Below, piece by piece: positions 1 through 64,000 of a DNA stretch of 64,000 bases. Origin of the DNA: an uncultured Bacillota bacterium. GTDB lineage: Bacteria; Bacillota; Clostridia; Oscillospirales; Oscillospiraceae. Location of the stretch: NCBI GenBank assembly GCA_947426945.1, contig CANEFX010000005.1, positions 1 through 64,000 of the forward strand. Direction: 5' to 3'. The translations under genes and the position numbers were made by a program. Below the pieces are notes generated by a model that ran no database searches, was not told the origin of the DNA, and saw only the letters and a program-made list of their open reading frames with translations. The number at the start of each line of letters is the position of its first letter. The first letter of the stretch is position 1.

Positions 1-74
1 TTTCTTACATAAACCCGCTTTTTTGTGCTGTCCGCACATGTTGGCGCGGTTCACCCGGGGAGGCCGTTTTGTCA

Positions 75-2516
75 TCACTTTTTCATGCCGCCGGGGTTTT
101 TGGCCGGCGCTGCCTTCTGGGGCGCGGCCTTTTGCGGGGCCTCCTTTTGGACCTGCTTTTGGGCCTCCGGTTTGGGGTGGGCCTTCTGGAACTCCCGGGC
201 CATCTGCTGCTTCTCCAGGCTGGCCAGGAGGGTCTTGGAGGGGACGACCTTGGGGTCCATGGCGGGGGTGGGGACTGGGACCCTATCCACATGGAGGTGG
301 AGCTGGCCGTCCTCTCCCTTGACCAGGCTGGGCTGGGAGAGGGTAGGGGTGGCGACGACGGGCTGGCCGTTTTTCATCTGTTGTTCTATGGTGACGCCGA
401 TCTGACTCTGGAGCTGGCCGGACTGGGCCAGCCGGCCTGTGGCCTGGATGAGGGCGGGATTCTGTTCCAGGTATTCGCTCATACCCTTAAGGGTCTGGTC
501 CATTGCCAGGCCGGGCCCCAGTATCTGCACGTCATCCGGGGTCACCCGGTGGAAGATATCGGGATCGGTCCTGTTCTTCAGGAGGTCGCGCATGGTTCCG
601 CCAGCCAGAACATAGATCAGCGACTGATAGACGTCGATGTCTTTTCCAGGCGTGCTCAGGACCAGGCTGGCCCTCAGCTCCTTCCGGGACAGCTCCCCGA
701 TGTTGCTCACTCCGGCGGCCCGATCGAGGAGATTCTGTCCGAATTCGATGCCCTTTCCGGGGTGGTCCGCCTCGGCAGCCAGATAAAAGCCCTCCTGGTT
801 GCCGGGCTGGCTCATCTCCTGAAGGGCGTCGAACAGGGGACGGGAGATATCGCAGAACTGGGGCAGGACTTCCATCAGCTGCTCCCGGTTTGCGAGGTCG
901 TACTGCCTGGTCATCAGCTTGGCCTGGTCCACCAGGTCCTTCATCCCGTGGTAGAAGGTCGCGCCCAGCCAGTTGGTGTCCCCGGCGATGGCCTTTTCCA
1001 TATACAGCTTGCCCGCCGCCTGCCGCTCGGCCTGGAGCTTGGAGGGGTCCAGGATGTCCCGGACGGAGTACCCCTGAGACGCCAGCTGAAAGACGCAGGC
1101 GGTGACATGGGCGCTCCGGGAGGCCCGGAAGGAGCCGTGTCCCAGGCGGATGTTGTTTTCCGACAGCACTGAACTCAGCCTGTCCTCCGGGCCACTGCCC
1201 AGCTCCTGCTTATATTCGCTGAAAAACAGGTTTTCCGTCCGCGTCTGGGCCAGGCTCCGCTGAGCGATGCGGGCCGACTGATAGCCGTTGCGCATCTGCT
1301 CCCGGCCCTCCATCACCCGCTGGTACTCAGCGGCCTTGGCGGCCTTCTCCTTGTATAAGCCGTACTTGGCGAAATGGCGCTCCCAGGCGTTGAGGGTGAC
1401 CTTCTTCAGGGGGGAGGGCTCGTAGCCCGACTTGGTGATCTGGGTGGGCTCCTTGGGGAGCTTTCCGTTGGCGTCGGGGACAAAGGTCTCCACCCGCTTG
1501 CCCGCCATCAGCCCGGCGGACACGATCTGGTTGGTCATCTCCCGCACGTTTTCCTGGTACCACTCGTCAAACTGCATGGAATCGCCGGTGTACTGCTCTG
1601 CCATCATGGAGCGGACGGTCTTGCCGTCCACCGTGATGAGCGTTCCCCGGTCCAACTGGTCGTGGAACTCGCCCTGGTTGAACATTTCCATCTTCTCGAA
1701 CAGAGGCTGGAGGGTGCGGTCCACTGTGGCGGCGGCGTACTGGCCCACCGCCAGGGCCCCGGCCTCGGCGTTGGCGATGTCGGGGGGCATCTGCCGGCGG
1801 GACTTGCCCCAGTTCCGAGGGTTGGAGAAAAACTGCTGCTCCACGATGTGGTCGAAGTCCTGGAACTGGACGGACAGGGCTGCGGGCGCGGCGGCGGGGG
1901 CGGTACGCACTGCCTCCACCCCTTCGGGGATGGGAGCGTGGAGGATGTCGTTCAAAAAGGTCTTTGCCCGGTCGTCGGGAACCTTATCGCTCAGCCCGGC
2001 GGCGTATTCCATGGCCCCCAGGAAGCCGTCGATGCGCTGGATGCTGGCCATCTTTGTGGATTTTGCGGCGGCGTCCTGAGCCAGACGCTCGCTGGCTTCC
2101 GGTGTGGGGGCCAGCTTGGCGGCCCGCTCGATGAGGCGGATGTTGATGCAGTCGTTCTGCATGGCATCCCAGCGCTGGCCCAGGGGAGTGGAGCGGCTCT
2201 TCAGCTGCTCGAACAGTCCGCCCACATACTCCCGCACCTCCGGGGGGCGGGCGGGCAGGGCGGCCTGAAGCCTGCTCAGCCGCTCAAAGAAGGCCATATC
2301 CACCTGGCACATCTTCCCCCTGGGGTCCACGCCGGGGAATTTGGCGGTGATCTCCTGACTCTCCGGGTAGTTCCAGGGCCGCAGCTGCTCCTCGGCCCGG
2401 TCCAGGCCTACCCGCATCTCGGCCTGCAGGCGGTCGGGAGAGGTGTCCAGCATCTCCTGCTCGCCGGCGGTCAGCCTCGGGCGGTAGGGGGCATACTGTT
2501 CAAAAATGGTAGGCAT
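75..2516 (-). CDS. Uncharacterised 813-aa protein with Lys/Pro/Ala-rich C-terminal tail
   Basis: I do not recognise a named family. The protein is soluble, with no signal peptide or membrane segment. Residues 1 to about 390 are homologous to the neighbouring 390-aa gene: shared blocks include FPGVDP-GK, RPPEV, GMEYAAG, NWG, ITK-GY-P and AWER-AK-G. The second half is unique and helical in composition. The last ~50 residues are rich in Lys, Pro, Ala and Gln. The start at 2516 is chosen because AGGAGGT lies 7 bases upstream; an upstream in-frame start 29 codons earlier lacks this. It is the outermost gene of a minus-strand set beside a type IV secretion-like locus. A basic, disordered tail is common among type IV substrates, so an exported effector is one possibility; a cytoplasmic scaffold is another. 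The function is unknown. Confidence 0.8.
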   Translation of the reverse strand: MPTIFEQYAPYRPRLTAGEQEMLDTSPDRLQAEMRVGLDRAEEQLRPWNYPESQEITAKFPGVDPRGKMCQVDMAFFERLSRLQAALPARPPEVREYVGGLFEQLKSRSTPLGQRWDAMQNDCINIRLIERAAKLAPTPEASERLAQDAAAKSTKMASIQRIDGFLGAMEYAAGLSDKVPDDRAKTFLNDILHAPIPEGVEAVRTAPAAAPAALSVQFQDFDHIVEQQFFSNPRNWGKSRRQMPPDIANAEAGALAVGQYAAATVDRTLQPLFEKMEMFNQGEFHDQLDRGTLITVDGKTVRSMMAEQYTGDSMQFDEWYQENVREMTNQIVSAGLMAGKRVETFVPDANGKLPKEPTQITKSGYEPSPLKKVTLNAWERHFAKYGLYKEKAAKAAEYQRVMEGREQMRNGYQSARIAQRSLAQTRTENLFFSEYKQELGSGPEDRLSSVLSENNIRLGHGSFRASRSAHVTACVFQLASQGYSVRDILDPSKLQAERQAAGKLYMEKAIAGDTNWLGATFYHGMKDLVDQAKLMTRQYDLANREQLMEVLPQFCDISRPLFDALQEMSQPGNQEGFYLAAEADHPGKGIEFGQNLLDRAAGVSNIGELSRKELRASLVLSTPGKDIDVYQSLIYVLAGGTMRDLLKNRTDPDIFHRVTPDDVQILGPGLAMDQTLKGMSEYLEQNPALIQATGRLAQSGQLQSQIGVTIEQQMKNGQPVVATPTLSQPSLVKGEDGQLHLHVDRVPVPTPAMDPKVVPSKTLLASLEKQQMAREFQKAHPKPEAQKQVQKEAPQKAAPQKAAPAKNPGGMKK

Positions 2517-2642
2517 AGCTCGCACCTCCTGTTTTCTGGATGGTTCTATTTTATCGGAGGTCGTCGGGAAAGGAAAGCCGCGTTTTTGTATTGAGACGGT
2601 CAATTTGGAACAAAGAGCTCCCGCCGGTTTGGCAGGAGCTCC

Positions 2643-3815
2643 CTACTGGACTCGTTCGGCAGGCTTGGGAGCCTGCCGGTGCATGGCGGAGGAGGGGATG
2701 GCAAAGCCCTGCTTGGCGCAGCAGCGCTCCCAGGCGGACCGGATGGCCTTTTGGCCGGCGGGGGGCTGATAACCCGTCTTTGTAACGAGGATAGGCTCTC
2801 TCCCTCCGGGGAGGGTAATATCTACCTGACGGTCTGCCATCAGGGCGGCGGAGACACACTGAGCGGAAAGCTCCCGCAGCTGGCGGGGGGAGGAAGCAGC
2901 GGCGGCGTCCCGGTCCAGCAGATCTCGAAGAGGCGCGCCGTCCACACGGATCAGCTCCCCCCGGTCCGCTCCCCCCTTCTCCCGGACTGGCAGGAGGGCA
3001 GACAGGGTACGTTCGGCGGCGGCGGCGGCATAGGGCAGAAGCAGGGCGTCCTGATCCAGGGCGGAGGAGTCCAGCCCCGCCGCAGGCCTGCCCCAGTTCG
3101 CCGGATGGGAAAATTGAACCTGAAGCAGCCGGTGCTCAAAGTCTGGAAAGTCCACCGTCAGCCTTTCAGGAGGAACCAGCTCGCGGGCCTGCTCCAGAAC
3201 CTGCCGGGGAACAGGCGTGTAAAGTCGGTTATAAAGGTCCGCCACGTCCTCCGGCAGAGGGCCCTCTTTCACTCCGGCGGCATACTCCATTCCCTGGAGG
3301 AGAAGGTCATACCGCACCACTGCCTCCTCTGTCTCCAGAGAGCGGGCCTGCCGGCGGAGGATACGGCCGCCCTCCGGGTCCAGGCACAGCTTGCCGGCCC
3401 GGGTGAGGGTGCGGTGCCGCCGGGCGGGGGTCTCCATATCCTCAAATATCTGACGGAACTCAGGCTGTCCCGACACGGCCGTTCGAATGGCACGAACAAA
3501 TTTCTGCACCTCAGGGGGACGCAGTCGGACGCAGGCGTCCACCCGGCTGTGCCGCTGGGCAAATTTCATATCGATCACACTGTATTTGCCGACCGGATCC
3601 ACACCAGGGAATCGGATGGAGATGTCTCCGTCCTCCGGCATGGAGGGATATCCCTGAAACTGCCTTTCCGCCCGGGCCATGGCAATGGCGATGTGGGCAG
3701 CGGTGGAGGGGGGCAGACCTCCACTGTCCCGCACCGAGGCCCCGTCCAGAAGCCGCTGCTCCGCGGGCGTGAGTCGGGGATCCCTGTATTCTGAATAGAG
3801 GTCATAGAGAGCCAT
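2643..3815 (-). CDS. Uncharacterised 390-aa paralog of the N-terminal half of the 813-aa protein
   Basis: The protein aligns with the first ~390 residues of the adjacent 813-aa product, keeping FPGVDP-GK near residue 75, RPPEV near 107, GMEYAAG near 185, a PANWG block and TKTGYQP followed by AWER near the end. It stops where the longer paralog enters its unique half. There is no signal peptide or membrane segment. ATG at 3815 is preferred over GTG at 3821 because the GGAGGTG Shine-Dalgarno overlaps the GTG. The two genes are tandem, 126 bp apart, suggesting local duplication followed by loss or gain of the C-terminal half. The family is unknown. Confidence 0.78.
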   Translation of the reverse strand: MALYDLYSEYRDPRLTPAEQRLLDGASVRDSGGLPPSTAAHIAIAMARAERQFQGYPSMPEDGDISIRFPGVDPVGKYSVIDMKFAQRHSRVDACVRLRPPEVQKFVRAIRTAVSGQPEFRQIFEDMETPARRHRTLTRAGKLCLDPEGGRILRRQARSLETEEAVVRYDLLLQGMEYAAGVKEGPLPEDVADLYNRLYTPVPRQVLEQARELVPPERLTVDFPDFEHRLLQVQFSHPANWGRPAAGLDSSALDQDALLLPYAAAAAERTLSALLPVREKGGADRGELIRVDGAPLRDLLDRDAAAASSPRQLRELSAQCVSAALMADRQVDITLPGGREPILVTKTGYQPPAGQKAIRSAWERCCAKQGFAIPSSAMHRQAPKPAERVQ

Positions 3816-3845
3816 GCTCACACCTCCTCAAACACATTTTACGCT

Positions 3846-4613
3846 TCACTCCGACCGCCCCTCCCCAAGTCTGCTCTCCACCTGGGAGGCGCCGTCCCGG
3901 TCATAGCGGCCGGTGACGTAGCGGGCATAGTAGCTGCGGGTGATCTGGCGGTAAGGCCGGGAAATATTGACGGTCTCTCCGCTGTCTAAAATAAAGCTGT
4001 TCTGTTCCAGGCGGGCTGCATGGCTCAGATTGATCACATAGCTCTTGTGACAGCGGAAAAAATGGCGGTTCAGGGCAATCAGGGACTGATAATCCTTAAA
4101 GCTGGAGATGGAGCGAAACTGGCGGCCGTCGTCCATATGGAAAATGAGGCTGTGCCCCGCCGATTCCATATAGAGGATGTGGGCCATGTTCAGCCGGCTC
4201 CAGACTCCGCTGATTTTAATGGGCAGGTACTGCTCCCTGGCCTCCATCCTTCGGCGCAGCAGCCTTGCCAGGGAGGAAATCAGGTCCTCCGGGTCCAGGG
4301 GCGCAAGGAGAAAATCCGCCGCCTGAACCTCGTAGCCGAACACGGCAAGCCGGATATCTTCCCCCACCAGCACCAGCGCACAGCCGGGAATGACCCGCAT
4401 CACCTCCCGCACCCGCTCCTCCGGCTCCTCATCGGACCGGACGCTGTAGAACAGCACCTCCAGCGGCTTGTCGGTAAGAGCGGAGAGCAGACTGCGGTAC
4501 GTTTCAAAGGGGTGCACGGTAAGATCCAGACAGGAGGTCTCGATAAATTCCTCCGCCGCCTCACACTGCCGCTCCAGCTCCCGGGGCTCCGGACAGTATA
4601 TTCCGATGTGCAT
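3846..4613 (-). CDS. LytTR-family transcriptional regulator with degenerate receiver domain
   Basis: A C-terminal LytTR DNA-binding domain (about residues 130-235) is clear: the order SRLNMAHILYMES, FRSISSFKDYQ, FFRCHKSYVINL and NISRPYRQ is typical of AgrA/LytR-type binders. The N-terminal ~120 residues have the size and alternating hydrophobic pattern of a response-regulator receiver. However, the strand-3 phospho-acceptor Asp is absent (LEVLFYS where LD would be expected) and the strand-5 Lys is not seen (LLAPLDP). It is therefore unlikely to be switched by an ordinary histidine kinase, and none is nearby. It sits between the paralog pair and the giant secreted protein gene, all on the minus strand, so it may control this set. 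The Shine-Dalgarno (AAAGGAG) is rather far, about 12 bases, from the ATG. Confidence 0.85.
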   Translation of the reverse strand: MHIGIYCPEPRELERQCEAAEEFIETSCLDLTVHPFETYRSLLSALTDKPLEVLFYSVRSDEEPEERVREVMRVIPGCALVLVGEDIRLAVFGYEVQAADFLLAPLDPEDLISSLARLLRRRMEAREQYLPIKISGVWSRLNMAHILYMESAGHSLIFHMDDGRQFRSISSFKDYQSLIALNRHFFRCHKSYVINLSHAARLEQNSFILDSGETVNISRPYRQITRSYYARYVTGRYDRDGASQVESRLGEGRSE

Positions 4614-4681
4614 GGGGCGGCGTCACTCCTTTCCGACGTGTCCAGTGGTATTGTAACAGCTTGGAGCCCGGGACGCAAGGG

Positions 4682-7600
4682 TCAGCTCCCCTCTCCCCCG
4701 CTCTCTCCGCCGCCGGCATCCCCGCTGTCCGTATATTCCCCCCCGCCGACGCCGAAGTCAAGGTCAGGTTCTGGCTCAGGCGGCGGCGGGTCCTCCACGG
4801 CGATGGTGATGGGGACGGACAGCCGCTGGTCGGCGGAGCAGTGGACGGAGAAGGTATAACTGGTCCCAGCGAAGTCAGAGGAGGGGACGTAGAACGAGGC
4901 GGAGCCGTCGTTCCGGACGGTAAGCCGGTTGCTGTACTCTCCCGGGACCCAGACCCAGGAGGCGTCCGGTTTGCCCTGGACAGTGATGGCGGGAGAGAGA
5001 ATAACGGTATCTCCCGGGTAGGCGGTGACCAGGAGCGCGGAGCCGCTGGCGGCGCTGGCGGCGCTGCCGGCCAGGCTGCCCCGCCCGGTGACTGCAAAGG
5101 AGAGCAGCTGGTTGCCCGAGGACTCGTCCTCCCGCAGGAAGCCGGGCCGGATATCAATGCTCAGGGGGGCGTCGATCTTGGACCAGTTGTTCACCGTGGT
5201 CTCGCTGAGCACGGTGGTGCCGTCTGGCAGGAGGACCTGGGCTGAGGCGGAGGTGATAAACCAGTTGTCCTCCGTGGCCCTGACCGACAGGCCGGTGACA
5301 GCTTTGACATGGGGAAGCAGAAGGGTAAACTGGGTCGTAGTGCCGGCGGAGAACGCCTCCCCTTCAGGCAGGTAGGACAGCAGGTTTGTCAGCCCGACGG
5401 TGCGGGAGCCGCCGTCCAGGTCCTGATAGGTCACATCCATGTTGATGACCCCGGAGGAACCTGCGCCGGATACCACATCCTCGGTGGGGGTGGTGAACTG
5501 GAAGGTGACGGGAACCACGCAGTCGCCGCTGCCGCTCAGGGTGTTGGGGATGGAACCGGTGACAAAGGAGTCGGAGATGTAGCAGGTGCTCTCCAGATTG
5601 GCGGTGGAATTGGTCCCTGGGCTGCCTCTGTAATTGTAGATCACTGCCCGGTCCACGGTGATGTTGGGTCCGGAGCTGACCACCGACAGCCCCACGATTT
5701 CCCCAATCCCGTCGATGTCGAAGGGCAGGTCCACGATCCGGGCGCTGGAGATGGCGTTATACAGCTGCTGCTGGGTGACCTGCCCGTCCTCTCCCGTCAC
5801 CGGGGTGGTGAAATCGGTGAGGTAGAAATAGGGGGACTGGTACACTGTCTTTGTGGTGGATGGGTCCAGGGCGGTGGTGTACCGCAGAGCCACGGCGATG
5901 TCGCTGGTCTCGGGGGTGAGCTTGGCCAGCTGGCTGGAGGCGAGCTGCAGACGCACTATCTGGTTCATATCGGCGGTGGCCGACGTCCCGGAGATGGGAA
6001 CCTCCGGCTGGGTGGAGCCCAGGTTGGCGTTGCCCATGTCGAAGTAGTAGGTATCCACCAGCACGCCCCCCTTGACCCGCTCCACAATGGCGTGGCTGAT
6101 GGTGGGCCGGTTGTTGGTGTCTTCTACAGTGTCGCTCAGCTTCAGCAGGCGGATGGCGGACATGAGGCTGATATCCAGGTTTTTGGCGTACAGCACAGTC
6201 TTGCCGTCTATTTTGCCCAGCGTGCTGATCACATATTTGTTCTGGATGGGCCGCCCGCCGTAGACGGAGGTGTAGAGCAGGGTGGCGTTGACCGCGTCTC
6301 CCTCCTTGAAGGTGTAGGGCTCGGCCAGAAGGCTGCCGGAGTAGAGGTAGATATTCAGCTTCTCCCCGCTCACGTTGGGGATCCGGAAAATGGAGGTGTT
6401 CCAGCTGATGTCGTCCGAGCCGGCGGCCACTTCAATGAGGTTTTCCTGGAACGAGATGGTGGCATTGCTGTCGTTAGGGATAGACACAGCCTGGCCGTTG
6501 GTCCCCTTGGTCAGGTTGGTCTCGGTGATGGGCTTCCGGTAATACTCCTCCATGGGCGGACTGAGGAAAACCTCTCCCAGTCCGCCCACCTGGGTGACGG
6601 AGACCATGTCGATTTTCCACACCCCCTTGCCTCCGGAGCGGGTGATCTCCAGGGCGATGATGGACTCCACGTCGGTAAGGGAGACAGTAAAGCGGTCCAT
6701 ATGGGTGGGACGGTAGAGCCAGAAGGTCTTGTCGGTGTCGTTGTAGGCCTTGATCTGGGCGGTGAGGTCGAAGGCATAGGATTGCTGCTGGCCACTGCTG
6801 TCCCGGTAGTAGAGCACGGCGTTGAAGCTGCCTCCGCCCAGGGCGCTGTTGAAGGGATCGGACATCATTTTGCCCTCGCTGATTCCGGCGCTGTCCTTGC
6901 TGGTGGTGATGCAGAACAGCAGCTCCACGGCGGTGGCCACGCCGGTGACGGGGAATTCCTTCACCACCTCCACGTTGGCGCTGTCCGGCTGCGTCACATC
7001 GTCCAGTCCGTCGACGCCGTAGTCGGAGCCCTCGTCCACGTAGGTAATATCGATCCAGCCTACCCGATCCACTACCCAGCTGCGGCTGACGCCGGTGCTG
7101 CCGGACAGGGTGACATTGATTTTTTCGATGTTCAGCTTGTCGAAAACGTCGCTGGTGGAGGAGGTATTGTCGCAGATGATGCGCACCGAGCGCACATTGC
7201 CGAAGTTCTGGGTGGTCTTGATCTGGAAGGACTCGGTCATCCCCCGGCGGAAGGAGTCGGAGGCCAGCTGCTGGTTGGCCAGCACCACGCCGCTGGCCCC
7301 GTTTTCAAAGACCAGCTGGAAGTAGAAGTAGTTGCCGCTGCCTGCGTCCTCCAGATCGGCCACCTTCACGTCCACCTGGTAGGTGAACTTGGGGACGGCC
7401 AACCCCAGGTTTTTCAGCGTCTCCTCGTAGGTCATGGAGGAGGGCAGGGTGGTAAGGTACTCCACCTTCTGGACGGGCTGCTCGGGCTCGACTGGGTCCC
7501 CGCTCTCGTCGTAGCGGGTAAAGTAGATGGTGTGCTGGTTGGCCCGCTGGTGGAACAGCACGTCCTGCTTGACGTTGGCCACCAGAGGGCCGTCAAAGTC

Positions 7601-10033
7601 CCGCCGCCAGTAGAGATGGCAGGTGTCGTTTCCGTCCTCGGAGCGATCGCCCCAGCGCTGCTCCAGCTTGTTCAGGGCGTAGATCTCGATATACTCGATC
7701 TGCCACTCGTTGGCTCCGTCGAGGGACAGGGTGATGGAGTCGAAGGAGCCCAGGTCGTCGATGGCCACCACGAACTCACACCGGCAGTTTCGGCGCATAT
7801 GGCGCTCGTACTGGAGATTGGGGGAGGCAACGTCATAGGAGTTCTTGTACCGGAAGCTGGCGCCGTAGAAATCGGCGGCCAGGGCGGGCAGGGAGTACTC
7901 GGCGGTGTTGCGCGCCACCCCGGCGGTATCGGTGTAGGCAAAGCTGAGGGAGACAGAGCCAGAGGTCCCCGCCGTTTCAATGTCGGCGGTCTTGATCCGA
8001 ACCATATACTTGTTGGAGTAGTCCCGGGCCTTGGGCGCGCTCCTGGACAGGGCGCCGTTCTCCAGGGAGGCGGTAAGGCTGCTGCCGCTGGTGAGCTGCT
8101 GGCCCTGGGCGGAGGCAGAGTAGCTGTACACGGGTTCCAGGGTGGTCTTCAGCACACAGGCCAGCTTTTTCGCGTCGTATTCGCTGTTGAAGTTGCTGGA
8201 GGTCACCCCCTCGTAGAAGCAGATGTTCTCCACGGTGATGGGGTCGCTTTGGGTGGCCACCTCGTCGCGGTTTCTGGAGTCGAAGCCCTCAGGTCTGGAG
8301 CCGTAGGAGAGCTTGACGCTCAGCAGTTCCTTATACTCAAACAGAAGCATGGGCAGGGCCACGTTCTCGTTCTGCTGGAAGATGCCGGAGATCCAGCTGT
8401 CCCAGTTCCCGTCGGACAGCTTGCCCTGGTTCTCCTTCAGCAGATAGACCAGGTAGGTGGTGGTGAACGGGACGTCTACCTGACGGACGGCGTCCAGGGT
8501 GTCCCTGTACCGGACGGTGAGGGTCATGCACTCCTTGCGGAAGATGTTCAGGTTGAACCAGGCCAGCAGGGCGTCCTTGCCGGCCTTGCGCTCCATTGTT
8601 TTGGCGGCGGCGAAGTTGGGGGAGTGGCTCCGGCCGTTCCAGGCCAGAAACTGCTCGATCCCGGCCCCCTGCACGTCGGCCAGCTGGATGGACACCCCAA
8701 CGCCGGTGCCCCGGTTGTCTACGATCGGGCCCTCGCCCCGGGGGTAGTTGGTCAGGCCGTGGCCGACGCTCTCCGGGGAAAAAGTGACGCTGTTCAGGCC
8801 GATGATCCTGGTCTCCGCCGGGTCGGTTTTGGCCCGGAGCCTGCCGCTCCAGGCCCGCTGCCGCTCCAGGCCGAAGGCCCCGTTCCAGTAGTTCACGCCG
8901 GACAGGGGGGAGTCCAGCTCGATGAGCCGCGCGCTCTGGAGGACCAGCATGTCGTCCTCGCCCAGTTTGACGGTGATGGAGTTCACCCGGGCGATGTTCT
9001 GAGGCATGGCCAGCATAAAGGTAGTGCCGGTGTAGGGCCGCAGGCAGGTCTCGGACACGCCCTGATATTTCCAGTAGTTGCCCACATAGCCCGACGCCAG
9101 CCCCTGCATCTCCCGCACGGAGGTCTCAAACCAGGAAGAGTCAAGGCTGTGGCCGTACTCGTTGGGATATTCCTCTTTGTCGTCTATGTGATTTACGTCC
9201 TCGTTTCGCTGGACGTGCCCGTAGCCCTCCGTGAACTGGACGGACCGCTCGCAGGTGAGGTCCAGGGTGTCGGTATAGTTGATGGTAACGGTACCGTTTT
9301 TGTTCACGTAGCCGTCGTCGCCCGCCACAAGCTCCACCGCGTAAGTGGACAGGGCGGCGGTGTGGTCCCCGGAGACAGATTCCGTATACACAATGGCCCC
9401 GGTGTTCTGCTTCGAGCTGTTCAGCTCGTTGGTGTCCTTGATGTAGTCGTCCAGTTCGGTGGTATAGGCCACATACTGCCCCTGAAAGCCTCGGAAACGG
9501 CAGCCGCTGCCGTCCTCAATGGAGCCCTCGATGTTCCCGGTGGCCTTGGCGACGGTGAGCCAGTCAATGACCAGGGGCTCCTTGCTGCGCTTGTAGAAGT
9601 AGACCCCCAGGATGCGCCGGGCCGTGGTGGGCAGCTGGACGGAGACGGAGCTGATGGTGCCGGCCTTGAAGCTCTCGCCGCCTGTATAGTTGGCCGTTTG
9701 ATCGTTGATGTTGAAATCGTCGGTGTAGTGCAGCTTGCCGTCGCTGCCCTCGTAGTACAGGGAGAAGTCGATCCTGCCCCTGCCGTCCTGAAGGGTATGG
9801 AGCTGGATCACATACAGGTCCTTCCCGCTGGTGACGGTGGTGGCGTTGACCTTATGGTTCGTGACCTTGCCGCCGTTTTCCAGCCCGAACCACTCGCAGG
9901 CATAGGTGGCCTTTCTGGCCAGATTGTCGTCCACGTTGTCAGCCGAAGCGGGAACGGCCATGAGCCCCAGGATCAGGGCCAGGGCAAATACAAGGCCCAG
10001 GACCCGGCCTGAAAAAACGCCTGTCTTCCGCAT
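4682..10033 (-). CDS. Giant secreted protein, 1783 aa, beta-rich repeated modules
   Basis: There is a classical Sec signal peptide at residues 1-31 (RKTG start, long Leu/Ala core, probable cleavage after ASA). The rest is Ser/Thr/Asp/Gly-rich and beta-strand-like. It has recurring modules in which a hydrophobic strand is followed by a W-x-I-x-x-I-x-V phrase (for example VIDWLTVAK, WQIEYIEIYAL, VWKIDMVSVTQ, WFITSASAQV), resembling galactose-binding or PLAT-like sandwiches; that fold assignment is inference. The C-terminus ends in a Pro/Glu stretch and a Gly/Ser/Glu tail without LPXTG motif or membrane anchor, so it is probably released or held non-covalently. The start has AGGAGGT 7 bases upstream. 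It is transcribed divergently from the VirD4/VirB4 genes across a 215 bp gap, which suggests a surface or channel component of that apparatus or a cargo. Confidence 0.85.
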   Translation of the reverse strand: MRKTGVFSGRVLGLVFALALILGLMAVPASADNVDDNLARKATYACEWFGLENGGKVTNHKVNATTVTSGKDLYVIQLHTLQDGRGRIDFSLYYEGSDGKLHYTDDFNINDQTANYTGGESFKAGTISSVSVQLPTTARRILGVYFYKRSKEPLVIDWLTVAKATGNIEGSIEDGSGCRFRGFQGQYVAYTTELDDYIKDTNELNSSKQNTGAIVYTESVSGDHTAALSTYAVELVAGDDGYVNKNGTVTINYTDTLDLTCERSVQFTEGYGHVQRNEDVNHIDDKEEYPNEYGHSLDSSWFETSVREMQGLASGYVGNYWKYQGVSETCLRPYTGTTFMLAMPQNIARVNSITVKLGEDDMLVLQSARLIELDSPLSGVNYWNGAFGLERQRAWSGRLRAKTDPAETRIIGLNSVTFSPESVGHGLTNYPRGEGPIVDNRGTGVGVSIQLADVQGAGIEQFLAWNGRSHSPNFAAAKTMERKAGKDALLAWFNLNIFRKECMTLTVRYRDTLDAVRQVDVPFTTTYLVYLLKENQGKLSDGNWDSWISGIFQQNENVALPMLLFEYKELLSVKLSYGSRPEGFDSRNRDEVATQSDPITVENICFYEGVTSSNFNSEYDAKKLACVLKTTLEPVYSYSASAQGQQLTSGSSLTASLENGALSRSAPKARDYSNKYMVRIKTADIETAGTSGSVSLSFAYTDTAGVARNTAEYSLPALAADFYGASFRYKNSYDVASPNLQYERHMRRNCRCEFVVAIDDLGSFDSITLSLDGANEWQIEYIEIYALNKLEQRWGDRSEDGNDTCHLYWRRDFDGPLVANVKQDVLFHQRANQHTIYFTRYDESGDPVEPEQPVQKVEYLTTLPSSMTYEETLKNLGLAVPKFTYQVDVKVADLEDAGSGNYFYFQLVFENGASGVVLANQQLASDSFRRGMTESFQIKTTQNFGNVRSVRIICDNTSSTSDVFDKLNIEKINVTLSGSTGVSRSWVVDRVGWIDITYVDEGSDYGVDGLDDVTQPDSANVEVVKEFPVTGVATAVELLFCITTSKDSAGISEGKMMSDPFNSALGGGSFNAVLYYRDSSGQQQSYAFDLTAQIKAYNDTDKTFWLYRPTHMDRFTVSLTDVESIIALEITRSGGKGVWKIDMVSVTQVGGLGEVFLSPPMEEYYRKPITETNLTKGTNGQAVSIPNDSNATISFQENLIEVAAGSDDISWNTSIFRIPNVSGEKLNIYLYSGSLLAEPYTFKEGDAVNATLLYTSVYGGRPIQNKYVISTLGKIDGKTVLYAKNLDISLMSAIRLLKLSDTVEDTNNRPTISHAIVERVKGGVLVDTYYFDMGNANLGSTQPEVPISGTSATADMNQIVRLQLASSQLAKLTPETSDIAVALRYTTALDPSTTKTVYQSPYFYLTDFTTPVTGEDGQVTQQQLYNAISSARIVDLPFDIDGIGEIVGLSVVSSGPNITVDRAVIYNYRGSPGTNSTANLESTCYISDSFVTGSIPNTLSGSGDCVVPVTFQFTTPTEDVVSGAGSSGVINMDVTYQDLDGGSRTVGLTNLLSYLPEGEAFSAGTTTQFTLLLPHVKAVTGLSVRATEDNWFITSASAQVLLPDGTTVLSETTVNNWSKIDAPLSIDIRPGFLREDESSGNQLLSFAVTGRGSLAGSAASAASGSALLVTAYPGDTVILSPAITVQGKPDASWVWVPGEYSNRLTVRNDGSASFYVPSSDFAGTSYTFSVHCSADQRLSVPITIAVEDPPPPEPEPDLDFGVGGGEYTDSGDAGGGESGGEGS

Positions 10034-10248
10034 GGGAGCACCTCCTGATGTTGAATCAACCGGATATGATTTCCGGTAAAAGCTGTTGTGACAGCCTAAA
10101 TGCTATCAAGTTTTTCCGCCTAAAACAATTGCTTTTCAAAAACCGCCGTCTATCCGCAAAATTGGCAGGACCACAGGCCGTCAAGTTGTTGTATGATGAA
10201 AACACAAAAAATGGCCGGACCTTGTCCGGCAGGAAGGAGCGCAGGCGC
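10034..10248. promoter_or_regulatory. Divergent intergenic region between giant secreted protein and VirD4 genes
   Basis: This 215 bp gap must carry the promoters for both directions. A TATGAT hexamer at 10192-10197 could be a -10 element for the plus strand but has no good -35. I found no LytTR-type direct repeat. A perfect 7-bp hairpin (GCCGGAC, loop CTT, GTCCGGC; 10214-10230) ends directly before the AGGAAGGAG ribosome binding site of the VirD4 gene and might affect its translation. An open frame continues upstream from the VirD4 ATG to 10048, but it lacks a ribosome binding site and is not considered coding. Confidence 0.5.
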
Positions 10249-12246
10249 ATGAAAAAGGGACCGCGGATCGCCCTTATCGCCCTGCTGTCGGCTCTGGGCA
10301 TGGCAATTGGGTCCGGCCTTGTGGGGCTGGTGCTCAGCACCCCCCTGTTCCACATGGACCGGCTGTATCAGGGCAAAGGATATTTTGTTCTTGCAGACCT
10401 GGCCGACTACAGAATTTGGGGCGTAGGCCTGGCAATCATTCTGGTGGGCGGCATGCTGTGGCTGGCCCTGGGCCGGAACAAGGGGAGCGGCAAGCGCCTG
10501 CTGGGCGGCTCTGCCAAGGGGGTGGACAGCCCGCTGGAGAACAGCCGTTTCCTGACTGACAAAGAGCGGGACAGCTACTTCCCCTGCTTTAATTTCTTTC
10601 AGGCCGCTTCTTCCAATCAGGACGGCGTTCCCGTCCGGGCGGTACTGGATAAAAAGGGAAATCTTCAGGTGAACATTCTGGGCGGCGCCCACGCCCTGGT
10701 CATCGGCGCCACCGGCTCAGGCAAAACCACCACCTTTATCAACCCCATGATCCAGATCATCGGTGCCACCTCCGCCGGCTCCTCCATGATCATGACCGAT
10801 CCCAAGGGGGAGCTGTTCTCCCTGCACAGCAAGTACTTACAGTCCCGGGGCTACGACGTGATGGTGCTGGACCTGCGGGACACCTACTCCTCCTACCGCT
10901 GGAACCCCCTGGACTCCATCTGGGACATGTATCAGGAGTATGTCTCCCTGGGCAGAGGCATCTTCGTCCACCGGGACGCCATCATCGACTATCCGGACCT
11001 GCAGTGGGTAGGAGATCCGGAGCTGTTCGGCGAACAGTGGTACGAGTATCAGGGGAGGGCCTACTCCAACCGCAGCCAGCTGGCCGACGAGGCCAGCGTG
11101 GCCCGGCAGAAGGTCTTTGACGAGATGTATGAGGACCTGAACGACCTGGTCAGCGTCATCTGCCCTATTGAAAACGAGAAGGACCCGCTGTGGGAGAAGG
11201 GAGCGCGGTCCATTATCATGGCCACTCTGCTGGCCATGCTGGAGGACAGCGAGATCCCTGAGCTAGGCATGACCAAGGAGAAATTCAATTTCTTTAATCT
11301 GAACAAAATCATTGCCAACAGTGAGGACAACTTCCGGGAGCTGAAGGCCTATTTCGACGGCCGATCCCCCCTGTCCTCCGCGGTTACTCTGTCCCGGCAG
11401 GTGGTGTCCGCCGCGGATTCCACCTTGTCCAGCTACATGTCCATCGCCTTTGATAAGCTGTCCATGTTCAACGACCGGGGGCTGTGCGGACTGACCTCCG
11501 CCACCGATATCGATCCCGCCGGCTTCGCCGAACGGCCCACCGCCCTGTTTATGAAGATTCCCGACGAGAAGGACACCCGCCACGGACTGGCCGCCGTTTT
11601 TATCCTGTGCATGTATAAGGCCCTCATTAAAATAGCCTCAGCCCGGGAGGACCTGTCCCTGCCCCGGAATGTGTACTTCATTCTGGACGAGTTCGGCAAC
11701 ATGCCCAAGATTGAGAAGTTCGACAAGATGATCACCGTAGGCCGCTCCCGCAAGATCTGGTTCAATATGGTGGTCCAGAGCTACTCCCAGCTGAATAACG
11801 TTTACGGCGAGCAGGTGGCGGATATCGTCAAATCCAACTGCGGCGTAAAGATGTTCATTGGCTCCAACGACATTGGCACCTGCAAGGAGTTCTCCGAGTT
11901 GTGCGGAAACGTCACCGTCTCCACCCGCTCCGTCTCCTCCGCCCTGGGCAGCAAGGAGGGGGAGCTGAACGTATCCACCCAGCTTCAGACCCGGCCGCTG
12001 ATCTATCCCAGCGAGCTGCAGAAGCTGAACAACAAGGAATCCACCGGCAACGCCATTATCGTCACCTTCGGCAACTTTCCGCTTAAGACCAAATACACCC
12101 CCAGTTATCTGTGTCCTCTGTATCAGTTCGGCGAGATGGATCTGACCGATGTGCGCTCCAACGTGTTTTACGCCGACCGGGTGTTCTATGACATCACCCG
12201 CCGAAACAGAATGATGCTGCCGGACGAGGACGGAGCGCCCGTCTGA
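10249..12246 (+). CDS. VirD4/TraG-type type IV coupling ATPase
   Basis: This is a 665-aa type IV coupling protein, the inner-membrane ATPase that hands substrates to a type IV secretion channel. Two N-terminal membrane segments lie at about residues 4-28 and 57-78. The P-loop GATGSGKTTT is near residue 152 and the Walker B FILDEFGN near 476. The TraG-family phrases MTDPKGELF, WNPLD, LARG-like SAADSTLSSY and NCG-KMFIG-ND are also present. ATG at 10249 follows AGGAAGGAG by 9 bases; the longer frame upstream is rejected. It opens a run of same-strand genes with a VirB6-like protein and a VirB4 ATPase. No relaxase gene is adjacent, which is unusual for a conjugative element. Confidence 0.93.
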   Translation: MKKGPRIALIALLSALGMAIGSGLVGLVLSTPLFHMDRLYQGKGYFVLADLADYRIWGVGLAIILVGGMLWLALGRNKGSGKRLLGGSAKGVDSPLENSRFLTDKERDSYFPCFNFFQAASSNQDGVPVRAVLDKKGNLQVNILGGAHALVIGATGSGKTTTFINPMIQIIGATSAGSSMIMTDPKGELFSLHSKYLQSRGYDVMVLDLRDTYSSYRWNPLDSIWDMYQEYVSLGRGIFVHRDAIIDYPDLQWVGDPELFGEQWYEYQGRAYSNRSQLADEASVARQKVFDEMYEDLNDLVSVICPIENEKDPLWEKGARSIIMATLLAMLEDSEIPELGMTKEKFNFFNLNKIIANSEDNFRELKAYFDGRSPLSSAVTLSRQVVSAADSTLSSYMSIAFDKLSMFNDRGLCGLTSATDIDPAGFAERPTALFMKIPDEKDTRHGLAAVFILCMYKALIKIASAREDLSLPRNVYFILDEFGNMPKIEKFDKMITVGRSRKIWFNMVVQSYSQLNNVYGEQVADIVKSNCGVKMFIGSNDIGTCKEFSELCGNVTVSTRSVSSALGSKEGELNVSTQLQTRPLIYPSELQKLNNKESTGNAIIVTFGNFPLKTKYTPSYLCPLYQFGEMDLTDVRSNVFYADRVFYDITRRNRMMLPDEDGAPV

Positions 12247-12298
12247 GGTCCTGCGGTGCACAGGTCCAGACAGACGAAATTCTGAGGAGGGACGCCCC

Positions 12299-13261
12299 TT
12301 GAGAAAATGGATTGTCTATTCTGCCCTGGCGGCGCTCCTGATCCTTACGCTGGGAGGACCGGCGGGCGCGGTCTATATGGACCCCAACTACAGCGGAGCG
12401 CTGGACCCATATACCGGCCTGCCTGTCTCCTATGCCGACGGCACGGAGCGGAAATCGGTGGTAGACCTGGGAAACTACAGCTTTGACCGGGATAAACAGC
12501 GCTATGTAATAGAGGTGGGCAACACCAGCTTTTCTGCCTCGGTGCCGCCGGGCATTATTCTGGACCGGGACGGAGAGGTGTCGGTGGAGCTGCCCGATCA
12601 GCTGACCGGGACTCTCTATAAGAACGGCGACCCGGTGGACCAGCCCGATCTGTCCCATATTTCCGGTACCGGCTCCTATCTGCTGGTAGTCCGCAGCACC
12701 GGCAGTTACGACGAGGTGCAGTTTTCCTTTACTATCCAAAGCGCCCTGACCCGCTCCTTGATGGAATACAGCCTGCCCGACGGCTTCACCTTCACCTCCG
12801 TGTCCGTCAACGGGGAGGATATTTCCGCCGGATACAGCAGCTATATTGAGTTCCAGGAGGAGGGAGAGTACCGCCTGCGGTACTCCTGTGAGGAGATTGG
12901 CCGCAGCTACAGCCTGACCTTTACTCTGGACCGGACAGCCCCCGTTCTGGCCCTGCCCGAGGTGACGGAGGGAGAGGCCTGGGGTCCTGTCACTCTGTCC
13001 GATCTGGAGGAGGGAAGCTGGGTCCAGGTGGAGTCCGGCGGCGAAGTCAGCCGAATCACCTCTGCGGCTGCGGTGCTCCGGGAACCTGGGCGCTACACCC
13101 TGACCGTCTGTGATCGGGCGGGAAATACCAATTCCTATAGCTTCATTCTTCATTTCTACCTGAATTTCAGCGCCGTGACCGCCATCGGCCTGGCTGCGGC
13201 GGCCATAGGCGGCCTGATCTTCTACAGCCGCTGGGTGCGCAAGCACGCCCGGGTAGGCTGA
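12299..13261 (+). CDS. Signal-peptide, single-pass membrane protein of the type IV-like locus
   Basis: This 320-aa protein has a signal peptide (residues 1-24, ending GGPAGA), an extracellular beta-rich part of about 260 residues, and a C-terminal membrane helix at about 288-308 followed by a short basic tail (SRWVRKHAR). That is a type I membrane topology with the body outside. The segment near 195-285 (DRTAPVLALPEV onwards, ending YTLTVCDRAGN) resembles bacterial Ig-like domains. The start is TTG at 12299 with GAGGAGG 8 bases upstream. It lies between the VirD4 and VirB6-like genes (52 and 27 bp gaps), so it is probably a structural part of the same apparatus. No named family is recognised. 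Confidence 0.8.
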   Translation: MRKWIVYSALAALLILTLGGPAGAVYMDPNYSGALDPYTGLPVSYADGTERKSVVDLGNYSFDRDKQRYVIEVGNTSFSASVPPGIILDRDGEVSVELPDQLTGTLYKNGDPVDQPDLSHISGTGSYLLVVRSTGSYDEVQFSFTIQSALTRSLMEYSLPDGFTFTSVSVNGEDISAGYSSYIEFQEEGEYRLRYSCEEIGRSYSLTFTLDRTAPVLALPEVTEGEAWGPVTLSDLEEGSWVQVESGGEVSRITSAAAVLREPGRYTLTVCDRAGNTNSYSFILHFYLNFSAVTAIGLAAAAIGGLIFYSRWVRKHARVG

Positions 13262-13288
13262 ACCAGACAACGGAGAGGAGGGCTGACA

Positions 13289-15664
13289 ATGGTGAAAAAC
13301 TGGTTAACCAAGCTACTGTTCGATTGGGTTTTTGTACTGCTGTGCAAACTGATGCAGGGTCTGCTCAAGCTGGTAGGGTTTATTGAATCCTTTTTCGATA
13401 TTTTTGCCGGAACATCCAAGGTGATGTACAAGAACAGCGGCGATTTCCTGATCAACATCTTTTTTGGTCATGACGCGGTGACCAACGCGTTCTGGGCCAT
13501 GGCCCTAATCGCCATTGTAATGGCCTTTGCGTTCTGCATCGTGGGTATGGCCCGAAAGGCGGCCGACGTCACCGACTCGGCCAAGCAGTCGGTGGGGCAG
13601 ATATTTTCCAATTTTATCCGGTGCCTGATTATCATTCTGTTGATCAACGCTATCTCCGTGGCGGCCGTCAATATCTCCAACGTGCTGCTGGACCGCATTA
13701 ATTTTGCCATGGAGAACGCCGCCATTCTGGACCGGGACGACCAGGAAAAGCATTTTTCCGACCAGGAATACGCGGCAATGGCCCGGGTGCTGGCCACGGT
13801 GGCCAACTACTCGGTCAATCCCTCCTCTGACAGCCGGTACAATATCAACAGTTGCTTTAACGCCATTCGTAACGACCTGCTGGCCCTCCATGTCAACGGC
13901 TTTTTCGATTATGACTACGACCTGGACGCCAACGGCCACCATACCTGGCAGTCGGCCCTGGCGCTGCTGGCCGCCTCGGCGGACCTGACGGTGGATCTGA
14001 ATCTGGACACCTATTACTCCGACGTGGCCTACGCCTTCCAGACGGTGAGCCGGGAAATTTCCACCTACAGCGGCTTTGCTCCTGTGGAGACCGCCCGGGT
14101 GTCTACCGACAGCGCCATCTCAACCGACGTGCTGATCTTCCTCATTGCCGGCATGGAGGCCGCTCAGAACAGCATGTACAACAACGGCAGATATGACGAC
14201 GCGCTGCGCCGGGGCTACGTTACCGGGGAAAAAAGCTATATGAACCTGAAGCAGGTCCGCCGGGATTTCGACATCTGGGATATGGATTATCTGGTGGCCT
14301 ATATCGCCTGCATTGTCTTTATCCTGATCATGGCCATCTGCATTTTCACCTTTATTGTGCGCATGTTCAACCTGCTGCTGCTCTACCTGGTGGCCCCCCT
14401 CTTTGCCTCCAGCATGCCCATAGACGACGGCAGCAAATGGCAGAGCTGGACCCAGGCTTTTGTCATCCAGCTCTTCTCCGGCTTCGGCAGCGTAATCGCC
14501 ATGCGCCTGTATCTCATTATCATCCCTGTGGCCCTCAGCAGCGATCTGATCTATTTCCCCGGCGAGGGGGTTGGCTATGCCGTACTGAACCGGATGGCCC
14601 AGCTGCTCATGGTACTGGGAGGGGCCTGGGCTGTGCTTCAGTCCAGCAGCGTCATCACCGGCATTCTGGCCGGCAACCCGGGTATGGCGGCCATTCAGCA
14701 GGAGGGCCGCATCGGGAGTATGATGACCCATGGGGCGATGTCCGCCGTGCGGGGCACCAAGCAGATCGCGGGAGGCATCCTGAAGACCCCCGGCAATATC
14801 GCGAAGAAAGCCCAGGACTCCAGGTCTCAGAGGCTGTCCAGGGCCGGCGAGAAGGAGCAGCTGGCCACCCGGAAGAGTCAGCGCGCCCAGGTCAAGGCGG
14901 ATGTGGCGCAGAACAAGGCCAAGGAGCTGCGGGAGAGCGCCAGCGCCCCGGGCGCCTCCAGCCGGCTCCGGAAACAGGCGGACAAGGCCGAGGTGAGCGC
15001 GCTGAAGAGTCAGCAGCGGGCCGACCGGGCCAAGCAGAGTGCGGCCGGTATCTATGCCAGACAGGGCGGCACCCAGAGCAAAGACAGCACGGCCGGCGTG
15101 TCCGGGCTGGGAGATACGCCGGGCTACAGGAGCCGGGGCGAGGAGCGGACCCAGGTGAAGGATCTGAAGGAACAGCAGCGGGCAGGCCGGACCGGTGGGG
15201 GGAGTCCCGCCCCGGCCCCCGTGCCGGAGGAGCCTGGCTTTTCCGAGATTCAGGTCCCCCGCAGCCGGGATGTTCAGGTCAGTGACCAGACGGCCGGGGG
15301 AGGGACGAGGACGGGCACCGGCCCCCAGACGCCCTATTCCGGCATATCTCAGGCCGCCCAAAGCCGGACCGCCCCTGCCGGCGGCCAAAGTACGGCAGTC
15401 GGGGGAGGGCAGACCGGTACCAGCTTTCAGACGTCCGATTCAGGCGTTCCCGAGATTCGGGTCTCCCGAAGCCGGACTATCCCTGCCAGCGAACAGAGGA
15501 CAGCCGGAACTTCGGCAGCCACTCCGCCGCCGTCCTCCGGTACTGCACCTAAGGCGCCTGAGCAGGAAGTGAGCGGTTTCTCCGAAATTCGGGTGACCCG
15601 GAACCGGACCGCGCCTCCTCCCCGGAATGGGACAGGCGCCCCGCCCCCAAGAGATAAGCGCTGA
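13289..15664 (+). CDS. VirB6/TrbL-like polytopic channel protein with long cytoplasmic tail
   Basis: The 791-aa protein has hydrophobic segments near residues 8-40 (amphipathic), 64-88 and 108-130, then a ~200-residue probably external region, then a cluster of membrane helices at about 333-480. This arrangement is typical of VirB6/TrbL channel proteins of Gram-positive type IV systems. The ~300-residue tail is charged and probably coiled-coil (many Lys/Arg/Gln/Ala), then Pro/Gly/Thr-rich. It carries three copies of a short motif (EIQVPRSR near 651, EIRVSRSR near 720, EIRVTRNR near 763). The next gene, a VirB4 fusion, starts 20 bp downstream. The family call rests on topology and neighbours rather than on a sequence signature. 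Confidence 0.75.
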   Translation: MVKNWLTKLLFDWVFVLLCKLMQGLLKLVGFIESFFDIFAGTSKVMYKNSGDFLINIFFGHDAVTNAFWAMALIAIVMAFAFCIVGMARKAADVTDSAKQSVGQIFSNFIRCLIIILLINAISVAAVNISNVLLDRINFAMENAAILDRDDQEKHFSDQEYAAMARVLATVANYSVNPSSDSRYNINSCFNAIRNDLLALHVNGFFDYDYDLDANGHHTWQSALALLAASADLTVDLNLDTYYSDVAYAFQTVSREISTYSGFAPVETARVSTDSAISTDVLIFLIAGMEAAQNSMYNNGRYDDALRRGYVTGEKSYMNLKQVRRDFDIWDMDYLVAYIACIVFILIMAICIFTFIVRMFNLLLLYLVAPLFASSMPIDDGSKWQSWTQAFVIQLFSGFGSVIAMRLYLIIIPVALSSDLIYFPGEGVGYAVLNRMAQLLMVLGGAWAVLQSSSVITGILAGNPGMAAIQQEGRIGSMMTHGAMSAVRGTKQIAGGILKTPGNIAKKAQDSRSQRLSRAGEKEQLATRKSQRAQVKADVAQNKAKELRESASAPGASSRLRKQADKAEVSALKSQQRADRAKQSAAGIYARQGGTQSKDSTAGVSGLGDTPGYRSRGEERTQVKDLKEQQRAGRTGGGSPAPAPVPEEPGFSEIQVPRSRDVQVSDQTAGGGTRTGTGPQTPYSGISQAAQSRTAPAGGQSTAVGGGQTGTSFQTSDSGVPEIRVSRSRTIPASEQRTAGTSAATPPPSSGTAPKAPEQEVSGFSEIRVTRNRTAPPPRNGTGAPPPRDKR

Positions 15665-15684
15665 TTTTGAATCGAGGTGAGCTC

Positions 15685-18600
15685 ATGCGTATCATCCCGC
15701 GGAAAACAAAGGTAGCCACTGAATTTTTTAAGGGGGTATCCCTGCCGGACATTCTGGTGGGCTTCTTTGGCGTGCTGGTCGTGTTTTTTGTCTTTATATC
15801 ATCTCTGCCCTTCCGGCTTTGGATCGATTTGGGACTGCTTTTTATGTTCGGATTCCTGCTGGCGCGTATTGAAGAAGAACCAAACTACATGTTTCTGTTT
15901 CGGATGCTGCGGCATTTCTCCTACATCCGCCGGTATCAGAAAATACCTTACGTTCCGGTAGAGGAGCGGGAGGACCCCACTGCCGGAATGGGCCGGCGTG
16001 AGCGGCGAAAATATCTGCGGCAGCAGAAGAAGCTCAGGAAATCGAGAACAAACAAAACCGAAGAGGACGGACAGGAGCCGTCCTTTTCGGCACGCCCGGA
16101 GCCTTTAACCGGCAAAGAAAAGCGGGCGGCCCGCAAGGCATTGAAAACAGCAAAAAAGCAGGAGAAAAAAGCAAAGAAGCAGCAAAAAAAAGCCAAAAAA
16201 GCCGAGGACCGCTTTCTAAAAAACAAAAAGATTCCCGAGGAAGAAAAAGCCTCCATCCGGGAGCGGCGCAAGCACGAAGCGGAGGAGCGCTACTATCAGG
16301 CCAAGACAGCCGAGCAAAAGCGCAAACGGGTCGATATCCAGAAAATATATCTGGTCACCGAGATTTTGGACGGCTTCATCTGCTACGGCGGAGAATATTA
16401 CGGCGCAGCCATTGAGATTCCCCCGGTGGAGTTTCGTTTTTTCAGTGAGCACCGGCAGAACAACGCCATCGACCACTGCCTTGGAAACGTGATCCGCTCC
16501 ATCGGACCCAAATACGCGGCAAATCTGGTCAAGCTGGAGCGCCCCATGGTGCTGGACGAGCATATTGAGGGAGAGTACGACAAGATCGACGCCCTCAAGC
16601 GCAGCTATGAACGGGGGGTCTTTTCCGAGGAGGAGCTGAAAGCCCGGATCGAGGTTATTTACGACCGAATTAATCAGCTTCGTCAGCGCAATTACGAGGA
16701 CAAGGTGCTCACTCCTCACTTTTACCTGGTCCTGTTTGACAGCGACAAGCGCCAGCTGGAAAACCAGGTGCGCGCCGCCCTGACCAGTCTGGCCCAGGGG
16801 GAGATGACACCCCACCGGCTGAATGACAAGGAACTGGCTGTATTTCTGCGTTATGTAAACAACGCGGATTTTGACGAGCGGGAGATCGATGATACAGACC
16901 CGGCGGACTACGCCCTGTTCACCATGCCTGAGTCTCTGGAAATCAAGTACCGCACCGCTGAGGTAAACAGTATTATCACCCACACCTTCCGGGTGGCCAA
17001 TTATCCCCTGACCGTGGACAATGCCTGGGGCGCCAATCTCTTTGACATGCCGGGGACCAAAGTAGTAATGAAATTCAGCCAGATGGACCGTGACAAGTCC
17101 ATCCGGGCCATTGACCGCTCTATCAGCGAGCTGAACAGCCAGCTGGACAAGACCTCCGTCTCCAGCCGAATTATCGAGCTGCAGACCCACATCGAAACCC
17201 TGTCCGAGCTGCTTCTCATGCTGCAGAACAACAATGAGAATCTGATTGCCATGAACATGTACGTCACGGGATATGACATTATGTCAACTCGTGAGAACAA
17301 GCTGCTGGTGCCCCAGCCACCCCCGTCGGTCCTTCCCCGGATCAGCGGCATGAAAAAAGACATCAAGCGCACCTTTACAGAGCGGGGCTTCAAGCTGTCC
17401 GACCTGTCCTTTCAGCAGTTTGAGGCCTTTGTCGCCACCCAGGTCAACGGCTACGACCCCTTTCTCAAGCAGGCCAGAGGGGTGCCCAGCGGTACGGTGG
17501 CCGCCGTATTCCCCTGGATCTATGCCAGCCTCAGCGATGAAAAGGGGCTGAACCTTGGCTCCAGCGACGGAGTGCCCACCTTTTTGGACCTCTTCCGCCG
17601 GGACGGCGAGCGTGTCAACTCCAACATGGTTATCGTTGGCAAATCGGGCGGAGGCAAATCCTATGCCACCAAGAGTATCCTGTCCAACCTGGCGGCGGAT
17701 GACTCCAAGATTTTCGTTCTGGACCCGGAAAACGAATATACCGAGCTGGCGGGCAATCTGAAAGGAAAATTCATCAATACAGCCAATGCCTCCCACGGAC
17801 GAATCAATCCCTTCCACATTATTACCTCTTTGGAGGACGATGAGGCGGAGGATGGCCAGGAGACCAGCTCCTACGCCGCCCACCTTCAGTTTCTGGAGGA
17901 GTTCTTCCGCCAGATCCTGCCCGGGATCGACGGGGACGCCATGGAATATCTCAACAACCTGATCAACCGGGTATACAGTCGGCGGAATATCGACCAGTAT
18001 ACCAACCTGAACGCCCTCAGGCCGGAGGACTATCCCATTTTTGACGACCTGTACGACTGTATTTTGGAGGAGTTCCAGCGCACCAAAAGCGACTATCTCA
18101 AATCAAATCTCCGGGTACTGATGAACTATGTCGCCAAATTTTCTACCGGAGGCCGGAACGCCAACATCTGGAACGGTCCGTCCACTCTGTCCACAGTGGA
18201 GAACTTCATCGTATTCAACTTCCAGTCCCTGCTGGCCAACCGGAACAACACGGTAGCCAACGCCCAGATGCTGCTGGTGCTGAAATATCTGGACAATGAG
18301 ATTATCAAAAACCGGGAATACAACCTGAGGTATGGAGCCAGCCGAAAAATCATCATCGTGATCGACGAGGCTCACGTCTTTATCGACGCCAAGTACCCTC
18401 TTGCCCTGGACTTTATGTTCCAGCTGGCCAAGCGCATCCGGAAATATAACGGAATGCAGATTGTCATCACCCAGAACATCAAAGACTTTGTGGGCAGCGA
18501 GGAGCTGGCCCGGAAGTCCACCGCCATCATCAACGCCTGCCAATACAGCTTTATTTTTTCTCTGGCCCCCAACGACATGCACGATCTCTGCACCCTGTAC

Positions 18601-19554
18601 GAGAAGGCGGGGGGAATCAACGAGAGCGAGCAGGAACAGATCATCTCCGCTGCCCGGGGTCAGGCTTTTGTGGTCACAGGGCCGTCCAGCCGGGCCGCTG
18701 TCCAGATAGAAACTCCCCAGGCCATTGAGGACCTGTTCACCAACCCGGTATACGCCACCCATTTCTTCGGCGGCGAAGAGGGGGCCCAGGTGTGGGAGGA
18801 CGAGATTGGCCCCAGCCGTTCCCTTCGCCAGGCCTGGGAAGATGAGCAGTCCGCTCCGTCTGCCGCCGCACAGGAGGAGGAGAACCTGCCCGACTTTCGA
18901 CAGAAGGAGGTCTCCATGATCGAAGTGGAGGACGGAGAGGAGGAGATCCTGCTGATGGGAGACGGCGCTTCCCCCGGCCAGGAGCTGCCCAGACACATGC
19001 TCCTCCAGGCGGAGGAAGAGGAGGAGGGCCCGTTCAGTCCCGCTGCCCTGCAGCGCTACGGCTTCGAGGCCCTGGTGGGAGAAATCCGCCGTACCGTCCG
19101 TCAGGAGCTGGCAAATGAGCGCGTGTCCTCGCTCCCGGAGGATATTCCTGCCAACGCTGAGGAACGCTGGCCCTCCCCGGCGGAATTCGATTTTTCTGCC
19201 CCGCCGGAGCAATCTGCCGAGACCTTTCCGGACATGGCGGCTTTCCCACCGGAACCTGACGACAATGAGGAAAACCCCTTTGCAAACCTGTTTGCCCCTC
19301 CCACACCCGCGCAGCCGCTGTGGGAGCCTCCTCCGGCTCGAGAGGAGCCCGCCGATCTGAACAGCCTCTTTGCCGAGCTGTTTCAGGCCCAGGAGGAAGC
19401 CGCGCAGCAGCCGGAGAATCGCCCCTGGTTTTCCGATGTACCGGAGGAACCAGAGGTTGAGGAAGCGCCCGTTCCGGAGGAGGAAACAGAATTTGAGGAG
19501 CTACCTCTGGTCTATGAGGTCACGCTGGAACAGCTGTTGGCCATGACCGACTAA
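15685..19554 (+). CDS. PrgI-VirB4 fusion ATPase of a type IV secretion-like system
   Basis: This 1289-aa protein contains, in order: a PrgI-like N-terminus (residues 1-90, beginning MRIIPRKTKV, with two membrane helices); a ~110-residue Lys/Arg-rich coiled-coil linker; a VirB4/TraC-type ATPase with P-loop GKSGGGKSY near 650, Walker B IIVIDEAHVF near 890 and the phrase ITQNIKDF; and a ~240-residue acidic Glu/Pro tail. VirB4 powers substrate transfer and assembly. In Gram-positive conjugative elements PrgI and VirB4 are usually separate neighbouring genes. ATG at 15685 is preferred over TTG at 15667 because GAGGTG lies 5 bases upstream. The acidic tail could pair with basic partners such as the tail of the 813-aa protein (inference). 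Confidence 0.92.
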   Translation: MRIIPRKTKVATEFFKGVSLPDILVGFFGVLVVFFVFISSLPFRLWIDLGLLFMFGFLLARIEEEPNYMFLFRMLRHFSYIRRYQKIPYVPVEEREDPTAGMGRRERRKYLRQQKKLRKSRTNKTEEDGQEPSFSARPEPLTGKEKRAARKALKTAKKQEKKAKKQQKKAKKAEDRFLKNKKIPEEEKASIRERRKHEAEERYYQAKTAEQKRKRVDIQKIYLVTEILDGFICYGGEYYGAAIEIPPVEFRFFSEHRQNNAIDHCLGNVIRSIGPKYAANLVKLERPMVLDEHIEGEYDKIDALKRSYERGVFSEEELKARIEVIYDRINQLRQRNYEDKVLTPHFYLVLFDSDKRQLENQVRAALTSLAQGEMTPHRLNDKELAVFLRYVNNADFDEREIDDTDPADYALFTMPESLEIKYRTAEVNSIITHTFRVANYPLTVDNAWGANLFDMPGTKVVMKFSQMDRDKSIRAIDRSISELNSQLDKTSVSSRIIELQTHIETLSELLLMLQNNNENLIAMNMYVTGYDIMSTRENKLLVPQPPPSVLPRISGMKKDIKRTFTERGFKLSDLSFQQFEAFVATQVNGYDPFLKQARGVPSGTVAAVFPWIYASLSDEKGLNLGSSDGVPTFLDLFRRDGERVNSNMVIVGKSGGGKSYATKSILSNLAADDSKIFVLDPENEYTELAGNLKGKFINTANASHGRINPFHIITSLEDDEAEDGQETSSYAAHLQFLEEFFRQILPGIDGDAMEYLNNLINRVYSRRNIDQYTNLNALRPEDYPIFDDLYDCILEEFQRTKSDYLKSNLRVLMNYVAKFSTGGRNANIWNGPSTLSTVENFIVFNFQSLLANRNNTVANAQMLLVLKYLDNEIIKNREYNLRYGASRKIIIVIDEAHVFIDAKYPLALDFMFQLAKRIRKYNGMQIVITQNIKDFVGSEELARKSTAIINACQYSFIFSLAPNDMHDLCTLYEKAGGINESEQEQIISAARGQAFVVTGPSSRAAVQIETPQAIEDLFTNPVYATHFFGGEEGAQVWEDEIGPSRSLRQAWEDEQSAPSAAAQEEENLPDFRQKEVSMIEVEDGEEEILLMGDGASPGQELPRHMLLQAEEEEEGPFSPAALQRYGFEALVGEIRRTVRQELANERVSSLPEDIPANAEERWPSPAEFDFSAPPEQSAETFPDMAAFPPEPDDNEENPFANLFAPPTPAQPLWEPPPAREEPADLNSLFAELFQAQEEAAQQPENRPWFSDVPEEPEVEEAPVPEEETEFEELPLVYEVTLEQLLAMTD

Positions 19555-19582
19555 GAATCCCCACCGACAAAAGGAGCCGCCT

Positions 19583-21346
19583 ATGACAGGAATGGACCAC
19601 AACGATCGCTTTCTGCGGAGCATCTTTCAAAAATTTCTGATCTCCACCATCCTGTCTGTGCTTGGGGGAACGGTAAACGCCCTGGTGGACAGTGCCATTG
19701 TGGGCAATATGATGGGCTCGGACGCTCTGGCGGCCATCAACCTGTGCGGCCCCGTATTCCTGCTGTTCTCTACGGTAGGCTCCCTGCTGGGCGCAGGAGG
19801 AGGGCTGCTGTCCGCCGCCCTTATCGGCCGGGAGCAGGAGGCGGAAGCGCGGCGGGCCTATACCCTGGCCGTGGCGCTGGAGCTGGTCTGTTCGCTGGTC
19901 ATCATGGCGCTGGGGCTGATCTGTCTGGATCCGATCGTCCGCCTGCTGGGAGCGGACGAGACCCTGCGCCCTATGGTGCGGGACTACGCCCGGATCGCCT
20001 TTTTCAGCGCGCCGGTAAAATGCCTGCTGTATATCCCCTTCAACTACTTGCGGCTGGATGGGAAGCCAGGGACAGTGAGCGCCGCCATGCTGCTGATGAC
20101 CACCTGCAACGGTATTCTGGACGTGGTGCTCATCCGCATGGGCTTCGGTATGGCGGGGGCCGCCATGGCCAGTCTGCTTGGAACCGCCCTGGGCACAGCC
20201 ATGGGCTTTGCAGCCCTGCGGGGCGGCATGTTCCAGTTCACAAGCCTGCGGGGAGCAGGCGGGCTGCTGCAGGAGCTGACCATGCTTGGCACGCCCTCCG
20301 CGCTGAACAATCTGCTGGACATGACGCGCCTTATCCTTATCAACCGTATCCTCATGGCGGCGGGAGGCGGCTCTCTGGTGGCTGTTTTTACAGTGGTGTG
20401 CGCCATGAGCGACCTGACGCTGTGCATTGTGGCCGGCATTCCCCAGACGGGCGCGCCTCTGATCGGTGTGTTTCGGGGCGAGCGCAACAACCCCGCCCAA
20501 CGGGACCTGGTACGGCTGGAGCTGCGGTACGGCCTGGCGCTGTCCGGCGCCGCCGCGATTCTGATTGCGGCGCTGCCCGGGCCGGTGTGCGCCCTGTTCG
20601 GACTGAGCGCCTCGGGAGAGGCGGCGCTGGCCCTCCGTCTGTTCTCCCTGTCTCTGCCCTTTGCCATGGTGTGCAGCATTTTGATCTATTTTTACAACGC
20701 CTCCGGCCGGGTGATGCTGGCCAATACCATTACCTTCTGCCGGATGTTCCTCTTTGCGGTGATTCCGGCGGCGCTGCTGGCCCCCTTCGGGCCGGCGGTG
20801 TGGTGGTTCCGCCCGGTTGCAGAGGCGGGGGCGCTGGCAGTGCTGTTTCCCATCCTGTGGTGGTTTACCCCCAAAAATGTGTTCCACTCCAAGGTTTTGC
20901 TTCTGGACGAGCGGCAGGACCGGGCGGGACAGGTGATTGATTTTTCCGTGGACAACAGCCTCCAGGCGGCGGCCGAAGCGGCGGAGCGGATCGAGGAATT
21001 CTGCCAGAGCAACGGTCTGGGCGCCCGGCGCACCATGGCGGTGAGTCTGGCCATTGAGGAGCTGTTGACCATCCTTGTACAGTACTGCTTCAAGCCGGAG
21101 GAACAGGCGTCGGTGGACGTGCGGGTCTTTGTCATCCAGGGAGCGACAGGGCTGCGCATCCGGAACGCCGGGCGGCAGTTCAACCCCCTGGAGTATTATG
21201 AGACTCACCGGGAGGAGGACGCCTTTGAGGACACACTGGGAATCCAGATGGTCCTGAAGCTGGCCCAGGAGGTCCGATATCAGCGCACCTTCGGAGTGAA
21301 TACTCTGACTGTGCTTTTTGATAAAACAGAAGGAGAACCTCTATGA
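19583..21346 (+). CDS. MATE transporter fused to degenerate RsbW-like (GHKL) domain
   Basis: Residues 1 to ~435 form a MATE-family multidrug/cation antiporter with about 12 helices (ALVDSAIVGNMMG near residue 35, YIPFNYLRLDGKPG, ALNNLLDMTRL, GIPQTGAPLIG). Residues ~450-585 align with the anti-sigma kinase encoded two genes downstream. The ATP-site residues are changed, though: the N-box reads IEELLTIL instead of IDELFSNI, the G1 Asp is Asn (IRNAGRQFNPLE against IDRGVPYNPLE), and the G2 glycines are partly lost (EDTLGIQMV against GGLGIFMV). It is therefore probably a binding rather than a kinase domain. AAAGGAG lies upstream of the ATG. The gene starts 28 bp after the VirB4 fusion and overlaps the next gene by ATGA. 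Confidence 0.88.
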   Translation: MTGMDHNDRFLRSIFQKFLISTILSVLGGTVNALVDSAIVGNMMGSDALAAINLCGPVFLLFSTVGSLLGAGGGLLSAALIGREQEAEARRAYTLAVALELVCSLVIMALGLICLDPIVRLLGADETLRPMVRDYARIAFFSAPVKCLLYIPFNYLRLDGKPGTVSAAMLLMTTCNGILDVVLIRMGFGMAGAAMASLLGTALGTAMGFAALRGGMFQFTSLRGAGGLLQELTMLGTPSALNNLLDMTRLILINRILMAAGGGSLVAVFTVVCAMSDLTLCIVAGIPQTGAPLIGVFRGERNNPAQRDLVRLELRYGLALSGAAAILIAALPGPVCALFGLSASGEAALALRLFSLSLPFAMVCSILIYFYNASGRVMLANTITFCRMFLFAVIPAALLAPFGPAVWWFRPVAEAGALAVLFPILWWFTPKNVFHSKVLLLDERQDRAGQVIDFSVDNSLQAAAEAAERIEEFCQSNGLGARRTMAVSLAIEELLTILVQYCFKPEEQASVDVRVFVIQGATGLRIRNAGRQFNPLEYYETHREEDAFEDTLGIQMVLKLAQEVRYQRTFGVNTLTVLFDKTEGEPL

Positions 21347-21918
21347 TGACACAGACAGAACAACAGCCTTCTCTGCCCCAGGTGGTAAAGGGCGCCCGGG
21401 AATATTACGACGCCATTCAGAAGCTGTGTGACCTGCGCTATGGTACCGGCTACATTGATAAATCGACCTATGAGAAATGGCTGGAACACCCGGAACTGAT
21501 GAGCATTGCCCTGATTGAGGGAGAATTTGCGGGTTTTTCTGTCTTTATCCCCACTGGTATCGAGGAGCTGATGTCCCATATGGACATGCCTCGGGAAGAT
21601 GTGACGCACATCGTGGGAGACAGGCCCGCCCTCATCTATAAGAGCGCCGCCGTGCCCTTCCAATTTGAGAAGCAGGGCGTCATGCAGCAGCTGCTGGGTT
21701 CTGCTTTGAAAGAGCTGCCAAGACTGGGTTACGGCAGCATTTTCGGTTCGGCGTGGATGTATGACGGCAGGATCCCCATGTCCCGTCTGTTCGATCTCTT
21801 TGGATTTCACCAGCTGTACAGGCGCAGAATGCTCTGGTACTACGATGAAAATTACCACTGTGTGGTGTGCGGCGGCCGCTGCAAATGCGACGCCATGATC
21901 TACTATAAGCAATTGTGA
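21343..21918 (+). CDS. GNAT-like acetyltransferase with C-terminal cysteine cluster
   Basis: The 191-aa protein has the length and strand/helix pattern of a GNAT N-acetyltransferase. A possible acetyl-CoA loop is EKQGVMQQLL near residue 108, and LFDLFGF near 150 resembles the common GNAT ending. The last 20 residues contain CVVCGGRCKC, a Cys cluster that may bind metal and is not typical of the family. It overlaps the MATE fusion gene by 4 bases and is followed after 11 bases by the phosphatase gene, so all are probably translated from one message. The substrate is unknown; the GNAT call is moderate. Confidence 0.6.
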   Translation: MMTQTEQQPSLPQVVKGAREYYDAIQKLCDLRYGTGYIDKSTYEKWLEHPELMSIALIEGEFAGFSVFIPTGIEELMSHMDMPREDVTHIVGDRPALIYKSAAVPFQFEKQGVMQQLLGSALKELPRLGYGSIFGSAWMYDGRIPMSRLFDLFGFHQLYRRRMLWYYDENYHCVVCGGRCKCDAMIYYKQL

Positions 21919-21929
21919 GGGGAACTGGT

Positions 21930-23564
21930 ATGGACAGGAAAAAATCCGGCCTGAGCCGGAAAATCACAGTGCTGTGCCTGACGCTGGCGGTGGTCATCTG
22001 CGCAGGCGCCTGTACGGTGGGGTATTTTACCTACCGAAATTCCATCTACGAGGCATACAGCGGCTTTGCCTACGGCCTGGCCAACACTGCTCTGATCTAT
22101 GTGGACGGCGACAATATCACCGGCTATCTGGACACCGGGACGCCCGACGAGGCCTACGACGAGATGGCCCGCCATTTAAACGCCATCTACCAGGGCACCG
22201 AACTGAGCAGCATTTATATCAGCAGGCCGAAGCCGGACACCATGACGCTCCTGAATATCTACGATGTGCGGATCCATGAGGCGGCCGACCCCGCTCCCTA
22301 CGCCATCGGCGTGGAGGACCCCATCACCGGCGACCCGGAGGAGGTGGTGCGCATCTACGAGACAGGAGAGCTGTCCGACAGCTATTTCATCCGCAAGTCC
22401 AGGTTTGGATACAACACCTCCGCCATCCTGCCCATCAAGAACAGCGCCGGGGCGACAATGGCCATTCTTGTGGCTGACATGCCCATGCCCAATATTATCC
22501 GGGACCTGAACCGCTATCTGATGCTGACCGTGGCCGTCACGGTGCTGCTGGGCCTGCTGATGCTGTTTCTTGTGCTCAGCTACCTGCGCAGGCGGGTCAT
22601 CGCCCCCATCCGAATGCTTACCGCCAACGCCGAGGGCTTCGCCAGCAGCCGTACCGGCTTTTCCGAGGACGTGCTGAGCATTCACACCGGAGACGAGGTG
22701 GAGACCCTGGCCCAGGCTCTGTCTAAGATGGAGCTGGATATTACCCGGTATATTGAAAATCTGGCCGCTGTCACCGCGGAGAAGGAGCGTATCGGCGCAG
22801 AGCTGTCCATTGCCACCCAGATCCAGGCAGACATGCTGCCCAGCCTTTTCCCGGCCTTTCCGGAGCGGAAGGAGTTTGATATCTACGCTACCATGACCCC
22901 CGCCAAGGAGGTGGGAGGAGATTTTTACGACTTCTTCATGGTGGATAACCGTCACTTGGCCATCGTCATGGCTGACGTATCAGGCAAAGGAGTGCCCGCC
23001 GCCCTGTTTATGGTGATCGGCAAAACGCTGATCAAGGACCACACCCTGCCCGGCGTCGACCTGGGAGAGGTCTTTACCCAAGTGAACGAGCTGCTGTGCG
23101 AGGCCAATAAGGAGGGGCTGTTTATCACCGCCTTTGAGGGGGTGCTGGACCTGGTCACTGGGGAGCTGCGCTTTGTCAATGCCGGACATGAGCCGCCCTT
23201 CCTGTGTCCGGCCGGGGGACGCTATGCCCCCTATAAGACCCGGCCGGGCTTCGTGCTGGCCGGGATGGAGGGGATGGTCTACCGGCCTGGCAGCGTAACT
23301 CTGTCCCCGGGCGATAAGCTGTTCCAGTACACAGACGGCGTGACTGAGGCCACCCGGGCCGACCAGGAGCTCTACGGCATGGACCGCCTCCAAGCGGTGC
23401 TGGACCGGAACCAGGAGGCGTCTCCCCACGTTCTGCTCCCCGCCGTTAAGGCGGATATCGACGCCTTTGTGGGCGAGGCGGAGCAGTTTGACGATATTAC
23501 CATGCTGTGTGTGGAATTCAGGAGCCGTATGAACGCGGAGAAAGGAGACCAGACGCATGAATGA
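21930..23564 (+). CDS. Membrane-anchored SpoIIE/RsbU-type PP2C phosphatase with HAMP domain
   Basis: This 544-aa sensor phosphatase has a membrane helix at ~10-32, an external sensing region of ~155 residues, a second helix at ~192-216, a HAMP linker to ~270 and a PP2C_SIG domain at ~310-540. All metal-site phrases are present: VGGDFYD near 326, DVSGKG near 348, NAGHEPP near 416, YTDGVTEA near 466 and DDITMLC near 520. Such enzymes dephosphorylate STAS-domain anti-anti-sigma factors in partner-switching pathways. No STAS gene is present in the window, so the target is elsewhere or is not STAS. ATG at 21930 has GAGGGG 7 bases upstream, better than GTG at 21915. It overlaps the downstream kinase gene by 8 bases. 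Confidence 0.9.
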   Translation: MDRKKSGLSRKITVLCLTLAVVICAGACTVGYFTYRNSIYEAYSGFAYGLANTALIYVDGDNITGYLDTGTPDEAYDEMARHLNAIYQGTELSSIYISRPKPDTMTLLNIYDVRIHEAADPAPYAIGVEDPITGDPEEVVRIYETGELSDSYFIRKSRFGYNTSAILPIKNSAGATMAILVADMPMPNIIRDLNRYLMLTVAVTVLLGLLMLFLVLSYLRRRVIAPIRMLTANAEGFASSRTGFSEDVLSIHTGDEVETLAQALSKMELDITRYIENLAAVTAEKERIGAELSIATQIQADMLPSLFPAFPERKEFDIYATMTPAKEVGGDFYDFFMVDNRHLAIVMADVSGKGVPAALFMVIGKTLIKDHTLPGVDLGEVFTQVNELLCEANKEGLFITAFEGVLDLVTGELRFVNAGHEPPFLCPAGGRYAPYKTRPGFVLAGMEGMVYRPGSVTLSPGDKLFQYTDGVTEATRADQELYGMDRLQAVLDRNQEASPHVLLPAVKADIDAFVGEAEQFDDITMLCVEFRSRMNAEKGDQTHE

Positions 23565-23967
23565 GCTGACGCTGAGCGCTACCCTGGAAAATGTCCCCAA
23601 GGTGACTGAATTTGTGGACGAACAGCTGGAGGCTCACGGCTGTTCCACGAAGGCCCAGATGCAGATTGACATCGCCATTGATGAGCTGTTCTCCAACATC
23701 GCCAATTATGCCTACAACCCAGAGATCGGACCGGCGACGATCCAGGTCTCGGTGGAGGGCGACCCCCTCGCTGTTACCATTATCTTTATTGACAGAGGGG
23801 TGCCCTACAACCCATTGGAAAAGGAGGACCCAAATGTCGGCCTGTCCGCCGAGGAGCGCCAGATCGGAGGGCTGGGGATCTTTATGGTAAAACGGCTGAT
23901 GGACGACATGACCTACGAATACCGGGACGGCCAGAATATTCTCACAATCCGCAAAACGGTGCGGTGA
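23557..23967 (+). CDS. RsbW-like anti-sigma factor / serine-protein kinase
   Basis: The 136-aa HATPase_c_2 protein has an intact ATP site: N-box AIDELFSNIANYAY near residue 45, G1 box FIDRG near 85 and G2 box GGLGIFMVKRL near 112. RsbW-type proteins bind a sigma factor or phosphorylate a STAS partner. Here it is translationally coupled to the SpoIIE-type phosphatase, giving a kinase/phosphatase pair. It is preceded by AAAGGAG and followed by a strong terminator at 24000-24038. The fused domain at the end of the MATE protein is its degenerate relative. Sigma or STAS partners are not encoded nearby. Confidence 0.88.
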   Translation: MNELTLSATLENVPKVTEFVDEQLEAHGCSTKAQMQIDIAIDELFSNIANYAYNPEIGPATIQVSVEGDPLAVTIIFIDRGVPYNPLEKEDPNVGLSAEERQIGGLGIFMVKRLMDDMTYEYRDGQNILTIRKTVR

Positions 23968-23999
23968 CAATCTCGCGGCCACACAGTAAAAAGCAGAGC

Positions 24000-24038
24000 G
24001 CCCGCTCCTTGGTCTTTGGGGACAAGGGGCGGGCTTTT
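24000..24038 (+). terminator. Terminator after the RsbW-like gene
   Basis: A G+C-rich stem (GCCCGC-TCCTTG against CAAGG-GGCGGGC) is followed by TTTT, 33 bp after the stop codon. It lies between the convergent RsbW-like and cotJC genes and closes the long plus-strand run that begins at 10249. Confidence 0.8.
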
Positions 24039-24089
24039 CTGGGGAAACAGCGTTTAAATTACCAACAATTCCGTCATCTGTCTGCGGGC

Positions 24090-24704
24090 TCAGCCCCGGG
24101 GCTGAATCTTGTCAAAGGCCGGATTGGTGAGATAGACGTTCCTGGCGTCCATCTTCTCCTTGCACAGGCGCAGGCACTCGCCGAAGCGCTGGAAGTGGAC
24201 AATCTCCCGCTCCCGGAGGAATCGGATCACATTGTTCACATCCGGATCATCAGAAAGCCGCAGAATGTTGTCGTAGGTGAGCCGGGCCTTCTGCTCGGCG
24301 GCCAGATCCTCGGTCAGGTCGGCGATAACATCTCCGGTGGACTGGATAGACCCGGCAGTCCATGGAAACCCGGAAGCGGCAGTGGGATAGACCCCGGTGG
24401 TGTGATCCACAAAATAGGGTGCAAACGCGGGGTTTTTCTGAATATCCTCATCCGTGAGGTTCCGGGTCAGCTGGTGGACGACGGCCGCAACCATCTCCAT
24501 GTGTCCCAGTTCCTCGGTGCCAATATCGGTGAGCAGCCCCTTGGCCTCGGCGTATGGCATGGAATACCGCTGAGACAGGTAGCGCATAGAGGCGCCCAGC
24601 TCGCCGTCCGGTCCGCCGTACTGACTGATGATAAAGGCGGCCAGCTTGGGGTTGGGCGTGGCAATCTTCACCGGAAACTGCAGCTTTTTCTCATAATGGA
24701 ACAT
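24090..24704 (-). CDS. cotJC: CotJC, manganese-catalase-like spore coat protein
   Basis: The 204-aa protein is a full-length CotJC/manganese catalase-family protein. The di-metal site motifs E-x-x-x (GASMRYLSQRY then GTEELGHMEMV near residue 65) and the second helix pair (LTEDLAAEQKARLTY, then REREIVHFQRFGE near 170) carry the expected Glu/His ligands. It is part of the inner spore coat. The ATG abuts the stop codon of the upstream cotJA-cotJB fusion, and the GAGGTG ribosome binding site lies inside that gene's end, so the two are coupled. Expression in the mother cell is expected from the family. Confidence 0.93.
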   Translation of the reverse strand: MFHYEKKLQFPVKIATPNPKLAAFIISQYGGPDGELGASMRYLSQRYSMPYAEAKGLLTDIGTEELGHMEMVAAVVHQLTRNLTDEDIQKNPAFAPYFVDHTTGVYPTAASGFPWTAGSIQSTGDVIADLTEDLAAEQKARLTYDNILRLSDDPDVNNVIRFLREREIVHFQRFGECLRLCKEKMDARNVYLTNPAFDKIQPRG

Positions 24705-25181
24705 TTACTTCACCTCATTCTGCGCAAAATTCCAGGGCCACGGATCAGACAGCCATTGGTAGCTGTCTCCCGCAGCGGCGGCCTCCTTGGTGATGGGGCC
24801 ATACTTGGACTCATAGGCCGCTTTGGCCGCCTTCTCCATAGCGGAGAACTGCTTGAACAGCTTAAAGGCCTCGGCGTCATCCTTGTGGGTATCCAGGTAG
24901 ATGCCCAGCTCCAGCACCACGAACTCCAGAGCCTGGAGCTCTGCCAGCGGGGTTGTGGGCAGTGAGGAGCCGTCTACCGCCAGACGGAAGGGCAGATTCA
25001 GACCTGGGAACAGCGTGCCGTTGCTCAGCGCCTCCGACTGGCTGTATTTCTGGGGGTTATTCTGTTGGAAGGGCACATAGGGTACAGCCAGCCCCGCACA
25101 GGACGGCAGAGTGCCGTTGTTATCCGGACAGCTGGCCGGGGCAGCAGAGACGGGCCGGGCGCCGTTATTTTCAATTAACAA
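24705..25181 (-). CDS. Fused CotJA-CotJB spore coat protein
   Basis: Residues ~28-75 match CotJA (LAVPYVPFQQ, then ALSNGTLFPGLNLPF). Residues ~80-158 match CotJB (LQALEFVVLELGIYLDTH, then YGP and WPWNF). In Bacillus these are two separate genes preceding cotJC; here they are one 158-aa reading frame. The start is TTG at 25181, 9 bases after AAAGGAGGG; the nearby ATG at 25188 is out of frame and meets a stop after five codons. The protein helps assemble CotJC into the coat. Confidence 0.85.
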   Translation of the reverse strand: MLIENNGARPVSAAPASCPDNNGTLPSCAGLAVPYVPFQQNNPQKYSQSEALSNGTLFPGLNLPFRLAVDGSSLPTTPLAELQALEFVVLELGIYLDTHKDDAEAFKLFKQFSAMEKAAKAAYESKYGPITKEAAAAGDSYQWLSDPWPWNFAQNEVK

Positions 25182-25209
25182 GGGACATTCCCTCCTTTAT
25201 TCGGTCACA

Positions 25210-25243
25210 GGAGGATGGGCGCGGAAGGTCCGCGGCATCCTCC
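25210..25243. other. Hairpin in the divergent cotJ / cwlD leader region
   Basis: GGAGGATG and CATCCTCC flank an inner GCGGA/CCGC stem, giving a strong hairpin in the 148 bp between the divergent cotJA-cotJB and cwlD genes. It lies in the leader of one or both transcripts. There is no T-run, so it is not a classical terminator. Function unknown. Confidence 0.5.
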
Positions 25244-25329
25244 TCAATCCATTCTATGAGCGGAGCCTACAATGGGTACACGCATACCGGACAAGTCGGC
25301 CTCCATAGGATAGGGAGGAGGTGGTCACA

Positions 25330-26043
25330 TTGAAGAGAGGAATTCTGCTGGCCGGGGCACTCGTTGGGGCAGTGGTCCTGCTGGCGCTGACGCTGAGCCG
25401 GCTGGTCATCCTGGCGGAGCCTGCCATGGAACCGGCCTCGTTTCACCGGACCTGTCCGTTGGTGCTGGACGCCGGCCACGGCGGTGAGGACGGAGGCGCG
25501 GTATCTCTTACCGGAGTCCCGGAGAGCCGGATCAACCTGGCTATCGTTCTCAAGCTGCGGGATGTGCTGGGCCTGTACGGTGTAGATCCCATCCTGCTTC
25601 GAGAGGAGGACGTCTCCCTTCACGACGGCGACGCTGATACCCTGCGGGAAAAAAAGCGATCCGACCTGAAAAACCGGGTAGCGGCTATTGAGGCTGTGGA
25701 AGGCGGAACCCTTCTCAGCATCCACCAAAACACCTATCCTGGCAGCCGCTATCGCGGCGCCCACGTCTTCTATGCCCCCACTCAAGGTTCCCAGGCTCTG
25801 GCAGAACACTTTCAAAACAGCATAAAGACCGCCCTCCAACCAGAAAACCGGCGGGCAGTCAAGCAAATTCCGGACAGTGTGTATATTATGAACCACATCA
25901 CCTGCCCTGCCATTCTCATTGAGTGCGGCTTCCTCACCAACCCGGAAGAGGAGTCCCTCCTCCGGGACGAGGACTACCAGCGCAAGATGGCCGCCGTGGC
26001 CGCCGCCGCCTGGCTGACGGCACCCGGATCAGACATTGACTGA
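25330..26043 (+). CDS. cwlD: N-acetylmuramoyl-L-alanine amidase, CwlD type
   Basis: The 237-aa protein has one N-terminal membrane helix (residues 4-24) and an Amidase_3 domain. The zinc ligands are recognisable: LDAGHGGEDGG near residue 45 (His), E near 64 after PESRINL, and SIHQNTYP near 132 (His), with the catalytic Glu in ILIECGFLTNPEE near 200. CwlD acts with PdaA to make muramic delta-lactam in the spore cortex, the mark recognised by cortex-lytic enzymes such as SleC, whose genes lie immediately downstream on the other strand. TTG at 25330 is chosen because GGGAGGAGG lies 7-8 bases upstream; the GTG at 25321 overlaps that site. Confidence 0.9.
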   Translation: MKRGILLAGALVGAVVLLALTLSRLVILAEPAMEPASFHRTCPLVLDAGHGGEDGGAVSLTGVPESRINLAIVLKLRDVLGLYGVDPILLREEDVSLHDGDADTLREKKRSDLKNRVAAIEAVEGGTLLSIHQNTYPGSRYRGAHVFYAPTQGSQALAEHFQNSIKTALQPENRRAVKQIPDSVYIMNHITCPAILIECGFLTNPEEESLLRDEDYQRKMAAVAAAAWLTAPGSDID

Positions 26044-26081
26044 AGCATACCTGTATGCCGCCGTTTTAAATCCATCTGAAA

Positions 26082-26119
26082 AGGCAGGGCCGCGTCCTAA
26101 TTCTGGCACAGCCCTGCCT
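26082..26119 (-). terminator. Terminator of the SleC-like operon
   Basis: A 9-bp stem (AGGCAGGGC against GCCCTGCCT) with a 20-base loop is followed on the minus strand by TTTTC. It lies between the convergent cwlD and peptidoglycan-binding genes. Confidence 0.65.
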
Positions 26120-26134
26120 GCATTCACAGCCTTT

Positions 26135-26716
26135 CTATCCCCAGCCGCCGGTAAACTCCGGCTGACAGTCGGTGTCCTGGACTATGAAAATTTCATACAG
26201 ATGGGACAATGCGTCCCAGGTGGCGGAGTCCAGACAGCCGGTCTCCGGCAGTCCGGCCGCTTTTTGCAGCCACCGAATGTTCCCGGCCGAGGCTGGACCG
26301 TTGCATCCGTCCGCATCACAGGGGGTAATCCCCTCAAAATGCCGGGCCAGAATATTGAACATGGTCTGAGGCACTATTAAATATTCCTTGGTATCTCCCT
26401 CGTTGACCTGGATGCCCTCTGAGGGAAACATCCGGGTAGCTCGGGAGTAGCTGTCTTTGGCCCGCTGATTCATCCAGCAGTTTCGGATGGCGTTCCAGGT
26501 GGCCTGATCCACCGTTCCTGTGACGGGCAGGCCCGCCTCCCGCTGAAAGCGCATCACCGCCTCCAGGGTGCGTTCGCCGAACACCCCGTCCACTGCCAGT
26601 TCCGGTAAAAAATGATAGGTTTTGGAGAGCTGACGGAGCATATATTGCAGGCTGCTTACCGGCTTGGCCAGCATTTCCCGCTCCAGCAGCTCCCGTTCCG
26701 CCGTAGTGTCTCTCAT
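26135..26716 (-). CDS. Peptidoglycan-binding domain protein, probable spore cortex accessory
   Basis: The 193-aa protein has a clear PG_binding_1 domain (SSLQYMLRQL, then VDGVFGERTLEAVMRFQ and GTVDQATWNAI, residues ~20-80) and a second, divergent copy near 125-180 (NIRWLQKAAGLPETGCLDSATWDAL). No signal peptide or catalytic domain is visible. The start at 26716 overlaps the stop of the SleC-like gene by ATGA and has GAGTGAAGG upstream, so the two are coupled. It probably helps the cortex hydrolase bind or stay inactive; this is inferred from context. Confidence 0.85.
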   Translation of the reverse strand: MRDTTAERELLEREMLAKPVSSLQYMLRQLSKTYHFLPELAVDGVFGERTLEAVMRFQREAGLPVTGTVDQATWNAIRNCWMNQRAKDSYSRATRMFPSEGIQVNEGDTKEYLIVPQTMFNILARHFEGITPCDADGCNGPASAGNIRWLQKAAGLPETGCLDSATWDALSHLYEIFIVQDTDCQPEFTGGWG

Positions 26717-27981
26717 ACCTTCACTCCTCTCTGTCCGTCTCTTCTCCGGCCGTCTGTCCAGCCCATAGTCAGGGGATAACCCGGGTACTGGCCGATCCGC
26801 GGAGTATCTCCCCAGCGGTCCGCCTTCCCCTGCCCGTCCCCGTCTCCCTGGGCCATCACGGGGACGGCGTCCTCCCGCAGAGACTGAGCCCGCACCGTGT
26901 CCCGGCGGAGGAAGTAATCCGCCAGGGCAAAGTTGCCGTAGATAGAGTCCCAAGTGGTCTCGTCCACGTAGCCGTTAGGCGTGAGGCCTACCAGCTGCTG
27001 ATAAGTGCGCACCGCCTGGGTGGTGGTGGGACCGAACATCCCATCCACCGTTATGGGCGACAGTGAGCTGTCAAACTGGGCCAGCAGGGCCAGCATATAC
27101 TGGAGGATACCCACCTCCGGGCCGTTGTCTCCCTCCTCCAGGGGGCCGGAAAACTGATAGCGGACGGTGACAAAGGTCTGTCCCTGGCTCACCAGCTCGG
27201 CCAGCTGAAGGATGCCGGAATGGATATATACCATCTTGTACCACGTAGCCTTGCCCACGATGCCGTCTGGAGTCAGGTTGAAGATGCGCTGGAAGGTGAT
27301 CACCGCCTCCCGGGTGCTCTCACCAAATATCCCGGTGACCGGGGATATCTTGGGAATGGCCGGGTAGTTCTGGGAGATCCGATTGAGCATGGCCTGAATG
27401 ATCACTACATTCCGGCCCACGGACCCCAGGCGCAGCGGCGTTCCGGGATAGGAATCGGTGATGTCCTGAATGGGAGCGTCCACCACCAGCTCAATATTTT
27501 CCCCGTAGTAGTGCCGCAGAATCTCCATGGAGTTAGCCCCCTCCTGGGCCAGCTCCTGGCTGCCCCACTGAGACAGCCCCGCACATTTGGAGGTAGTGCC
27601 GTTGCAGAACTTGGCTGCCAAAGGCTCCACATAGCCCTGGCGGCGGATATAATCGTTAAAAATCTCGTCCACCATCTGACTGATATTTTCAAAAATATTT
27701 CGACCTCGGATGAACTTCTGATCATACTGGGTGGTGGAGGTAATCTGGAAATTATAGCCCTGGCTGGGGTAGAATTCAGTGTATACCCGATTCAGGGCAA
27801 AGGAAATGATGGCCAGAATATTGGCCCGGATGGCGGAGGGCTCCCAGGTTGGGTATATCTCACTGGAGGCCACGTTTTTCACATAGTCCGGGAAAGAAAC
27901 AGTGACATTCTCCGCCCACTGGTTGGGCAGCCCCAGATGTACTGTAATGGTACGGGGCACATACGGAATGATGCTCAGCAT
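26713..27981 (-). CDS. sleC: SleC-like spore cortex-lytic enzyme (core and peptidoglycan-binding part)
   Basis: The 422-aa protein closely resembles the central part of clostridial SleC: FPDYVKNVASSEIYPTW, AIRANILAIISFALNRVYTE, GYNFQITSTTQYDQ and LSQWGSQELAQEG, a SpoIID-like fold. Two PG_binding_1 domains follow (~180-255 and ~285-350) and then a Gly/Asp/Arg-rich tail. SleC degrades cortex peptidoglycan at germination. The N-terminal pre-domain of SleC is missing here and appears as the separate gene 10 bp upstream. It is coupled by ATGA to a further peptidoglycan-binding gene. It lacks a signal peptide, as expected for a spore-compartment protein. Confidence 0.85.
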   Translation of the reverse strand: MLSIIPYVPRTITVHLGLPNQWAENVTVSFPDYVKNVASSEIYPTWEPSAIRANILAIISFALNRVYTEFYPSQGYNFQITSTTQYDQKFIRGRNIFENISQMVDEIFNDYIRRQGYVEPLAAKFCNGTTSKCAGLSQWGSQELAQEGANSMEILRHYYGENIELVVDAPIQDITDSYPGTPLRLGSVGRNVVIIQAMLNRISQNYPAIPKISPVTGIFGESTREAVITFQRIFNLTPDGIVGKATWYKMVYIHSGILQLAELVSQGQTFVTVRYQFSGPLEEGDNGPEVGILQYMLALLAQFDSSLSPITVDGMFGPTTTQAVRTYQQLVGLTPNGYVDETTWDSIYGNFALADYFLRRDTVRAQSLREDAVPVMAQGDGDGQGKADRWGDTPRIGQYPGYPLTMGWTDGRRRDGQRGVKV

Positions 27982-27991
27982 GGCTCCACCT

Positions 27992-28393
27992 CTACAAATC
28001 CTGGGTGGGGATGTCCCACACGTCCCTCTGCTGAAGGCTGCACAGCCCTTGGGGCAGGGGGATCAGCTCCATATTCTGCACTGTCTCTACCCCTGGAAAT
28101 ACTTGTACGTTCTCCATCTGAAGCATGGCGTAGCCCGGCTGCTCCGCCCACACGCTGCACAGCGCGCAGGGGGCGCCGTCTCCGGGCAGTCCGCCGGGCG
28201 AGGTGCTCTCCCCCAGTACTGGAGTATCAATCTGCACCGGCTGTATTTTCCCGCTGCTGTCAGTATTTTGAAGAGAGAGCAGTTTCCACTTGCCCTCCTC
28301 CCCCGGCGTGGCCACCACGACCGTGGCCCCCTCCAGGGGTATCTGCGCCTGGGAGGTGTATACCCGGACGCTTAAGGTTCCTGTTGCTTGCAT
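27992..28393 (-). CDS. Carboxypeptidase-regulatory-like domain protein, counterpart of the SleC N-terminal region
   Basis: This 133-aa beta-sandwich protein (LSVRVYTSQAQIPLEGATVVV, then QNTDSSGKIQPVQIDTP and GYAMLQMENVQVFPG) resembles the N-terminal pre-domain of clostridial SleC (a strand, PI-x-A-x-V, NDSGQ, then a Tyr-rich strand). In those clostridia it is part of the same polypeptide as the enzyme. Here it is a separate gene 10 bp before the enzyme gene. GGGAGGT lies 6 bases before ATG 28393; the longer open frame upstream has no such site. Confidence 0.75.
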   Translation of the reverse strand: MQATGTLSVRVYTSQAQIPLEGATVVVATPGEEGKWKLLSLQNTDSSGKIQPVQIDTPVLGESTSPGGLPGDGAPCALCSVWAEQPGYAMLQMENVQVFPGVETVQNMELIPLPQGLCSLQQRDVWDIPTQDL

Positions 28394-28482
28394 AAAATAC
28401 CTCCCGGGTCGGACTCCTCCGGGAGCCCGGCCTCTGTCCCATCCTATGCGCGGCGGACGCGGTGCGTCCCCACGGGGAGAGC

Positions 28483-28550
28483 GTGTCCCAAGCGCAGCGC
28501 TTTTATCTTTGTTTCCCCCCGCCTCCAGCGGAGAAAACATGTCAATATAT
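28483..28550 (+). repeat. Short dispersed hairpin repeat, copy A
   Basis: It shares with 41541-41600 (opposite strand) the order GTGTCCCAA, GCG-AGC, GTTT-CCCC, GCCTCC-GCGG, GAAAAC and AATATAT. The hairpin stem is degenerate in this copy. Both copies lie upstream of a gene that reads in the same direction. Confidence 0.5.
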
Positions 28551-28585
28551 CTTCTTCGCAGACACTCCCCCGCAGGGAAAGGCCC

Positions 28586-28614
28586 TTGCAATACCTCCGC
28601 ATTTATAGTAGAAT
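28586..28614 (+). promoter_or_regulatory. Sigma-A-type promoter of the radical-SAM gene
   Basis: TTGCAA (28586-28591), a 17-base spacer and TAGAAT (28609-28614) lie about 80 bp before the ATG of the DUF512 gene. The bases just before it (28564-28584) resemble the outer end of the 200-bp intergenic repeat described below, a possible solitary remnant. Confidence 0.65.
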
Positions 28615-28696
28615 AAGGCGATATTGCTCCGGCTATGTCCCTCTCGGGGCAGGGTCAGGGATTCGGCGCCCGGCTGCCGGAAGGAGGAACGCGTCC

Positions 28697-30073
28697 ATGA
28701 GCATGACGGCTGTGAAATCGGTGGATCCCCACAGTCCGGCCCACCGGGCAGGGGTGCGGGCCGGTGAAACCCTCACCCATATCAACGGCCATCCCGTCCT
28801 GGACGTGCTGGACTATAAATTCTACAGCTACGACCCCCGGCTGGAACTGACTCTGAAAGGTTCTGACGGAAGCGTTCGCACCCTGCGGGTACGCAAATCC
28901 GAGGGGGAGGAACTGGGCCTGGAGTTTGAAACCTACCTTATGGACCGGGCCCGCTCCTGCGCCAACCACTGCATCTTCTGCTTTGTAGACCAGATGCCGC
29001 CCGGGATGCGCCCTTCCCTCTACTTCAAGGACGACGATGCCCGATTGTCTTTTCTGTTGGGTAACTACCTTACCCTGACTAACCTCTCCCCCCGGGAGGT
29101 ACAGCGTATCATCGACCTGCGCATCTCCCCCATCAATGTGTCCGTCCACACCACCGACCGGGCACTGCGGGCAGAGATGCTGAAAAATACCCGGGCGGGG
29201 GAAGGCATCGGCATTATGGAGCGGTTCGCTGAAAATCATATCACCATGAACTGCCAGATCGTCTCCTGCCCCGGCATTAACGACGGCCCAGCCCTGGACA
29301 GCACTCTGACCGACCTGGCGGCCATGTTCCCGGCGGTGAACAGCATCTCTGTGGTACCAGTGGGGGTAACCAAATACCGGGACGGGCTTTACCCCCTGAA
29401 AATCTACACGCAGGAGACCGCCGCCGCCCTCGTTGACCAGGTAGAGGCCTTCGCCCAAAAACATCTGGAGGCCCATGGCACCAGACTGGTCTGGTGCTCT
29501 GATGAGTTTTATCTTCTGGCCGGGCGGAAACTGCCTGAAGAGGAATATTTTGAGGACTTTACCCAGCTGGACAACGGGGTAGGCATGCTCACCCTTCTCA
29601 GCCGGGAATTTTCCAGAGCTCTGGACCTGACGGAGCCGGCCGATTGGGAGGAAATCCCCCCCTTTTCCATCGCCACCGGGGTATCCGCCGCCCCGTTTTT
29701 GGCAAAATTAGTGGGACAAGCCCAGGAAAAATGTGGTACAATAGATGGAAAGGTCTACCCCATTGTCAACCGGTTTTTCGGCGAGACCATCACCGTGGCC
29801 GGACTGGTCACAGGAGGCGACCTGATCGACCAGCTCAGAGGAAAGGAGCTGGGCCGACGACTGCTCATCCCCGCCAGCATGCTCCGCTCTGGGGAGAACG
29901 TCTTTTTGGACGACGTAAGTACTGGCGACGTGGAGCGGGAGCTGGGGGTACCCGTCATTCCCGTCCCCCAGGACGGTTACGAGCTGCTGGACGCCATGCT
30001 GGGCATCGCACTCACCCCTGAGACTCAGCGGCTGGCCTGGGCGAATGAGGAATTTTACCGGTATAATCCGTAG
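28697..30073 (+). CDS. DUF512 family radical-SAM protein with PDZ domain
   Basis: The 458-aa protein has an N-terminal PDZ-like segment (VDPHSPAHRAGVRAGE, residues 8-25), the radical-SAM cluster motif C-x3-C-x2-C (CANHCIFC near 91) and the family-specific FVDQMPPGMRPSLYFKDDD. The C-terminal DUF512 region (GLVTGGDLIDQL, VFLDDVS) is complete. The function is not established in the literature I know. The gene is usually next to der in Clostridia, as here. The ATG follows AAGGAGGAA by 8 bases, and a sigma-A-type promoter lies at 28586-28614. Confidence 0.9.
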   Translation: MSMTAVKSVDPHSPAHRAGVRAGETLTHINGHPVLDVLDYKFYSYDPRLELTLKGSDGSVRTLRVRKSEGEELGLEFETYLMDRARSCANHCIFCFVDQMPPGMRPSLYFKDDDARLSFLLGNYLTLTNLSPREVQRIIDLRISPINVSVHTTDRALRAEMLKNTRAGEGIGIMERFAENHITMNCQIVSCPGINDGPALDSTLTDLAAMFPAVNSISVVPVGVTKYRDGLYPLKIYTQETAAALVDQVEAFAQKHLEAHGTRLVWCSDEFYLLAGRKLPEEEYFEDFTQLDNGVGMLTLLSREFSRALDLTEPADWEEIPPFSIATGVSAAPFLAKLVGQAQEKCGTIDGKVYPIVNRFFGETITVAGLVTGGDLIDQLRGKELGRRLLIPASMLRSGENVFLDDVSTGDVERELGVPVIPVPQDGYELLDAMLGIALTPETQRLAWANEEFYRYNP

Positions 30074-30081
30074 GGGAGCGC

Positions 30082-30293
30082 AAAAAGCCTCCTTTGGCAA
30101 AGGAGGTGCTCCAGTGCGCGCACTGGGGCGGAGGATTGTATTTTGGCGAAGCCAAAATGTACGGAGTAAACCAGGTTTGCACAAACCTTGTTTGCTTCGC
30201 ACGTTTCGCTTCGCGAAACATAATCCTCAGTCAGCCTTCGGCTGACAGCCCCTTTCAAAAGGGGCCTTTTCCCTGCGGGGGACGAGAAAGTTT
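30082..30293. repeat. Palindromic ~200 bp intergenic repeat, copy R1
   Basis: It begins AAGCCTCCTTTGGCAAAGG and ends with CCCCTTTCAAAAGGGG then CTGCGGGGGAC. It carries GGCGGAGGATTGT near the left end, ATAATCCTCAG near the right end, and small hairpins such as TTTTGGCGAAGCCAAAA and CGTTTCGCTTCGCGAAAC between. The whole can fold on itself. It contains no gene and lies between the DUF512 and der genes. Similar copies lie at 39017, 54904 and 55889. Confidence 0.85.
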
Positions 30294-30309
30294 AGAAGGA
30301 AGTGACCAT

Positions 30310-31635
30310 ATGAAACCCTTAGTCGCCATTGTGGGACGGCCCAACGTGGGCAAGTCCATGCTGTTCAACAAGCTGTGCGGGCAGCGGCTGTCCATCGTGG
30401 AGGACACCCCCGGGGTGACCCGAGACCGGTTGTACGCCCAGTGCGAGTGGCGAAACCGGGTCTTTGACATCGTGGACACCGGCGGCATTGAGCCGGGAAC
30501 CGACGATCAGATTCTATCCTTCATGCGGGAGCAGGCGGAGATTGCCATCGGCGCCGCCACGGTGATCGTTTTTGTCTGCGACGTTAAAACAGGCATGACC
30601 GCCTCCGACCAGGAGGTGGCCAATATGCTGCTGCGTTCCGGCAAACCGGTGGTGCTGGCGGTGAACAAGGCCGACCAGACCGGCCGGGAGAACCCGGATA
30701 TCTACGAATTTTACAACCTGGGCCTGGGCGACCCCATCGCCGTGTCCGCCGTCCACGGCCACGGTACCGGCGACCTGCTGGACGCCTGCTTCGCCTTCTT
30801 CCCCCCCGAGGACGAGGAGGAAGAGGAGGACGACGTGGTCAAGGTGGCCGTCATCGGCAAGCCCAACGTGGGCAAGTCCTCTCTGGTCAACCGCATCCTT
30901 GGCGAGGAGCGGGTGATCGTCTCCAATGTCGCCGGCACCACCCGGGACGCGGTGGACAGCTTTTTTGAGAACGACCAGGGTAAGTACCTGTTCATCGACA
31001 CCGCCGGGATGCGGAAGAAGTCCAAGGTGGACGACCGGATCGAGAAGTTCTCCGTCCTCCGGGCCACCATGGCCATCGAGCGCAGCGACGTGTGCCTCAT
31101 CATGATTGATGCCCAGGAGGGGGTCACCGAGCAGGACACCAAGGTGGCCGGACTGGCCCACGAGGCGGGCAAGGCCTGTATCATCGTGGTCAACAAGTGG
31201 GACGCCATCGAGAAGGACGGCAAGACCATGGACAAGATGCGCCAGGACGTGATGCGGGATTTGTCCTACATGACCTACGCCCCCATCCTGTTCATCTCCG
31301 CCCTGACGGGCCAGCGGGTAGACCGGCTCTTTGAGCTCATCAACTACGTGAACAATCAGGCGGCCATGCGCATTACCACCGGCATGCTCAACTCCCTGCT
31401 GGCCGACGCTACCGCAAGGGTCCAGCCCCCCACCGACAAGGGCCGGCGGCTGAAGGTCTACTATATGACCCAGGTTGGCATCAAGCCCCCCCACTTCGTC
31501 TGCTTCTGCAACGACGCAAGGCTGTTCCACTTCTCCTACCAGCGGTATATCGAAAATCAGATCCGCTCCACCTTCGGCCTGGAGGGCACTCCGGTGCGCC
31601 TCACCGTCCGGGAGCGGGGCGAAAAGGAGGGGTAA
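30310..31635 (+). CDS. der: GTPase Der (EngA)
   Basis: The 441-aa ribosome-assembly GTPase (50S maturation) has two tandem GTPase domains. G1 motifs are GRPNVGKS near residue 8 and GKPNVGKS near 181; the DTGG and DTAG switch motifs, NKAD and NKWD G4 motifs and the C-terminal KH-like domain (KVYYMTQVGIKPPHFV) are all present. ATG at 30310 follows GAAGGAAG; the longer frame upstream runs through the repeat and is not used. The plsY gene follows after 2 bp. Confidence 0.97.
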   Translation: MKPLVAIVGRPNVGKSMLFNKLCGQRLSIVEDTPGVTRDRLYAQCEWRNRVFDIVDTGGIEPGTDDQILSFMREQAEIAIGAATVIVFVCDVKTGMTASDQEVANMLLRSGKPVVLAVNKADQTGRENPDIYEFYNLGLGDPIAVSAVHGHGTGDLLDACFAFFPPEDEEEEEDDVVKVAVIGKPNVGKSSLVNRILGEERVIVSNVAGTTRDAVDSFFENDQGKYLFIDTAGMRKKSKVDDRIEKFSVLRATMAIERSDVCLIMIDAQEGVTEQDTKVAGLAHEAGKACIIVVNKWDAIEKDGKTMDKMRQDVMRDLSYMTYAPILFISALTGQRVDRLFELINYVNNQAAMRITTGMLNSLLADATARVQPPTDKGRRLKVYYMTQVGIKPPHFVCFCNDARLFHFSYQRYIENQIRSTFGLEGTPVRLTVRERGEKEG

Positions 31636-31637
31636 GG

Positions 31638-32309
31638 ATGCTGACGGATATTTTATATGACGTCATGATGGACCTGATTTACGGCGGCGTTATCATCGCC
31701 GCAGTCGCTTACCTCTGCGGCTGCTTCAACGGGGCTGTCATTGTGTCGAAGTATATCCTGCACGACGACATCCGCACCCACGGCAGCGGCAACGCCGGAC
31801 TGACCAACTTCTACCGCACCTTTGGCGGCCCTCTCACTCTGGTGGTCATCTCCTGCGACGTGCTGAAGGCCATTGTGTCCATCCTGTTCGGCGTCTGGCT
31901 GATTTCCTATCTCGGCTATGGCAGAAGTGGGAGCCTCGATCTGGTGTACGCCCGGTACTGGGCGGGACTCTGGTGCCTGCTGGGCCACATGTTCCCCTGC
32001 ATGTTCCACTTCAAGGGAGGCAAGGGCATCCTCTCCGGCGGGACCATCGCCATTATGCTGGATTGGAGAATCGCCCTTGTCGTCTGGGGCGGGTTTATCC
32101 TGCTGGCGGTCCTCACCCGGTACGTCTCCCTGGGCTCCTGCTGGGCGGGGGCGTCCTTCCCCTTCGCCACCTGGTTTGTCTATCACGACGCGATTCTCCT
32201 GGTTTTGTCCATCGCCATCGGCGGGCTCATCCTGTACATGCACCGGGGAAATATTCACCGGCTGCTCACCGGGACGGAGAACAGATTTTCCCTCCATAAA
32301 AAGAAATAA
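31638..32309 (+). CDS. plsY: Glycerol-3-phosphate acyltransferase PlsY
   Basis: This 223-aa polytopic membrane enzyme transfers the acyl group from acyl-phosphate to glycerol-3-phosphate, the first step of phospholipid synthesis. The three conserved loops are intact: GSGNAGLTN near residue 49, HFKGGKG near 123, and GSCWAGASFP near 160. It lies between der and gpsA, whose product makes its substrate, with a degenerate paralog in between. Confidence 0.95.
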   Translation: MLTDILYDVMMDLIYGGVIIAAVAYLCGCFNGAVIVSKYILHDDIRTHGSGNAGLTNFYRTFGGPLTLVVISCDVLKAIVSILFGVWLISYLGYGRSGSLDLVYARYWAGLWCLLGHMFPCMFHFKGGKGILSGGTIAIMLDWRIALVVWGGFILLAVLTRYVSLGSCWAGASFPFATWFVYHDAILLVLSIAIGGLILYMHRGNIHRLLTGTENRFSLHKKK

Positions 32310-32324
32310 GGGGGTGGGTGCGCT

Positions 32325-33062
32325 GTGGTGGCTTTGATTCTGATTTACTGGCCTCTCTTTCTGGTCTGGATGGGGGTTGGAATGGCTGTCACCGCCGTGG
32401 CGGCCTTTCTGCTGGGCAGGGTGAACCCGGCGGCCATCCTCTCCAGGTGCATCAAACACACCGACCTCACCCGGCAGGGAAACGGGCGGGCGGACCTGGC
32501 CAACCTCCGGCAGTTTCTGGGGACAGGTCCCGCCCTCGCGGCGCTGTTCCTTGAGGCGCTGACCGCTGCCCTTGCCATGACGCTCTTTCTCTGGTTCGCC
32601 GCCGCCGACCCGGGCTATATCCCCCTCCCCGGCTTTGACGCCAGCCCGGGCTACGTCCCCTTTCTCGGCTTTGAAACGGACCCCGGCCCCAGCTTTCTCC
32701 CCTTGGGCAACATTGAGTACGCCATCACCGCCTTCGGCAAGTATTGGGTCGCCATGTTCTGTCTGGCGGGCCGGGATTTCCGGATCAAGGGGGAAAAGGG
32801 CATGGTGACGCTGGGGGTGGCCGCGCTGGTTATCGACTGGCGCATCGCCCTGGTGGTGTGGGGCGGTTTTTTCCTGCTGACCGCCCTCACCCGCTGCGCC
32901 GACATAGGGGCGCTGTGGGCCGGGACGGCCTTTCCCCTGCTCACCTGGTACTATTTTCCCGAACCCCTTGTGGTCATCCTGTCCCTTCTCTGCGCGTCCC
33001 AGATGATCCGGCCCTATCTGCACCGGGTACGGGAGCTGATCGGGACAGAAGCCAACCGATGA
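32325..33062 (+). CDS. PlsY-like membrane protein lacking the active-site motifs
   Basis: The 245-aa protein is a paralog of the preceding PlsY: same topology, a shared DWRIALVVWGGF block, and the third loop kept as GALWAGTAFP. The first loop, GSGNAGLTN in PlsY, reads GNGRADLAN here. The second, FKGGKG, reads IKGEKG. A Pro/Gly-rich insert of about 30 residues (GYIPLPGFD, GYVPFLGFE) lies between helices. It is probably not an acyltransferase; a regulatory subunit or partner of PlsY is possible. The start is GTG at 32325 after GGGGTGG. Confidence 0.82.
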   Translation: MVALILIYWPLFLVWMGVGMAVTAVAAFLLGRVNPAAILSRCIKHTDLTRQGNGRADLANLRQFLGTGPALAALFLEALTAALAMTLFLWFAAADPGYIPLPGFDASPGYVPFLGFETDPGPSFLPLGNIEYAITAFGKYWVAMFCLAGRDFRIKGEKGMVTLGVAALVIDWRIALVVWGGFFLLTALTRCADIGALWAGTAFPLLTWYYFPEPLVVILSLLCASQMIRPYLHRVRELIGTEANR

Positions 33063-33110
33063 AAATAATGGCCTTACAGTATCACAACAACGATTTTGGG
33101 AGGTATTGCT

Positions 33111-34112
33111 ATGAAAATTACAGTCCTTGGCAGCGGCGCGTGGGGGACGGCCCTGGCGCTCCTGCTGCTGGAAAACGGCAACGACGTAACCCTGTGGTCC
33201 TATACAGAGGAGGAGTCCGCCGTTCTCCGGGAGACCCGTGAAAACCCCATGCTCAAGGGAGTCCCCCTGCCCGAAAGTCTGAAATTCACCACCGACATGG
33301 CGGCGGTGCGCGGCTGCGGGCTGGTGGTGGTAGCCACCCCCTCCTTCGCTGTGCGCTCCACCGCCCGGCAGCTGAAGGAGCTGGCCGATCCGGGCACCAT
33401 CCTGGTATCTGTATCCAAGGGCATTGAGAAGGACTCCTCCCTGCGGCTGAGTCAGGTCATTGAGGAGGAGGTCCAGGGCAGGTGCCCGGTGGTCGTTCTG
33501 TCCGGGCCCTCCCACGCCGAGGAGGTGGGCCGCAACATCCCTACAGGGGTGGTGGCCGCCGCCGACGATCTGGAGATTGCCGGAAAGGTCCAGGACCTGT
33601 TTATGAACCAGCGCTTCCGGGTATATACCAGCGACGACAAGATCGGCACCGAGATCTGCGCCGCTCTGAAAAACATCATCGCCCTGTGCGCCGGCTGCTG
33701 CGACGGCATGGGCTACGGGGACAACACCAAGGCCCTGCTCATGACCCGGGGCCTGGCCGAGATGGCCCGGCTGGGCGTGGCCTTGGGGGGCCGAAAGGAC
33801 AGCTTTACCGGCCTGGCCGGGGTGGGCGACCTCATCGTCACCTGCTGCTCCATGCACTCCCGCAACCGCCGGTGCGGCATCCTGATCGGCCAGGGCAAGC
33901 CGGTGGACGAGGCCGTGAAGGAGATCGGCGCGGTGGTGGAGGGCTACTACGCCGCCGCCAACGCCCGCGCCCTGGCACAAAAGGCGGGGGTGGAGATGCC
34001 TATCGCCCAGGCCGCCTATGAGGTCCTCTACGAGGGCCGGGACGTCCACGCCGTTATCACCGACCTGATGCAGCGGGCCAAGCGGTCCGAGCGGGATGAG
34101 AGCTATCTATGA
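33111..34112 (+). CDS. gpsA: NAD(P)-dependent glycerol-3-phosphate dehydrogenase GpsA
   Basis: The 333-aa enzyme makes sn-glycerol 3-phosphate from dihydroxyacetone phosphate, feeding PlsY. It has the N-terminal Rossmann motif VLGSGAWGTALA, the catalytic Lys in ALKNIIALCAG near residue 185, and the family phrase GLAGVGDLIVTC near 240. GGGAGGT lies before ATG 33111. The stop overlaps the next gene by ATGA. Confidence 0.96.
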   Translation: MKITVLGSGAWGTALALLLLENGNDVTLWSYTEEESAVLRETRENPMLKGVPLPESLKFTTDMAAVRGCGLVVVATPSFAVRSTARQLKELADPGTILVSVSKGIEKDSSLRLSQVIEEEVQGRCPVVVLSGPSHAEEVGRNIPTGVVAAADDLEIAGKVQDLFMNQRFRVYTSDDKIGTEICAALKNIIALCAGCCDGMGYGDNTKALLMTRGLAEMARLGVALGGRKDSFTGLAGVGDLIVTCCSMHSRNRRCGILIGQGKPVDEAVKEIGAVVEGYYAAANARALAQKAGVEMPIAQAAYEVLYEGRDVHAVITDLMQRAKRSERDESYL

Positions 34113-35266
34113 CGGAAAAACTCTATGAACAGGACGCTTTCCTGATGAAATTTGAGGCCAGCGTCCTCTCCTGCACAAAGGGCAAAAAAGGCTTTGACAT
34201 TGTGCTGGACCGCACCGCCTTCTACCCCGAGGGGGGCGGCCAGCCCTTCGATACCGGGACATTGGGGGACGTGAAGGTCCTGGAGGTACACAGCCGGGAC
34301 GGGCAAATCGTCCACACCTGCAATCACCCCCTGGAGGCGGGGACCGCCGTCACCGGGATCATCGACTGGGAACGGCGGTTCGACCTGATGCAGCAGCACT
34401 CCGGGGAGCACATCGTCTCCGGTCTGGCCCACGCTCTCTGGGGCTGTGAAAACGTGGGCTTCCATCTGGGGGCGGAGGCAGTCACCATCGACCTGTCCCT
34501 CCCCCTTGACGAGGACCAGCTCGCCCAGCTGGAGCAGGAGGCCAACCGCTGTCTCTGGCTGGATATTCCGGTGAAAATTACTTATCCCTCTCCCGAGGAG
34601 CTGTCCCGCATCCACTACCGCAGCAAAAAAGAGCTTACCGGGCCGGTGCGGATCGTGGAATTCCCCGGGGCCGACTGCTGCGCCTGCTGCGGCACTCACG
34701 TAACGTCCGCCGGCCAGGTGGGACTGATCAAGCTGCTGTCCATGCAGAAGTTTCGGGAGGGCGTGCGCATTGAGTTAGTCTGCGGCGGCAGGGCTCTTCG
34801 ATATCTCAGCCGGGCTCTGGAGCAGAACGCCCGGGTCTCCCATCTGTTGTCCGCCAAAATTTTTGAGACGGGGACCGCGGCAGAGCGGCTCCTGGAGGAG
34901 AACGCCGCCCTGAAATCCCGCCTGATGTCGCTGGAGGAAGCCCGCTTTTCCGCCCTGGCCGGACAGTACGCCGGAGCCGGGGATGTGCTCCTCTTTGAGG
35001 AGGGACTGTCCTCCGACTCTCTGCGCCGGCTGTGCGACGCGGTGCTCCACAGCTGTGGCGGGCGCTGCGCCTGTTTCTCCGGCAAAGACGGCCAGGGCTA
35101 TAAGTATGCCGTCGGCCAGTCGGGAGGAAATCTCCAGGCGCTGGTCCGAGAGCTGAACCAGGCCCTCATCGGCCGGGGCGGTGGCAAGCCCGATTTCGTA
35201 CAGGGATCGGTGCAGGCCGCCCGGACGGAGATTACGCAATTTTTTGCGGAGAGGACTACCCTATGA
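34109..35266 (+). CDS. alaX: AlaX-type alanyl-tRNA editing protein with DHHA1 domain
   Basis: The 385-aa protein hydrolyses mischarged Ser- or Gly-tRNA(Ala) in trans. The AlaRS-type editing domain has the zinc ligands HSGEH near residue 97 and C...H in CCACCGTHV near 190, with FYPEGGGQPFD near 35. The C-terminal DHHA1 domain (GRGGGKPDFVQG near 350) marks the long AlaX class. It overlaps gpsA upstream and tmk downstream by 4 bases each, so it is translationally coupled. Confidence 0.92.
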   Translation: MTEKLYEQDAFLMKFEASVLSCTKGKKGFDIVLDRTAFYPEGGGQPFDTGTLGDVKVLEVHSRDGQIVHTCNHPLEAGTAVTGIIDWERRFDLMQQHSGEHIVSGLAHALWGCENVGFHLGAEAVTIDLSLPLDEDQLAQLEQEANRCLWLDIPVKITYPSPEELSRIHYRSKKELTGPVRIVEFPGADCCACCGTHVTSAGQVGLIKLLSMQKFREGVRIELVCGGRALRYLSRALEQNARVSHLLSAKIFETGTAAERLLEENAALKSRLMSLEEARFSALAGQYAGAGDVLLFEEGLSSDSLRRLCDAVLHSCGGRCACFSGKDGQGYKYAVGQSGGNLQALVRELNQALIGRGGGKPDFVQGSVQAARTEITQFFAERTTL

Positions 35267-35892
35267 GCGGACAATTTTTTGCCCTGGAGGGCATTGACGG
35301 CAGCGGTAAATCCACCCAGCTGAAGCTGCTGGCCCGGCGGCTGGAGGAGGCTGGCATCCCCTGCCTGACCACCTGTGAACCCACAGACGGCCCCATCGGG
35401 AAATTTCTGCGGCAGGTGCTTATCGGCCAGGTGAAGTGTGACAGCCGCGCGGTAGCCCCTCTCTTTGCCGCGGACCGGCTGGACCATCTTCTCAACAAGG
35501 AAAACGGCCTGTGCCGGGCGGTGGAGCGGGGCATGACCGTATTGTCCGACCGCTACTACTTCTCCTCCTACGCCTACCAGAGCGTGGACCTGCCCCTGGA
35601 GTGGGTCATTGAGGTCAACCGGCCCTGCGCCCAGTTGCTGCGGCCCACGGCCACCCTGTTCATCGACATATCTCCGGAGCTTGCCCTGGCGCGTATCACC
35701 CAAAACCGGAAACGCACGGAGCTGTTTGAGACAAGAGACCGGCTCACCCGTACCCGGGAGCAGTTTTTCCGGGCTTTTGCGCTGGAGAAGGACCGGGAAA
35801 ACGTGGTCATCATACCTGGAGACAGAGATGTAGACGCCGTCGCTGAGGATATCTGGCGCACAGTAAGCACCCTCCTGTCCTCCGGCGCATAG
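35263..35892 (+). CDS. tmk: Thymidylate kinase
   Basis: The 209-aa enzyme phosphorylates dTMP to dTDP. The P-loop EGIDGSGKST is at residues 9-18, the DR-Y motif is DRYYFSSYAYQ near 92, and the lid region has TRDRLTRTREQF. The length is normal for the family. It overlaps alaX by ATGA. Confidence 0.95.
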   Translation: MSGQFFALEGIDGSGKSTQLKLLARRLEEAGIPCLTTCEPTDGPIGKFLRQVLIGQVKCDSRAVAPLFAADRLDHLLNKENGLCRAVERGMTVLSDRYYFSSYAYQSVDLPLEWVIEVNRPCAQLLRPTATLFIDISPELALARITQNRKRTELFETRDRLTRTREQFFRAFALEKDRENVVIIPGDRDVDAVAEDIWRTVSTLLSSGA

Positions 35893-35928
35893 GATACCAC
35901 GGACTTGATCCAACAGGAGGTGACTTCT

Positions 35929-36144
35929 ATGGTGACTATGCTGGCCACCGTGGTCCGGGCCTGGGGCTCCCAGGTACTGGTTACCGACAACAGCAATGGG
36001 CAGGAGGTTTTGGTCAATACTAACAACTCTACCGGCAATCTGTCCGCCGGAGATCAGGTGCGAATCGTCTATGATGGCGTTATGACCGCCAGTATCCCGC
36101 CCCAGATCAGCGCGCAGAGCATCTGCGTCCTGCGCGTATACTGA
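35929..36144 (+). CDS. Small conserved OB-fold-like protein (71 aa)
   Basis: The short protein is strand-rich (LATVVRAWGSQVLVTD, EVLVNTNN, GDQVRIVYDGVMTASIPPQISA), a pattern I recall in small clostridial proteins of unknown role. ATG 35929 follows AGGAGGT by 7 bases; the longer frame from 35905 has no ribosome binding site. It is the last gene of the der-to-tmk run and ends 4 bases before a strong terminator. Confidence 0.75.
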   Translation: MVTMLATVVRAWGSQVLVTDNSNGQEVLVNTNNSTGNLSAGDQVRIVYDGVMTASIPPQISAQSICVLRVY

Positions 36145-36148
36145 CTCA

Positions 36149-36187
36149 AAAACCGCCGCAGGCTAAAAGCCTGCGGCGGTTTTCATT
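36149..36187. terminator. Bidirectional terminator
   Basis: A perfect 15-bp stem (AAAACCGCCGCAGGC, 36149-36163, against 36169-36183) with loop TAAAA has T-rich ends on both strands. It separates the convergent small OB-fold gene and ABC-ATPase gene. Confidence 0.9.
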
Positions 36188-36199
36188 TTCGACAATCTT

Positions 36200-37276
36200 T
36201 TAGAGAATATGGACCGACTCCGGATCGAATACCAGAGTGCACCGCTCCCCGACCCGGTAGATGCGCTTGTTCTTGGGGTTATAGTCGGTAAGCTTTACCA
36301 GGGTGTTCCCTATCTTCACATGGTAGTTCTGATAGGAACCCATAAAGCAGGACAGCGCCACCTCGCAGGGCAGGCCGCCCTCGTCTCTGAGTACAGCGGA
36401 CTCAGGCCGCAATACCACCGTATACTCTCTGCCCACGCTCATCCCCTCCTTGGCAGGGACCCGGGTGGGGCTGCCCTCCACCTTCAGAATGGCGTGGTTG
36501 CCGTCCATCCCATCCAGCGTTCCCTTCAGGAAGTTGGCCTCGCCGATAAAGTCGGCCACGAACTCGCTGTTGGGGTGGTAATATATGTCCTGGGGGGAGC
36601 CCATCTGGGCCACCACACCTTTGTTCATGATGATAATATTGTCCGACAGGGCCATAGCCTCGCTCTGATCGTGGGTGACATAAATGGCGGTGATCCCCAC
36701 CTCCTGCTGAATACGGCGAATCTCAGTGCGCATAGACACTCGGAGCTTGGCGTCCAGGTTGGACAGAGGCTCGTCAAACAGCAGTACGGATGGCTCGATC
36801 ACCAGGGCCCGGGCCAGAGCCACACGCTGCTGCTGGCCGCCGGAGAGCTGGTTGGTCATGCGGCCCTCCATGCCGTTCAGCTCCACCAGATCCAGAATCT
36901 TCATCACCCGCCTCTGTATCTCATCCTTGGGCACCTTGCGCAGCTTCAGACCGTAGGCCACGTTGTCGAAGACGTTGTAGTGGGGCAAAAGGGCGTAGCT
37001 CTGGAACACCATGGCGGTGTCCCGCTTGTTGGGGGTGAGGGCATTAATGGCCTCGTCCCCCAGGTAGATTTCCCCCTCGTCCGGGCTCTCAAAGCCGGCA
37101 ATCATCCGCAGGGTGGTGGTTTTGCCGCAGCCGGAGGGGCCCAGCAGGGTGACGAAGGAACCTGGCTCGATAGTCAGGGAGGTGTCCTTTACCGCGTAAA
37201 AATCCTTGCCCGTCTTGGGGTCCTGATAGATTTTGGAGATGTGGTCCAGCCGGACCCCCTTTTTCACTTTGGACAT
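36200..37276 (-). CDS. ABC importer ATPase, ferric-iron/phosphonate/polyamine type
   Basis: This 358-aa ATPase has Walker A GPSGCGKTT near residue 46, signature LSGGQQQR near 143, Walker B VLLFDEPLSNLD near 163, the switch His in VTHDQ, and a C-terminal TOBE domain (TRVPAKEG, YTVVLRPESAVL) as in FbpC/PotA. It energises the two-domain permease encoded 3 bp upstream and works with the lipoprotein further upstream. The substrate is not certain: the binding protein is of the iron/phosphonate class. Confidence 0.92.
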   Translation of the reverse strand: MSKVKKGVRLDHISKIYQDPKTGKDFYAVKDTSLTIEPGSFVTLLGPSGCGKTTTLRMIAGFESPDEGEIYLGDEAINALTPNKRDTAMVFQSYALLPHYNVFDNVAYGLKLRKVPKDEIQRRVMKILDLVELNGMEGRMTNQLSGGQQQRVALARALVIEPSVLLFDEPLSNLDAKLRVSMRTEIRRIQQEVGITAIYVTHDQSEAMALSDNIIIMNKGVVAQMGSPQDIYYHPNSEFVADFIGEANFLKGTLDGMDGNHAILKVEGSPTRVPAKEGMSVGREYTVVLRPESAVLRDEGGLPCEVALSCFMGSYQNYHVKIGNTLVKLTDYNPKNKRIYRVGERCTLVFDPESVHIL

Positions 37277-37279
37277 AGC

Positions 37280-38989
37280 TTAACCCTCCTTGATTTTCTT
37301 GCTGGTGCCGAAGTACTTGATAAACAGGTTCATCAGAAGCACCGAACCGTAGGTGATCAGGATCAAAATGGTGGCGAAGGCGCAGGCAATGGAGTAGGCG
37401 CCCTTCTCGGCAAATTCGTTGATTTGGACCGTAATGAGGTAGACGCTGGGGGTGACCAGCAGGATGATGGCGGAGATAGCTGTGATGGACCGGACGAAGG
37501 CAGTGACCAGACCGCTGAGGAAGGAGTCCTTAATTAACGGAAGGGTGACTGTCATAAAGACCTTGAAGCTGTCCGCCCCCATGTCGTAGGCCGATTCCTC
37601 AATGGACTTGTCAATCTGCCGCAGGGCGGAGATGCCGCTTCTTGTACCGGTGGGCAGGGAGCGCACCACAAAGACGATAATCAAAATGGCCGCGCTGCCG
37701 TAGAGCCCCTGCAAAAATCCGGTGTGGAACACGCCGCCGGAGAAGCCACGGATATAGCCCACGCCCAGCACCGTGCCGGGAACGGCCATGGCCAGCATGG
37801 ACACCGCCTCGATAAAGCCCTTGGATTTGAATTTCCGCTTGACCACCAGGTAGGAGATAATCATAGACAGCAGAGCGGTGATAGGAGAGGCGATGAGGGA
37901 GAGCACAAAGGAATCCCGGAAAGCCTGGAGCCCGTGATACCGGCTGAACACCTGGCCGAACCACTTGAAGGTGAGGGGGGTAAACTTGTAGCCCCAGGTG
38001 GGGAACAGGGCCCCGATGGGCACGCAGGCGTACATCAGAATGACAAAGGCAGCGGCCAGGGAGCAGAGGATAGTGAGAGGAACGGTGACGCTCCTGTCCT
38101 CAATGAGCATCCGCCCCCGGGAGGCTTTGCCGGTGAGGGTGGCGGCGGTTTTGGCCTCCAGATAGTATTTTTGGACGATAAACATACCCAGCGTAATACA
38201 CAGCAGCACCACAGCCATGGCCGCCGCACCCTCCTTGTCGTAGGCGCCGGTAATCTGCAGGTAGATGGTGGTGGCCAGGGTGTCGTAGGAGCCGCCGATA
38301 ATCATGGGGTTGGCGAAGTCGGCGATGGACTCGATAAAGGTGACCAGAAAAGCATTGCCCAGACCCGGGAGCAGGAGGGGAAAGGTAACGGTGGCAAATA
38401 CGGTCCACCGGCTGGCTCCCATATCCCGGGCGGCCTCCTCCAGGGAGGGGTCGATGTTCTTCAGCAGTCCCTTAAGCATCATGTAGCACACCGGGAAAAA
38501 GGTGAGGGTCTGAACGATGACGATGCCCCAGAAGCCGTAGACGCTGTTGTCATAAATGCCCAGCAGGAAGCGGGTGATGATGCCCGCCTTGCCGAAGAGC
38601 ATAATCATGGACAGGGACAGCACGAAGGGAGGCGACACCACGGGCAGCATGGACACCACCTTGAACAGGCCGCCCACCGCCCTGCCCATCTTCACATATA
38701 CCTCCACATAGGCGAAGAGCAGGCCCACCACGGTGGACAGGATGCCCACTAGAAATCCCACCTTCAGCGTATTCCCGATGGCGGTGCGAAAGGTGGGCAT
38801 GGCCATTACCTTCTGGAAGGTGGCCAATGTAAAGCCGTTTCCGCCGTAGAAGCTGTCCACCAGCAGAATGGCCAGGGGATAAAGGATAAACAGGGTCAAA
38901 AATGTAATCAGGACCACAATGGTACCCACCATAATAGGGTCGGCCATCAGTTTTTTTCGGTCCAGGGCCGCGCTCTGGCTTCTTGCCAT
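37280..38989 (-). CDS. ABC importer permease, two fused membrane domains
   Basis: The 569-aa permease has about 12 helices and two BPD_transp_1 halves. The coupling-loop EAA motifs are LEEAARDMGASRWTVF near residue 190 and IEESAYDMGADSFKVF near 480, so both ATPase-contact loops are in one chain, as in FbpB and PhnU-like permeases. It is separated from the binding-protein gene by a terminator and a 200-bp repeat, and from the ATPase gene by 3 bp. Confidence 0.93.
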   Translation of the reverse strand: MARSQSAALDRKKLMADPIMVGTIVVLITFLTLFILYPLAILLVDSFYGGNGFTLATFQKVMAMPTFRTAIGNTLKVGFLVGILSTVVGLLFAYVEVYVKMGRAVGGLFKVVSMLPVVSPPFVLSLSMIMLFGKAGIITRFLLGIYDNSVYGFWGIVIVQTLTFFPVCYMMLKGLLKNIDPSLEEAARDMGASRWTVFATVTFPLLLPGLGNAFLVTFIESIADFANPMIIGGSYDTLATTIYLQITGAYDKEGAAAMAVVLLCITLGMFIVQKYYLEAKTAATLTGKASRGRMLIEDRSVTVPLTILCSLAAAFVILMYACVPIGALFPTWGYKFTPLTFKWFGQVFSRYHGLQAFRDSFVLSLIASPITALLSMIISYLVVKRKFKSKGFIEAVSMLAMAVPGTVLGVGYIRGFSGGVFHTGFLQGLYGSAAILIIVFVVRSLPTGTRSGISALRQIDKSIEESAYDMGADSFKVFMTVTLPLIKDSFLSGLVTAFVRSITAISAIILLVTPSVYLITVQINEFAEKGAYSIACAFATILILITYGSVLLMNLFIKYFGTSKKIKEG

Positions 38990-39016
38990 AGAGGTTACCT
39001 CCTTTCGTTAAAACGC

Positions 39017-39230
39017 CAAAAGGCTCCTTTGGCAAAGGAGCTGTCAGCCGCAGGATGACTGAGGATTGTCGCTCGGCAAAGCCGAACATGCAAAGTAAAC
39101 CGGATTTTGCAAAACTGGACTTATTTCATACATTTCGCTTCACGAACTACAATCCTCTTGTCACCGCCCTTCGGACGGCGCCACCTCCTTTGCCAAAGGA
39201 GGCTTTCCCCTGCGGGGGACGGGAGACTTT
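39017..39230. repeat. Palindromic ~200 bp intergenic repeat, copy R2
   Basis: The left end is AAGGCTCCTTTGGCAAAGG and the right end CCTCCTTTGCCAAAGGAGG then CCCCTGCGGGGGACG. Internal landmarks are GAGGATTGTCG near the left, ACAATCCTC near the right, and a central AAAGTAAAC against TTATTTC pair. It lies between the solute-binding and permease genes of one ABC system. Confidence 0.85.
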
Positions 39231-39267
39231 AAAAAGCGGGGGGACGGCGGTACGCGCCGTCCCCCGC
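39231..39267 (-). terminator. Terminator after the solute-binding protein gene
   Basis: A 13-bp G+C stem (GCGGGGG-ACGGCG against CGCCGTCCCCCGC, one bulged G) is followed on the minus strand by TTTTTAAAG, 23 bp after the stop. It probably makes binding-protein mRNA more abundant than permease mRNA. Confidence 0.85.
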
Positions 39268-39289
39268 CGGTTGCGGTATTTGCGATTGA

Positions 39290-40465
39290 TTACGACGTCT
39301 GGAAACGGCTCTCATCGCCGGTATTGGCGCCGGCGGAGGCCAGAGCGTTCATGACCTCCTCAATGTAGGTGCCAATGTTCTTGGTAGCGTCGTCGAAGTC
39401 ATAGTCCATCACGTTGTTGGGATCCAGACCGAAATCATAGGCGGCCTGGGGCTGCTCGGCGTTATCCAGAACCAGGAACTGGTAGGAGCCCACCTCGTCG
39501 GCCTGGTTCACGCAGTCGGGGGACAGGGCGTACTCGATCCACAGCTTGGCGGCGTTGGGGTGCTTGGCGCCCTTGAAGATGGCGGTGGCGCCGATCTCAC
39601 AGGAGGTGCCGCTGGAGGGAATAATCAACTCAATGTTGTCGTAGCCGTTGTCCAGAATCTGGGTGATGCCGTCGTGCAGGAAGCCGATGCCGATAACGCA
39701 CTCGCCGGTACCCACGTTCTTGGAGGGACCGGAGCCGGACTTGGTGTAAACCTCAATGTTCTTGTCCAGGTCTACCAGATACTGGATGCCGTCGTCATGA
39801 CCGTACTTCTGGATCATGGTGTTGATCACCAGCTTGGCGGTGCCGGCGGTGTTGTAGTTGGACAGCCAGACCAGCCCCTTATACTCGGGCTTGAGCAGGT
39901 CGGGCCAATCCTTGGGAGCCTCCAGGTTCATGCGGGACAGCTCGTCCTTGTTGACCATGAAGCCCAGGATGCCCGTATAAATGCCATGCCACATATTGTC
40001 GGCATGCTTGTACACGTCCTTGGTGATGTGAGAGGCGTTGATAGCCGCATAGGGCTCCAGCAGGCCCTCGGCCGCCACCACGTTGTAGGGGTCGGTGGTG
40101 CCGCCGAACCAGACGTCGGCGGAGGGATTGCCGTTCTCCTCCTCGATCTTGGCCTGGACCTCGCCGGTGGACAGGCGCTGGAAGGTGGTCTTGATGCCGT
40201 AGAGCTGCTCAAACTTCTGGCAGGCGGCAGCCAGGTACTCCTCCTCGCAGGAGCCGTAAACCACCAGCTCACCCTCGGCCTTGGCGGCCTCAATCAGCTC
40301 GGCCATGGGGTCGACGGGAGTGCTGGAGCCGCCCTGCTGAGCGTTACTCTGACCGCCGCTGGGCTGCTGGCTGCTCTGTCCGCCCTGGGGCTTGTCGCCG
40401 CCGCCGCAGGCGGCCAGAGACAGCACCATGGCTGAAGCCAGCAGCATGGATAACAGTTTCTTCAC
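39290..40465 (-). CDS. Solute-binding lipoprotein of the iron/phosphonate ABC class
   Basis: The 391-aa protein has a lipoprotein signal with lipobox LAAC (Cys at residue 20), a Gly/Gln/Ser-rich linker and a periplasmic-binding domain (ELVVYGSCEEEY near 66, NPSADVWFGGTTDPYN near 113, GTGECVIGIGFLHDG near 260). This matches the SBP family that includes FbpA and aminoethylphosphonate binders. The paired C-terminal Tyr ligands of FbpA are not seen, so phosphonate or another anion complex is as likely as iron. The start is GTG at 40465, five bases after GGAGGAAT; an overlapping ATG is out of frame. The promoter is at 40535-40563. Confidence 0.88.
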   Translation of the reverse strand: MKKLLSMLLASAMVLSLAACGGGDKPQGGQSSQQPSGGQSNAQQGGSSTPVDPMAELIEAAKAEGELVVYGSCEEEYLAAACQKFEQLYGIKTTFQRLSTGEVQAKIEEENGNPSADVWFGGTTDPYNVVAAEGLLEPYAAINASHITKDVYKHADNMWHGIYTGILGFMVNKDELSRMNLEAPKDWPDLLKPEYKGLVWLSNYNTAGTAKLVINTMIQKYGHDDGIQYLVDLDKNIEVYTKSGSGPSKNVGTGECVIGIGFLHDGITQILDNGYDNIELIIPSSGTSCEIGATAIFKGAKHPNAAKLWIEYALSPDCVNQADEVGSYQFLVLDNAEQPQAAYDFGLDPNNVMDYDFDDATKNIGTYIEEVMNALASAGANTGDESRFQTS

Positions 40466-40534
40466 GTTTCATTCCTCCATTTTTGATTTTGTCCCGGTAT
40501 TGGGCAGAATACTTCCCGCCCTAAGGACCTTCTT

Positions 40535-40563
40535 ATTTTAAAACTTTAGATCACAAAAGTCAA
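40535..40563 (-). promoter_or_regulatory. Sigma-A-type promoter of the ABC importer
   Basis: On the minus strand TTGACT, a 17-base spacer and TAAAAT lie about 70 bp before the binding-protein start, within an A+T-rich block (40520-40723) that otherwise holds no gene. I could not identify a Fur box. Confidence 0.8.
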
Positions 40564-40723
40564 TATGCCCAAAACAACTTTTTCAAATTTAGGCAAAACC
40601 AGTCATTTTGCCCTTAAACGCAGAAAAATCTTTCAATTTCCACACCTGCAAAAGTCAAATCCGTCCGATTCGCTCAGGTTTTTCGGCTTCCACCCTGCGC
40701 TCTTATCAAATTTCTTTGATTCT

Positions 40724-41500
40724 TCATAAAGTTTTACAGCCATAATCGCCCTCAAGGGCATGGACAATCTCCGCACAGGCCCGGAACTCCGCCTCGTCGG
40801 TCCGCCAGAGCTCGTACTCTGACAGGAAGGGCAGACCCATGGAGACCCCCTCTTTTCTGTAACGCATTCCGCCGTCCGCCGTTCCCCGCCGTGCGGAGGT
40901 ATGGAAGCTGGTCACACCCGTGTGCTCGTGCAGAACCCGGATATTGGTCCGGTTTACACCGGCTCCCGCCATGATATCGATCCGGCCGGCCGCCCGGGCA
41001 GTCAATTCCCGGAGCAGCTCCTTCCCCGCCGGGGCGCTCTGGGCCTGACCGGAGGTCAGGATTGTCCGGCAGCCCAGCCTGACGGCCTCCTCCAGGGCGG
41101 CAAAGGGGTCCCGGGTCATGTCGAAGGCCCGGTGGAGGGTAACTTCCATGCCGCCCGCCCGTCCCATCAGACGAGCCATCTCCGCGCCATCCAGATCTCC
41201 TTCCGGGGTGAGCGCGCCGATCACCACCCCATTGGCTCCCAGCTCTCCAAATCGGAGAATCTCCTCCTCCATCTCCTCCAGCTCTCGGCGGGTATAGAGA
41301 AAATCCCCAAACCGGGGTCGGATCAGCACATTCACCGGCGTCCCGCAATCCCGTCGGACCTGCTGAAACAGCGCCCGGGATGGCGTTGTCCCTCCAATGG
41401 ACAGGTTGGCACACAGCTCCAGCCGGTCCGCTCCGCCCCGGGCGGCGGCCATGGCAGAGGCGTAGGAATCCACACAGCCCTCAATCAGCGGCCGGTCCAT
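40724..41500 (-). CDS. cutC: CutC family protein (copper homeostasis-like)
   Basis: The 258-aa TIM-barrel protein has the CutC phrases GGADRLELCANLSIGGTTPS near residue 20, RPRFGDFLY near 57, LHRAFDM near 119, ILTSGQ near 147, and MAGAGVN near 178. The cellular role of CutC is debated. ATG 41500 follows GCAGGAGGTG; an upstream in-frame start overlaps that site. It lies downstream of the CBS-pyrophosphatase gene. Confidence 0.92.
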   Translation of the reverse strand: MDRPLIEGCVDSYASAMAAARGGADRLELCANLSIGGTTPSRALFQQVRRDCGTPVNVLIRPRFGDFLYTRRELEEMEEEILRFGELGANGVVIGALTPEGDLDGAEMARLMGRAGGMEVTLHRAFDMTRDPFAALEEAVRLGCRTILTSGQAQSAPAGKELLRELTARAAGRIDIMAGAGVNRTNIRVLHEHTGVTSFHTSARRGTADGGMRYRKEGVSMGLPFLSEYELWRTDEAEFRACAEIVHALEGDYGCKTL

Positions 41501-41540
41501 AGTCAGCACCTCCTGCTCCTGAAGAGCGTCCAATGCGCGG

Positions 41541-41600
41541 ATATATTCGCGTTTTCCCCGCCGGAGGCGGGGAAAACTGACAGCTCCGCCTTTGGGACAC
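41541..41600 (-). repeat. Short dispersed hairpin repeat, copy B
   Basis: It contains a perfect 12-bp hairpin (GTTTTCCCCGCC, loop 3, GGCGGGGAAAAC; 41551-41577). Read on the minus strand it matches 28483-28550: GTGTCCCAA, GCGGAGC, the hairpin, then AATATAT. It lies between the pyrophosphatase stop and the cutC start. There is no T-run, so it is not an ordinary terminator. Confidence 0.55.
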
Positions 41601-41603
41601 TCA

Positions 41604-43274
41604 TTACTCCTGCTCCTGCTTGATCACGTTGATCAGCCGCGGAATCATCTGCTTCTTCCGGCTGACAACGCCGGGCAGGACCGCCATGCCCTCCCGCACC
41701 TCAACGCCGAAAGTTTTCTCCACCAGTTCCTCCGCCCCCGGGCCCGCCATCAGCAGCTCGGTGCTGGAGTTTCGCACGTCGGTGAACATATAGAAGATAT
41801 AGTCCAGCCCCTGCTTGCCCCGGGCTTCGGGCAGATAGGGCCTTACAAGGGCCTGGGCGGCCTTGCGGTTCTTCTCGGTCATGTAGCTGCCCTGTCCCAC
41901 ACCGAAACGCACCTCGCCGCTGGTAAATATCTTATAGTCCCCGTTAAAGACCTCCGCGGCCGTCTTTCCCGACACGTCTCCCCCGTGGGAGAACATCTCA
42001 TCGGCGTATTTTTCCAGCTCTACCCCGGCCAGCTCCGCCAGCTTCCGGGCAGCCCGCTCATCTGTCGGGGTGCAGGTGGGACTGCGGAACATCAGGGTAT
42101 CGGACAAAATGGCCGACAGCATCAGCCCGGCCATGGTGGGGCTGATTTCCACATCGTTCTCCCGGTACATCTGGTAGACGATGGTGCAGGTACAGCCTAC
42201 GGGCACGTTGCGGAAATATACCGGGCCGTCCGTCTCCATGGAACCGATGCGGTGGTGGTCGATGATCTCCAGCACCTCGGCCTGCTCGATGCCCTCGGCG
42301 GCCTGACTCTTCTCGTTGTGGTCCACAAGAATCAGCTGCTTCTTGTGCAGGTTGAGCAGGTTCCGGCGGGAGACCACGCCGATATACTTTCCGTCGTCGT
42401 CCAGCACCGGGAAGTAGCGGAATCGGACGGTGGCCATCACCCGGGTGGCCTCCTCCACAGGGGTGTGGAGGGTGAAGGTGAGCAGCTTGCCCGTGGTCAT
42501 GTAGTGCCGGATGGGGGCGGCCTGGCTGAGCATCTGCCCGGTGACATAGGTGCTGTTCTGGGTACTGATGACGATACAGCCCTTCTCCTCGGCCAGCATC
42601 TGCATGGTGCGGGACACCCTGCTGCTGGCACAGACGATGATGCAGCCCGCATCCATCTCCAGGGCGGCCAGCTGGCTCTCCGCCCGGTTGCTCACCACCA
42701 CGACATCCCCGGGGGAGATGGACTTCTCGATCTGCTCGGCGCTGCCCGAGCCAATAATAATCCGCCCCTCCACCGTCTTGCCTGTCACGTCGCCCACCAG
42801 CACGGTGCCGTCCAGAATGTCAAGCAGGTTCTCATAACTGGTCCTGGCGGTCTCCAGGGTGTGCGGGTCCATACCGTCCATGTTGGCGGTGGCCACGTCC
42901 TTGACGGTAATGACTCCCTTCAGATTCTGCTCCCCGTCCACAATGCACAGGGTGTCCAGCTCCTGGTCCCGCATGGTCATCCAGGCCCGGCGCAGGCTGG
43001 TTTCCCCGTCCACTCCCTTGGCGGGGCGGATGTCCACGTCCCGGATGTGGGGGCTGACGTCGGTATAAAGCTGGGGCAGCGGGACCTTGAAATAGTCCAG
43101 TACAAACTCCGTCTCCCGGTTGAGCAGTCCCGCCCGGCAGGGCTTGCAGGGGTGCTCCGGGTCCAGGATATTTTTCAGATTGCTGTAGGCGATAGCGGAA
43201 CAGATGGAATCCGTGTCCGGGTTCCGGTGTCCAATCACCTTGATGGCGCGCAGGGGTATGGTCTGACTGTTCAT
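41604..43274 (-). CDS. ppaC: CBS-domain manganese-dependent inorganic pyrophosphatase (family II)
   Basis: The 556-aa enzyme hydrolyses pyrophosphate. The DHH domain is split by a regulatory insert: N-terminal GHRNPDTDSICSAIAYS (residues 14-30), then CBS, DRTGG-like and CBS domains (~70-310), then VDHNEKSQ, IIDHHRIG and the DHHA2 domain (~420-556). This matches clostridial CBS-PPases regulated by adenine nucleotides and diadenosine polyphosphates. ATG 43274 follows GAGAGGA; the Shine-Dalgarno overlaps the end of the SIR2-TPR gene 10 bp upstream, so no separate promoter fits in between. Confidence 0.94.
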   Translation of the reverse strand: MNSQTIPLRAIKVIGHRNPDTDSICSAIAYSNLKNILDPEHPCKPCRAGLLNRETEFVLDYFKVPLPQLYTDVSPHIRDVDIRPAKGVDGETSLRRAWMTMRDQELDTLCIVDGEQNLKGVITVKDVATANMDGMDPHTLETARTSYENLLDILDGTVLVGDVTGKTVEGRIIIGSGSAEQIEKSISPGDVVVVSNRAESQLAALEMDAGCIIVCASSRVSRTMQMLAEEKGCIVISTQNSTYVTGQMLSQAAPIRHYMTTGKLLTFTLHTPVEEATRVMATVRFRYFPVLDDDGKYIGVVSRRNLLNLHKKQLILVDHNEKSQAAEGIEQAEVLEIIDHHRIGSMETDGPVYFRNVPVGCTCTIVYQMYRENDVEISPTMAGLMLSAILSDTLMFRSPTCTPTDERAARKLAELAGVELEKYADEMFSHGGDVSGKTAAEVFNGDYKIFTSGEVRFGVGQGSYMTEKNRKAAQALVRPYLPEARGKQGLDYIFYMFTDVRNSSTELLMAGPGAEELVEKTFGVEVREGMAVLPGVVSRKKQMIPRLINVIKQEQE

Positions 43275-43284
43275 AATATTCCTC

Positions 43285-44916
43285 TCACAATTCTTCCGCA
43301 GTTTTTTCGTCCGCCTTGGCAAGCTCTTTCTCACCAATAGCTAAGTATGCTTTCGCCCGGTTCTGGTAGGCTTTCTTATATTTAGGGTTCAGTTTAATTG
43401 CCTGCGTGTAATCTTCTATAGCCTCCTTGTATCGTTTCAAGTCTGCATATACGATGCCCCGGTTATTATAAGCGCTTGCATAATTTGAATCCAACTCAAT
43501 TGCTTTATTGTAATCTTCAATAGCTCTTTCGTACTGTTTCAAATTATCATACGCAACACCTCGGTTGTTATAAGCCGCTGCATAATGAAGATTTAATTCA
43601 ATTGCTTTATTGTAATCTTCAATAGCCTTTTCATACTGCTCCAAATCGTCATATACAATGCCCCGATTATTGTAGGCCGCCGCACTTCTGGGATCCATTT
43701 CAATCGCCTTTGAGTATTCTTTAATAGCATCCTCTTTTCGGCCCTCGGAACTGGCACGGAGGCCCCTGCGAATATAATCCCAAGCTGTCAGCGCCTGCTT
43801 CTTTTCCCGCTGCTCCTCCTCGCGCTGCTCCGCCACATTCATTTCCTGCAGAACTTCCTGAATTTCCGGCCGTTCATTCAAATTATCCCACTGCTGATTA
43901 TATTGCTGAACCCGTCTGTCATGCTTCTCTTTCAACTGTTCCGCAGTACGTCCTGGCCGGATATCATCTCCGTACAGCGTTTTTCCGATCTCCACCATCA
44001 GCGCGTCAAACCCGTCGATGGCGACAAAATACCCTTTCCGGTTTTCTACAAACTTCTGAATATTCTTATCGGGCAGGTCGGAGAGGTCAGGTTTTCCTAG
44101 ATAACACCAATATACGCCGTTCCGTATAACTGTAGCTTCGTCCTCCAAAAAAGACATCAGACTGTGATCACCGCCGGCATAACCGATCACAACAGGCGTA
44201 TAAATGTTGAATGCGGAACTCAGCGCTCTCTGCCACTCCGCCTTTAATTCGCTGGTGGTCTCCGGACTGTTGAAAGGCGCGTACATCAGGCTGCGGTGGA
44301 CTTTCGCCACAATCGGCCGCTGGATATTCGCGTCCATGTAATCCGCCAGGGACTCATGCCCCACGACCAGAGGCTTTTTGTCCGTGTACAAAAACAGCGC
44401 ATCCTCCACCAGACTGTCAAAATTGGTAGTAATAACCAAATTATTCAGGTTGCCCTCTGTCAGCAGCTTCGCCAGTGTATGGTAACCAAGGCTGGGGTCG
44501 CAGGGCTCCATAATTTTTTCCAGGTAGCTGTACCCGTTGCGCGGATTGGCATGGAAACGCAGCTTATAGATGTCAAAATAGTATTTGCTGGGCAGGTCCT
44601 TTTTGTTCTCCTTTTTCGCACGCTGCCACACATCTATAATCTCTTTAAACTCGTGCTCAATCAGCTTTTCGGCATGCAGGGCTCCGGCAATCCTCTCCGT
44701 CTCGCCGGGGTCCATAGCAGGCGTTCCCCGGTCCTCCATCCTGCCCATCAGGCAGTTCATCCACTGCATCTCAAGGGTGTTGCCGCTGGGAATGCCAGAC
44801 TCCACCGATGCGCCGGAGCCCAAAATAAAGCAGAAGCGCTCTCCATTTTCAGTTGATTCCTTCATTAACTGGGATAAACGCTTTGCCGAAAGAATCCTGG
44901 ATTCAGAAAATGCCAT
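43285..44916 (-). CDS. SIR2-domain protein with C-terminal TPR repeats, candidate defence gene
   Basis: In this 543-aa protein residues ~25-300 form a SIR2-type NAD-binding domain: FILGSGASVESGIPSG near 30, ITTNFDSLVEDAL near 165 (the sirtuin TQN-D position) and the catalytic-type His in AKVHRS near 205. Residues ~378-543 are five TPR units; units 2-4 are nearly identical, 34 residues each (AAYNNRG, AIEDYNKAIEL). SIR2 domains in bacterial immunity (Thoeris ThsA, DSR, SIR2-HerA) destroy NAD upon phage sensing. That role here is inference from architecture. The gene is A+T-rich against its neighbours and sits beside a recombinase, signs of transfer. GGGGGTAG lies upstream of the ATG. Confidence 0.88.
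   Translation of the reverse strand: MAFSESRILSAKRLSQLMKESTENGERFCFILGSGASVESGIPSGNTLEMQWMNCLMGRMEDRGTPAMDPGETERIAGALHAEKLIEHEFKEIIDVWQRAKKENKKDLPSKYYFDIYKLRFHANPRNGYSYLEKIMEPCDPSLGYHTLAKLLTEGNLNNLVITTNFDSLVEDALFLYTDKKPLVVGHESLADYMDANIQRPIVAKVHRSLMYAPFNSPETTSELKAEWQRALSSAFNIYTPVVIGYAGGDHSLMSFLEDEATVIRNGVYWCYLGKPDLSDLPDKNIQKFVENRKGYFVAIDGFDALMVEIGKTLYGDDIRPGRTAEQLKEKHDRRVQQYNQQWDNLNERPEIQEVLQEMNVAEQREEEQREKKQALTAWDYIRRGLRASSEGRKEDAIKEYSKAIEMDPRSAAAYNNRGIVYDDLEQYEKAIEDYNKAIELNLHYAAAYNNRGVAYDNLKQYERAIEDYNKAIELDSNYASAYNNRGIVYADLKRYKEAIEDYTQAIKLNPKYKKAYQNRAKAYLAIGEKELAKADEKTAEEL
43384..43689 (-). repeat. Tandem 102-bp coding repeats inside the TPR region
   Basis: Three consecutive 102-bp units encode near-identical TPRs (residues 410-511 of the SIR2-TPR protein). 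The DNA similarity, not only the protein similarity, is high, so recent duplication and copy-number change are plausible. Confidence 0.75.
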
Positions 44917-45007
44917 TCCAACTACCCCCTTTTGCTAAATATTGTATTTATATTTTCGACATTTGTCAACACCATATCCTCTTCCGGGAACTTTTGGGCA
45001 CACGGAT

Positions 45008-45043
45008 AAAAAGTCGGAGCAGGCGATATGACGCTTGCTCCGG
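45008..45043 (-). terminator. Terminator after the PanE-like gene
   Basis: The stem CGGAGCAGGCG against CGCTTGCTCCG (one wobble) is followed on the minus strand by CTTTTTATCC, 30 bp after the stop codon. It separates the PanE-like gene from the SIR2-TPR gene, which must then have its own promoter in 44917-45007. Confidence 0.75.
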
Positions 45044-45074
45044 AGCGGCAGTACCCAACATCTTCGGACCCTGG

Positions 45075-46031
45075 CTAAACATCCTTCTTTATTTTCTCAG
45101 TTTTATCTTTCTTCTCATCAAACAGCCCATCATTCTTTTCCTCCAGCGCTTTAATGGCATGGTAGGTATACTCACAGTAAGGAACCGCTATTCCAGTCTT
45201 CTCCGCCAGGTCAAGCACATGCCCGGCAAACATGTCAATTTCTGTATGCCGGCCAGCCTCCAAATCCTGGAGGGTAGAGTACTTGTCCAATGCGGATTGA
45301 CCGGGAAAGATCAAAACGTTTTTTTCCAAATGGATCCCCTGGGCATCAGCCACAGCTGCCACCTCCGACCAAAGCCTTTGGGCAAGAAACAATCCATGTT
45401 CACTTTTGGAATATAGTCCAGCCGGCGCCCCAATGATTGCCTGTGGAAGGTTGTTGGCAATGTTGCTAGCAAACTTTACCCAAATGTCTGTCAGGATATC
45501 ATCTGATTGATTCCAGCGAAGCCGGGTGCCGGCAAAAAGAGCGGACAGAGCCTCAAGTTTCTGATGATTGTCCGGACCGACTTTCGGCAAGCCAAAGCTG
45601 AGGCCAATTACCCGATCCGGATCAAAGTAAACCCCCGCTTGCGTCCGATAGGATGCAATGCGGATTACGGAATGAACCACGTGTTCCGGTCCTACCGCCT
45701 GAGCTGCCCGGCTCTCGCTGTCTACCCCGTTAAGAAGACTGAGTACCAACGTATCCGGCCCCATAAGATGAGGGAGCATGGCAATCGCTTCATCCAGGGC
45801 GCTATATTTAGTGGCAATAAAAATTAAATCCTGATGCCCCGCCTGATTAGGTTCCTGCACCTGGAGGGAGTAAAGGTCTCCATTAATCTTAATGCCGTCA
45901 CGCTCCAACCGTTCTTTTCGCGCCCCCTCTGCTACCACAGTAAAAATGACCTCAGCAGCGCTTTCAAAGCTCCAAATCAGATAGGCCCCAACTGCACCCG
46001 CTCCAATCAGAGCTATTTTTTGAATTTTCAA
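45075..46031 (-). CDS. panE: 2-dehydropantoate 2-reductase family protein (PanE/ApbA)
   Basis: The 318-aa NADPH-dependent reductase-family protein has the N-terminal Rossmann motif ALIGAGAVGAYL, the catalytic Lys in WVKFASNIANN near residue 192 and C-terminal ketopantoate reductase phrases (DMFAGHVLDLAEKTGIAVPY). The classic role is ketopantoate reduction for pantothenate, but accessory homologs often act on other 2-keto acids. The start is uncertain: TTG 46031 places the Rossmann motif at the N-terminus with a GGAAGGCGGAAG stretch upstream; ATG 46106 would add 25 residues. It is A+T-rich like its accessory neighbours. Confidence 0.82.
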   Translation of the reverse strand: MKIQKIALIGAGAVGAYLIWSFESAAEVIFTVVAEGARKERLERDGIKINGDLYSLQVQEPNQAGHQDLIFIATKYSALDEAIAMLPHLMGPDTLVLSLLNGVDSESRAAQAVGPEHVVHSVIRIASYRTQAGVYFDPDRVIGLSFGLPKVGPDNHQKLEALSALFAGTRLRWNQSDDILTDIWVKFASNIANNLPQAIIGAPAGLYSKSEHGLFLAQRLWSEVAAVADAQGIHLEKNVLIFPGQSALDKYSTLQDLEAGRHTEIDMFAGHVLDLAEKTGIAVPYCEYTYHAIKALEEKNDGLFDEKKDKTEKIKKDV

Positions 46032-46074
46032 AATAACTTCCGCCTTCCAACCGAATCTGTTTCTAAATATTCCA

Positions 46075-46368
46075 ATGGAGGTATTACTTTCTAGTATATC
46101 ACACATCTTTTATAGTGCGCAACATAAGACATCTCAAACATTTGAACATACATATGACCCTATTTATAAAAATAGAAACACCTGCATCAAAAAGCTTTTT
46201 GGATATGATGAGTCCCGCTTTTCAATAAAATTGTTTGAAAGCGAGTCTCATCCATCATTGGCTTCTCTTCTTACAAAAATTTGGCAGCATACCGGAAGAT
46301 ATAATAATCTGAAAAGTTTATCTCATCTCTGTCTTGCTATTGGACAAACGCCCATATTACCTCCATAA
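46075..46368 (+). pseudogene. A+T-rich remnant or small gene of unknown family
   Basis: A 97-codon open frame without a ribosome binding site or family I recognise. Its later part (LFGYDESRFSIKLFESESHPSLASLL, shown here only in part: HPSLASLLTKIW, then CLAIGQTPILPP) has normal protein composition and looks like the C-terminal end of a longer protein whose front has been lost. It overlaps the alternative upstream start of the PanE-like gene. The rest of the 372-bp gap 46032-46403 shows two ATTGGACA copies before the recombinase gene but nothing else. Confidence 0.35.
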
Positions 46369-46403
46369 TTAATTGGACAATTTTACTTCATGGAGGTCAT
46401 ACT

Positions 46404-47312
46404 ATGCAACCGCTATCGCAAGCCATCGAACAATATCTTGAAATGTGCAAGTACGAGAGAAATTTGTCGGCAGACACACTGAAAGCCTATCGAATTGATT
46501 TGCGGCAGTTCTCAGAGTTTACAGAGAACAAGTGGGCAAGTCAGGATCTGTTCAACCAGTATATCAAATATCTCAATCAAAACTTTGCACCGCGCTCCGT
46601 CAAACGGAAAGTGGCTAGTCTCCGCGCCTTTTATCACGATCAGGAGTTTAATAGGGCACTGCAAGAAAACCCGTTCCATAAGCTCCAAATCCGCATAAGA
46701 ACCCCTAAGCAGCTTCCTCGAACCATTCCAAGCCACATTGTCCGTAATTTGCTTCAAAGCGCTTACGATGACTACTCACCAAGCAAACGGACTGTCCTGC
46801 GGGATATTTTGATCCTGGAACTGCTATTCAGCACCGGACTTCGGGTTTCCGAGCTATGCGGCCTGTCCACCGAAACGTTCCTGCTTGGCGAATCCGAATT
46901 GCGTCTGCTGGTCAATGGAAAGGGACGAAAGGAACGAATGCTTCAAATTACTACGCCAGAATTAATCCACCTGGCAAAAATCTATTGTACTGAATTTGCT
47001 AAAGAGATACATTATTCTGGCGCAATTCTGCTGAATCGACAGGGACATCCAATTTCTCCCCAGTCGGTTCGCCGTATCATACAACGATATGTGAAAAGGA
47101 TCGGCTCCCCGTGCCACGTGACACCACATATGTTCCGCCACACTTTTGCGACATCACTGCTGGAAGCCGGGATGGATATTCGGTACATTCAGTCTCTGCT
47201 GGGTCACAGTTCTATTTCGACGACCCAAATATATACCCATGTTACATCTTATCAACAGACTGCCCTTCTGGCTGAAAAACATCCAAGAGGCAAAATGACA
47301 TTTTCGCTCTAA
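46404..47312 (+). CDS. XerC/D-like tyrosine recombinase
   Basis: The 302-aa site-specific recombinase has an N-terminal SAM-like DNA-binding domain (1-90) and a catalytic domain with the full set: Arg in STGLRVSELCGL near 151, Lys in GKGRKER near 175, H-x-x-R in HMFRHTFAT near 246, His in LGHSSISTTQ near 272, and Tyr in IYTHV near 282. GGAGGT lies before ATG 46404. It points at the 3' end of the tRNA-Gln gene about 280 bp away, as integrases of islands often do. A chromosome-dimer XerC/D role is less likely given the location and A+T content. Confidence 0.9.
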   Translation: MQPLSQAIEQYLEMCKYERNLSADTLKAYRIDLRQFSEFTENKWASQDLFNQYIKYLNQNFAPRSVKRKVASLRAFYHDQEFNRALQENPFHKLQIRIRTPKQLPRTIPSHIVRNLLQSAYDDYSPSKRTVLRDILILELLFSTGLRVSELCGLSTETFLLGESELRLLVNGKGRKERMLQITTPELIHLAKIYCTEFAKEIHYSGAILLNRQGHPISPQSVRRIIQRYVKRIGSPCHVTPHMFRHTFATSLLEAGMDIRYIQSLLGHSSISTTQIYTHVTSYQQTALLAEKHPRGKMTFSL

Positions 47313-47317
47313 ACCAC

Positions 47318-47352
47318 CAGGCAGGTCGCCGGAAACCGGCGGCCTGCCTGGC
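47318..47352 (+). terminator. Strong hairpin after the recombinase gene
   Basis: A 16-bp stem (CCAGGCAGG-CGCCGG against CCGGCGGCCTGCCTGG, one G-T pair) with loop AAA starts 6 bases after the stop codon. There is no clear T-run, so termination is likely but not certain. The following stretch to 47545 contains nothing I can assign. Confidence 0.6.
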
Positions 47353-47545
47353 TTACGTAAAGAACAATATCCTTTACATAATTTTCCTGCCTCTGGCCGT
47401 CTGGTGGATAATGCGGCATCGGAGACATTCTTTCTGCATTCAAGAAAAGGAAGGTCTTTCAATTTCACTCTCTGAGCTTTTTCTCATTCAGCTCAGAAAA
47501 ACCTATTTTAAAAAGTCCTTGACTTGCAAGGGGTACAAATAAAAG

Positions 47546-47588
47546 CCAGCCTTGATTCTCGATAAAACACTTCGAAAACCAAGGCTGG
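47546..47588 (-). terminator. Terminator of the tRNA-Gln gene
   Basis: CCAGCCTTG (47546-47554) pairs with CAAGGCTGG (47580-47588); on the minus strand the hairpin is followed by CTTTTATTTG. It starts 7 bp after the tRNA CCA end. Confidence 0.75.
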
Positions 47589-47594
47589 TCCAGT

Positions 47595-47668
47595 TGGCAG
47601 CGGGAGAAGGATTCGAACCCTCACAAACAGAGTCAGAGTCTGTCGTGCTACCCTTACACAATCCCGCT
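47595..47668 (-). tRNA. trnQ: tRNA-Gln (anticodon CTG)
   Basis: A 74-nt cloverleaf on the minus strand: acceptor AGCGGGA/TCCCGCT, D-arm GTGT...GCAC, anticodon stem ACAGA/TCTGT with loop CTCTGAC (anticodon CTG, reading CAG), T-arm GAGGG TTCGAAT CCTTC, discriminator G and encoded CCA. A near-consensus promoter is upstream and a terminator downstream. Its 3' end faces the tyrosine recombinase gene, making it a possible attachment site; I did not find a second copy of the tRNA 3' end in the window. Confidence 0.95.
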
Positions 47669-47698
47669 ATCGGCCCTGTTCTCACAGGGACGAATGCT

Positions 47699-47726
47699 AT
47701 TATAGCAAAAGCTCAGAAATTGTCAA
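47699..47726 (-). promoter_or_regulatory. Promoter of tRNA-Gln
   Basis: The minus strand reads TTGACA (47726-47721), a 16-base spacer and TATAAT (47704-47699), 30 bp before the tRNA 5' end. Both hexamers match the sigma-A consensus exactly. Confidence 0.92.
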
Positions 47727-47759
47727 GGGGTATTTTAAACTTTTTTTGCCGCCCCGGAG

Positions 47760-48809
47760 CTACGGTCTCTCCAGAGAAAAACGGAACCTGGTCAGGTGGT
47801 CATACTTCTCTCCCACCCGCAGCGTGGCCGAGGGAAAGGCAGGCTGATTCGGGGTATCCGGGAAGTACTGTGTCTCCAGGCAGAAGCCGTGGCGGAACCC
47901 GTACGCGGCCCCACCCTTGCCCCTCCGGCCCTCCTCCACGAAGTTGGCAGTATAAAATTGCAGGCCGGGACTGGTGGTCTCCACCTCCATAACGATGCCG
48001 GAGGTCCGGCTAAAAGCTCTGGCCGCCGGGCGCAGCGTGCCGGGCCGGCCATCCACCACAAAGTTATGGTCGTAACCGTGGCCCCACACCAGCTGCTGGA
48101 AGGGTTCCTCAATGCGCGCCCCGATAGGTCCGGAAGTCCGCAGGTCCATCGGAGTGCCCTCTACCGGGTCGATCCAGCCCAGAGGAATACTGGTGCTGTC
48201 AGCCGGGGTATAGGAGGAGGCCCAAAGTTTCAGCTCCTGGTCCAGCACCGGCCCGCTCCCCTGCCCTGACAGGTTAAAGTAGCTGTGGTTGGTGAGGCTG
48301 CACGGGGTATCCCGGTCGCTGGAGGCCTCATATCGGATGGACAGGGCATCTCCCTCCAGGGCGTAGGTCACCCTGACCTGCATACGTCCGGGGTAGCCCT
48401 CCTCCCCATCAGAACTGTCCAGGGTAAAAACGGCCCGTACTCCGTCCGCCTCCTCTATCGTCCAGACCCGGTGGGACCATCCTACTTCCCCGCCATGGAG
48501 ATGGTTAGGGCCGTCGTTGCGGGCCAAAACGTACTCTTGTCCGTTGAGGGTAAATCTTCCACCGGCGATGCGGTTGGCAAACCGGCCCACCGTAGCACCG
48601 AAAAAGCCTCCCTCCGTCTCGTATTGCTCAAGGCTGTCATAGCCCAGCACCACGTCCACCGGCCCCGTCTTTCCAGGAACAAGCAGGGTGCGCAGGGCTG
48701 CGCCGAAGGTGAGGATACCACAGGAGAGCACGCCGTTGTCCAGCGTCACCTCCCGCACCTCCTCTCCGTTTTTTGTCACGCCGAAGGTTTTTCCAAATGC
48801 TTCACTCAT
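47760..48809 (-). CDS. galM: Aldose 1-epimerase
   Basis: The 349-aa mutarotase interconverts alpha- and beta-anomers of galactose/glucose. Characteristic phrases include GATVGRFANRIAGG near residue 72, the catalytic His in GPNHLHGG near 100 and in NHSYFNL near 175, and the catalytic Glu in CLETQYFPDTPNQPAFPS near 310. Length is normal. It has its own promoter at 48842-48869 and appears monocistronic. Confidence 0.95.
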   Translation of the reverse strand: MSEAFGKTFGVTKNGEEVREVTLDNGVLSCGILTFGAALRTLLVPGKTGPVDVVLGYDSLEQYETEGGFFGATVGRFANRIAGGRFTLNGQEYVLARNDGPNHLHGGEVGWSHRVWTIEEADGVRAVFTLDSSDGEEGYPGRMQVRVTYALEGDALSIRYEASSDRDTPCSLTNHSYFNLSGQGSGPVLDQELKLWASSYTPADSTSIPLGWIDPVEGTPMDLRTSGPIGARIEEPFQQLVWGHGYDHNFVVDGRPGTLRPAARAFSRTSGIVMEVETTSPGLQFYTANFVEEGRRGKGGAAYGFRHGFCLETQYFPDTPNQPAFPSATLRVGEKYDHLTRFRFSLERP

Positions 48810-48841
48810 GGAGACGCCTCCTTACCAAAATGATTAAGTGT

Positions 48842-48869
48842 AGTATAGCACATTTTTCCAAAAATGCAA
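48842..48869 (-). promoter_or_regulatory. Promoter of galM
   Basis: The minus strand reads TTGCAT, 16 bases, TATACT, about 33 bp before the ATG. Confidence 0.75.
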
Positions 48870-48886
48870 TTCCCGGCCCGTCTATG

Positions 48887-48914
48887 AAAAACCCCGCCCT
48901 GACGGGGCGGGGTT
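48887..48914 (-). terminator. Terminator after the EF-G-like gene
   Basis: AACCCCGCCC pairs with GGGCGGGGTT (loop TGACG) and is followed on the minus strand by TTTTTCATAG, just after the stop codon. Confidence 0.9.
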
Positions 48915-48920
48915 GGAATC

Positions 48921-50993
48921 TTATTCCTCAGCCATAGCCTTGGCGGCGGCGATCGCCTTCTCCTGGGCGGCGGGGGGACAGTCCTCGTAGCGTACAAAGT
49001 GGAAGGTGTAGGAGCCCCGGGACTGGGTCATGGCCCGCAGGTCGATGGCATAGGAGGTCATCTCGGCCATGGGCACCTCGGCCTCGATCACCTGGTCGCC
49101 GTCACCGGTGGGATTCATACCCATCACGCGGCCGCGGCGCTTGTTCAAATCGCCGATCACGTCGCCCATGTAGCTGTCAGGCACCGTGACCTTCAGCTCG
49201 CCCACAGGCTCCAGCAACACAGGGTTGGCCTCGGGCATAGCTGCCTTATAGGCCAGCTGAGCGGCGGTCTTGAAGGCAATTTCGGAGGAGTCCACCGGGT
49301 GATAGCTTCCGTCGTAGAGCACAGCCTTCAGGTTGACCACGGGGTAGCCGGCCAGGGGGCCGTGCACACAGGCCTCGCGCAGGCCCTTCTCCACAGCGGG
49401 GAAGAAATTCTTAGGCACTGAGCCGCCGAAGACCTCCTCGGCAAAGACCATCTGCTCCTCCTCCAGATTGGGCTCGAAGCGGATCCACACGTCGCCGAAT
49501 TGGCCGGAGCCGCCGGTCTGCTTCTTATGCCGCCCCTGCTTCTGGACGGTCTTGCGGATTTTCTCCCGGTAAGCCACACGGGTCTCGCTGAGCACGGCCT
49601 CCACGTTGAAGCGGCTCTTCAGCTTGCTGACCAGCACATCCACCTGGATATCTCCCGAACCGGTGAGCACCATCTGGTGGGTCTCGCCGTTGTTCACCAG
49701 GGTAAAGGAGGGGTCCTCCTCGTTCAGGCGGTTCAGGCCTTGAGCCACCTTATCCTCCTGGCCCCGGGTCTTGGGGGCGATGGCCACCGAGTAGCAGGGC
49801 TCGGCAAAGGGGATCTGCTTCAGGGCCACCACCTTGCGGCTGTCACACAGGGTATCGCCGGTTTTCACCTTGTCCATCTTACCGATGGCGCCGATGTCGC
49901 CGCAGCCCAGGTCCTTAACCTCCTCGGCCCGCTTGCCCTTCATCACATACAGCCGGCCCAGCTTCTCGCTTGCGCCGGTGCGGGAGTTGACCAAGGTCAG
50001 GTCAGAGGTGATGTGACCGGACATGACCTTGATGAAGGAGTACTTACCGTACTGGTCAGAGACTGTCTTGAACACGAAAGCAGTGGGCACGCCGCCGGGA
50101 GAAACCACAAACTCCTCGGTCTCGCCGTCAGGCTTGGTGGCCTTGTGGTAATTGCCCTCCATGGGGGTTGGCAGCAGTTCCACGATGTAGTCCATCAGCA
50201 TCAGGGAGCCCATACAGTTGACGGCAGAGCCACACAGCACGGGGAACAGGGACAGCTCCCGCACGCCCTGGCGCAGGCCCTGGATCATCTCGGCGTAGGT
50301 AAAGTCCTCCCCGTCGAAGAATTTGTTCATAAATTCCTCGCTGGTCTCGGCCACGGACTCCTTCAGGGAGTCATAGAACTCGTCGATCACGCCGGCCTTC
50401 CCCTCGGGCAGCTGGATTTCCACCCGCTGGAGCTTCTGCATCTCATAGGCCCGCTTGTTCAGCACGTCGATAATGCCGGTGACTTTCTTGTTGTCGTCCC
50501 AGATGGGCACCACCAGGGGAGCGATCTTGTTGCCGTACTTCTCCCGCAGGGCCTCAAAAGTGGCATTGTAATCAGAGTTGTCCTCGTCGGTCTTAGAGAT
50601 ATAGATGAAACGGGGCATATTCCGCTCCTCACAGTATTTCCAGGCCTTCTCCAAGCCCACGGAGATGCCGTCCTTGGCGGAGCAGACAATAATGGCGGCG
50701 TCCGCGGCCCGAAGGGCCTCCATCACCTCGCCGGCAAAGTCGAAGCCGCCCGGGGTATCCAGCACGTTGATTTTGCAGCCCTTGAATTCCACGGGAGCCA
50801 CGGCCAGGGAGATGGAAATCTGGCGTTTGACCTCCTCGGGGTCATAGTCGCACACGGTGTTGCCGTCGGTAGCCCTGCCCATGCGGTCCAAGGCCTTGGT
50901 CATGTACAGCAGACTCTCGGCCAGAGCGGTCTTGCCGCTGCCGCCATGCCCGATGAGGGCCACGTTGCGGATGTTTTGTACAGAATAGCTCAT
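48921..50993 (-). CDS. EF-G-like translation GTPase paralog
   Basis: The 690-aa five-domain translational GTPase has G1 GHGGSGKTAL near residue 16 (instead of the AHIDAGKTT of canonical EF-G), G3 DTPGGFD and G4 SKTDED, followed by EF-G domains II-V ending with the C-terminal YDLRAMTQSRGS-like phrase (YAIDLRAMTQSRG). The altered G1 and G4 place it with the FusA2-type paralogs, whose role is less clear than that of the elongation factor. ATG 50993 follows AAGGAG; the GTG at 51005 overlaps it. Confidence 0.9.
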   Translation of the reverse strand: MSYSVQNIRNVALIGHGGSGKTALAESLLYMTKALDRMGRATDGNTVCDYDPEEVKRQISISLAVAPVEFKGCKINVLDTPGGFDFAGEVMEALRAADAAIIVCSAKDGISVGLEKAWKYCEERNMPRFIYISKTDEDNSDYNATFEALREKYGNKIAPLVVPIWDDNKKVTGIIDVLNKRAYEMQKLQRVEIQLPEGKAGVIDEFYDSLKESVAETSEEFMNKFFDGEDFTYAEMIQGLRQGVRELSLFPVLCGSAVNCMGSLMLMDYIVELLPTPMEGNYHKATKPDGETEEFVVSPGGVPTAFVFKTVSDQYGKYSFIKVMSGHITSDLTLVNSRTGASEKLGRLYVMKGKRAEEVKDLGCGDIGAIGKMDKVKTGDTLCDSRKVVALKQIPFAEPCYSVAIAPKTRGQEDKVAQGLNRLNEEDPSFTLVNNGETHQMVLTGSGDIQVDVLVSKLKSRFNVEAVLSETRVAYREKIRKTVQKQGRHKKQTGGSGQFGDVWIRFEPNLEEEQMVFAEEVFGGSVPKNFFPAVEKGLREACVHGPLAGYPVVNLKAVLYDGSYHPVDSSEIAFKTAAQLAYKAAMPEANPVLLEPVGELKVTVPDSYMGDVIGDLNKRRGRVMGMNPTGDGDQVIEAEVPMAEMTSYAIDLRAMTQSRGSYTFHFVRYEDCPPAAQEKAIAAAKAMAEE

Positions 50994-51067
50994 AATTGGT
51001 TCCACTCCTTATCGTTTGGTATCGCCCCGATCAAAAGCCGAATGTCGGGCGTTACACGCTGTTAGTC

Positions 51068-51096
51068 ATTATACACGAAAGAAACAATTCTGACAA
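51068..51096 (-). promoter_or_regulatory. Promoter of the EF-G-like gene
   Basis: The minus strand reads TTGTCA, 17 bases, TATAAT, with a ~70-base leader. Confidence 0.88.
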
Positions 51097-51127
51097 CTGT
51101 TTTTTTGAGGGATTTTGGTTGAAGTTG

Positions 51128-51164
51128 AAAAAGGCCCTCCGCGCCCGGCGGAGAGCCTTTTCTG
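51128..51164 (-). terminator. Terminator of the dus-sigma-anti-sigma operon
   Basis: GGCTCTCCGC pairs with GCGGAGGGCC on the minus strand and is followed by TTTTTC immediately after the anti-sigma stop codon. Confidence 0.85.
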
Positions 51165-51166
51165 CT

Positions 51167-51973
51167 TTATTTGTTTCGTACAATCAAGGCACATCGTTCC
51201 GGAGCCGGAGCCGCTTCTGTGGTGCCAGGAATCAGTCCTTGCTCGAAGGCCAGCGCTTCAATTGCGGCCAATTCTTCCGCAGTAAGCCATGTATAGATAT
51301 CCGTTCCGGTTTCAATATCGTGGGATACGGCGGTTTCGGAAGGAATCAGCTCCGCCGCCCCGTCGGGCAGATAATCCAAGATAAGCACAGCATCCGCTTG
51401 TGGCACAATTTCATATTCAGCCGTGCCGTCCGTACCGGGACTGGGCGCGGCCTTCTCCATCCCTTCCGTCCCAATCGATACACCCGCCTGTGTGGGCTCA
51501 GGGGCGGCGTAGGCGGCAATCCGAGGGACATCCTCGTCCGTGGTCAGGGACTCGCAGGCGGAGACATCTGAAAACTCCACCACAGCATCCTTGCTGAAGT
51601 TGCGAAGCATCATGTCCTCATCCGCTGCCTTCCACTTGGACTGGCCGGCGCCGTACAATCCTACTACCAGCGCCGCGCAGGCGGCCAGCCCGGCCAGAGC
51701 CCGGAACTGGGGACGCTTGAACAGGGGAAGCACCTTGGGGGACGTCTCCTCCCGGATGCGGTCCATCACGCCCCGGGCGAAGCCCTCGGGGGCCTCAATG
51801 TCCTCCAGCTCAGGGAAAGCCCCTTGGAGCGCAGCCAGCTGCGCTCCCGCTGCCCGGCAGTCCGGGCAGGCGGCCAAATGGGCCTCCAGCTCACGCTCCT
51901 CTGTCTCGGCCAAAGCGCCGTCCAGCCGGGCGGAAAAAAGCTCTAAATATTTGTCGCAATCCACGGGCCTCAC
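51167..51973 (-). CDS. Anti-sigma factor with zinc-finger (zf-HC2) domain
   Basis: In this 268-aa membrane protein residues 1-45 form a ZAS/zf-HC2 domain (Cys6, then H-x3-C-x2-C as HLAACPDC near 32), which binds the ECF sigma factor. One membrane helix lies at ~91-108 (ALAGLAACAALVVGLYG), and the rest (~160 residues) is external. It would hold the sigma factor encoded just upstream (ATGA overlap) until a signal releases it. Confidence 0.9.
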   Translation of the reverse strand: MRPVDCDKYLELFSARLDGALAETEERELEAHLAACPDCRAAGAQLAALQGAFPELEDIEAPEGFARGVMDRIREETSPKVLPLFKRPQFRALAGLAACAALVVGLYGAGQSKWKAADEDMMLRNFSKDAVVEFSDVSACESLTTDEDVPRIAAYAAPEPTQAGVSIGTEGMEKAAPSPGTDGTAEYEIVPQADAVLILDYLPDGAAELIPSETAVSHDIETGTDIYTWLTAEELAAIEALAFEQGLIPGTTEAAPAPERCALIVRNK

Positions 51974-52584
51974 CCCCCTCCTGTCTTATCCTTCGATGGT
52001 TTAGACGGCCTATGCCCGAAAAAGTTCCCGTCCTCCAATAAAATTTTTCTCAGATTCAGCCTGGCCCGGGCAATGCGGGACTTCACCGTCCCCAGGTCGA
52101 TATCCAGCGCCTCCCCGATCTCCTGGTAGCTCAGGCCGGACAGCTCCCGGAGCACCAGCGCCCGCCGCTGCCAGTCGGGCAGCTTTGCCAGTCCCTCAGC
52201 CAGGGCGCGGCCCTGCTCCGACCGCTCCAGCAGCAGCTGGGGGTCGCTGTCCCGGTCGGCAGGCTCAGCCCAGCCGGAAGCCTCGTCATCCAGTGAAATT
52301 GACGGTGCCACCGCCTCCCGGCGCTTTTTTTTCCGCAGATGGTCGATACACAGGTTGGTGGTCAGCCGGTATACCCAAGTGGAAAAGCTGCTCTCCCCCT
52401 GAAAGGACCCCAGCCCCTGCCAGGCCTTCACAAAGGCCTCCTGGGCCAGGTCCGCCGCCTCCTCCCGGTCGTTCACCAGGCGCAGGGCCAGGGCGTACAC
52501 CTTATTCTGATTGTCCAGCACCAGCTGCTCAAAGGCCTCCTGGTTGCCCTGTCTGGCTTTCTCCACCAGCTCCCGGTCGGTCAC
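51970..52584 (-). CDS. ECF RNA polymerase sigma factor (SigW-like)
   Basis: The 204-aa ECF sigma has region 2 with DREEAADLAQEAFVKAW near residue 48 and FSTWVYRLTTNLCID near 73, and region 4 with LPDWQRRALVLRELSGLSYQEIGEALDI near 135 (helix-turn-helix). The start is taken as GTG 52584, 6 bases after GGGAGGAGG; the upstream GTG at 52608 lies before that site. It is coupled by ATGA to its anti-sigma factor and follows dus by 17 bp. Confidence 0.92.
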   Translation of the reverse strand: MTDRELVEKARQGNQEAFEQLVLDNQNKVYALALRLVNDREEAADLAQEAFVKAWQGLGSFQGESSFSTWVYRLTTNLCIDHLRKKKRREAVAPSISLDDEASGWAEPADRDSDPQLLLERSEQGRALAEGLAKLPDWQRRALVLRELSGLSYQEIGEALDIDLGTVKSRIARARLNLRKILLEDGNFFGHRPSKPSKDKTGGG

Positions 52585-52601
52585 AGCGTTCCTCCTCCCT
52601 T

Positions 52602-53573
52602 CTAGCACAAATCCCGTTTAATGCCCGCAGTCACCCGGTAGACGTCCTCCAGGGTGGTAATTTTTACAATCTGTTCCTTATAGTACCCAGCATGGGGGAC
52701 TCCCTTCAGGTACCAGGCGTACTGCTTCCGGGCCTCCAGGCAGGCGATCTTCTCCCCCTTGTTCTTCGCGGCCATCTCAAACTGCCGCACGGCGGTGTCG
52801 CACCGCTCGGCCAGCGGCGGCAGCTCAGGGACAGGCTCTCCCTTCAGGGCCGCCCTGCACTGGGCGAAAATCCAGGGGTTGCCGAACACCCCCCGGCCGA
52901 TCATGGCCATGTCCGCCCCGGTATATTTGAGGATCCGTGGCGCGTCGCTCCCTTTGAACACATCTCCGTTGGCGATGACGGGGATCTTCACCGCTTTTTT
53001 GACCTCCCGGATCCAGTCCCAGTTGGCGGCGCCGGAATACATCTGCACCTTGGTCCGGCCGTGGACAGCCACCGCCGCCACGCCAGCCTCCTCCATGGCC
53101 CTGGCAAATTCCACGCAGTTGATGGACCCCTTGTCCCAGCCCAGCCGGAATTTCACCGTCACCGGACACCCCGCCCCCCGGATGACGGCCTCCGCTACCT
53201 TGACGGCCAGATCGGGATTCCGCATCAGCCCGGAGCCGTCCCCGGAGTTGGCCACCTTGGGAACGGGACAGCCCATATTGATGTCGATGATATCCGCACC
53301 CGAGATCTCATGGGCGATGGCCGCCCCCTCCTCCATGCACTTAGGGTCGCTGCCGAAGATTTGCGCGGCGGCGGGACTTTCGTTCTCCCCCATCTGGAGA
53401 AGGGGGATGGACTTTTTGTCCTGGTAGCACAGGGCCTTGGCGCTGACCATCTCGGTGCAGGTCAGCCCCGCCCCCTGCTCCCGGCAGATGGTGCGGAAGG
53501 CCATGTCCGTCACCCCGGCCATGGGGCCCAGGGCCAGGGGCGTCTCGATTGTAATTCCTCCGATGGCGACCAT
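52602..53573 (-). CDS. dus: tRNA-dihydrouridine synthase (DusB type)
   Basis: The 323-aa FMN enzyme reduces uridines in the tRNA D-loop. Motifs include LGPMAGVTDMAFR near residue 14, DINMGCPVPKVANSGDGSGLM near 98 with the catalytic Cys, and KFRLGWD near 140. ATG 53573 follows GAGGT; upstream in-frame codons have no ribosome binding site. It has its own promoter at 53602-53630 and probably leads the operon with the ECF sigma and anti-sigma genes. Confidence 0.95.
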   Translation of the reverse strand: MVAIGGITIETPLALGPMAGVTDMAFRTICREQGAGLTCTEMVSAKALCYQDKKSIPLLQMGENESPAAAQIFGSDPKCMEEGAAIAHEISGADIIDINMGCPVPKVANSGDGSGLMRNPDLAVKVAEAVIRGAGCPVTVKFRLGWDKGSINCVEFARAMEEAGVAAVAVHGRTKVQMYSGAANWDWIREVKKAVKIPVIANGDVFKGSDAPRILKYTGADMAMIGRGVFGNPWIFAQCRAALKGEPVPELPPLAERCDTAVRQFEMAAKNKGEKIACLEARKQYAWYLKGVPHAGYYKEQIVKITTLEDVYRVTAGIKRDLC

Positions 53574-53601
53574 AGATACCTCGCGACAAAAGATTTTTCC
53601 T

Positions 53602-53630
53602 ATTGTATCATGTCTCTTAACCGTTGACAA
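53602..53630 (-). promoter_or_regulatory. Promoter of dus, sharing its -35 with the opposite promoter
   Basis: The minus strand reads TTGTCA (53630-53625), 17 bases, TACAAT (53607-53602). The -35 overlaps the -35 of the plus-strand DUF815 promoter in the heptamer TTGACAA. Confidence 0.78.
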
Positions 53631-53652
53631 GGCCGCTTTCAGCCGGTAAAAT
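53624..53652 (+). promoter_or_regulatory. Promoter of the DUF815 ATPase gene
   Basis: TTGACA (53624-53629), 17 bases, TAAAAT (53647-53652), 30 bp before the ATG. It overlaps the divergent dus promoter by five bases. Confidence 0.88.
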
Positions 53653-53681
53653 GAAAAAAACCTCAAACGGAGGAGACTGTT

Positions 53682-54878
53682 ATGGAACTGAACGCACTGC
53701 GGGCCTCCCTGCTGGGGCTGTCCGCCTATAAGGATCTGATGGGGACATTAATCGGGAGAGACGCTGGCTGCCTGCTGGACCACCTGCACGACAAAGAGGG
53801 CGCAGAGGCCCTGGAGGACTACACCGACCTGTTTTACGATCTGCGCCAGGAGGGACACGAGGGGCTGGGTGACTGGCTGTGGGACTGGCTGCGGTACACC
53901 GAGACCTCCTATTCCCGGCTGATCGATCAGGGCAGATCCGACCCCGCCCTGGAGAACGCCGCCCGGCGGGACGTCGACACCCTAGTCCTTCTGGCCCAGA
54001 CCGACTGCGACCGCTTTATCGACGCCATGAAGCCCCTGCTGGGCAACGAGTTTGCCCCGGTTCTGGCCGGCCTGCCCCGGTGGCGGGCGGCGGCCCCCTT
54101 TGACTTCGACAGCCTGACCCAATTCTACCGGGACCACGGGGCGGGACTTTTTGCAAAATACCGGGCTTTTTTGTGGGAGGACGGAGAACTGGTCCCGGTG
54201 GCCGACCCGGACTGCCCGCGCCCGGAGGACCTGCTGGGCTACGAGCACCAGCGGGGCCAGGTGGAGCAGAACACCCGGCTGATGCTGGCGGGCCGTCAGG
54301 CCAACAACCTCCTGCTCTTTGGCGATGGGGGTACCGGCAAGTCGGCCACGGTGAAGTCCATGCTCTACCTGCACGGCATGGAGGATCTGCGCCTGATTGA
54401 GGTGGAGAAGGAGAACCTCACCGGCATGCCTGAGCTCATCCGCTCCCTGGCCGGCCGGCGGCAGAAGTTCATCCTGTTCATTGACGATTTGGCCTTTGAC
54501 CAGGACGACAAGACCTACTCCGCCCTAAAGACCATCCTGGAGGGCACCCTGGAGAAGCGTCCCGCCAACGTGTGCGTCTGCGCCACCTCCAACCGGCGGC
54601 ATTTGGTCCGTCAGACCTTCGCCGACCGGGCCGGGGACGAGGTGGACGCCTTTGAGACCATCTCGGAAAAGACCGCCCTGGCCGAGCGCTTTGGTCTGCG
54701 CATCCCCTACCTGACCATGAACAAGGCCGACTATCTGGCCCTGGTGGACCACCTGGCGGCCCAGGCGGGGCTGAACATTCCTGCCGACCGCCTCCACGCC
54801 CAGGCCATGACCTGGGAGATCCGCCACGCCGGGCGCACCCCCCGGGTGGCCCGGCAGTTTGTGGCGAGCCTGGCATAA
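53682..54878 (+). CDS. DUF815 family AAA-type ATPase
   Basis: The 398-aa protein has a helical N-terminal ~180 residues of unknown role, then an AAA-type ATPase core: P-loop GDGGTGKSAT near residue 214, Walker B FILFIDDLAF near 266, sensor ATSNRRHLV near 300, and the DUF815 phrase ISEKTALAERFG near 330. The family is common in Firmicutes and has no firmly assigned function. GGAGGAG precedes the ATG. Monocistronic, with its own promoter. Confidence 0.9.
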   Translation: MELNALRASLLGLSAYKDLMGTLIGRDAGCLLDHLHDKEGAEALEDYTDLFYDLRQEGHEGLGDWLWDWLRYTETSYSRLIDQGRSDPALENAARRDVDTLVLLAQTDCDRFIDAMKPLLGNEFAPVLAGLPRWRAAAPFDFDSLTQFYRDHGAGLFAKYRAFLWEDGELVPVADPDCPRPEDLLGYEHQRGQVEQNTRLMLAGRQANNLLLFGDGGTGKSATVKSMLYLHGMEDLRLIEVEKENLTGMPELIRSLAGRRQKFILFIDDLAFDQDDKTYSALKTILEGTLEKRPANVCVCATSNRRHLVRQTFADRAGDEVDAFETISEKTALAERFGLRIPYLTMNKADYLALVDHLAAQAGLNIPADRLHAQAMTWEIRHAGRTPRVARQFVASLA

Positions 54879-54903
54879 GGACGCAAGGCTCTCAGGCCCG
54901 CAC

Positions 54904-55106
54904 CAAAAGCCTCCTTTGGCAAAGGAGGTGGCTGGCCGCAGACCAGTCGGAGGATTGTGTTTCGCTTCGCGAAACGTGCGAAGTAGACGAGGCTTCTGCA
55001 AACTTTATTTACTTCATACATTTTGGCTTCGCCAAAATACAATCCCCACCGCCCTGCGGGCGGAGCCCCTTTCTAAAGGGGCCTTAACGCCTGCGGGCGG
55101 GACGAT
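54904..55106. repeat. Palindromic ~200 bp intergenic repeat, copy R3
   Basis: The left end is AAAGCCTCCTTTGGCAAAGG and the right end GCCCCTTTCTAAAGGGGC, with GCGGGCGGGACG after it. It has CGGAGGATTGTG on the left and ACAATCCCC on the right, hairpins TTTCGCTTCGCGAAA and ATTTTGGCTTCGCCAAAAT, and a central GCGAAGTA / TACTTCATA pair. It fills the 308-bp gap between the DUF815 and tetR genes and ends only 11 bp before the tetR -35 element. Confidence 0.85.
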
Positions 55107-55116
55107 AGGATTTTTC

Positions 55117-55145
55117 TTGACAGTCTCCCGCACCCGTGCTAAAAT
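55117..55145 (+). promoter_or_regulatory. Promoter of the tetR gene
   Basis: TTGACA (55117-55122), a 17-base spacer, TAAAAT (55140-55145). The operator at 55147-55167 lies over the start of transcription. Confidence 0.9.
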
Positions 55146-55146
55146 A

Positions 55147-55167
55147 ATACAGACCGTCGGTCTGTAT
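55147..55167 (+). promoter_or_regulatory. TetR operator 1 (autoregulatory)
   Basis: A perfect palindrome: half-sites ATACAGACC and GGTCTGTAT around GTC. It begins one base after the tetR -10 element, so binding would block RNA polymerase. It matches the site before the MFS gene at 17 of 21 positions. Confidence 0.85.
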
Positions 55168-55186
55168 CTAGAGAGGAGGGTCCCCC

Positions 55187-55822
55187 ATGGCCCGGAACAA
55201 GCACCCGGAGCAGACCGTACAGCGCATTCTGGACACCGCCTCCAAGCTCTTTTTGCAAAAGGGCTACGACAAAACCACCCTCCAGGACATCATCGACGCC
55301 ACCAAGCTGTCCAAGGGTGCCATCTACCACCATTTCGCCTCCAAGGAGGCCATCCTCATCGCTGTGGTGGACCGGATGGGGGACTCCAACAGCGCCGCCC
55401 TGGCGGAGGTCCGGGACAGGCCCGGCCTCGCTGGGGCAGAGAAGCTGCGGGAACTGGTCCGCACCTCCATGCGCCTGTCCTTCCAGGGAAAAATCCTGCA
55501 CATGCTGCCCTTCCTCATCGAGAACCCCAAGTTTATGGCCCTCCAAATGCAGAGCATCCTGAATGAGGCCGCCCCAGATTATGTCCTGCCCATCCTGCGG
55601 GAGGGCATCGCCGACGGCTCCATCCGGGCCGACTACCCGGAGCAGCTGGCCGAGGTGCTTCTGCTCCTGTCCGACCTGTGGCTCCACCCCATCCTCCGGC
55701 CCAGCACCCCAGAACAGGTCCGGGCCCGGTGTGCCTTCTTCAACCAGTTCACCAAGCAGTATGGCTTCGAGCTGCTGGACGACGACATTATAGACGCGAT
55801 GGTGGAGTTTTGCAGGACGTAA
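55187..55822 (+). CDS. TetR/AcrR family transcriptional repressor
   Basis: The 211-aa protein has an N-terminal TetR helix-turn-helix (RILDTASKLFLQKGYDKTTLQDI, here cited in part: KGYDKTTLQDI then KGAIYHHFASKE, residues 25-55) and a helical ligand-binding domain. GAGAGGAGGG precedes the ATG. It probably represses itself and the MFS transporter gene downstream, because near-identical operators lie before both. A 200-bp repeat separates the two genes. Confidence 0.93.
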   Translation: MARNKHPEQTVQRILDTASKLFLQKGYDKTTLQDIIDATKLSKGAIYHHFASKEAILIAVVDRMGDSNSAALAEVRDRPGLAGAEKLRELVRTSMRLSFQGKILHMLPFLIENPKFMALQMQSILNEAAPDYVLPILREGIADGSIRADYPEQLAEVLLLLSDLWLHPILRPSTPEQVRARCAFFNQFTKQYGFELLDDDIIDAMVEFCRT

Positions 55823-55888
55823 AGCCCCCTTGTCAAAGGGGGGAGGGCCACGAAGAGGCGGGGGGATTCCGTCCTCCCCGCAGGGGAT
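55823..55888. repeat. Partial end of a related intergenic repeat
   Basis: AAAGCCCCCTTGTCAAAGGGGG and GAGGCGGGGGGATTC resemble the left end of the 200-bp family with C/G changes. The stretch then runs into CCCCGCAGGGG, which is the outer border of copy R4. It looks like an older truncated copy into which or next to which R4 was placed. Confidence 0.55.
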
Positions 55889-56090
55889 AAGCCTCCTTTG
55901 GCAAAGGAGGTGCCCCGGTTCACAAACCGGGGCGGAGGATTGTGTTCGGCGAAACCGAACATACGAAGTAAACGAGGTCTATGCAAGCTTGGTTTACTTC
56001 GTACATTCCGGCTTCGCCGGAATACAATCCTCAGTCACGGCTTCGCCGTGCCAGCTTCTTTACAAAAGGAGCCTTCTTTCCGTGGAATTT
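55889..56090. repeat. Palindromic ~200 bp intergenic repeat, copy R4
   Basis: The left end is AAGCCTCCTTTGGCAAAGG and the right end CTTCTTTACAAAAGGAGCC. Inner hairpins are GTTCGGCGAAACCGAAC and ATTCCGGCTTCGCCGGAAT; the central pair is TACGAAGTAAAC against GTTTACTTCGTA. GGAGGATTGT lies on the left, ACAATCCTC on the right. It is located between the tetR stop and the operator of the MFS gene. Confidence 0.85.
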
Positions 56091-56137
56091 TGGCCTCAGC
56101 TGTGCACCTGCCCGCCGGGCAGGTTTATTTGGTGTAT

Positions 56138-56158
56138 ATACAAACCGACGGTCGGTTT
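56138..56158 (+). promoter_or_regulatory. TetR operator 2, upstream of the MFS gene
   Basis: It follows the pattern ATACA-AACCG-A-CGGTC-GGTTT and agrees with operator 1 at 17 of 21 positions; ACCG and CGGT cores are identical. The TGTATATA just before and inside it could be an extended -10 element, so repressor binding would cover the promoter. It ends 21 bp before the MFS ATG. Confidence 0.8.
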
Positions 56159-56179
56159 TAATTGGAAAGGAGTTCTATC

Positions 56180-57421
56180 ATGGAAACACAAAAAAGCGCC
56201 CTGTTCACCCGGGATTTCACCCTTGTGGTGGTCGGGCAGATCATCTCTCTCTTCGGCAACGCCATTCTCCACTTCGCCCTGCCCCTGTACCTGCTGCGGG
56301 AGACGGGCTCCATCGCCCTCTTCGGGGCGGTGAACGCCTGCTCCTTCCTGCCCATGATCCTCATGGGCCCCATCGGCGGGACAGCGGCGGATCGGGTCCA
56401 CAAGGGCCACATCATGGTGGGGCTGGACTTCCTCACCGCCGCTCTCACGGTATGTTACACCCTGCTGTGGGGCAAGGCCCCCCTGGTCCCCCTGGTGATT
56501 GGGACCCTCATGCTCCTCTACGCCATCGCCGGGGCCTACCAGCCGGCGGTCCAGGCCAGCCTGCCCCTGCTCCTCTCCCCGGACCGGCTGACCCAGGGGA
56601 ACGCGGTCATCAGTATGATCTCCACCCTGGCTAACCTGCTGGGGCCCGCCCTGGGGGGCGTGATTTTCGGCCTGTGGGGCCTGTCCCCTATCCTCACCAT
56701 CGGCGGGGCCTGCTTCTTCGCCTCGGCGGTAATGGAGCTCTTCATCCGCGTCCCCCATGAGAAACGGCCCCGTGAGACCGGTGTGTTGGCCACGGTGGGC
56801 CGGGACCTGGGGGAGAGCTGGCGGTACATCTCCCGGGAGCGGCCGGTGTTCCTGTCGGTGACCCTGGTGCTGTCCGCCTTCAACCTGGTGCTGTCGGCGG
56901 TGATGGTGGTGGGCATCCCCGCCATTGTGGCCCAGGTGCTGCACATGAGCGACGCCGCCCTGGGCCTGACCCAGGCGGTGATGGGCTTCGGCGGCCTGTT
57001 GGGCGGCCTTCTTGCGGGGCTCCTGGGCACACAGCTAAAACCCCGGCACGGCTCGGTCTGCCTGCTCTTCTGCGCCGGGACGGCAGCGGTGATGGGCCTG
57101 TCCGTCCTCCCCGGGGTGCCCGGGGCTGTGAGCTACTGGGCGCTCACTCTCATGTCCATGCTGGCTATGGCGTCCGCCATGTTGTTTACCGTGGTCCTTC
57201 TCACCCTGGTCCAGGCCCAGGTGCCTGGACAGCTGCTGGGCAAGGTGATCGCCTGCATCCAGGCGGTGGCCAACTGCGCCTCACCGCTGGGACAGGCGGC
57301 CTACGGCGTCCTGTTCGACCGCCTGCCCCCCTGGGCCGTCCTGCTGGGGGCCGCCGCCCTGTCCGCTCTGACCGCCCTGGGCTCCCGGCGGGTATTCTTA
57401 CAGTTGGAGGCGGAGTGCTGA
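56180..57421 (+). CDS. MFS efflux transporter
   Basis: The 413-aa protein has about 12 membrane helices. Family signs are the loop 2-3 motif GPIGGTAADRVHKGH near residue 68 and the related GLLGTQLKPRHG near 285 in the second half. It is probably a drug or toxic-compound exporter (MFS_3/enterobactin exporter-like group) controlled by the adjacent TetR repressor. ATG 56180 follows AAAGGAG by 7 bases. The substrate is unknown. Confidence 0.9.
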   Translation: METQKSALFTRDFTLVVVGQIISLFGNAILHFALPLYLLRETGSIALFGAVNACSFLPMILMGPIGGTAADRVHKGHIMVGLDFLTAALTVCYTLLWGKAPLVPLVIGTLMLLYAIAGAYQPAVQASLPLLLSPDRLTQGNAVISMISTLANLLGPALGGVIFGLWGLSPILTIGGACFFASAVMELFIRVPHEKRPRETGVLATVGRDLGESWRYISRERPVFLSVTLVLSAFNLVLSAVMVVGIPAIVAQVLHMSDAALGLTQAVMGFGGLLGGLLAGLLGTQLKPRHGSVCLLFCAGTAAVMGLSVLPGVPGAVSYWALTLMSMLAMASAMLFTVVLLTLVQAQVPGQLLGKVIACIQAVANCASPLGQAAYGVLFDRLPPWAVLLGAAALSALTALGSRRVFLQLEAEC

Positions 57422-57422
57422 G

Positions 57423-57452
57423 ACCGTTCACCGGCAAAAAATGACCGTTGAG
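57423..57452 (+). promoter_or_regulatory. Probable LytTR binding site (two direct repeats)
   Basis: ACCGTTCAC (57423-57431) and ACCGTTGAG (57444-57452) are direct repeats 21 bp apart, with a 12-bp gap. This is the spacing and the GTT-centred pattern known for AgrA/LytR-type sites. A TACAAT -10 lies downstream at 57485-57490. It points to autoregulation of the LytTR gene. Confidence 0.65.
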
Positions 57453-57514
57453 CGCAAAAGCCTTTTCTTTTGATTCTCCTGTGGTACAATAACTGACACA
57501 GGAGGTGAACCGCA

Positions 57515-57955
57515 ATGGAGTTCAGGCTGATGATCGACCCGTCCCGGCCGGAGCGCGTGACCGCCGCCGTCCACGCCCGGTCGGAGCTCACTGACCGGAT
57601 TGAGGCCCTGGTGCTGGGGCACAGCGGAGCGGACAGGCTGACGGCATACGCCCGGGACGAGGTGCGGCAGCTGCCCTTCAGTCAGATCGAGTGTCTCACC
57701 GTTATTGACGGCAAGACCTGGGCGGTGGACGGGACCGGCACCAAATACCGGGTCAAAATGCGGCTGTACGAGCTGGAGGCCATCCTGCCCGCCTGCTTTA
57801 TCCGCATTAACAAGTCTACCTTGGCCAATGAGAAGCGGCTGGAACGGTTTTCCGCCTCCTTCAGCGGGGCGGTAGACGCGGTATTTAAATGTGGCTGGCG
57901 GGAGTATGTATCCCGGCGCTGTTTCGCACAGATCAAAAGGAGGTTTTCCGCGTGA
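57515..57955 (+). CDS. Stand-alone LytTR DNA-binding regulator
   Basis: The 146-aa protein consists of a short N-terminal segment and a LytTR domain (LPFSQIECLTVIDGKTW, YRVKMRLYELEAIL, FIRINKSTLAN), with no receiver domain. Such small LytTR proteins are typically encoded with a DUF3021 membrane protein, as here (TGA/GTG overlap), and form a regulator pair in which the membrane protein acts as antagonist. AGGAGGTGA precedes the ATG. Confidence 0.9.
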   Translation: MEFRLMIDPSRPERVTAAVHARSELTDRIEALVLGHSGADRLTAYARDEVRQLPFSQIECLTVIDGKTWAVDGTGTKYRVKMRLYELEAILPACFIRINKSTLANEKRLERFSASFSGAVDAVFKCGWREYVSRRCFAQIKRRFSA

Positions 57956-58374
57956 AAAAGTACATCTTGGAGTTTTGCAAAAGGGGACTGATGGCCGCCT
58001 GGGGCGGGCCTGTAATCCTGGCCGTGGTCTACCTCGCCCTGGGGGCGGCGGGGGTCATCCGGACCCTCTCCCCTGCGGAAGTCTGCAAGGGCATTCTCAC
58101 CGTCTCCCTGATGGCGTTCATCGCCGGAGGCGTCAGCGTGGTCTACCACATCGACCGCCTGCCCTTGACTGGGGCTATCCTCATCCACAGTGTAATCCTT
58201 TATCTGGACTACATCCTCATCTACCTGTGGAACGGCTGGCTGAAACAGGACATGACCCCCATTCTGATTTTCACCGTCATCTTCGCGGTGGGCTACGCCT
58301 TTATCTGGCTCATGATCTATTTCTCCACCCGGAACAACATCGAAAAGCTGAACCGCCAGCTGAAGGACAGCTGA
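57952..58374 (+). CDS. DUF3021 family membrane protein
   Basis: The 140-aa protein has four membrane helices (about residues 16-34, 44-63, 72-92, 102-122) and a short cytoplasmic tail. It starts with GTG 57952 inside the stop of the LytTR gene and has AAAAGGAGG 8 bases upstream. It is probably the membrane partner that controls the LytTR regulator. A strong terminator follows. Confidence 0.88.
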   Translation: MKKYILEFCKRGLMAAWGGPVILAVVYLALGAAGVIRTLSPAEVCKGILTVSLMAFIAGGVSVVYHIDRLPLTGAILIHSVILYLDYILIYLWNGWLKQDMTPILIFTVIFAVGYAFIWLMIYFSTRNNIEKLNRQLKDS

Positions 58375-58378
58375 ACAA

Positions 58379-58412
58379 AAAACGCCCCCGGCCCTTGAAG
58401 GCCGGGGGCGTT
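58379..58412. terminator. Bidirectional terminator
   Basis: AACGCCCCCGGCC (58381-58393) pairs perfectly with GGCCGGGGGCGTT (58400-58412), loop CTTGAA. It lies between the convergent DUF3021 gene and the sigma-linked membrane protein gene. Confidence 0.85.
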
Positions 58413-58417
58413 CCGCG

Positions 58418-59305
58418 TCAGCCGTCGGGATTTCCCTCCCACAGCGGGCAGACCCGCCAGAAGGATGTTGTCCCGCCGCTCCAATGCAGCTCATCACCAA
58501 GATAGATCACACTGTCGTCCGCCGGGTCCTGATATACTTCCCGGCCGACCATATGCCGATAATAGTCATCATTGTTTGCCTCCAGGTCATTGGTGGGATA
58601 CCGGTCTTCCACAACCCTCTGGATATTCCCCACATAGACGGCTCCCTGGGGCAATTCGCTGCGTTCGTCGTAGCACTCCCGTCCGCCATTAAAAAACTCC
58701 TCCGCATAAAAGCGGTACAGTTTTCCTCCCACGCAAATCATACCCGGCTGATATTTCTCGCTGACAAAGCGGACGTAGCACTCCCTGATCCAGTCTGTGG
58801 TGATTTGGGCATAAACCACCAGCGGGGCCTCCGGGTTGGTGTACACCGTCCCGCTGATGGGGACGCCCGCCTGGATCTGAAGGTCCTCAAAGGGCGTCTC
58901 CATGACCACGGAGGAAATCTCCCCTACAGCCTCAAACCCTTCCGGGAGGCAGGTACGCCCGTAGACCACCTGATTTTCATCCGCTTTCAGCATTCCCGAG
59001 CTGTTCAAGCCGTACCACTGGTAGAGCTCCCCGTTGACCCGCAGCACCGGGTCGATCCCGCCGGGAAACTCTTCAACGCAGCCGCCCCGGGTATCGCCGC
59101 CCGCCTGTACGCCGGAACTATCCGGCTCCGGCACGGCGGACGGGCTCCGAAGTGCCCAGGTCCCCGCCAGGACCAGGGCCAGGCAGGCGGCCACACTCCC
59201 CCAGGTCCGCCAGCGGACGGGCTTCTTGATCGCGGTCCCCTCGCTGTGCTCCAAAAACGCCTCGTCGGCCCCGCCGATGGCCGCAAACAAGGTCTCCGCC
59301 GTCAT
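58418..59305 (-). CDS. Membrane protein coupled to an ECF sigma factor, probable anti-sigma factor
   Basis: The 295-aa protein has a short cytoplasmic N-terminus (~28 residues), one membrane helix (~33-50, VAACLALVLAGTWAL) and an external domain of ~240 residues rich in Tyr and acidic residues. No zinc-finger is visible. The ATG at 59305 overlaps the sigma stop codon (ATGA) with GGAGG seven bases upstream, so it is co-translated with the sigma factor; an anti-sigma role is inferred from that. Confidence 0.75.
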   Translation of the reverse strand: MTAETLFAAIGGADEAFLEHSEGTAIKKPVRWRTWGSVAACLALVLAGTWALRSPSAVPEPDSSGVQAGGDTRGGCVEEFPGGIDPVLRVNGELYQWYGLNSSGMLKADENQVVYGRTCLPEGFEAVGEISSVVMETPFEDLQIQAGVPISGTVYTNPEAPLVVYAQITTDWIRECYVRFVSEKYQPGMICVGGKLYRFYAEEFFNGGRECYDERSELPQGAVYVGNIQRVVEDRYPTNDLEANNDDYYRHMVGREVYQDPADDSVIYLGDELHWSGGTTSFWRVCPLWEGNPDG

Positions 59306-59859
59306 ATCCATCCCTCCTTTTCCAGGTGTATCCGCAGCTTTTTCCTTGTCCGGGACAGGGCCGCCGAGACGGCGTTCTCCCCCATGGCGTACCGAACAGC
59401 GATCTCCCCCACCGGCTCCACAAAAAAATACCGCCGCAGGAAGATGTCCCGGTCCCGGGTCGGGAGGACCCTCAAAAAGGCGTTCACCGCCCCCTCCAGC
59501 TCTCTGCCCTGGAGCGCCTCCTCCACCCCGCCCGGAGAGGGAACGCATTCCCCCAGCTCCTCCAGGGCCAAAGTCAGCTCTCCGCCGCCCCGCTTGGCGC
59601 GGCCTTTAGCCTTCAGCTGGTCCAGGGCCAGATTGCGGGTGATTTTGGCCAGAAAGGCCCTGAGCTTCGCGGGTCGCTGGGGCGGAATGGCGTTCCAGGC
59701 CCGCAGCCAGGTGTCGTTGACGCATTCCTCCACGTCCCCGGAGTCGTTCAGAATACGGCCGGCCACCGTCCGGCAGTACGGGCCGTAGCGGATATCCGTC
59801 TGCCGGATGGCCTCCTCGTTCCGCTCCCAATACATCGCCACGATCCAGGCATCCTCCAC
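59302..59859 (-). CDS. ECF-type RNA polymerase sigma factor
   Basis: The 185-aa protein has region 2 with DSGDVEECVNDTWLRAWNAIPP near residue 40 (core-binding and -10 contact) and LRAFLAKITRNLALD near 68, and region 4 with LPTRDRDIFLRRYFFVEPVGEIAVRY near 130. GTG 59859 is chosen, 6 bases after AAAGGGGTG; the GTG at 59868 overlaps that site. It is the second ECF sigma/membrane-protein pair in the window. Confidence 0.88.
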   Translation of the reverse strand: MEDAWIVAMYWERNEEAIRQTDIRYGPYCRTVAGRILNDSGDVEECVNDTWLRAWNAIPPQRPAKLRAFLAKITRNLALDQLKAKGRAKRGGGELTLALEELGECVPSPGGVEEALQGRELEGAVNAFLRVLPTRDRDIFLRRYFFVEPVGEIAVRYAMGENAVSAALSRTRKKLRIHLEKEGWI

Positions 59860-59924
59860 TGCGCTCACCCCTTTCTGTTTAGGATAGACGACAGCCGCAT
59901 CACAATCTGACGGATAGATGTAAA

Positions 59925-59954
59925 AATTCCCCTGGCAGCGCTGCCAGGGGATTT
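59925..59954 (-). terminator. Terminator after birA and the rplA fragment
   Basis: The palindrome TCCCCTGGCAG / CTGCCAGGGGA is followed on the minus strand by ATTTTTAC. It probably came together with the ribosomal L1 fragment next to it. Confidence 0.75.
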
Positions 59955-59959
59955 CTATG

Positions 59960-60028
59960 TCAAAGAATCAAATTACACCAGCTTGCGCCGTTGACCTTGA
60001 CGCCGGGGCCCATGGTGGCGGCCTTGGC
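59960..60028 (-). pseudogene. rplA: Fragment of ribosomal protein L1 gene (3' end)
   Basis: Twenty-two codons plus stop read A-K-A-A then TMGPGVKVNGAS and a short altered tail. TMGPGVKV is the characteristic C-terminal phrase of bacterial L1. No start codon or upstream L1 sequence exists, since birA begins its stop six bases before. It is a recombination scar, not a gene. Confidence 0.6.
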
Positions 60029-60033
60029 AAAAT

Positions 60034-61026
60034 TCACACGTACCCGTACATCCCCCGGACGGACACCTCTCCGGCAGAAATGGTCTCCCGCCTGCCGTTG
60101 TAGTGCTCCACCACCAGATTAAAGTCGTCGTCGATCTCCAGGGCAAAGGCCTGACGGCGGGCGGTAGGGGTAATGAGCTGGACCTGATGGCCGGTGGTAA
60201 TGCATCCGGCCCGATACTTTTCCAGATATTCCGCCCGGTCCTCCGGATAGGCGGCGTACATCCGGTCCAGGGCCAGAATAACCTGGGCGGCCAGGTCTGC
60301 CCGGCGTACAGTCCGTCCCAGCGCCTGGGACAGGGAGGTGGCCATCTCCCGAACATCCTCAGAAAAATCCTCCGGGCCCTGGTTTACATTGATGCCGATG
60401 CCGGTGACAATGTAGTCCAGGGTGTTAGTCTCACCGACCAGGCTCAGCTCGGTAAGGATACCCACCAGCTTTCTGCCGTTCAAAATAATATCGTTGGTCC
60501 ACTTGATCTGGGGACGGATGCCGCAGCAGGCCTCAATGCCGTCGCACACCGCCACCGCCACCCAGGCGGTAAAGTCAGACACCCGGCCCGGCTCCATATC
60601 GGGACGGAACAGGGCAGACAGGTACAGTCCCTTTCCCCGTGGGGACTGAAAGCCCCGTCCCCGGCGGCCCCGGCCGCCGGTCTGCTCCTCAGCGGTGACC
60701 ACCAAGCCCTCGGGAGCCCCGGACATGGCCTGGCGCTTGCACTCGGTGTTGGTGGAGTCAACCACATCCAGACACATGAGCTGCGCGCCGATCCGGGCAT
60801 CGGACAGCAGTCCGAACAACTCCCCCACCCGCAGGCGGTCCGGGGAATTTTCCAGCCGATAGCCCCGGTTGGGGGCGGAGGAGACAACATAGCCCTCCTG
60901 CCGCAGACCCTCAATGGCCTTCCACACCCCGGCCCGGCTGATGCCCAGAGTGCGGCTCATGGCCTCTCCGGACAAATACTCCCCCGGCCGCTCCCGCAGC
61001 AGGGCCAACACTCGATCACGGCTCAT
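60034..61026 (-). CDS. birA: Biotin operon repressor / biotin-protein ligase
   Basis: The 330-aa bifunctional protein has an N-terminal winged helix (LSGEAMSRTLGISRAGVWKAI, cited in part: GISRAGVWKAI near residue 28) and a ligase domain with DSTNTE near 88, the ATP/biotin loop GGRGRRGRGFQSPRGKGLY (part: GRGRRGRGF near 115) and KWTNDI near 180. It attaches biotin to carboxylases and may repress biotin genes. ATG 61026 follows AAAGGAGTGA. Confidence 0.95.
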   Translation of the reverse strand: MSRDRVLALLRERPGEYLSGEAMSRTLGISRAGVWKAIEGLRQEGYVVSSAPNRGYRLENSPDRLRVGELFGLLSDARIGAQLMCLDVVDSTNTECKRQAMSGAPEGLVVTAEEQTGGRGRRGRGFQSPRGKGLYLSALFRPDMEPGRVSDFTAWVAVAVCDGIEACCGIRPQIKWTNDIILNGRKLVGILTELSLVGETNTLDYIVTGIGINVNQGPEDFSEDVREMATSLSQALGRTVRRADLAAQVILALDRMYAAYPEDRAEYLEKYRAGCITTGHQVQLITPTARRQAFALEIDDDFNLVVEHYNGRRETISAGEVSVRGMYGYV

Positions 61027-61135
61027 GGACTCACTCCTTTCTCCCAATTCTCCTTTTATTGGAAATTGTTTTTGTAATTTTCCGCCCTCTTTGGGGGTGG
61101 AAACACGGAAAAGAATTGGGAAATCCCTTTTACAA

Positions 61136-61160
61136 AGGGCCGGGCTGACCGCCCGGCCCT
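61136..61160 (-). terminator. Terminator after hpf
   Basis: AGGGCCGGGC pairs with GCCCGGCCCT, loop TGACC; on the minus strand it is followed by TTTGT. It lies 8 bases after the hpf stop. Confidence 0.75.
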
Positions 61161-61168
61161 CAAATCCC

Positions 61169-61717
61169 TTACTGCTCGTCCTCAATCAGACCATAGTCCC
61201 CGTCGTTGCGGCGGTAGACCACAGCGAAAGCTCCGTCCGCCTCCTCGTCCCGGAATGCAAAGAAGCTGTGCCCCACCAGATTCATCTGAAGAATGGCCTC
61301 GTCCTTGGTCATGGGCTTGATGGGGAAGGTCTTGCTGCGCACAATACGGTACTCGCCCTCCTCCGGCTCCTCAGGGGCAAAGGTGGACACCTCCGCATCC
61401 AGCGCCCGCTCAAAGGCGCCTTGGCGCAGCCGCTTCTCCAGGCGGGTCTTATTCTTTCGGATCTGCCTCTCCAGGGTAGTGACAGCGGCATCGATGGATG
61501 CGTGCATGTCGGAGGTGCTCTCAGACACCCTGAATACGGTGCCGCTGGAACGGATGGTGATCTCCACCTTGTTGTTCCGCTCCTTCTCTACACTGAATGT
61601 GATAGCTGCGGTGGCATCCTCCTTAAAGAAACGGTCCAGCTTTCCCACCTTCTTCTCCGCGTATTTGTGTATGGAGTCGGGCAGGGTCACCTTTTTGTCC
61701 GTAAATACAAATTTCAT
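61169..61717 (-). CDS. hpf: Ribosome hibernation promoting factor, long form
   Basis: In this 182-aa protein residues 1-100 form the HPF/RaiA domain (DSIHKYAEKKVGKLDRFF, then VEITIRS and SDMHASIDAAV) that binds the 30S decoding region. Residues ~120-180 form the dimerisation domain (VRSKTFPIKPMTKDEAI, LVGHSFFAFRDEE) that joins two ribosomes into inactive 100S pairs. An extended -10 (TGGTATAAT) lies at 61780-61788 on the minus strand, about 60 bases upstream. Confidence 0.96.
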   Translation of the reverse strand: MKFVFTDKKVTLPDSIHKYAEKKVGKLDRFFKEDATAAITFSVEKERNNKVEITIRSSGTVFRVSESTSDMHASIDAAVTTLERQIRKNKTRLEKRLRQGAFERALDAEVSTFAPEEPEEGEYRIVRSKTFPIKPMTKDEAILQMNLVGHSFFAFRDEEADGAFAVVYRRNDGDYGLIEDEQ

Positions 61718-61779
61718 TTCAGTCGCTCCTTTCGCCCAGAGGGCTGGTATAAATCGGGGAAGCTCCCCCGGTTATCCTT

Positions 61780-61788
61780 ATTATACCA
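61780..61788 (-). promoter_or_regulatory. Extended -10 promoter element of hpf
   Basis: The minus strand reads TGGTATAAT, with no good -35 hexamer at the expected distance; an extended -10 promoter is likely. Confidence 0.6.
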
Positions 61789-61835
61789 CACAGAGAAAAA
61801 AAAGCCAGAGGTTTTTGTTAATATTTTCTAAATTC

Positions 61836-62993
61836 TCAGCAGATTCGCCGTCCGCCCATCAAAACGGCCTTCACCTTACCCAGCAGCTCCAGAGGGTGGC
61901 GGTCGGTAACGACGATATCCGCCTCCTTACCGGGAGTAAGAGATCCCAGGCCGTCGTCCAGTCCAGATATCCGGGCAGCGTTGATTGTGATGGCTGCCAG
62001 GGCGGCCTCCTCGTCCATTCCCCCCTTGACCGCCAGGGCGGCGCACAGGGGCAGGTACTGGATGGGCACCTCCGGGTGGTCGGTACAGATGGCTGCGGGC
62101 ACTCCCGCCCGCTGGAGGATCACGGGGTTTTCCAGCATCATGTTGGCCAGCTCCGGTTTGGACCGGTCCCCCAGAGCCGGGCCGGTAATGACGGAGATCC
62201 CTGCTCCGGCCAGCAGCTCAGGGATGCGGTGGCCCTCGGTGCCGTGGACGATGACGCATTTCAGCCCGAATTCCCGGGCGATGCGCACTCCGGTAGCAAT
62301 GTCGTCCGCCCGGTGGGCGTGGATATGGACGGGCAGCTCTCCCCGCACCACAGGAAGGAGGGCCTCCAGCTTGGCGTCGTAGTCGGGCGGGTCTGTCTCC
62401 TCATCGGAGGCCGCCTTGTCCAGCTTTTCACCATACTCCACCGCCTTGCGCAGGTTCTCCCGGATAATGGCGGCGGTGGCCATACGGGTAACCGGGGTCT
62501 CGTCCCGGTCGTGGTAGACCTGCTTGGGGTTCTCCCCCAGGGCCAGCTTCATGGATATGGGGGCACGCACAATCATGGCGTCCACCCAGCGTCCGTCCGT
62601 CTTGAGGGCGGCAAACTGCCCGCTGATGGGGTTGGCCGAGCCGGGGCCGGTGAGGACGGTGGTCACGCCGGCGGCCCTGGCCTCTGAAAAGCACCGGTCC
62701 AGGGGATTGACCGCGTCGATGGCCCGGAGCTGGGGGGTGCAGGGATCGGTCTCCTCGTTGCCGTCTTCGCTCTCAAAGCCCAGGGAGTCCCCGAACATTC
62801 CCAGGTGGCAGTGGGCGTCGATGAAGCCGGGACAGACATGCCCCCCCTGGGCATCGATGGTCTCTCCCCCCCAGCTTCCGGGACAGTCCTCCATAGGGCC
62901 CACTTTCGCAATTTTGCTCCCCGACAGGGCCACAAAGCCGCTGTTGATAATGGGGCCGTCCATGGTGTGGACGGTACCGTTGATAATCAGCAT
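61836..62993 (-). CDS. Metal-dependent amidohydrolase (imidazolonepropionase-like)
   Basis: The 385-aa protein has the amidohydrolase TIM barrel with metal ligands HCHLG near residue 61, HIHAH near 224, His in VIVHGTEGH near 246, and Asp in CTDHPEVP near 301, plus the split composite sandwich domain (residues 1-50 and 340-385, ending GKEADIVVTD). It probably hydrolyses a cyclic amide or dipeptide; the substrate cannot be read from sequence. AAGGAGG precedes the ATG. Confidence 0.9.
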   Translation of the reverse strand: MLIINGTVHTMDGPIINSGFVALSGSKIAKVGPMEDCPGSWGGETIDAQGGHVCPGFIDAHCHLGMFGDSLGFESEDGNEETDPCTPQLRAIDAVNPLDRCFSEARAAGVTTVLTGPGSANPISGQFAALKTDGRWVDAMIVRAPISMKLALGENPKQVYHDRDETPVTRMATAAIIRENLRKAVEYGEKLDKAASDEETDPPDYDAKLEALLPVVRGELPVHIHAHRADDIATGVRIAREFGLKCVIVHGTEGHRIPELLAGAGISVITGPALGDRSKPELANMMLENPVILQRAGVPAAICTDHPEVPIQYLPLCAALAVKGGMDEEAALAAITINAARISGLDDGLGSLTPGKEADIVVTDRHPLELLGKVKAVLMGGRRIC

Positions 62994-63020
62994 AAATTGC
63001 CTCCTTATTCTATATCCTTT

Positions 63021-63557
63021 CTATGCTCCCGCAGACAAAAAGGCCAGTAACGCCCGGAGTTGGGGTGCAAACAGACCGGCCAGCGGGAACAGGATGCCGA
63101 TACCCTGCAACAGCGCAGACACCCGCCGGTCATGTCTCTGCAAAGTTGGGACATAAAACAGCCTCGGGTTTTCCGGCGTGTAATACAGCTCCACTGTCCT
63201 ACCCTCACTCAGGTGGTGAAAGCTGCTTCCCGACGGCGACTTGACCCGGTATACGGTCCCGCCGGCCTGAAACTGAAACTCCGGAAAGTAGATGGTCTTT
63301 TTTCCTGTACGCGTCACCTTGCCGCTGGAAACAACAGTGGCCACAGTTAAAACAGTGGCGCTCCCACGCTCCTCCAGCAGCCGGCGGCGGACAGACATGC
63401 CGATAGCGAAGAAAATCAGGGCAATCAGCGTAAGGCCCGAATCGGCGATCCGCTGCTCCAGCGTCCGGCCCGGCCGGACCAGCATGCTCCCTGCAAAGGC
63501 AAGACACAGCACAGGCCAGCCCACCGCCAGGATGCGCCATCCCTTCATTCCCCGCAT
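63021..63557 (-). CDS. DUF3592 family membrane protein
   Basis: The 178-aa protein has two N-terminal membrane helices (~5-25, 36-56), a beta domain typical of DUF3592 (TRTGKKTIYFPEFQF, then YRVKSPSGSSFH and VELYYTPENP) and a C-terminal helix (~152-172). The function of the family is unknown. The start at 63557 has AGGGGG 8 bases upstream; the internal ATG at 63548 is too close to GGGG. Confidence 0.82.
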   Translation of the reverse strand: MRGMKGWRILAVGWPVLCLAFAGSMLVRPGRTLEQRIADSGLTLIALIFFAIGMSVRRRLLEERGSATVLTVATVVSSGKVTRTGKKTIYFPEFQFQAGGTVYRVKSPSGSSFHHLSEGRTVELYYTPENPRLFYVPTLQRHDRRVSALLQGIGILFPLAGLFAPQLRALLAFLSAGA

Positions 63558-63591
63558 AGCTTCAGCCCCCTAAAAGCGACAAAACTTCCCA

Positions 63592-63689
63592 TTGACTCAT
63601 ATGGTAAATTATGGTAAGCTTGTCCCGGCTCAACCAATATGCTATTCTCCCCGCAAATGGGCGTCCTTTTCTGAAAGGGCGCCTTTTTT
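63592..63689 (+). ncRNA. Possible short orphan transcript ending in a terminator
   Basis: A plus-strand hairpin (GGCGTCCTTT against AAAGGGCGCC, loop TCTG; 63660-63683) with six Ts has no plus-strand gene upstream of it. A weak promoter-like pair (TTGACT 63592-63597, TAAGCT 63615-63620, spacer 17) would give a ~65-base RNA. This is a suggestion only; the same bases also hold the leader of the DUF3592 gene on the other strand. Confidence 0.25.
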
Positions 63690-63723
63690 GTCCCCAGGAA
63701 GGCCTTCCGAAACGCCCCCGCAT

Positions 63724-63752
63724 GACAAAGGGGCCGTCCGCAGACGACCCCC
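63724..63752 (-). terminator. Terminator after the partial Arg/Gly-rich gene
   Basis: GGGGTCGTC pairs with GACGGCCCC on the minus strand (loop TGCG), followed by TTTGTC, 12 bases after the stop codon at 63764. Confidence 0.65.
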
Positions 63753-63763
63753 TCCATATCAGG

Positions 63764-64000
63764 CTACCGGCGTCCCCCGCCGCGGCGGTTCCCGCCCTTC
63801 TTCTCGATGTACCGCAGTTCGGACAGCTTGCTGTCCGAGGACTGCATAAACTGCTTGAGGCGGTCCTCGAAGTCGGTGGGCTCTTTGGGGGGCTGATGGA
63901 CAAAGCCCATGGGCCGCTGCGCACCACCGCCCTGACGGGAAGGCCGTCCCCCCCCGCCCTGACGGGGGCCGTCCCCCTGCCTGGGGGCGCGCCGGGGCGG
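63764..64000 (-). CDS. C-terminal end of an Arg/Gly/Gln-rich protein, cut by the window edge
   Basis: An open frame of 78 codons runs off the right edge and stops with TAG at 63764. It reads as a low-complexity Pro/Arg/Gln/Gly segment, then MGFVHQPPKEPTDFEDRL, a short helix (KQFMQSSDSKLSELRYIEKK) and a basic GGNRRGGGRR end. Such tails often bind RNA. The start and main domain lie outside the window, so the product cannot be named. Confidence 0.6.
   Translation of the reverse strand, partial: PPRRAPRQGDGPRQGGGGRPSRQGGGAQRPMGFVHQPPKEPTDFEDRLKQFMQSSDSKLSELRYIEKKGGNRRGGGRR

What the first reader, a model, noticed from the sequence alone, without database searches (positions are those of the whole stretch)
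75..19554. Type IV secretion-like locus without relaxase, paired with a giant secreted protein
A VirD4 coupling ATPase, a VirB6-like protein, a PrgI-VirB4 fusion and a one-TM surface protein lie divergent from a 1783-residue secreted protein, a LytTR regulator and two paralogous proteins of unknown family. Conjugative elements normally carry a relaxase, a peptidoglycan hydrolase and an integrase; none is present from 75 to 24000, and the locus runs into ordinary chromosomal spore genes. This could be a resident system that exports protein to neighbours or host. The set beyond the left edge is not visible, so absence is only within the window.
Basis: partly seen in the sequence, partly recalled or inferred. 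Interest (0 to 1): 0.78.

Follow-up and report, generated by a model that had tools for sequence, protein, structure and literature searches.

The report
Relaxase-less secretion machine in gut Clostridia
Some gut and rumen Clostridia carry on their chromosome a machine built from conjugation parts, with no recognised enzyme to start DNA transfer, tied to a giant secreted protein and probably used to export a fast-changing set of proteins.

Summary
In detail: VirD4, a one-TM protein, VirB6 and PrgI-VirB4 stand divergent from a 1783-aa secreted protein, a LytTR regulator and two paralogues, without recognised relaxase or hydrolase. The left edge is a contig end; STAS, a VirB2-like pilin and a third paralogue lie on other contigs of the genome. 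The set is a conserved module of Clostridia: in 14 well-held loci the giant protein is in 13, VirB6 in 14, VirD4 in 13, and VirB4 and giant-protein distances correlate at r=0.91. Three relaxase families are absent from the module's contigs in 14 genomes that could be placed, and from 8 of these genomes altogether. The giant protein has its own signal peptide, so it is probably part of the apparatus; better cargo candidates are the paralogues and other large, fast-diverging cytosolic proteins beside the operon. 'Resident' is only partly right: distribution is patchy, sites differ, and transposase remnants flank two copies. Export itself is inferred. Structure prediction failed.

The parts
75..2516 (-). 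Protein A, 813 aa, cytosolic by sequence, candidate T4SS substrate; Lys/Pro/Gln/Ala-rich tail ending NPGGMKK
   Evidence: no family hit; A/B family in 4 of 64 genus genomes (own included), 3 of them with the giant protein; no strong hydrophobic segment; several relatives end GGRTK, GGRAK or GGRSK
2643..3815 (-). Protein B, 390 aa, paralogue of the N-terminal half of A, candidate substrate
   Evidence: 34% identical to A; its own tail lacks the GGR ending that the G003 and G736 orthologues have
3846..4613 (-). LytTR-type regulator with receiver-like N-terminus
   Evidence: LytTR E 6e-11; weak response-regulator hits, far below cut-offs
4682..10033 (-). Giant secreted protein, 1783 aa, signal-peptide-like N-terminus, PLAT domain 885-986; proposed outer part of the machine
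10034..10248 (.). Divergent promoter region; AAATGCTATCAA at 10098-10109, proposed shared regulatory site
   Evidence: the relaxed 11-base form occurs once in 84 kb of own contig and in the same region of G003 (twice), G736, L040 and L042; not in L107, nor on C46, C13, the C3 stretch or the G023 contig
10249..12246 (+). VirD4-type coupling ATPase (CD1115 family)
   Evidence: NF045973 287.5 bits (cut-off 250)
12299..13261 (+). Protein F: signal-peptide-like N-terminus, ectodomain with only sub-threshold Ig-like hits, C-terminal TM and short basic tail
   Evidence: later TM in 61 of 61 family members, tail R[VI][RGK] in 43 of 63
13289..15664 (+). VirB6-like polytopic protein
   Evidence: NF045848 155.9 bits (cut-off 90)
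15685..19554 (+). PrgI(VirB3)-VirB4 fusion ATPase
   Evidence: NF045975 531.5 bits (cut-off 590); 30 rows of its clade form one side of a branch, SH-aLRT 99
19583..21346 (+). MATE transporter fused to HATPase_c_2; associated accessory gene
   Evidence: G003 and G736 have a MATE-like gene at the other end of the island, 25.5% identical in G003
21343..21918 (+). GNAT-like protein, associated
   Evidence: no Pfam hit at E 0.001; name by eye
21915..23564 (+). SpoIIE-type PP2C phosphatase, associated partner-switching gene
   Evidence: E 2.6e-45
23557..23967 (+). RsbW-like HATPase, associated partner-switching gene
   Evidence: E 9e-24

Best explanation
This is a chromosomal type IV secretion machine of the monoderm (PrgI-VirB4) kind, without a recognised relaxase, that has been turned from conjugation to protein export. 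Shown by sequence: a conserved module of pilin, VirD4, the type-I membrane protein F, VirB6, PrgI-VirB4 and a giant extracellular protein, often with STAS, RsbW-like and PP2C genes; no member of three relaxase families on its placed contigs; and, beside it, several large cytosolic proteins of fast-diverging families that in the two genera tested occur almost only in genomes with the module. Inferred: VirD4 recognises the flexible C-terminal tails of those cytosolic proteins (A and B here; families X, Y and Z in Pseudobutyrivibrio). VirB4, VirB6 and PrgI move them across the membrane. The pilin, F and the Sec-exported giant protein form the route or docking structure through and beyond the cell wall. 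LytTR or ECF control plus STAS/RsbW/PP2C partner switching decides when it is made or active. The target (neighbouring bacterium, protozoan, host or own surface) is unknown.
For: Module: of 82 sources (some near-copies), VirB4 in 80, giant 68, VirB6 67, F 64, VirD4 59, STAS 48, pilin 44 (L048 and L055, misread by my gene caller, count as misses). In 14 loci with over 9 kb on both sides (L039, L041, L048, L055 left out): giant 13, VirB6 14, F 14, VirD4 13, pilin 10, STAS 9; giant within two genes downstream of VirB4 in 56 of 63. Shared history: VirB4-giant r 0.91, n 58, 0 of 199 shuffles as high, against 0.76 VirB6, 0.74 VirD4, 0.38 pilin. Pilin PF18895: exactly one over cut-off in each of 10 genomes searched. 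Relaxases: with a control inside G003, where 3 of 4 other VirB4-like contigs (C31, C9, C22; not C29) carry one. Plasmids: giant on 0 of 72,556 records; best listed VirB4 matches 27-30% identical. Cargo: family Y in exactly the 4 of 29 Pseudobutyrivibrio genomes with VirB4. A/B family in 4 of 64 genus genomes, 3 of them with the giant. An A/B profile finds members at two further copies of the module, L086 (1e-18) and G477 (1e-10), among 1087 ORFs (those ORFs all come from around the module, so this shows recurrence there, not absence elsewhere). In Pseudobutyrivibrio candidate pairs are 23-42% identical, VirD4 87-88%, giant 60-63%, VirB4 81% in the one full pair aligned. Tails: N+K+P+Q+E fraction 0.47 in 40 candidates against 0.26 in 291 other ORFs; in other loci 11 of 44 neighbours meet a fixed tail criterion against 2 of 67 distant ORFs, or 8 of 41 without three already used (near and distant sets come from partly different genomes).
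Against: No export has been shown. G023 has two A/B-like genes with no giant or close VirB4 found (87% complete, 4-kb contig). Families A/B, X and Y are not shown to be one superfamily: hhalign A-X E 0.029, A-Y 0.71, X-Y 0.29. The C-terminal GG motif was chosen after looking (13 of 40 against 8 of 291), and B of the window lacks it. No VirB8-like or VirB1-like protein was recognised. VirD4 is displaced or not in view in some loci. No toxin domain in the candidates scanned. Relaxase families Mob_Pre, TrwC and MOBC were not searched; three of 17 searched genomes could not be placed. Mycoplasma elements related to this VirB4 transfer DNA although no relaxase gene is named in the passages I read. 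Transposase and integrase pieces flank two copies.
Confidence: 0.52

Rival explanations
1. It is a mobile conjugative element, or the remains of one, whose relaxase is of an unrecognised kind, perhaps one of the large cytosolic proteins, moved by a Mutator-type transposase as in mycoplasma ICEs.
For: Patchy distribution, differing sites, G003 and G736 islands 96-97% identical over about 32.6 kb, Mutator-type transposase pieces at the same end of both and an integrase piece in G736. Its VirB4, VirB6 and pilin match models named after mycoplasma ICEs, whose studied member belongs to the Mutator-like superfamily (PMC6030558, abstract start, passages).
Against: No hit of three relaxase families on any placed module contig. 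Several divergent candidate proteins per locus, whereas an element needs one relaxase. GC of the locus matches its surroundings, 60.4 against 59.1%. Giant protein on none of 72,556 plasmid records. No integrase seen in the flanks of G457, G453 or G326 (by eye).
Confidence: 0.24
2. It is an adhesion or pilus organelle derived from a T4SS: the pilin and the giant PLAT protein are the working parts, and A, B and their like stay in the cell as assembly or regulatory factors.
For: The giant protein follows VirB4 more closely than any other part compared and is extracellular by sequence; no toxin domain in the candidates scanned.
Against: A VirD4 coupling ATPase is kept in 59 of 82 sources and in 13 of 14 well-held loci, which a pilus alone should not need. 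The candidates diverge faster than the machine.
Confidence: 0.16
3. It releases or takes up DNA (competence or DNA secretion) rather than protein.
For: VirD4, VirB4 and VirB6 are DNA-pump parts; reduced DNA-importing T4SS variants exist in archaea (Ced, Ted; PMC12102498 introduction).
Against: No DNA-processing genes recognised in the module; does not explain the linked large cytosolic proteins.
Confidence: 0.06

Closest known systems
Mycoplasma/Spiroplasma ICE-type T4SS (Mbov_0395/0396/0397 families)
   Same: VirB4 matches that model best, VirB6 models over cut-off, pilin model over cut-off in the L103 relative; the 12 plasmid VirB4 matches listed are all Spiroplasma
   Different: Window VirB4 below that model's cut-off; 27-30% identity to the listed plasmid ones; no complete DDE transposase or element ends found; adds giant protein, F, STAS/RsbW/PP2C and candidate cargo
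Patescibacteria T4SS (PMC12102498)
   Same: Monoderm, chromosomal, relaxase absent from most clusters, VirB2-like pilins (abstract, introduction, passages)
   Different: Reported as ubiquitous in its phylum and, in one species, with six pilins and VirB1- and VirB8-like parts (review passage); this one is patchy in Clostridia, one pilin per genome searched, with giant protein and large cytosolic candidates; clade relation not tested
Streptococcus suis 89K T4SS (protein-exporting, Gram-positive)
   Same: Gram-positive, VirB4 and VirD4, protein export reported (PMC12857230 passages)
   Different: That island has VirB1 and VirB8, not recognised here; its reported cargo is a subtilisin-like protease, here the candidates are large cytosolic proteins of unknown family
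MPF_FATA conjugation systems of Firmicutes (CD1110/CD1115 type)
   Same: VirD4 is over the CD1115-family cut-off
   Different: VirB4 only 141 bits against CD1110 (cut-off 325); other VirB4-like genes in the genus are 24-32% identical and the 13 rows used lie outside the clade
Xanthomonas/Stenotrophomonas bacteria-killing T4SS
   Same: T4SS with a set of cargo sharing a C-terminal XVIPCD signal (abstract starts in listing; lack of relaxase recalled)
   Different: Diderm machine; at least one cargo there is a GH-19-like enzyme (listing); no such domain found here

Membership tests
Type IV secretion system | VirB4 ATPase | tested here: met
   TraG P-loop E 2.9e-20; TIGR00929 E 1e-19; NF045975 531.5 bits
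Type IV secretion system | VirD4 coupling protein | tested here: met
   NF045973 287.5 bits over cut-off 250
Type IV secretion system | VirB6-like channel protein | tested here: met
   NF045848 155.9 over cut-off 90
Type IV secretion system | VirB3/PrgI | tested here: inconclusive
   Fused N-terminus read by eye and co-aligned; no PrgI HMM hit
Type IV secretion system | VirB2-like pilin | tested here: met
   own genome G000:C13:2230-2409, 47.2 bits over cut-off 26.6; on another contig of the draft
MPF_FATA conjugation machine | VirB8-like protein | tested here: not met
   No VirB8 hit; remote forms could be missed and no fold comparison could be run
MPF_FATA conjugation machine | VirB1-like peptidoglycan hydrolase (CHAP, SLT) | tested here: not met
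   No hit; an Amidase_3 outside the set at 25321-26043 looks like a sporulation gene (inference)
Integrative conjugative element | Relaxase | tested here: not met
   PF03432, PF03389, PF02486 absent from module contigs of 14 placed genomes; Mob_Pre, TrwC, MOBC not searched; 3 of 17 searched genomes not placed
Integrative conjugative element | Integrase or transposase that moves it | tested here: inconclusive
   None by eye in window 75-25000; Mutator-type transposase pieces at G003 and G736, integrase piece at G736; flanks not scanned as a whole
Integrative conjugative element | Self-transfer | not testable with these tools
   Needs mating experiments
Mbov_0397 mycoplasma ICE T4SS | VirB4 over the family cut-off | tested here: not met
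   531.5 against 590
Patescibacteria T4SS | VirB4 inside the Patescibacteria clade | not tested
   No Patescibacteria sequences were fetched
Effector-delivering T4SS | VirD4-dependent protein export | not testable with these tools
   Only linkage, co-occurrence and tail composition

The most novel reading that the evidence does not exclude
A dedicated protein-delivery T4SS of Gram-positive bacteria, widespread though patchy in rumen and gut Clostridia: a pilus-bearing machine whose cell-wall and surface stage is a giant Sec-exported PLAT protein, delivering several fast-evolving large proteins marked by a C-terminal tail into neighbouring cells, under partner-switching control.
Probability: 0.33. 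Interest if true: 0.92.

Novelty: new variant of a known kind. Interest (0 to 1): 0.78.

Why it matters
[quoted passage not shown] suis 89K island and the Patescibacteria systems (PMC12857230, passages). This module would add a clade found in rumen and gut Clostridia, with specific candidate cargo, one clear outer component and named isolates among the carriers (Ruminococcus flavefaciens YRD2003, Eubacterium ruminantium FB3002). It makes the question directly testable by gene removal and secretome comparison, and it may reveal a new form of contact between gut microbes.

Tried and rejected
Giant protein as the exported cargo: set aside because of its signal-peptide-like N-terminus (50 of 67 members by a simple hydrophobicity rule) and its shared history with VirB4. 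Fixed chromosomal residence: not upheld. Phage or anti-phage origin of the candidates: no PADLOC hit for A, B, X, Y, Z or W members scanned; two weak PHROGs hits, G477:6283 to an exonuclease family (E 0.0014) and a W member to an unknown family (E 0.037). Solved-structure relatives: giant core, four weak trypsin-inhibitor-type hits (E 0.13); A family, none. One superfamily for A/B, X and Y: profile comparisons do not show it; an X-G041 link is weak (E 4e-5 and 8e-5). A seeded iterative search joined A/B, X and a G041 protein, but its seed already held all three, so it is not used as evidence. Common-site test: flank blastp found no shared neighbourhood, only a few paralogue-level matches, a transposase piece shared by G003 and G736, and one EF-G-like gene near the window and G003 copies at different distance and relative orientation; only 2 flank genes were available for G736. 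Class survey: 15 of 393 (own included), of which 9 lie in one small-genome family whose gene context I did not examine. The tree is a quick build with very long branches; its outgroup rows come only from the same genus or order.

Literature: searches listed no paper that by title or abstract start describes this system (one search showed 15 of 179). I saw listings only, apart from PMC12102498 (abstract, introduction, passages), PMC12857230 (passages) and PMC6030558 (passages). The library lacks most subscription papers and preprints.


Full report
What is there. The window is the first 64 kb of contig C5 (118 kb) of a 2.4-Mb draft genome, and position 1 is the contig end. Reading rightward from a 215-bp divergent region are VirD4, protein F, a VirB6-like protein and a PrgI-VirB4 fusion, then a MATE-HATPase fusion, a GNAT-like protein, a SpoIIE-type PP2C and an RsbW-like HATPase. 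Reading leftward are the 1783-aa secreted protein with a PLAT domain, a LytTR regulator and the paralogues B and A.

The rest of the set. A same-genus genome (G003, contig C4) has A, B, LytTR, giant, VirD4, F, VirB6, VirB4, PP2C and HATPase in one run, followed beyond A by a histidine kinase, a secreted protein, a response regulator, STAS and a VirB2-like pilin. G736 has the same island, 96-97% identical over about 32.6 kb. In the window's genome, contig C46 carries a third A-type gene, the kinase and the secreted protein, and contig C13 the response regulator (82% to G736), STAS (94%) and pilin (89%). The order C5, C46, C13 is an inference from gene order; no join was made.

A conserved module. 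Clustering of ORFs from 82 sources (79 of those loci, leaving out L041 as a copy of G003, plus the window, G003 and G041; some are near-copies, and L048 and L055 were misread by my gene caller) gave VirB4 in 80, giant 68, VirB6 67, F 64, VirD4 59, STAS 48, pilin 44, c7 41, c8 35, c9 29, HATPase 22. Many loci are cut by contig ends; in the 14 with over 9 kb on both sides (L039, L041, L048, L055 left out) the counts are VirB4 14, giant 13, VirB6 14, F 14, VirD4 13, pilin 10, STAS 9, c7 9, c8 9, c9 7, HATPase 3, PP2C 1. A frequent order is regulator, pilin, c9, VirD4, F, VirB6, VirB4, STAS, giant, c7, c8, HATPase. By hydrophobicity c7 and c9 are anchored or secreted and c8 is cytosolic. Thirty VirB4 rows of this module form one side of a branch against 13 other VirB4-like rows from the same genus and order, SH-aLRT 99, in a quick tree with very long branches. 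Within it the four Flavonifractor-group rows cluster together and the two Pseudobutyrivibrio rows cluster together, but Ruminococcus rows sit inside a mainly Lachnospiraceae group, so inheritance is not purely vertical.

The giant protein. Its distances follow those of VirB4 more closely (r 0.91, 58 loci, 0 of 199 shuffles as high) than those of VirB6 (0.76), VirD4 (0.74), F (0.81), STAS (0.83), c7 (0.80) or pilin (0.38) do. This shows shared inheritance, not contact. The PLAT region is its most conserved part. By a simple hydrophobicity rule 50 of 67 members have a hydrophobic N-terminus and 0 of 67 a later membrane segment. It therefore probably leaves by Sec, and I read it as an outer structural or docking part, not as T4SS cargo. 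The divergent region shared by giant and machine keeps AAATGCTATCAA or a near form in four relatives: once in the window's 84 kb, twice in G003, once each in G736, L040 and L042, none in L107; about 0.3 chance matches were expected in the 249 kb simulated.

No recognised relaxase. PF03432, PF03389 and PF02486 were searched in 17 carrier genomes. For 14 I know contigs of the module (for G546, G547, G682 and G712 only that of the giant protein), and none of these contigs carries a hit. Eight of the 14 (G457, G453, G630, G591, G546, G547, G682, G041) have no hit of any of the three. The other three (G744, G745, G746) have hits on contigs that I could not compare with the module's. Inside G003 the same searches find a relaxase on three of the four other contigs with a VirB4-like gene (C31, C9, C22; not C29), so they work on this material. 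Mob_Pre, TrwC and MOBC were not searched. The giant protein is on none of 72,556 plasmid records, and the 12 listed VirB4 matches there are 27-30% identical, in Spiroplasma.

Not a fixed resident. Counting the query genome, the giant protein is in 3 of 64 genomes of the genus, VirB4 in 4 of 29 Pseudobutyrivibrio and 15 of 393 genomes spread over the class, and the giant in 9 of 250 of one family. Neighbouring genes differ: ftsL/penicillin-binding-protein-like genes and cotJ in the window's genome, spoIIGA-sigE-like genes and a LysR gene in G003, other housekeeping genes in three Pseudobutyrivibrio (names mostly by eye). Pieces of Mutator-type transposases lie at the HATPase end in both G003 and G736, and an integrase piece at the other end in G736. 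GC is that of the surroundings (60.4 against 59.1%). I conclude that the module is chromosomal but moves or is lost often.

Candidate cargo. In Pseudobutyrivibrio the operon is enclosed by large cytosolic proteins of several families (X, Y, Z, W), 400-1000 aa, without a Pfam hit over cut-off in those scanned. Family Y is found in exactly the 4 of 29 genomes that carry VirB4; in G473 it lies on a separate contig. VirD4 there is 87-88% identical, VirB6 63-69, giant 60-63, VirB4 81 in the one full pair, while candidate pairs are 23-42%. Between window and G003 VirD4 is 89%, HATPase 83, VirB4 81, LytTR 74, F 69, giant 67, B 61, A 56 and VirB6 63 including its low-complexity tail. An A/B profile built from five proteins finds two further proteins below E 1e-9 among 1087, L086 (1e-18) and G477 (1e-10). 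The genome-wide test is: the A/B family is in 4 of 64 genus genomes, three of them with the giant; G023 is the exception, with no giant and no close VirB4 found. The window's genome also has an orphan B-like gene on contig C3.

Tails. Of 40 candidates, 37 have no strong hydrophobic segment (the three W members have one); the last 50 residues are 0.47 N+K+P+Q+E against 0.26 in 291 other ORFs. Many A/B relatives end GGRTK, GGRAK, GGRTM or GGRSK (A itself GGMKK; B of the window does not), and a few Pseudobutyrivibrio proteins end GGPHV, GGPRL or GGPKI. The motif was chosen after looking: 13 of 40 against 8 of 291. With a fixed tail criterion, 11 of 44 non-core neighbours in other loci meet it against 2 of 67 distant ORFs, p 0.0006; without three proteins already used, 8 of 41, p 0.006; the two sets come from partly different genomes, so base composition may play a part. 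C-terminal signals are common for T4SS cargo (recalled).

Mechanism. Shown: composition, linkage, co-occurrence and lack of recognised relaxase. Inferred: VirD4 picks A-type proteins by their tails, VirB4/VirB6/PrgI translocate them, and pilin, F and giant carry them through or dock the cell to a partner, under LytTR or ECF and STAS/RsbW/PP2C control. The target is unknown.

Known or new. The parts place it in the T4SS superfamily near mycoplasma ICE machines, but it fails the relaxase test for an ICE as far as run and misses the NF045975 cut-off. It resembles the Patescibacteria systems in lacking a recognised relaxase and keeping a pilin. Nine literature searches listed no description. I file it as a new variant of a known kind.

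Noticed in passing
window 24705-25181 (-): One ORF matches both CotJA and CotJB, next to a Mn-catalase/CotJC-like gene at 24090-24704: two spore-coat domains in one frame.
   Followed up: no
window 25321-26043 (+): N-acetylmuramoyl-L-alanine amidase (Amidase_3) about 1.4 kb right of the HATPase gene; a peptidoglycan hydrolase near the set but probably a sporulation gene.
   Followed up: no
window 19583-21346 (+): MATE transporter with a C-terminal RsbW-like HATPase domain in one protein; MATE-like genes also accompany the islands of G003 and G736.
   Followed up: partly
L136:9177-10280 (G000:C3): Orphan B-like gene far from the island in the same genome, ending GGRTM.
   Followed up: partly
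L137:109-831 (G736:C28): Integrase-like N-terminal piece at a contig edge beside the island.
   Followed up: partly
G063, G097, G145, G166, G205, G289, G302, G318, G408: Nine genomes of 0.8-1.2 Mb in one family carry a VirB4 that matches this clade's profile; gene context not examined. Small genomes with such a machine would be worth a look.
   Followed up: no
L088, L090: In these loci VirB4-STAS precede ECF-pilin-c9-VirD4-F-VirB6 and no giant protein is in view: a rearranged or giant-less variant.
   Followed up: no
L036, L152 (G041): Distant version with several VirB6-like paralogues, one pilin, ECF, VirD4-like and F-like genes, VirB4, STAS and tandem large cytosolic proteins; no giant protein on the two contigs seen.
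   Followed up: partly
window 48921-51005 (-): EF-G-like gene with a 95.5% identical copy 6.7 kb from the G003 island.
   Followed up: no
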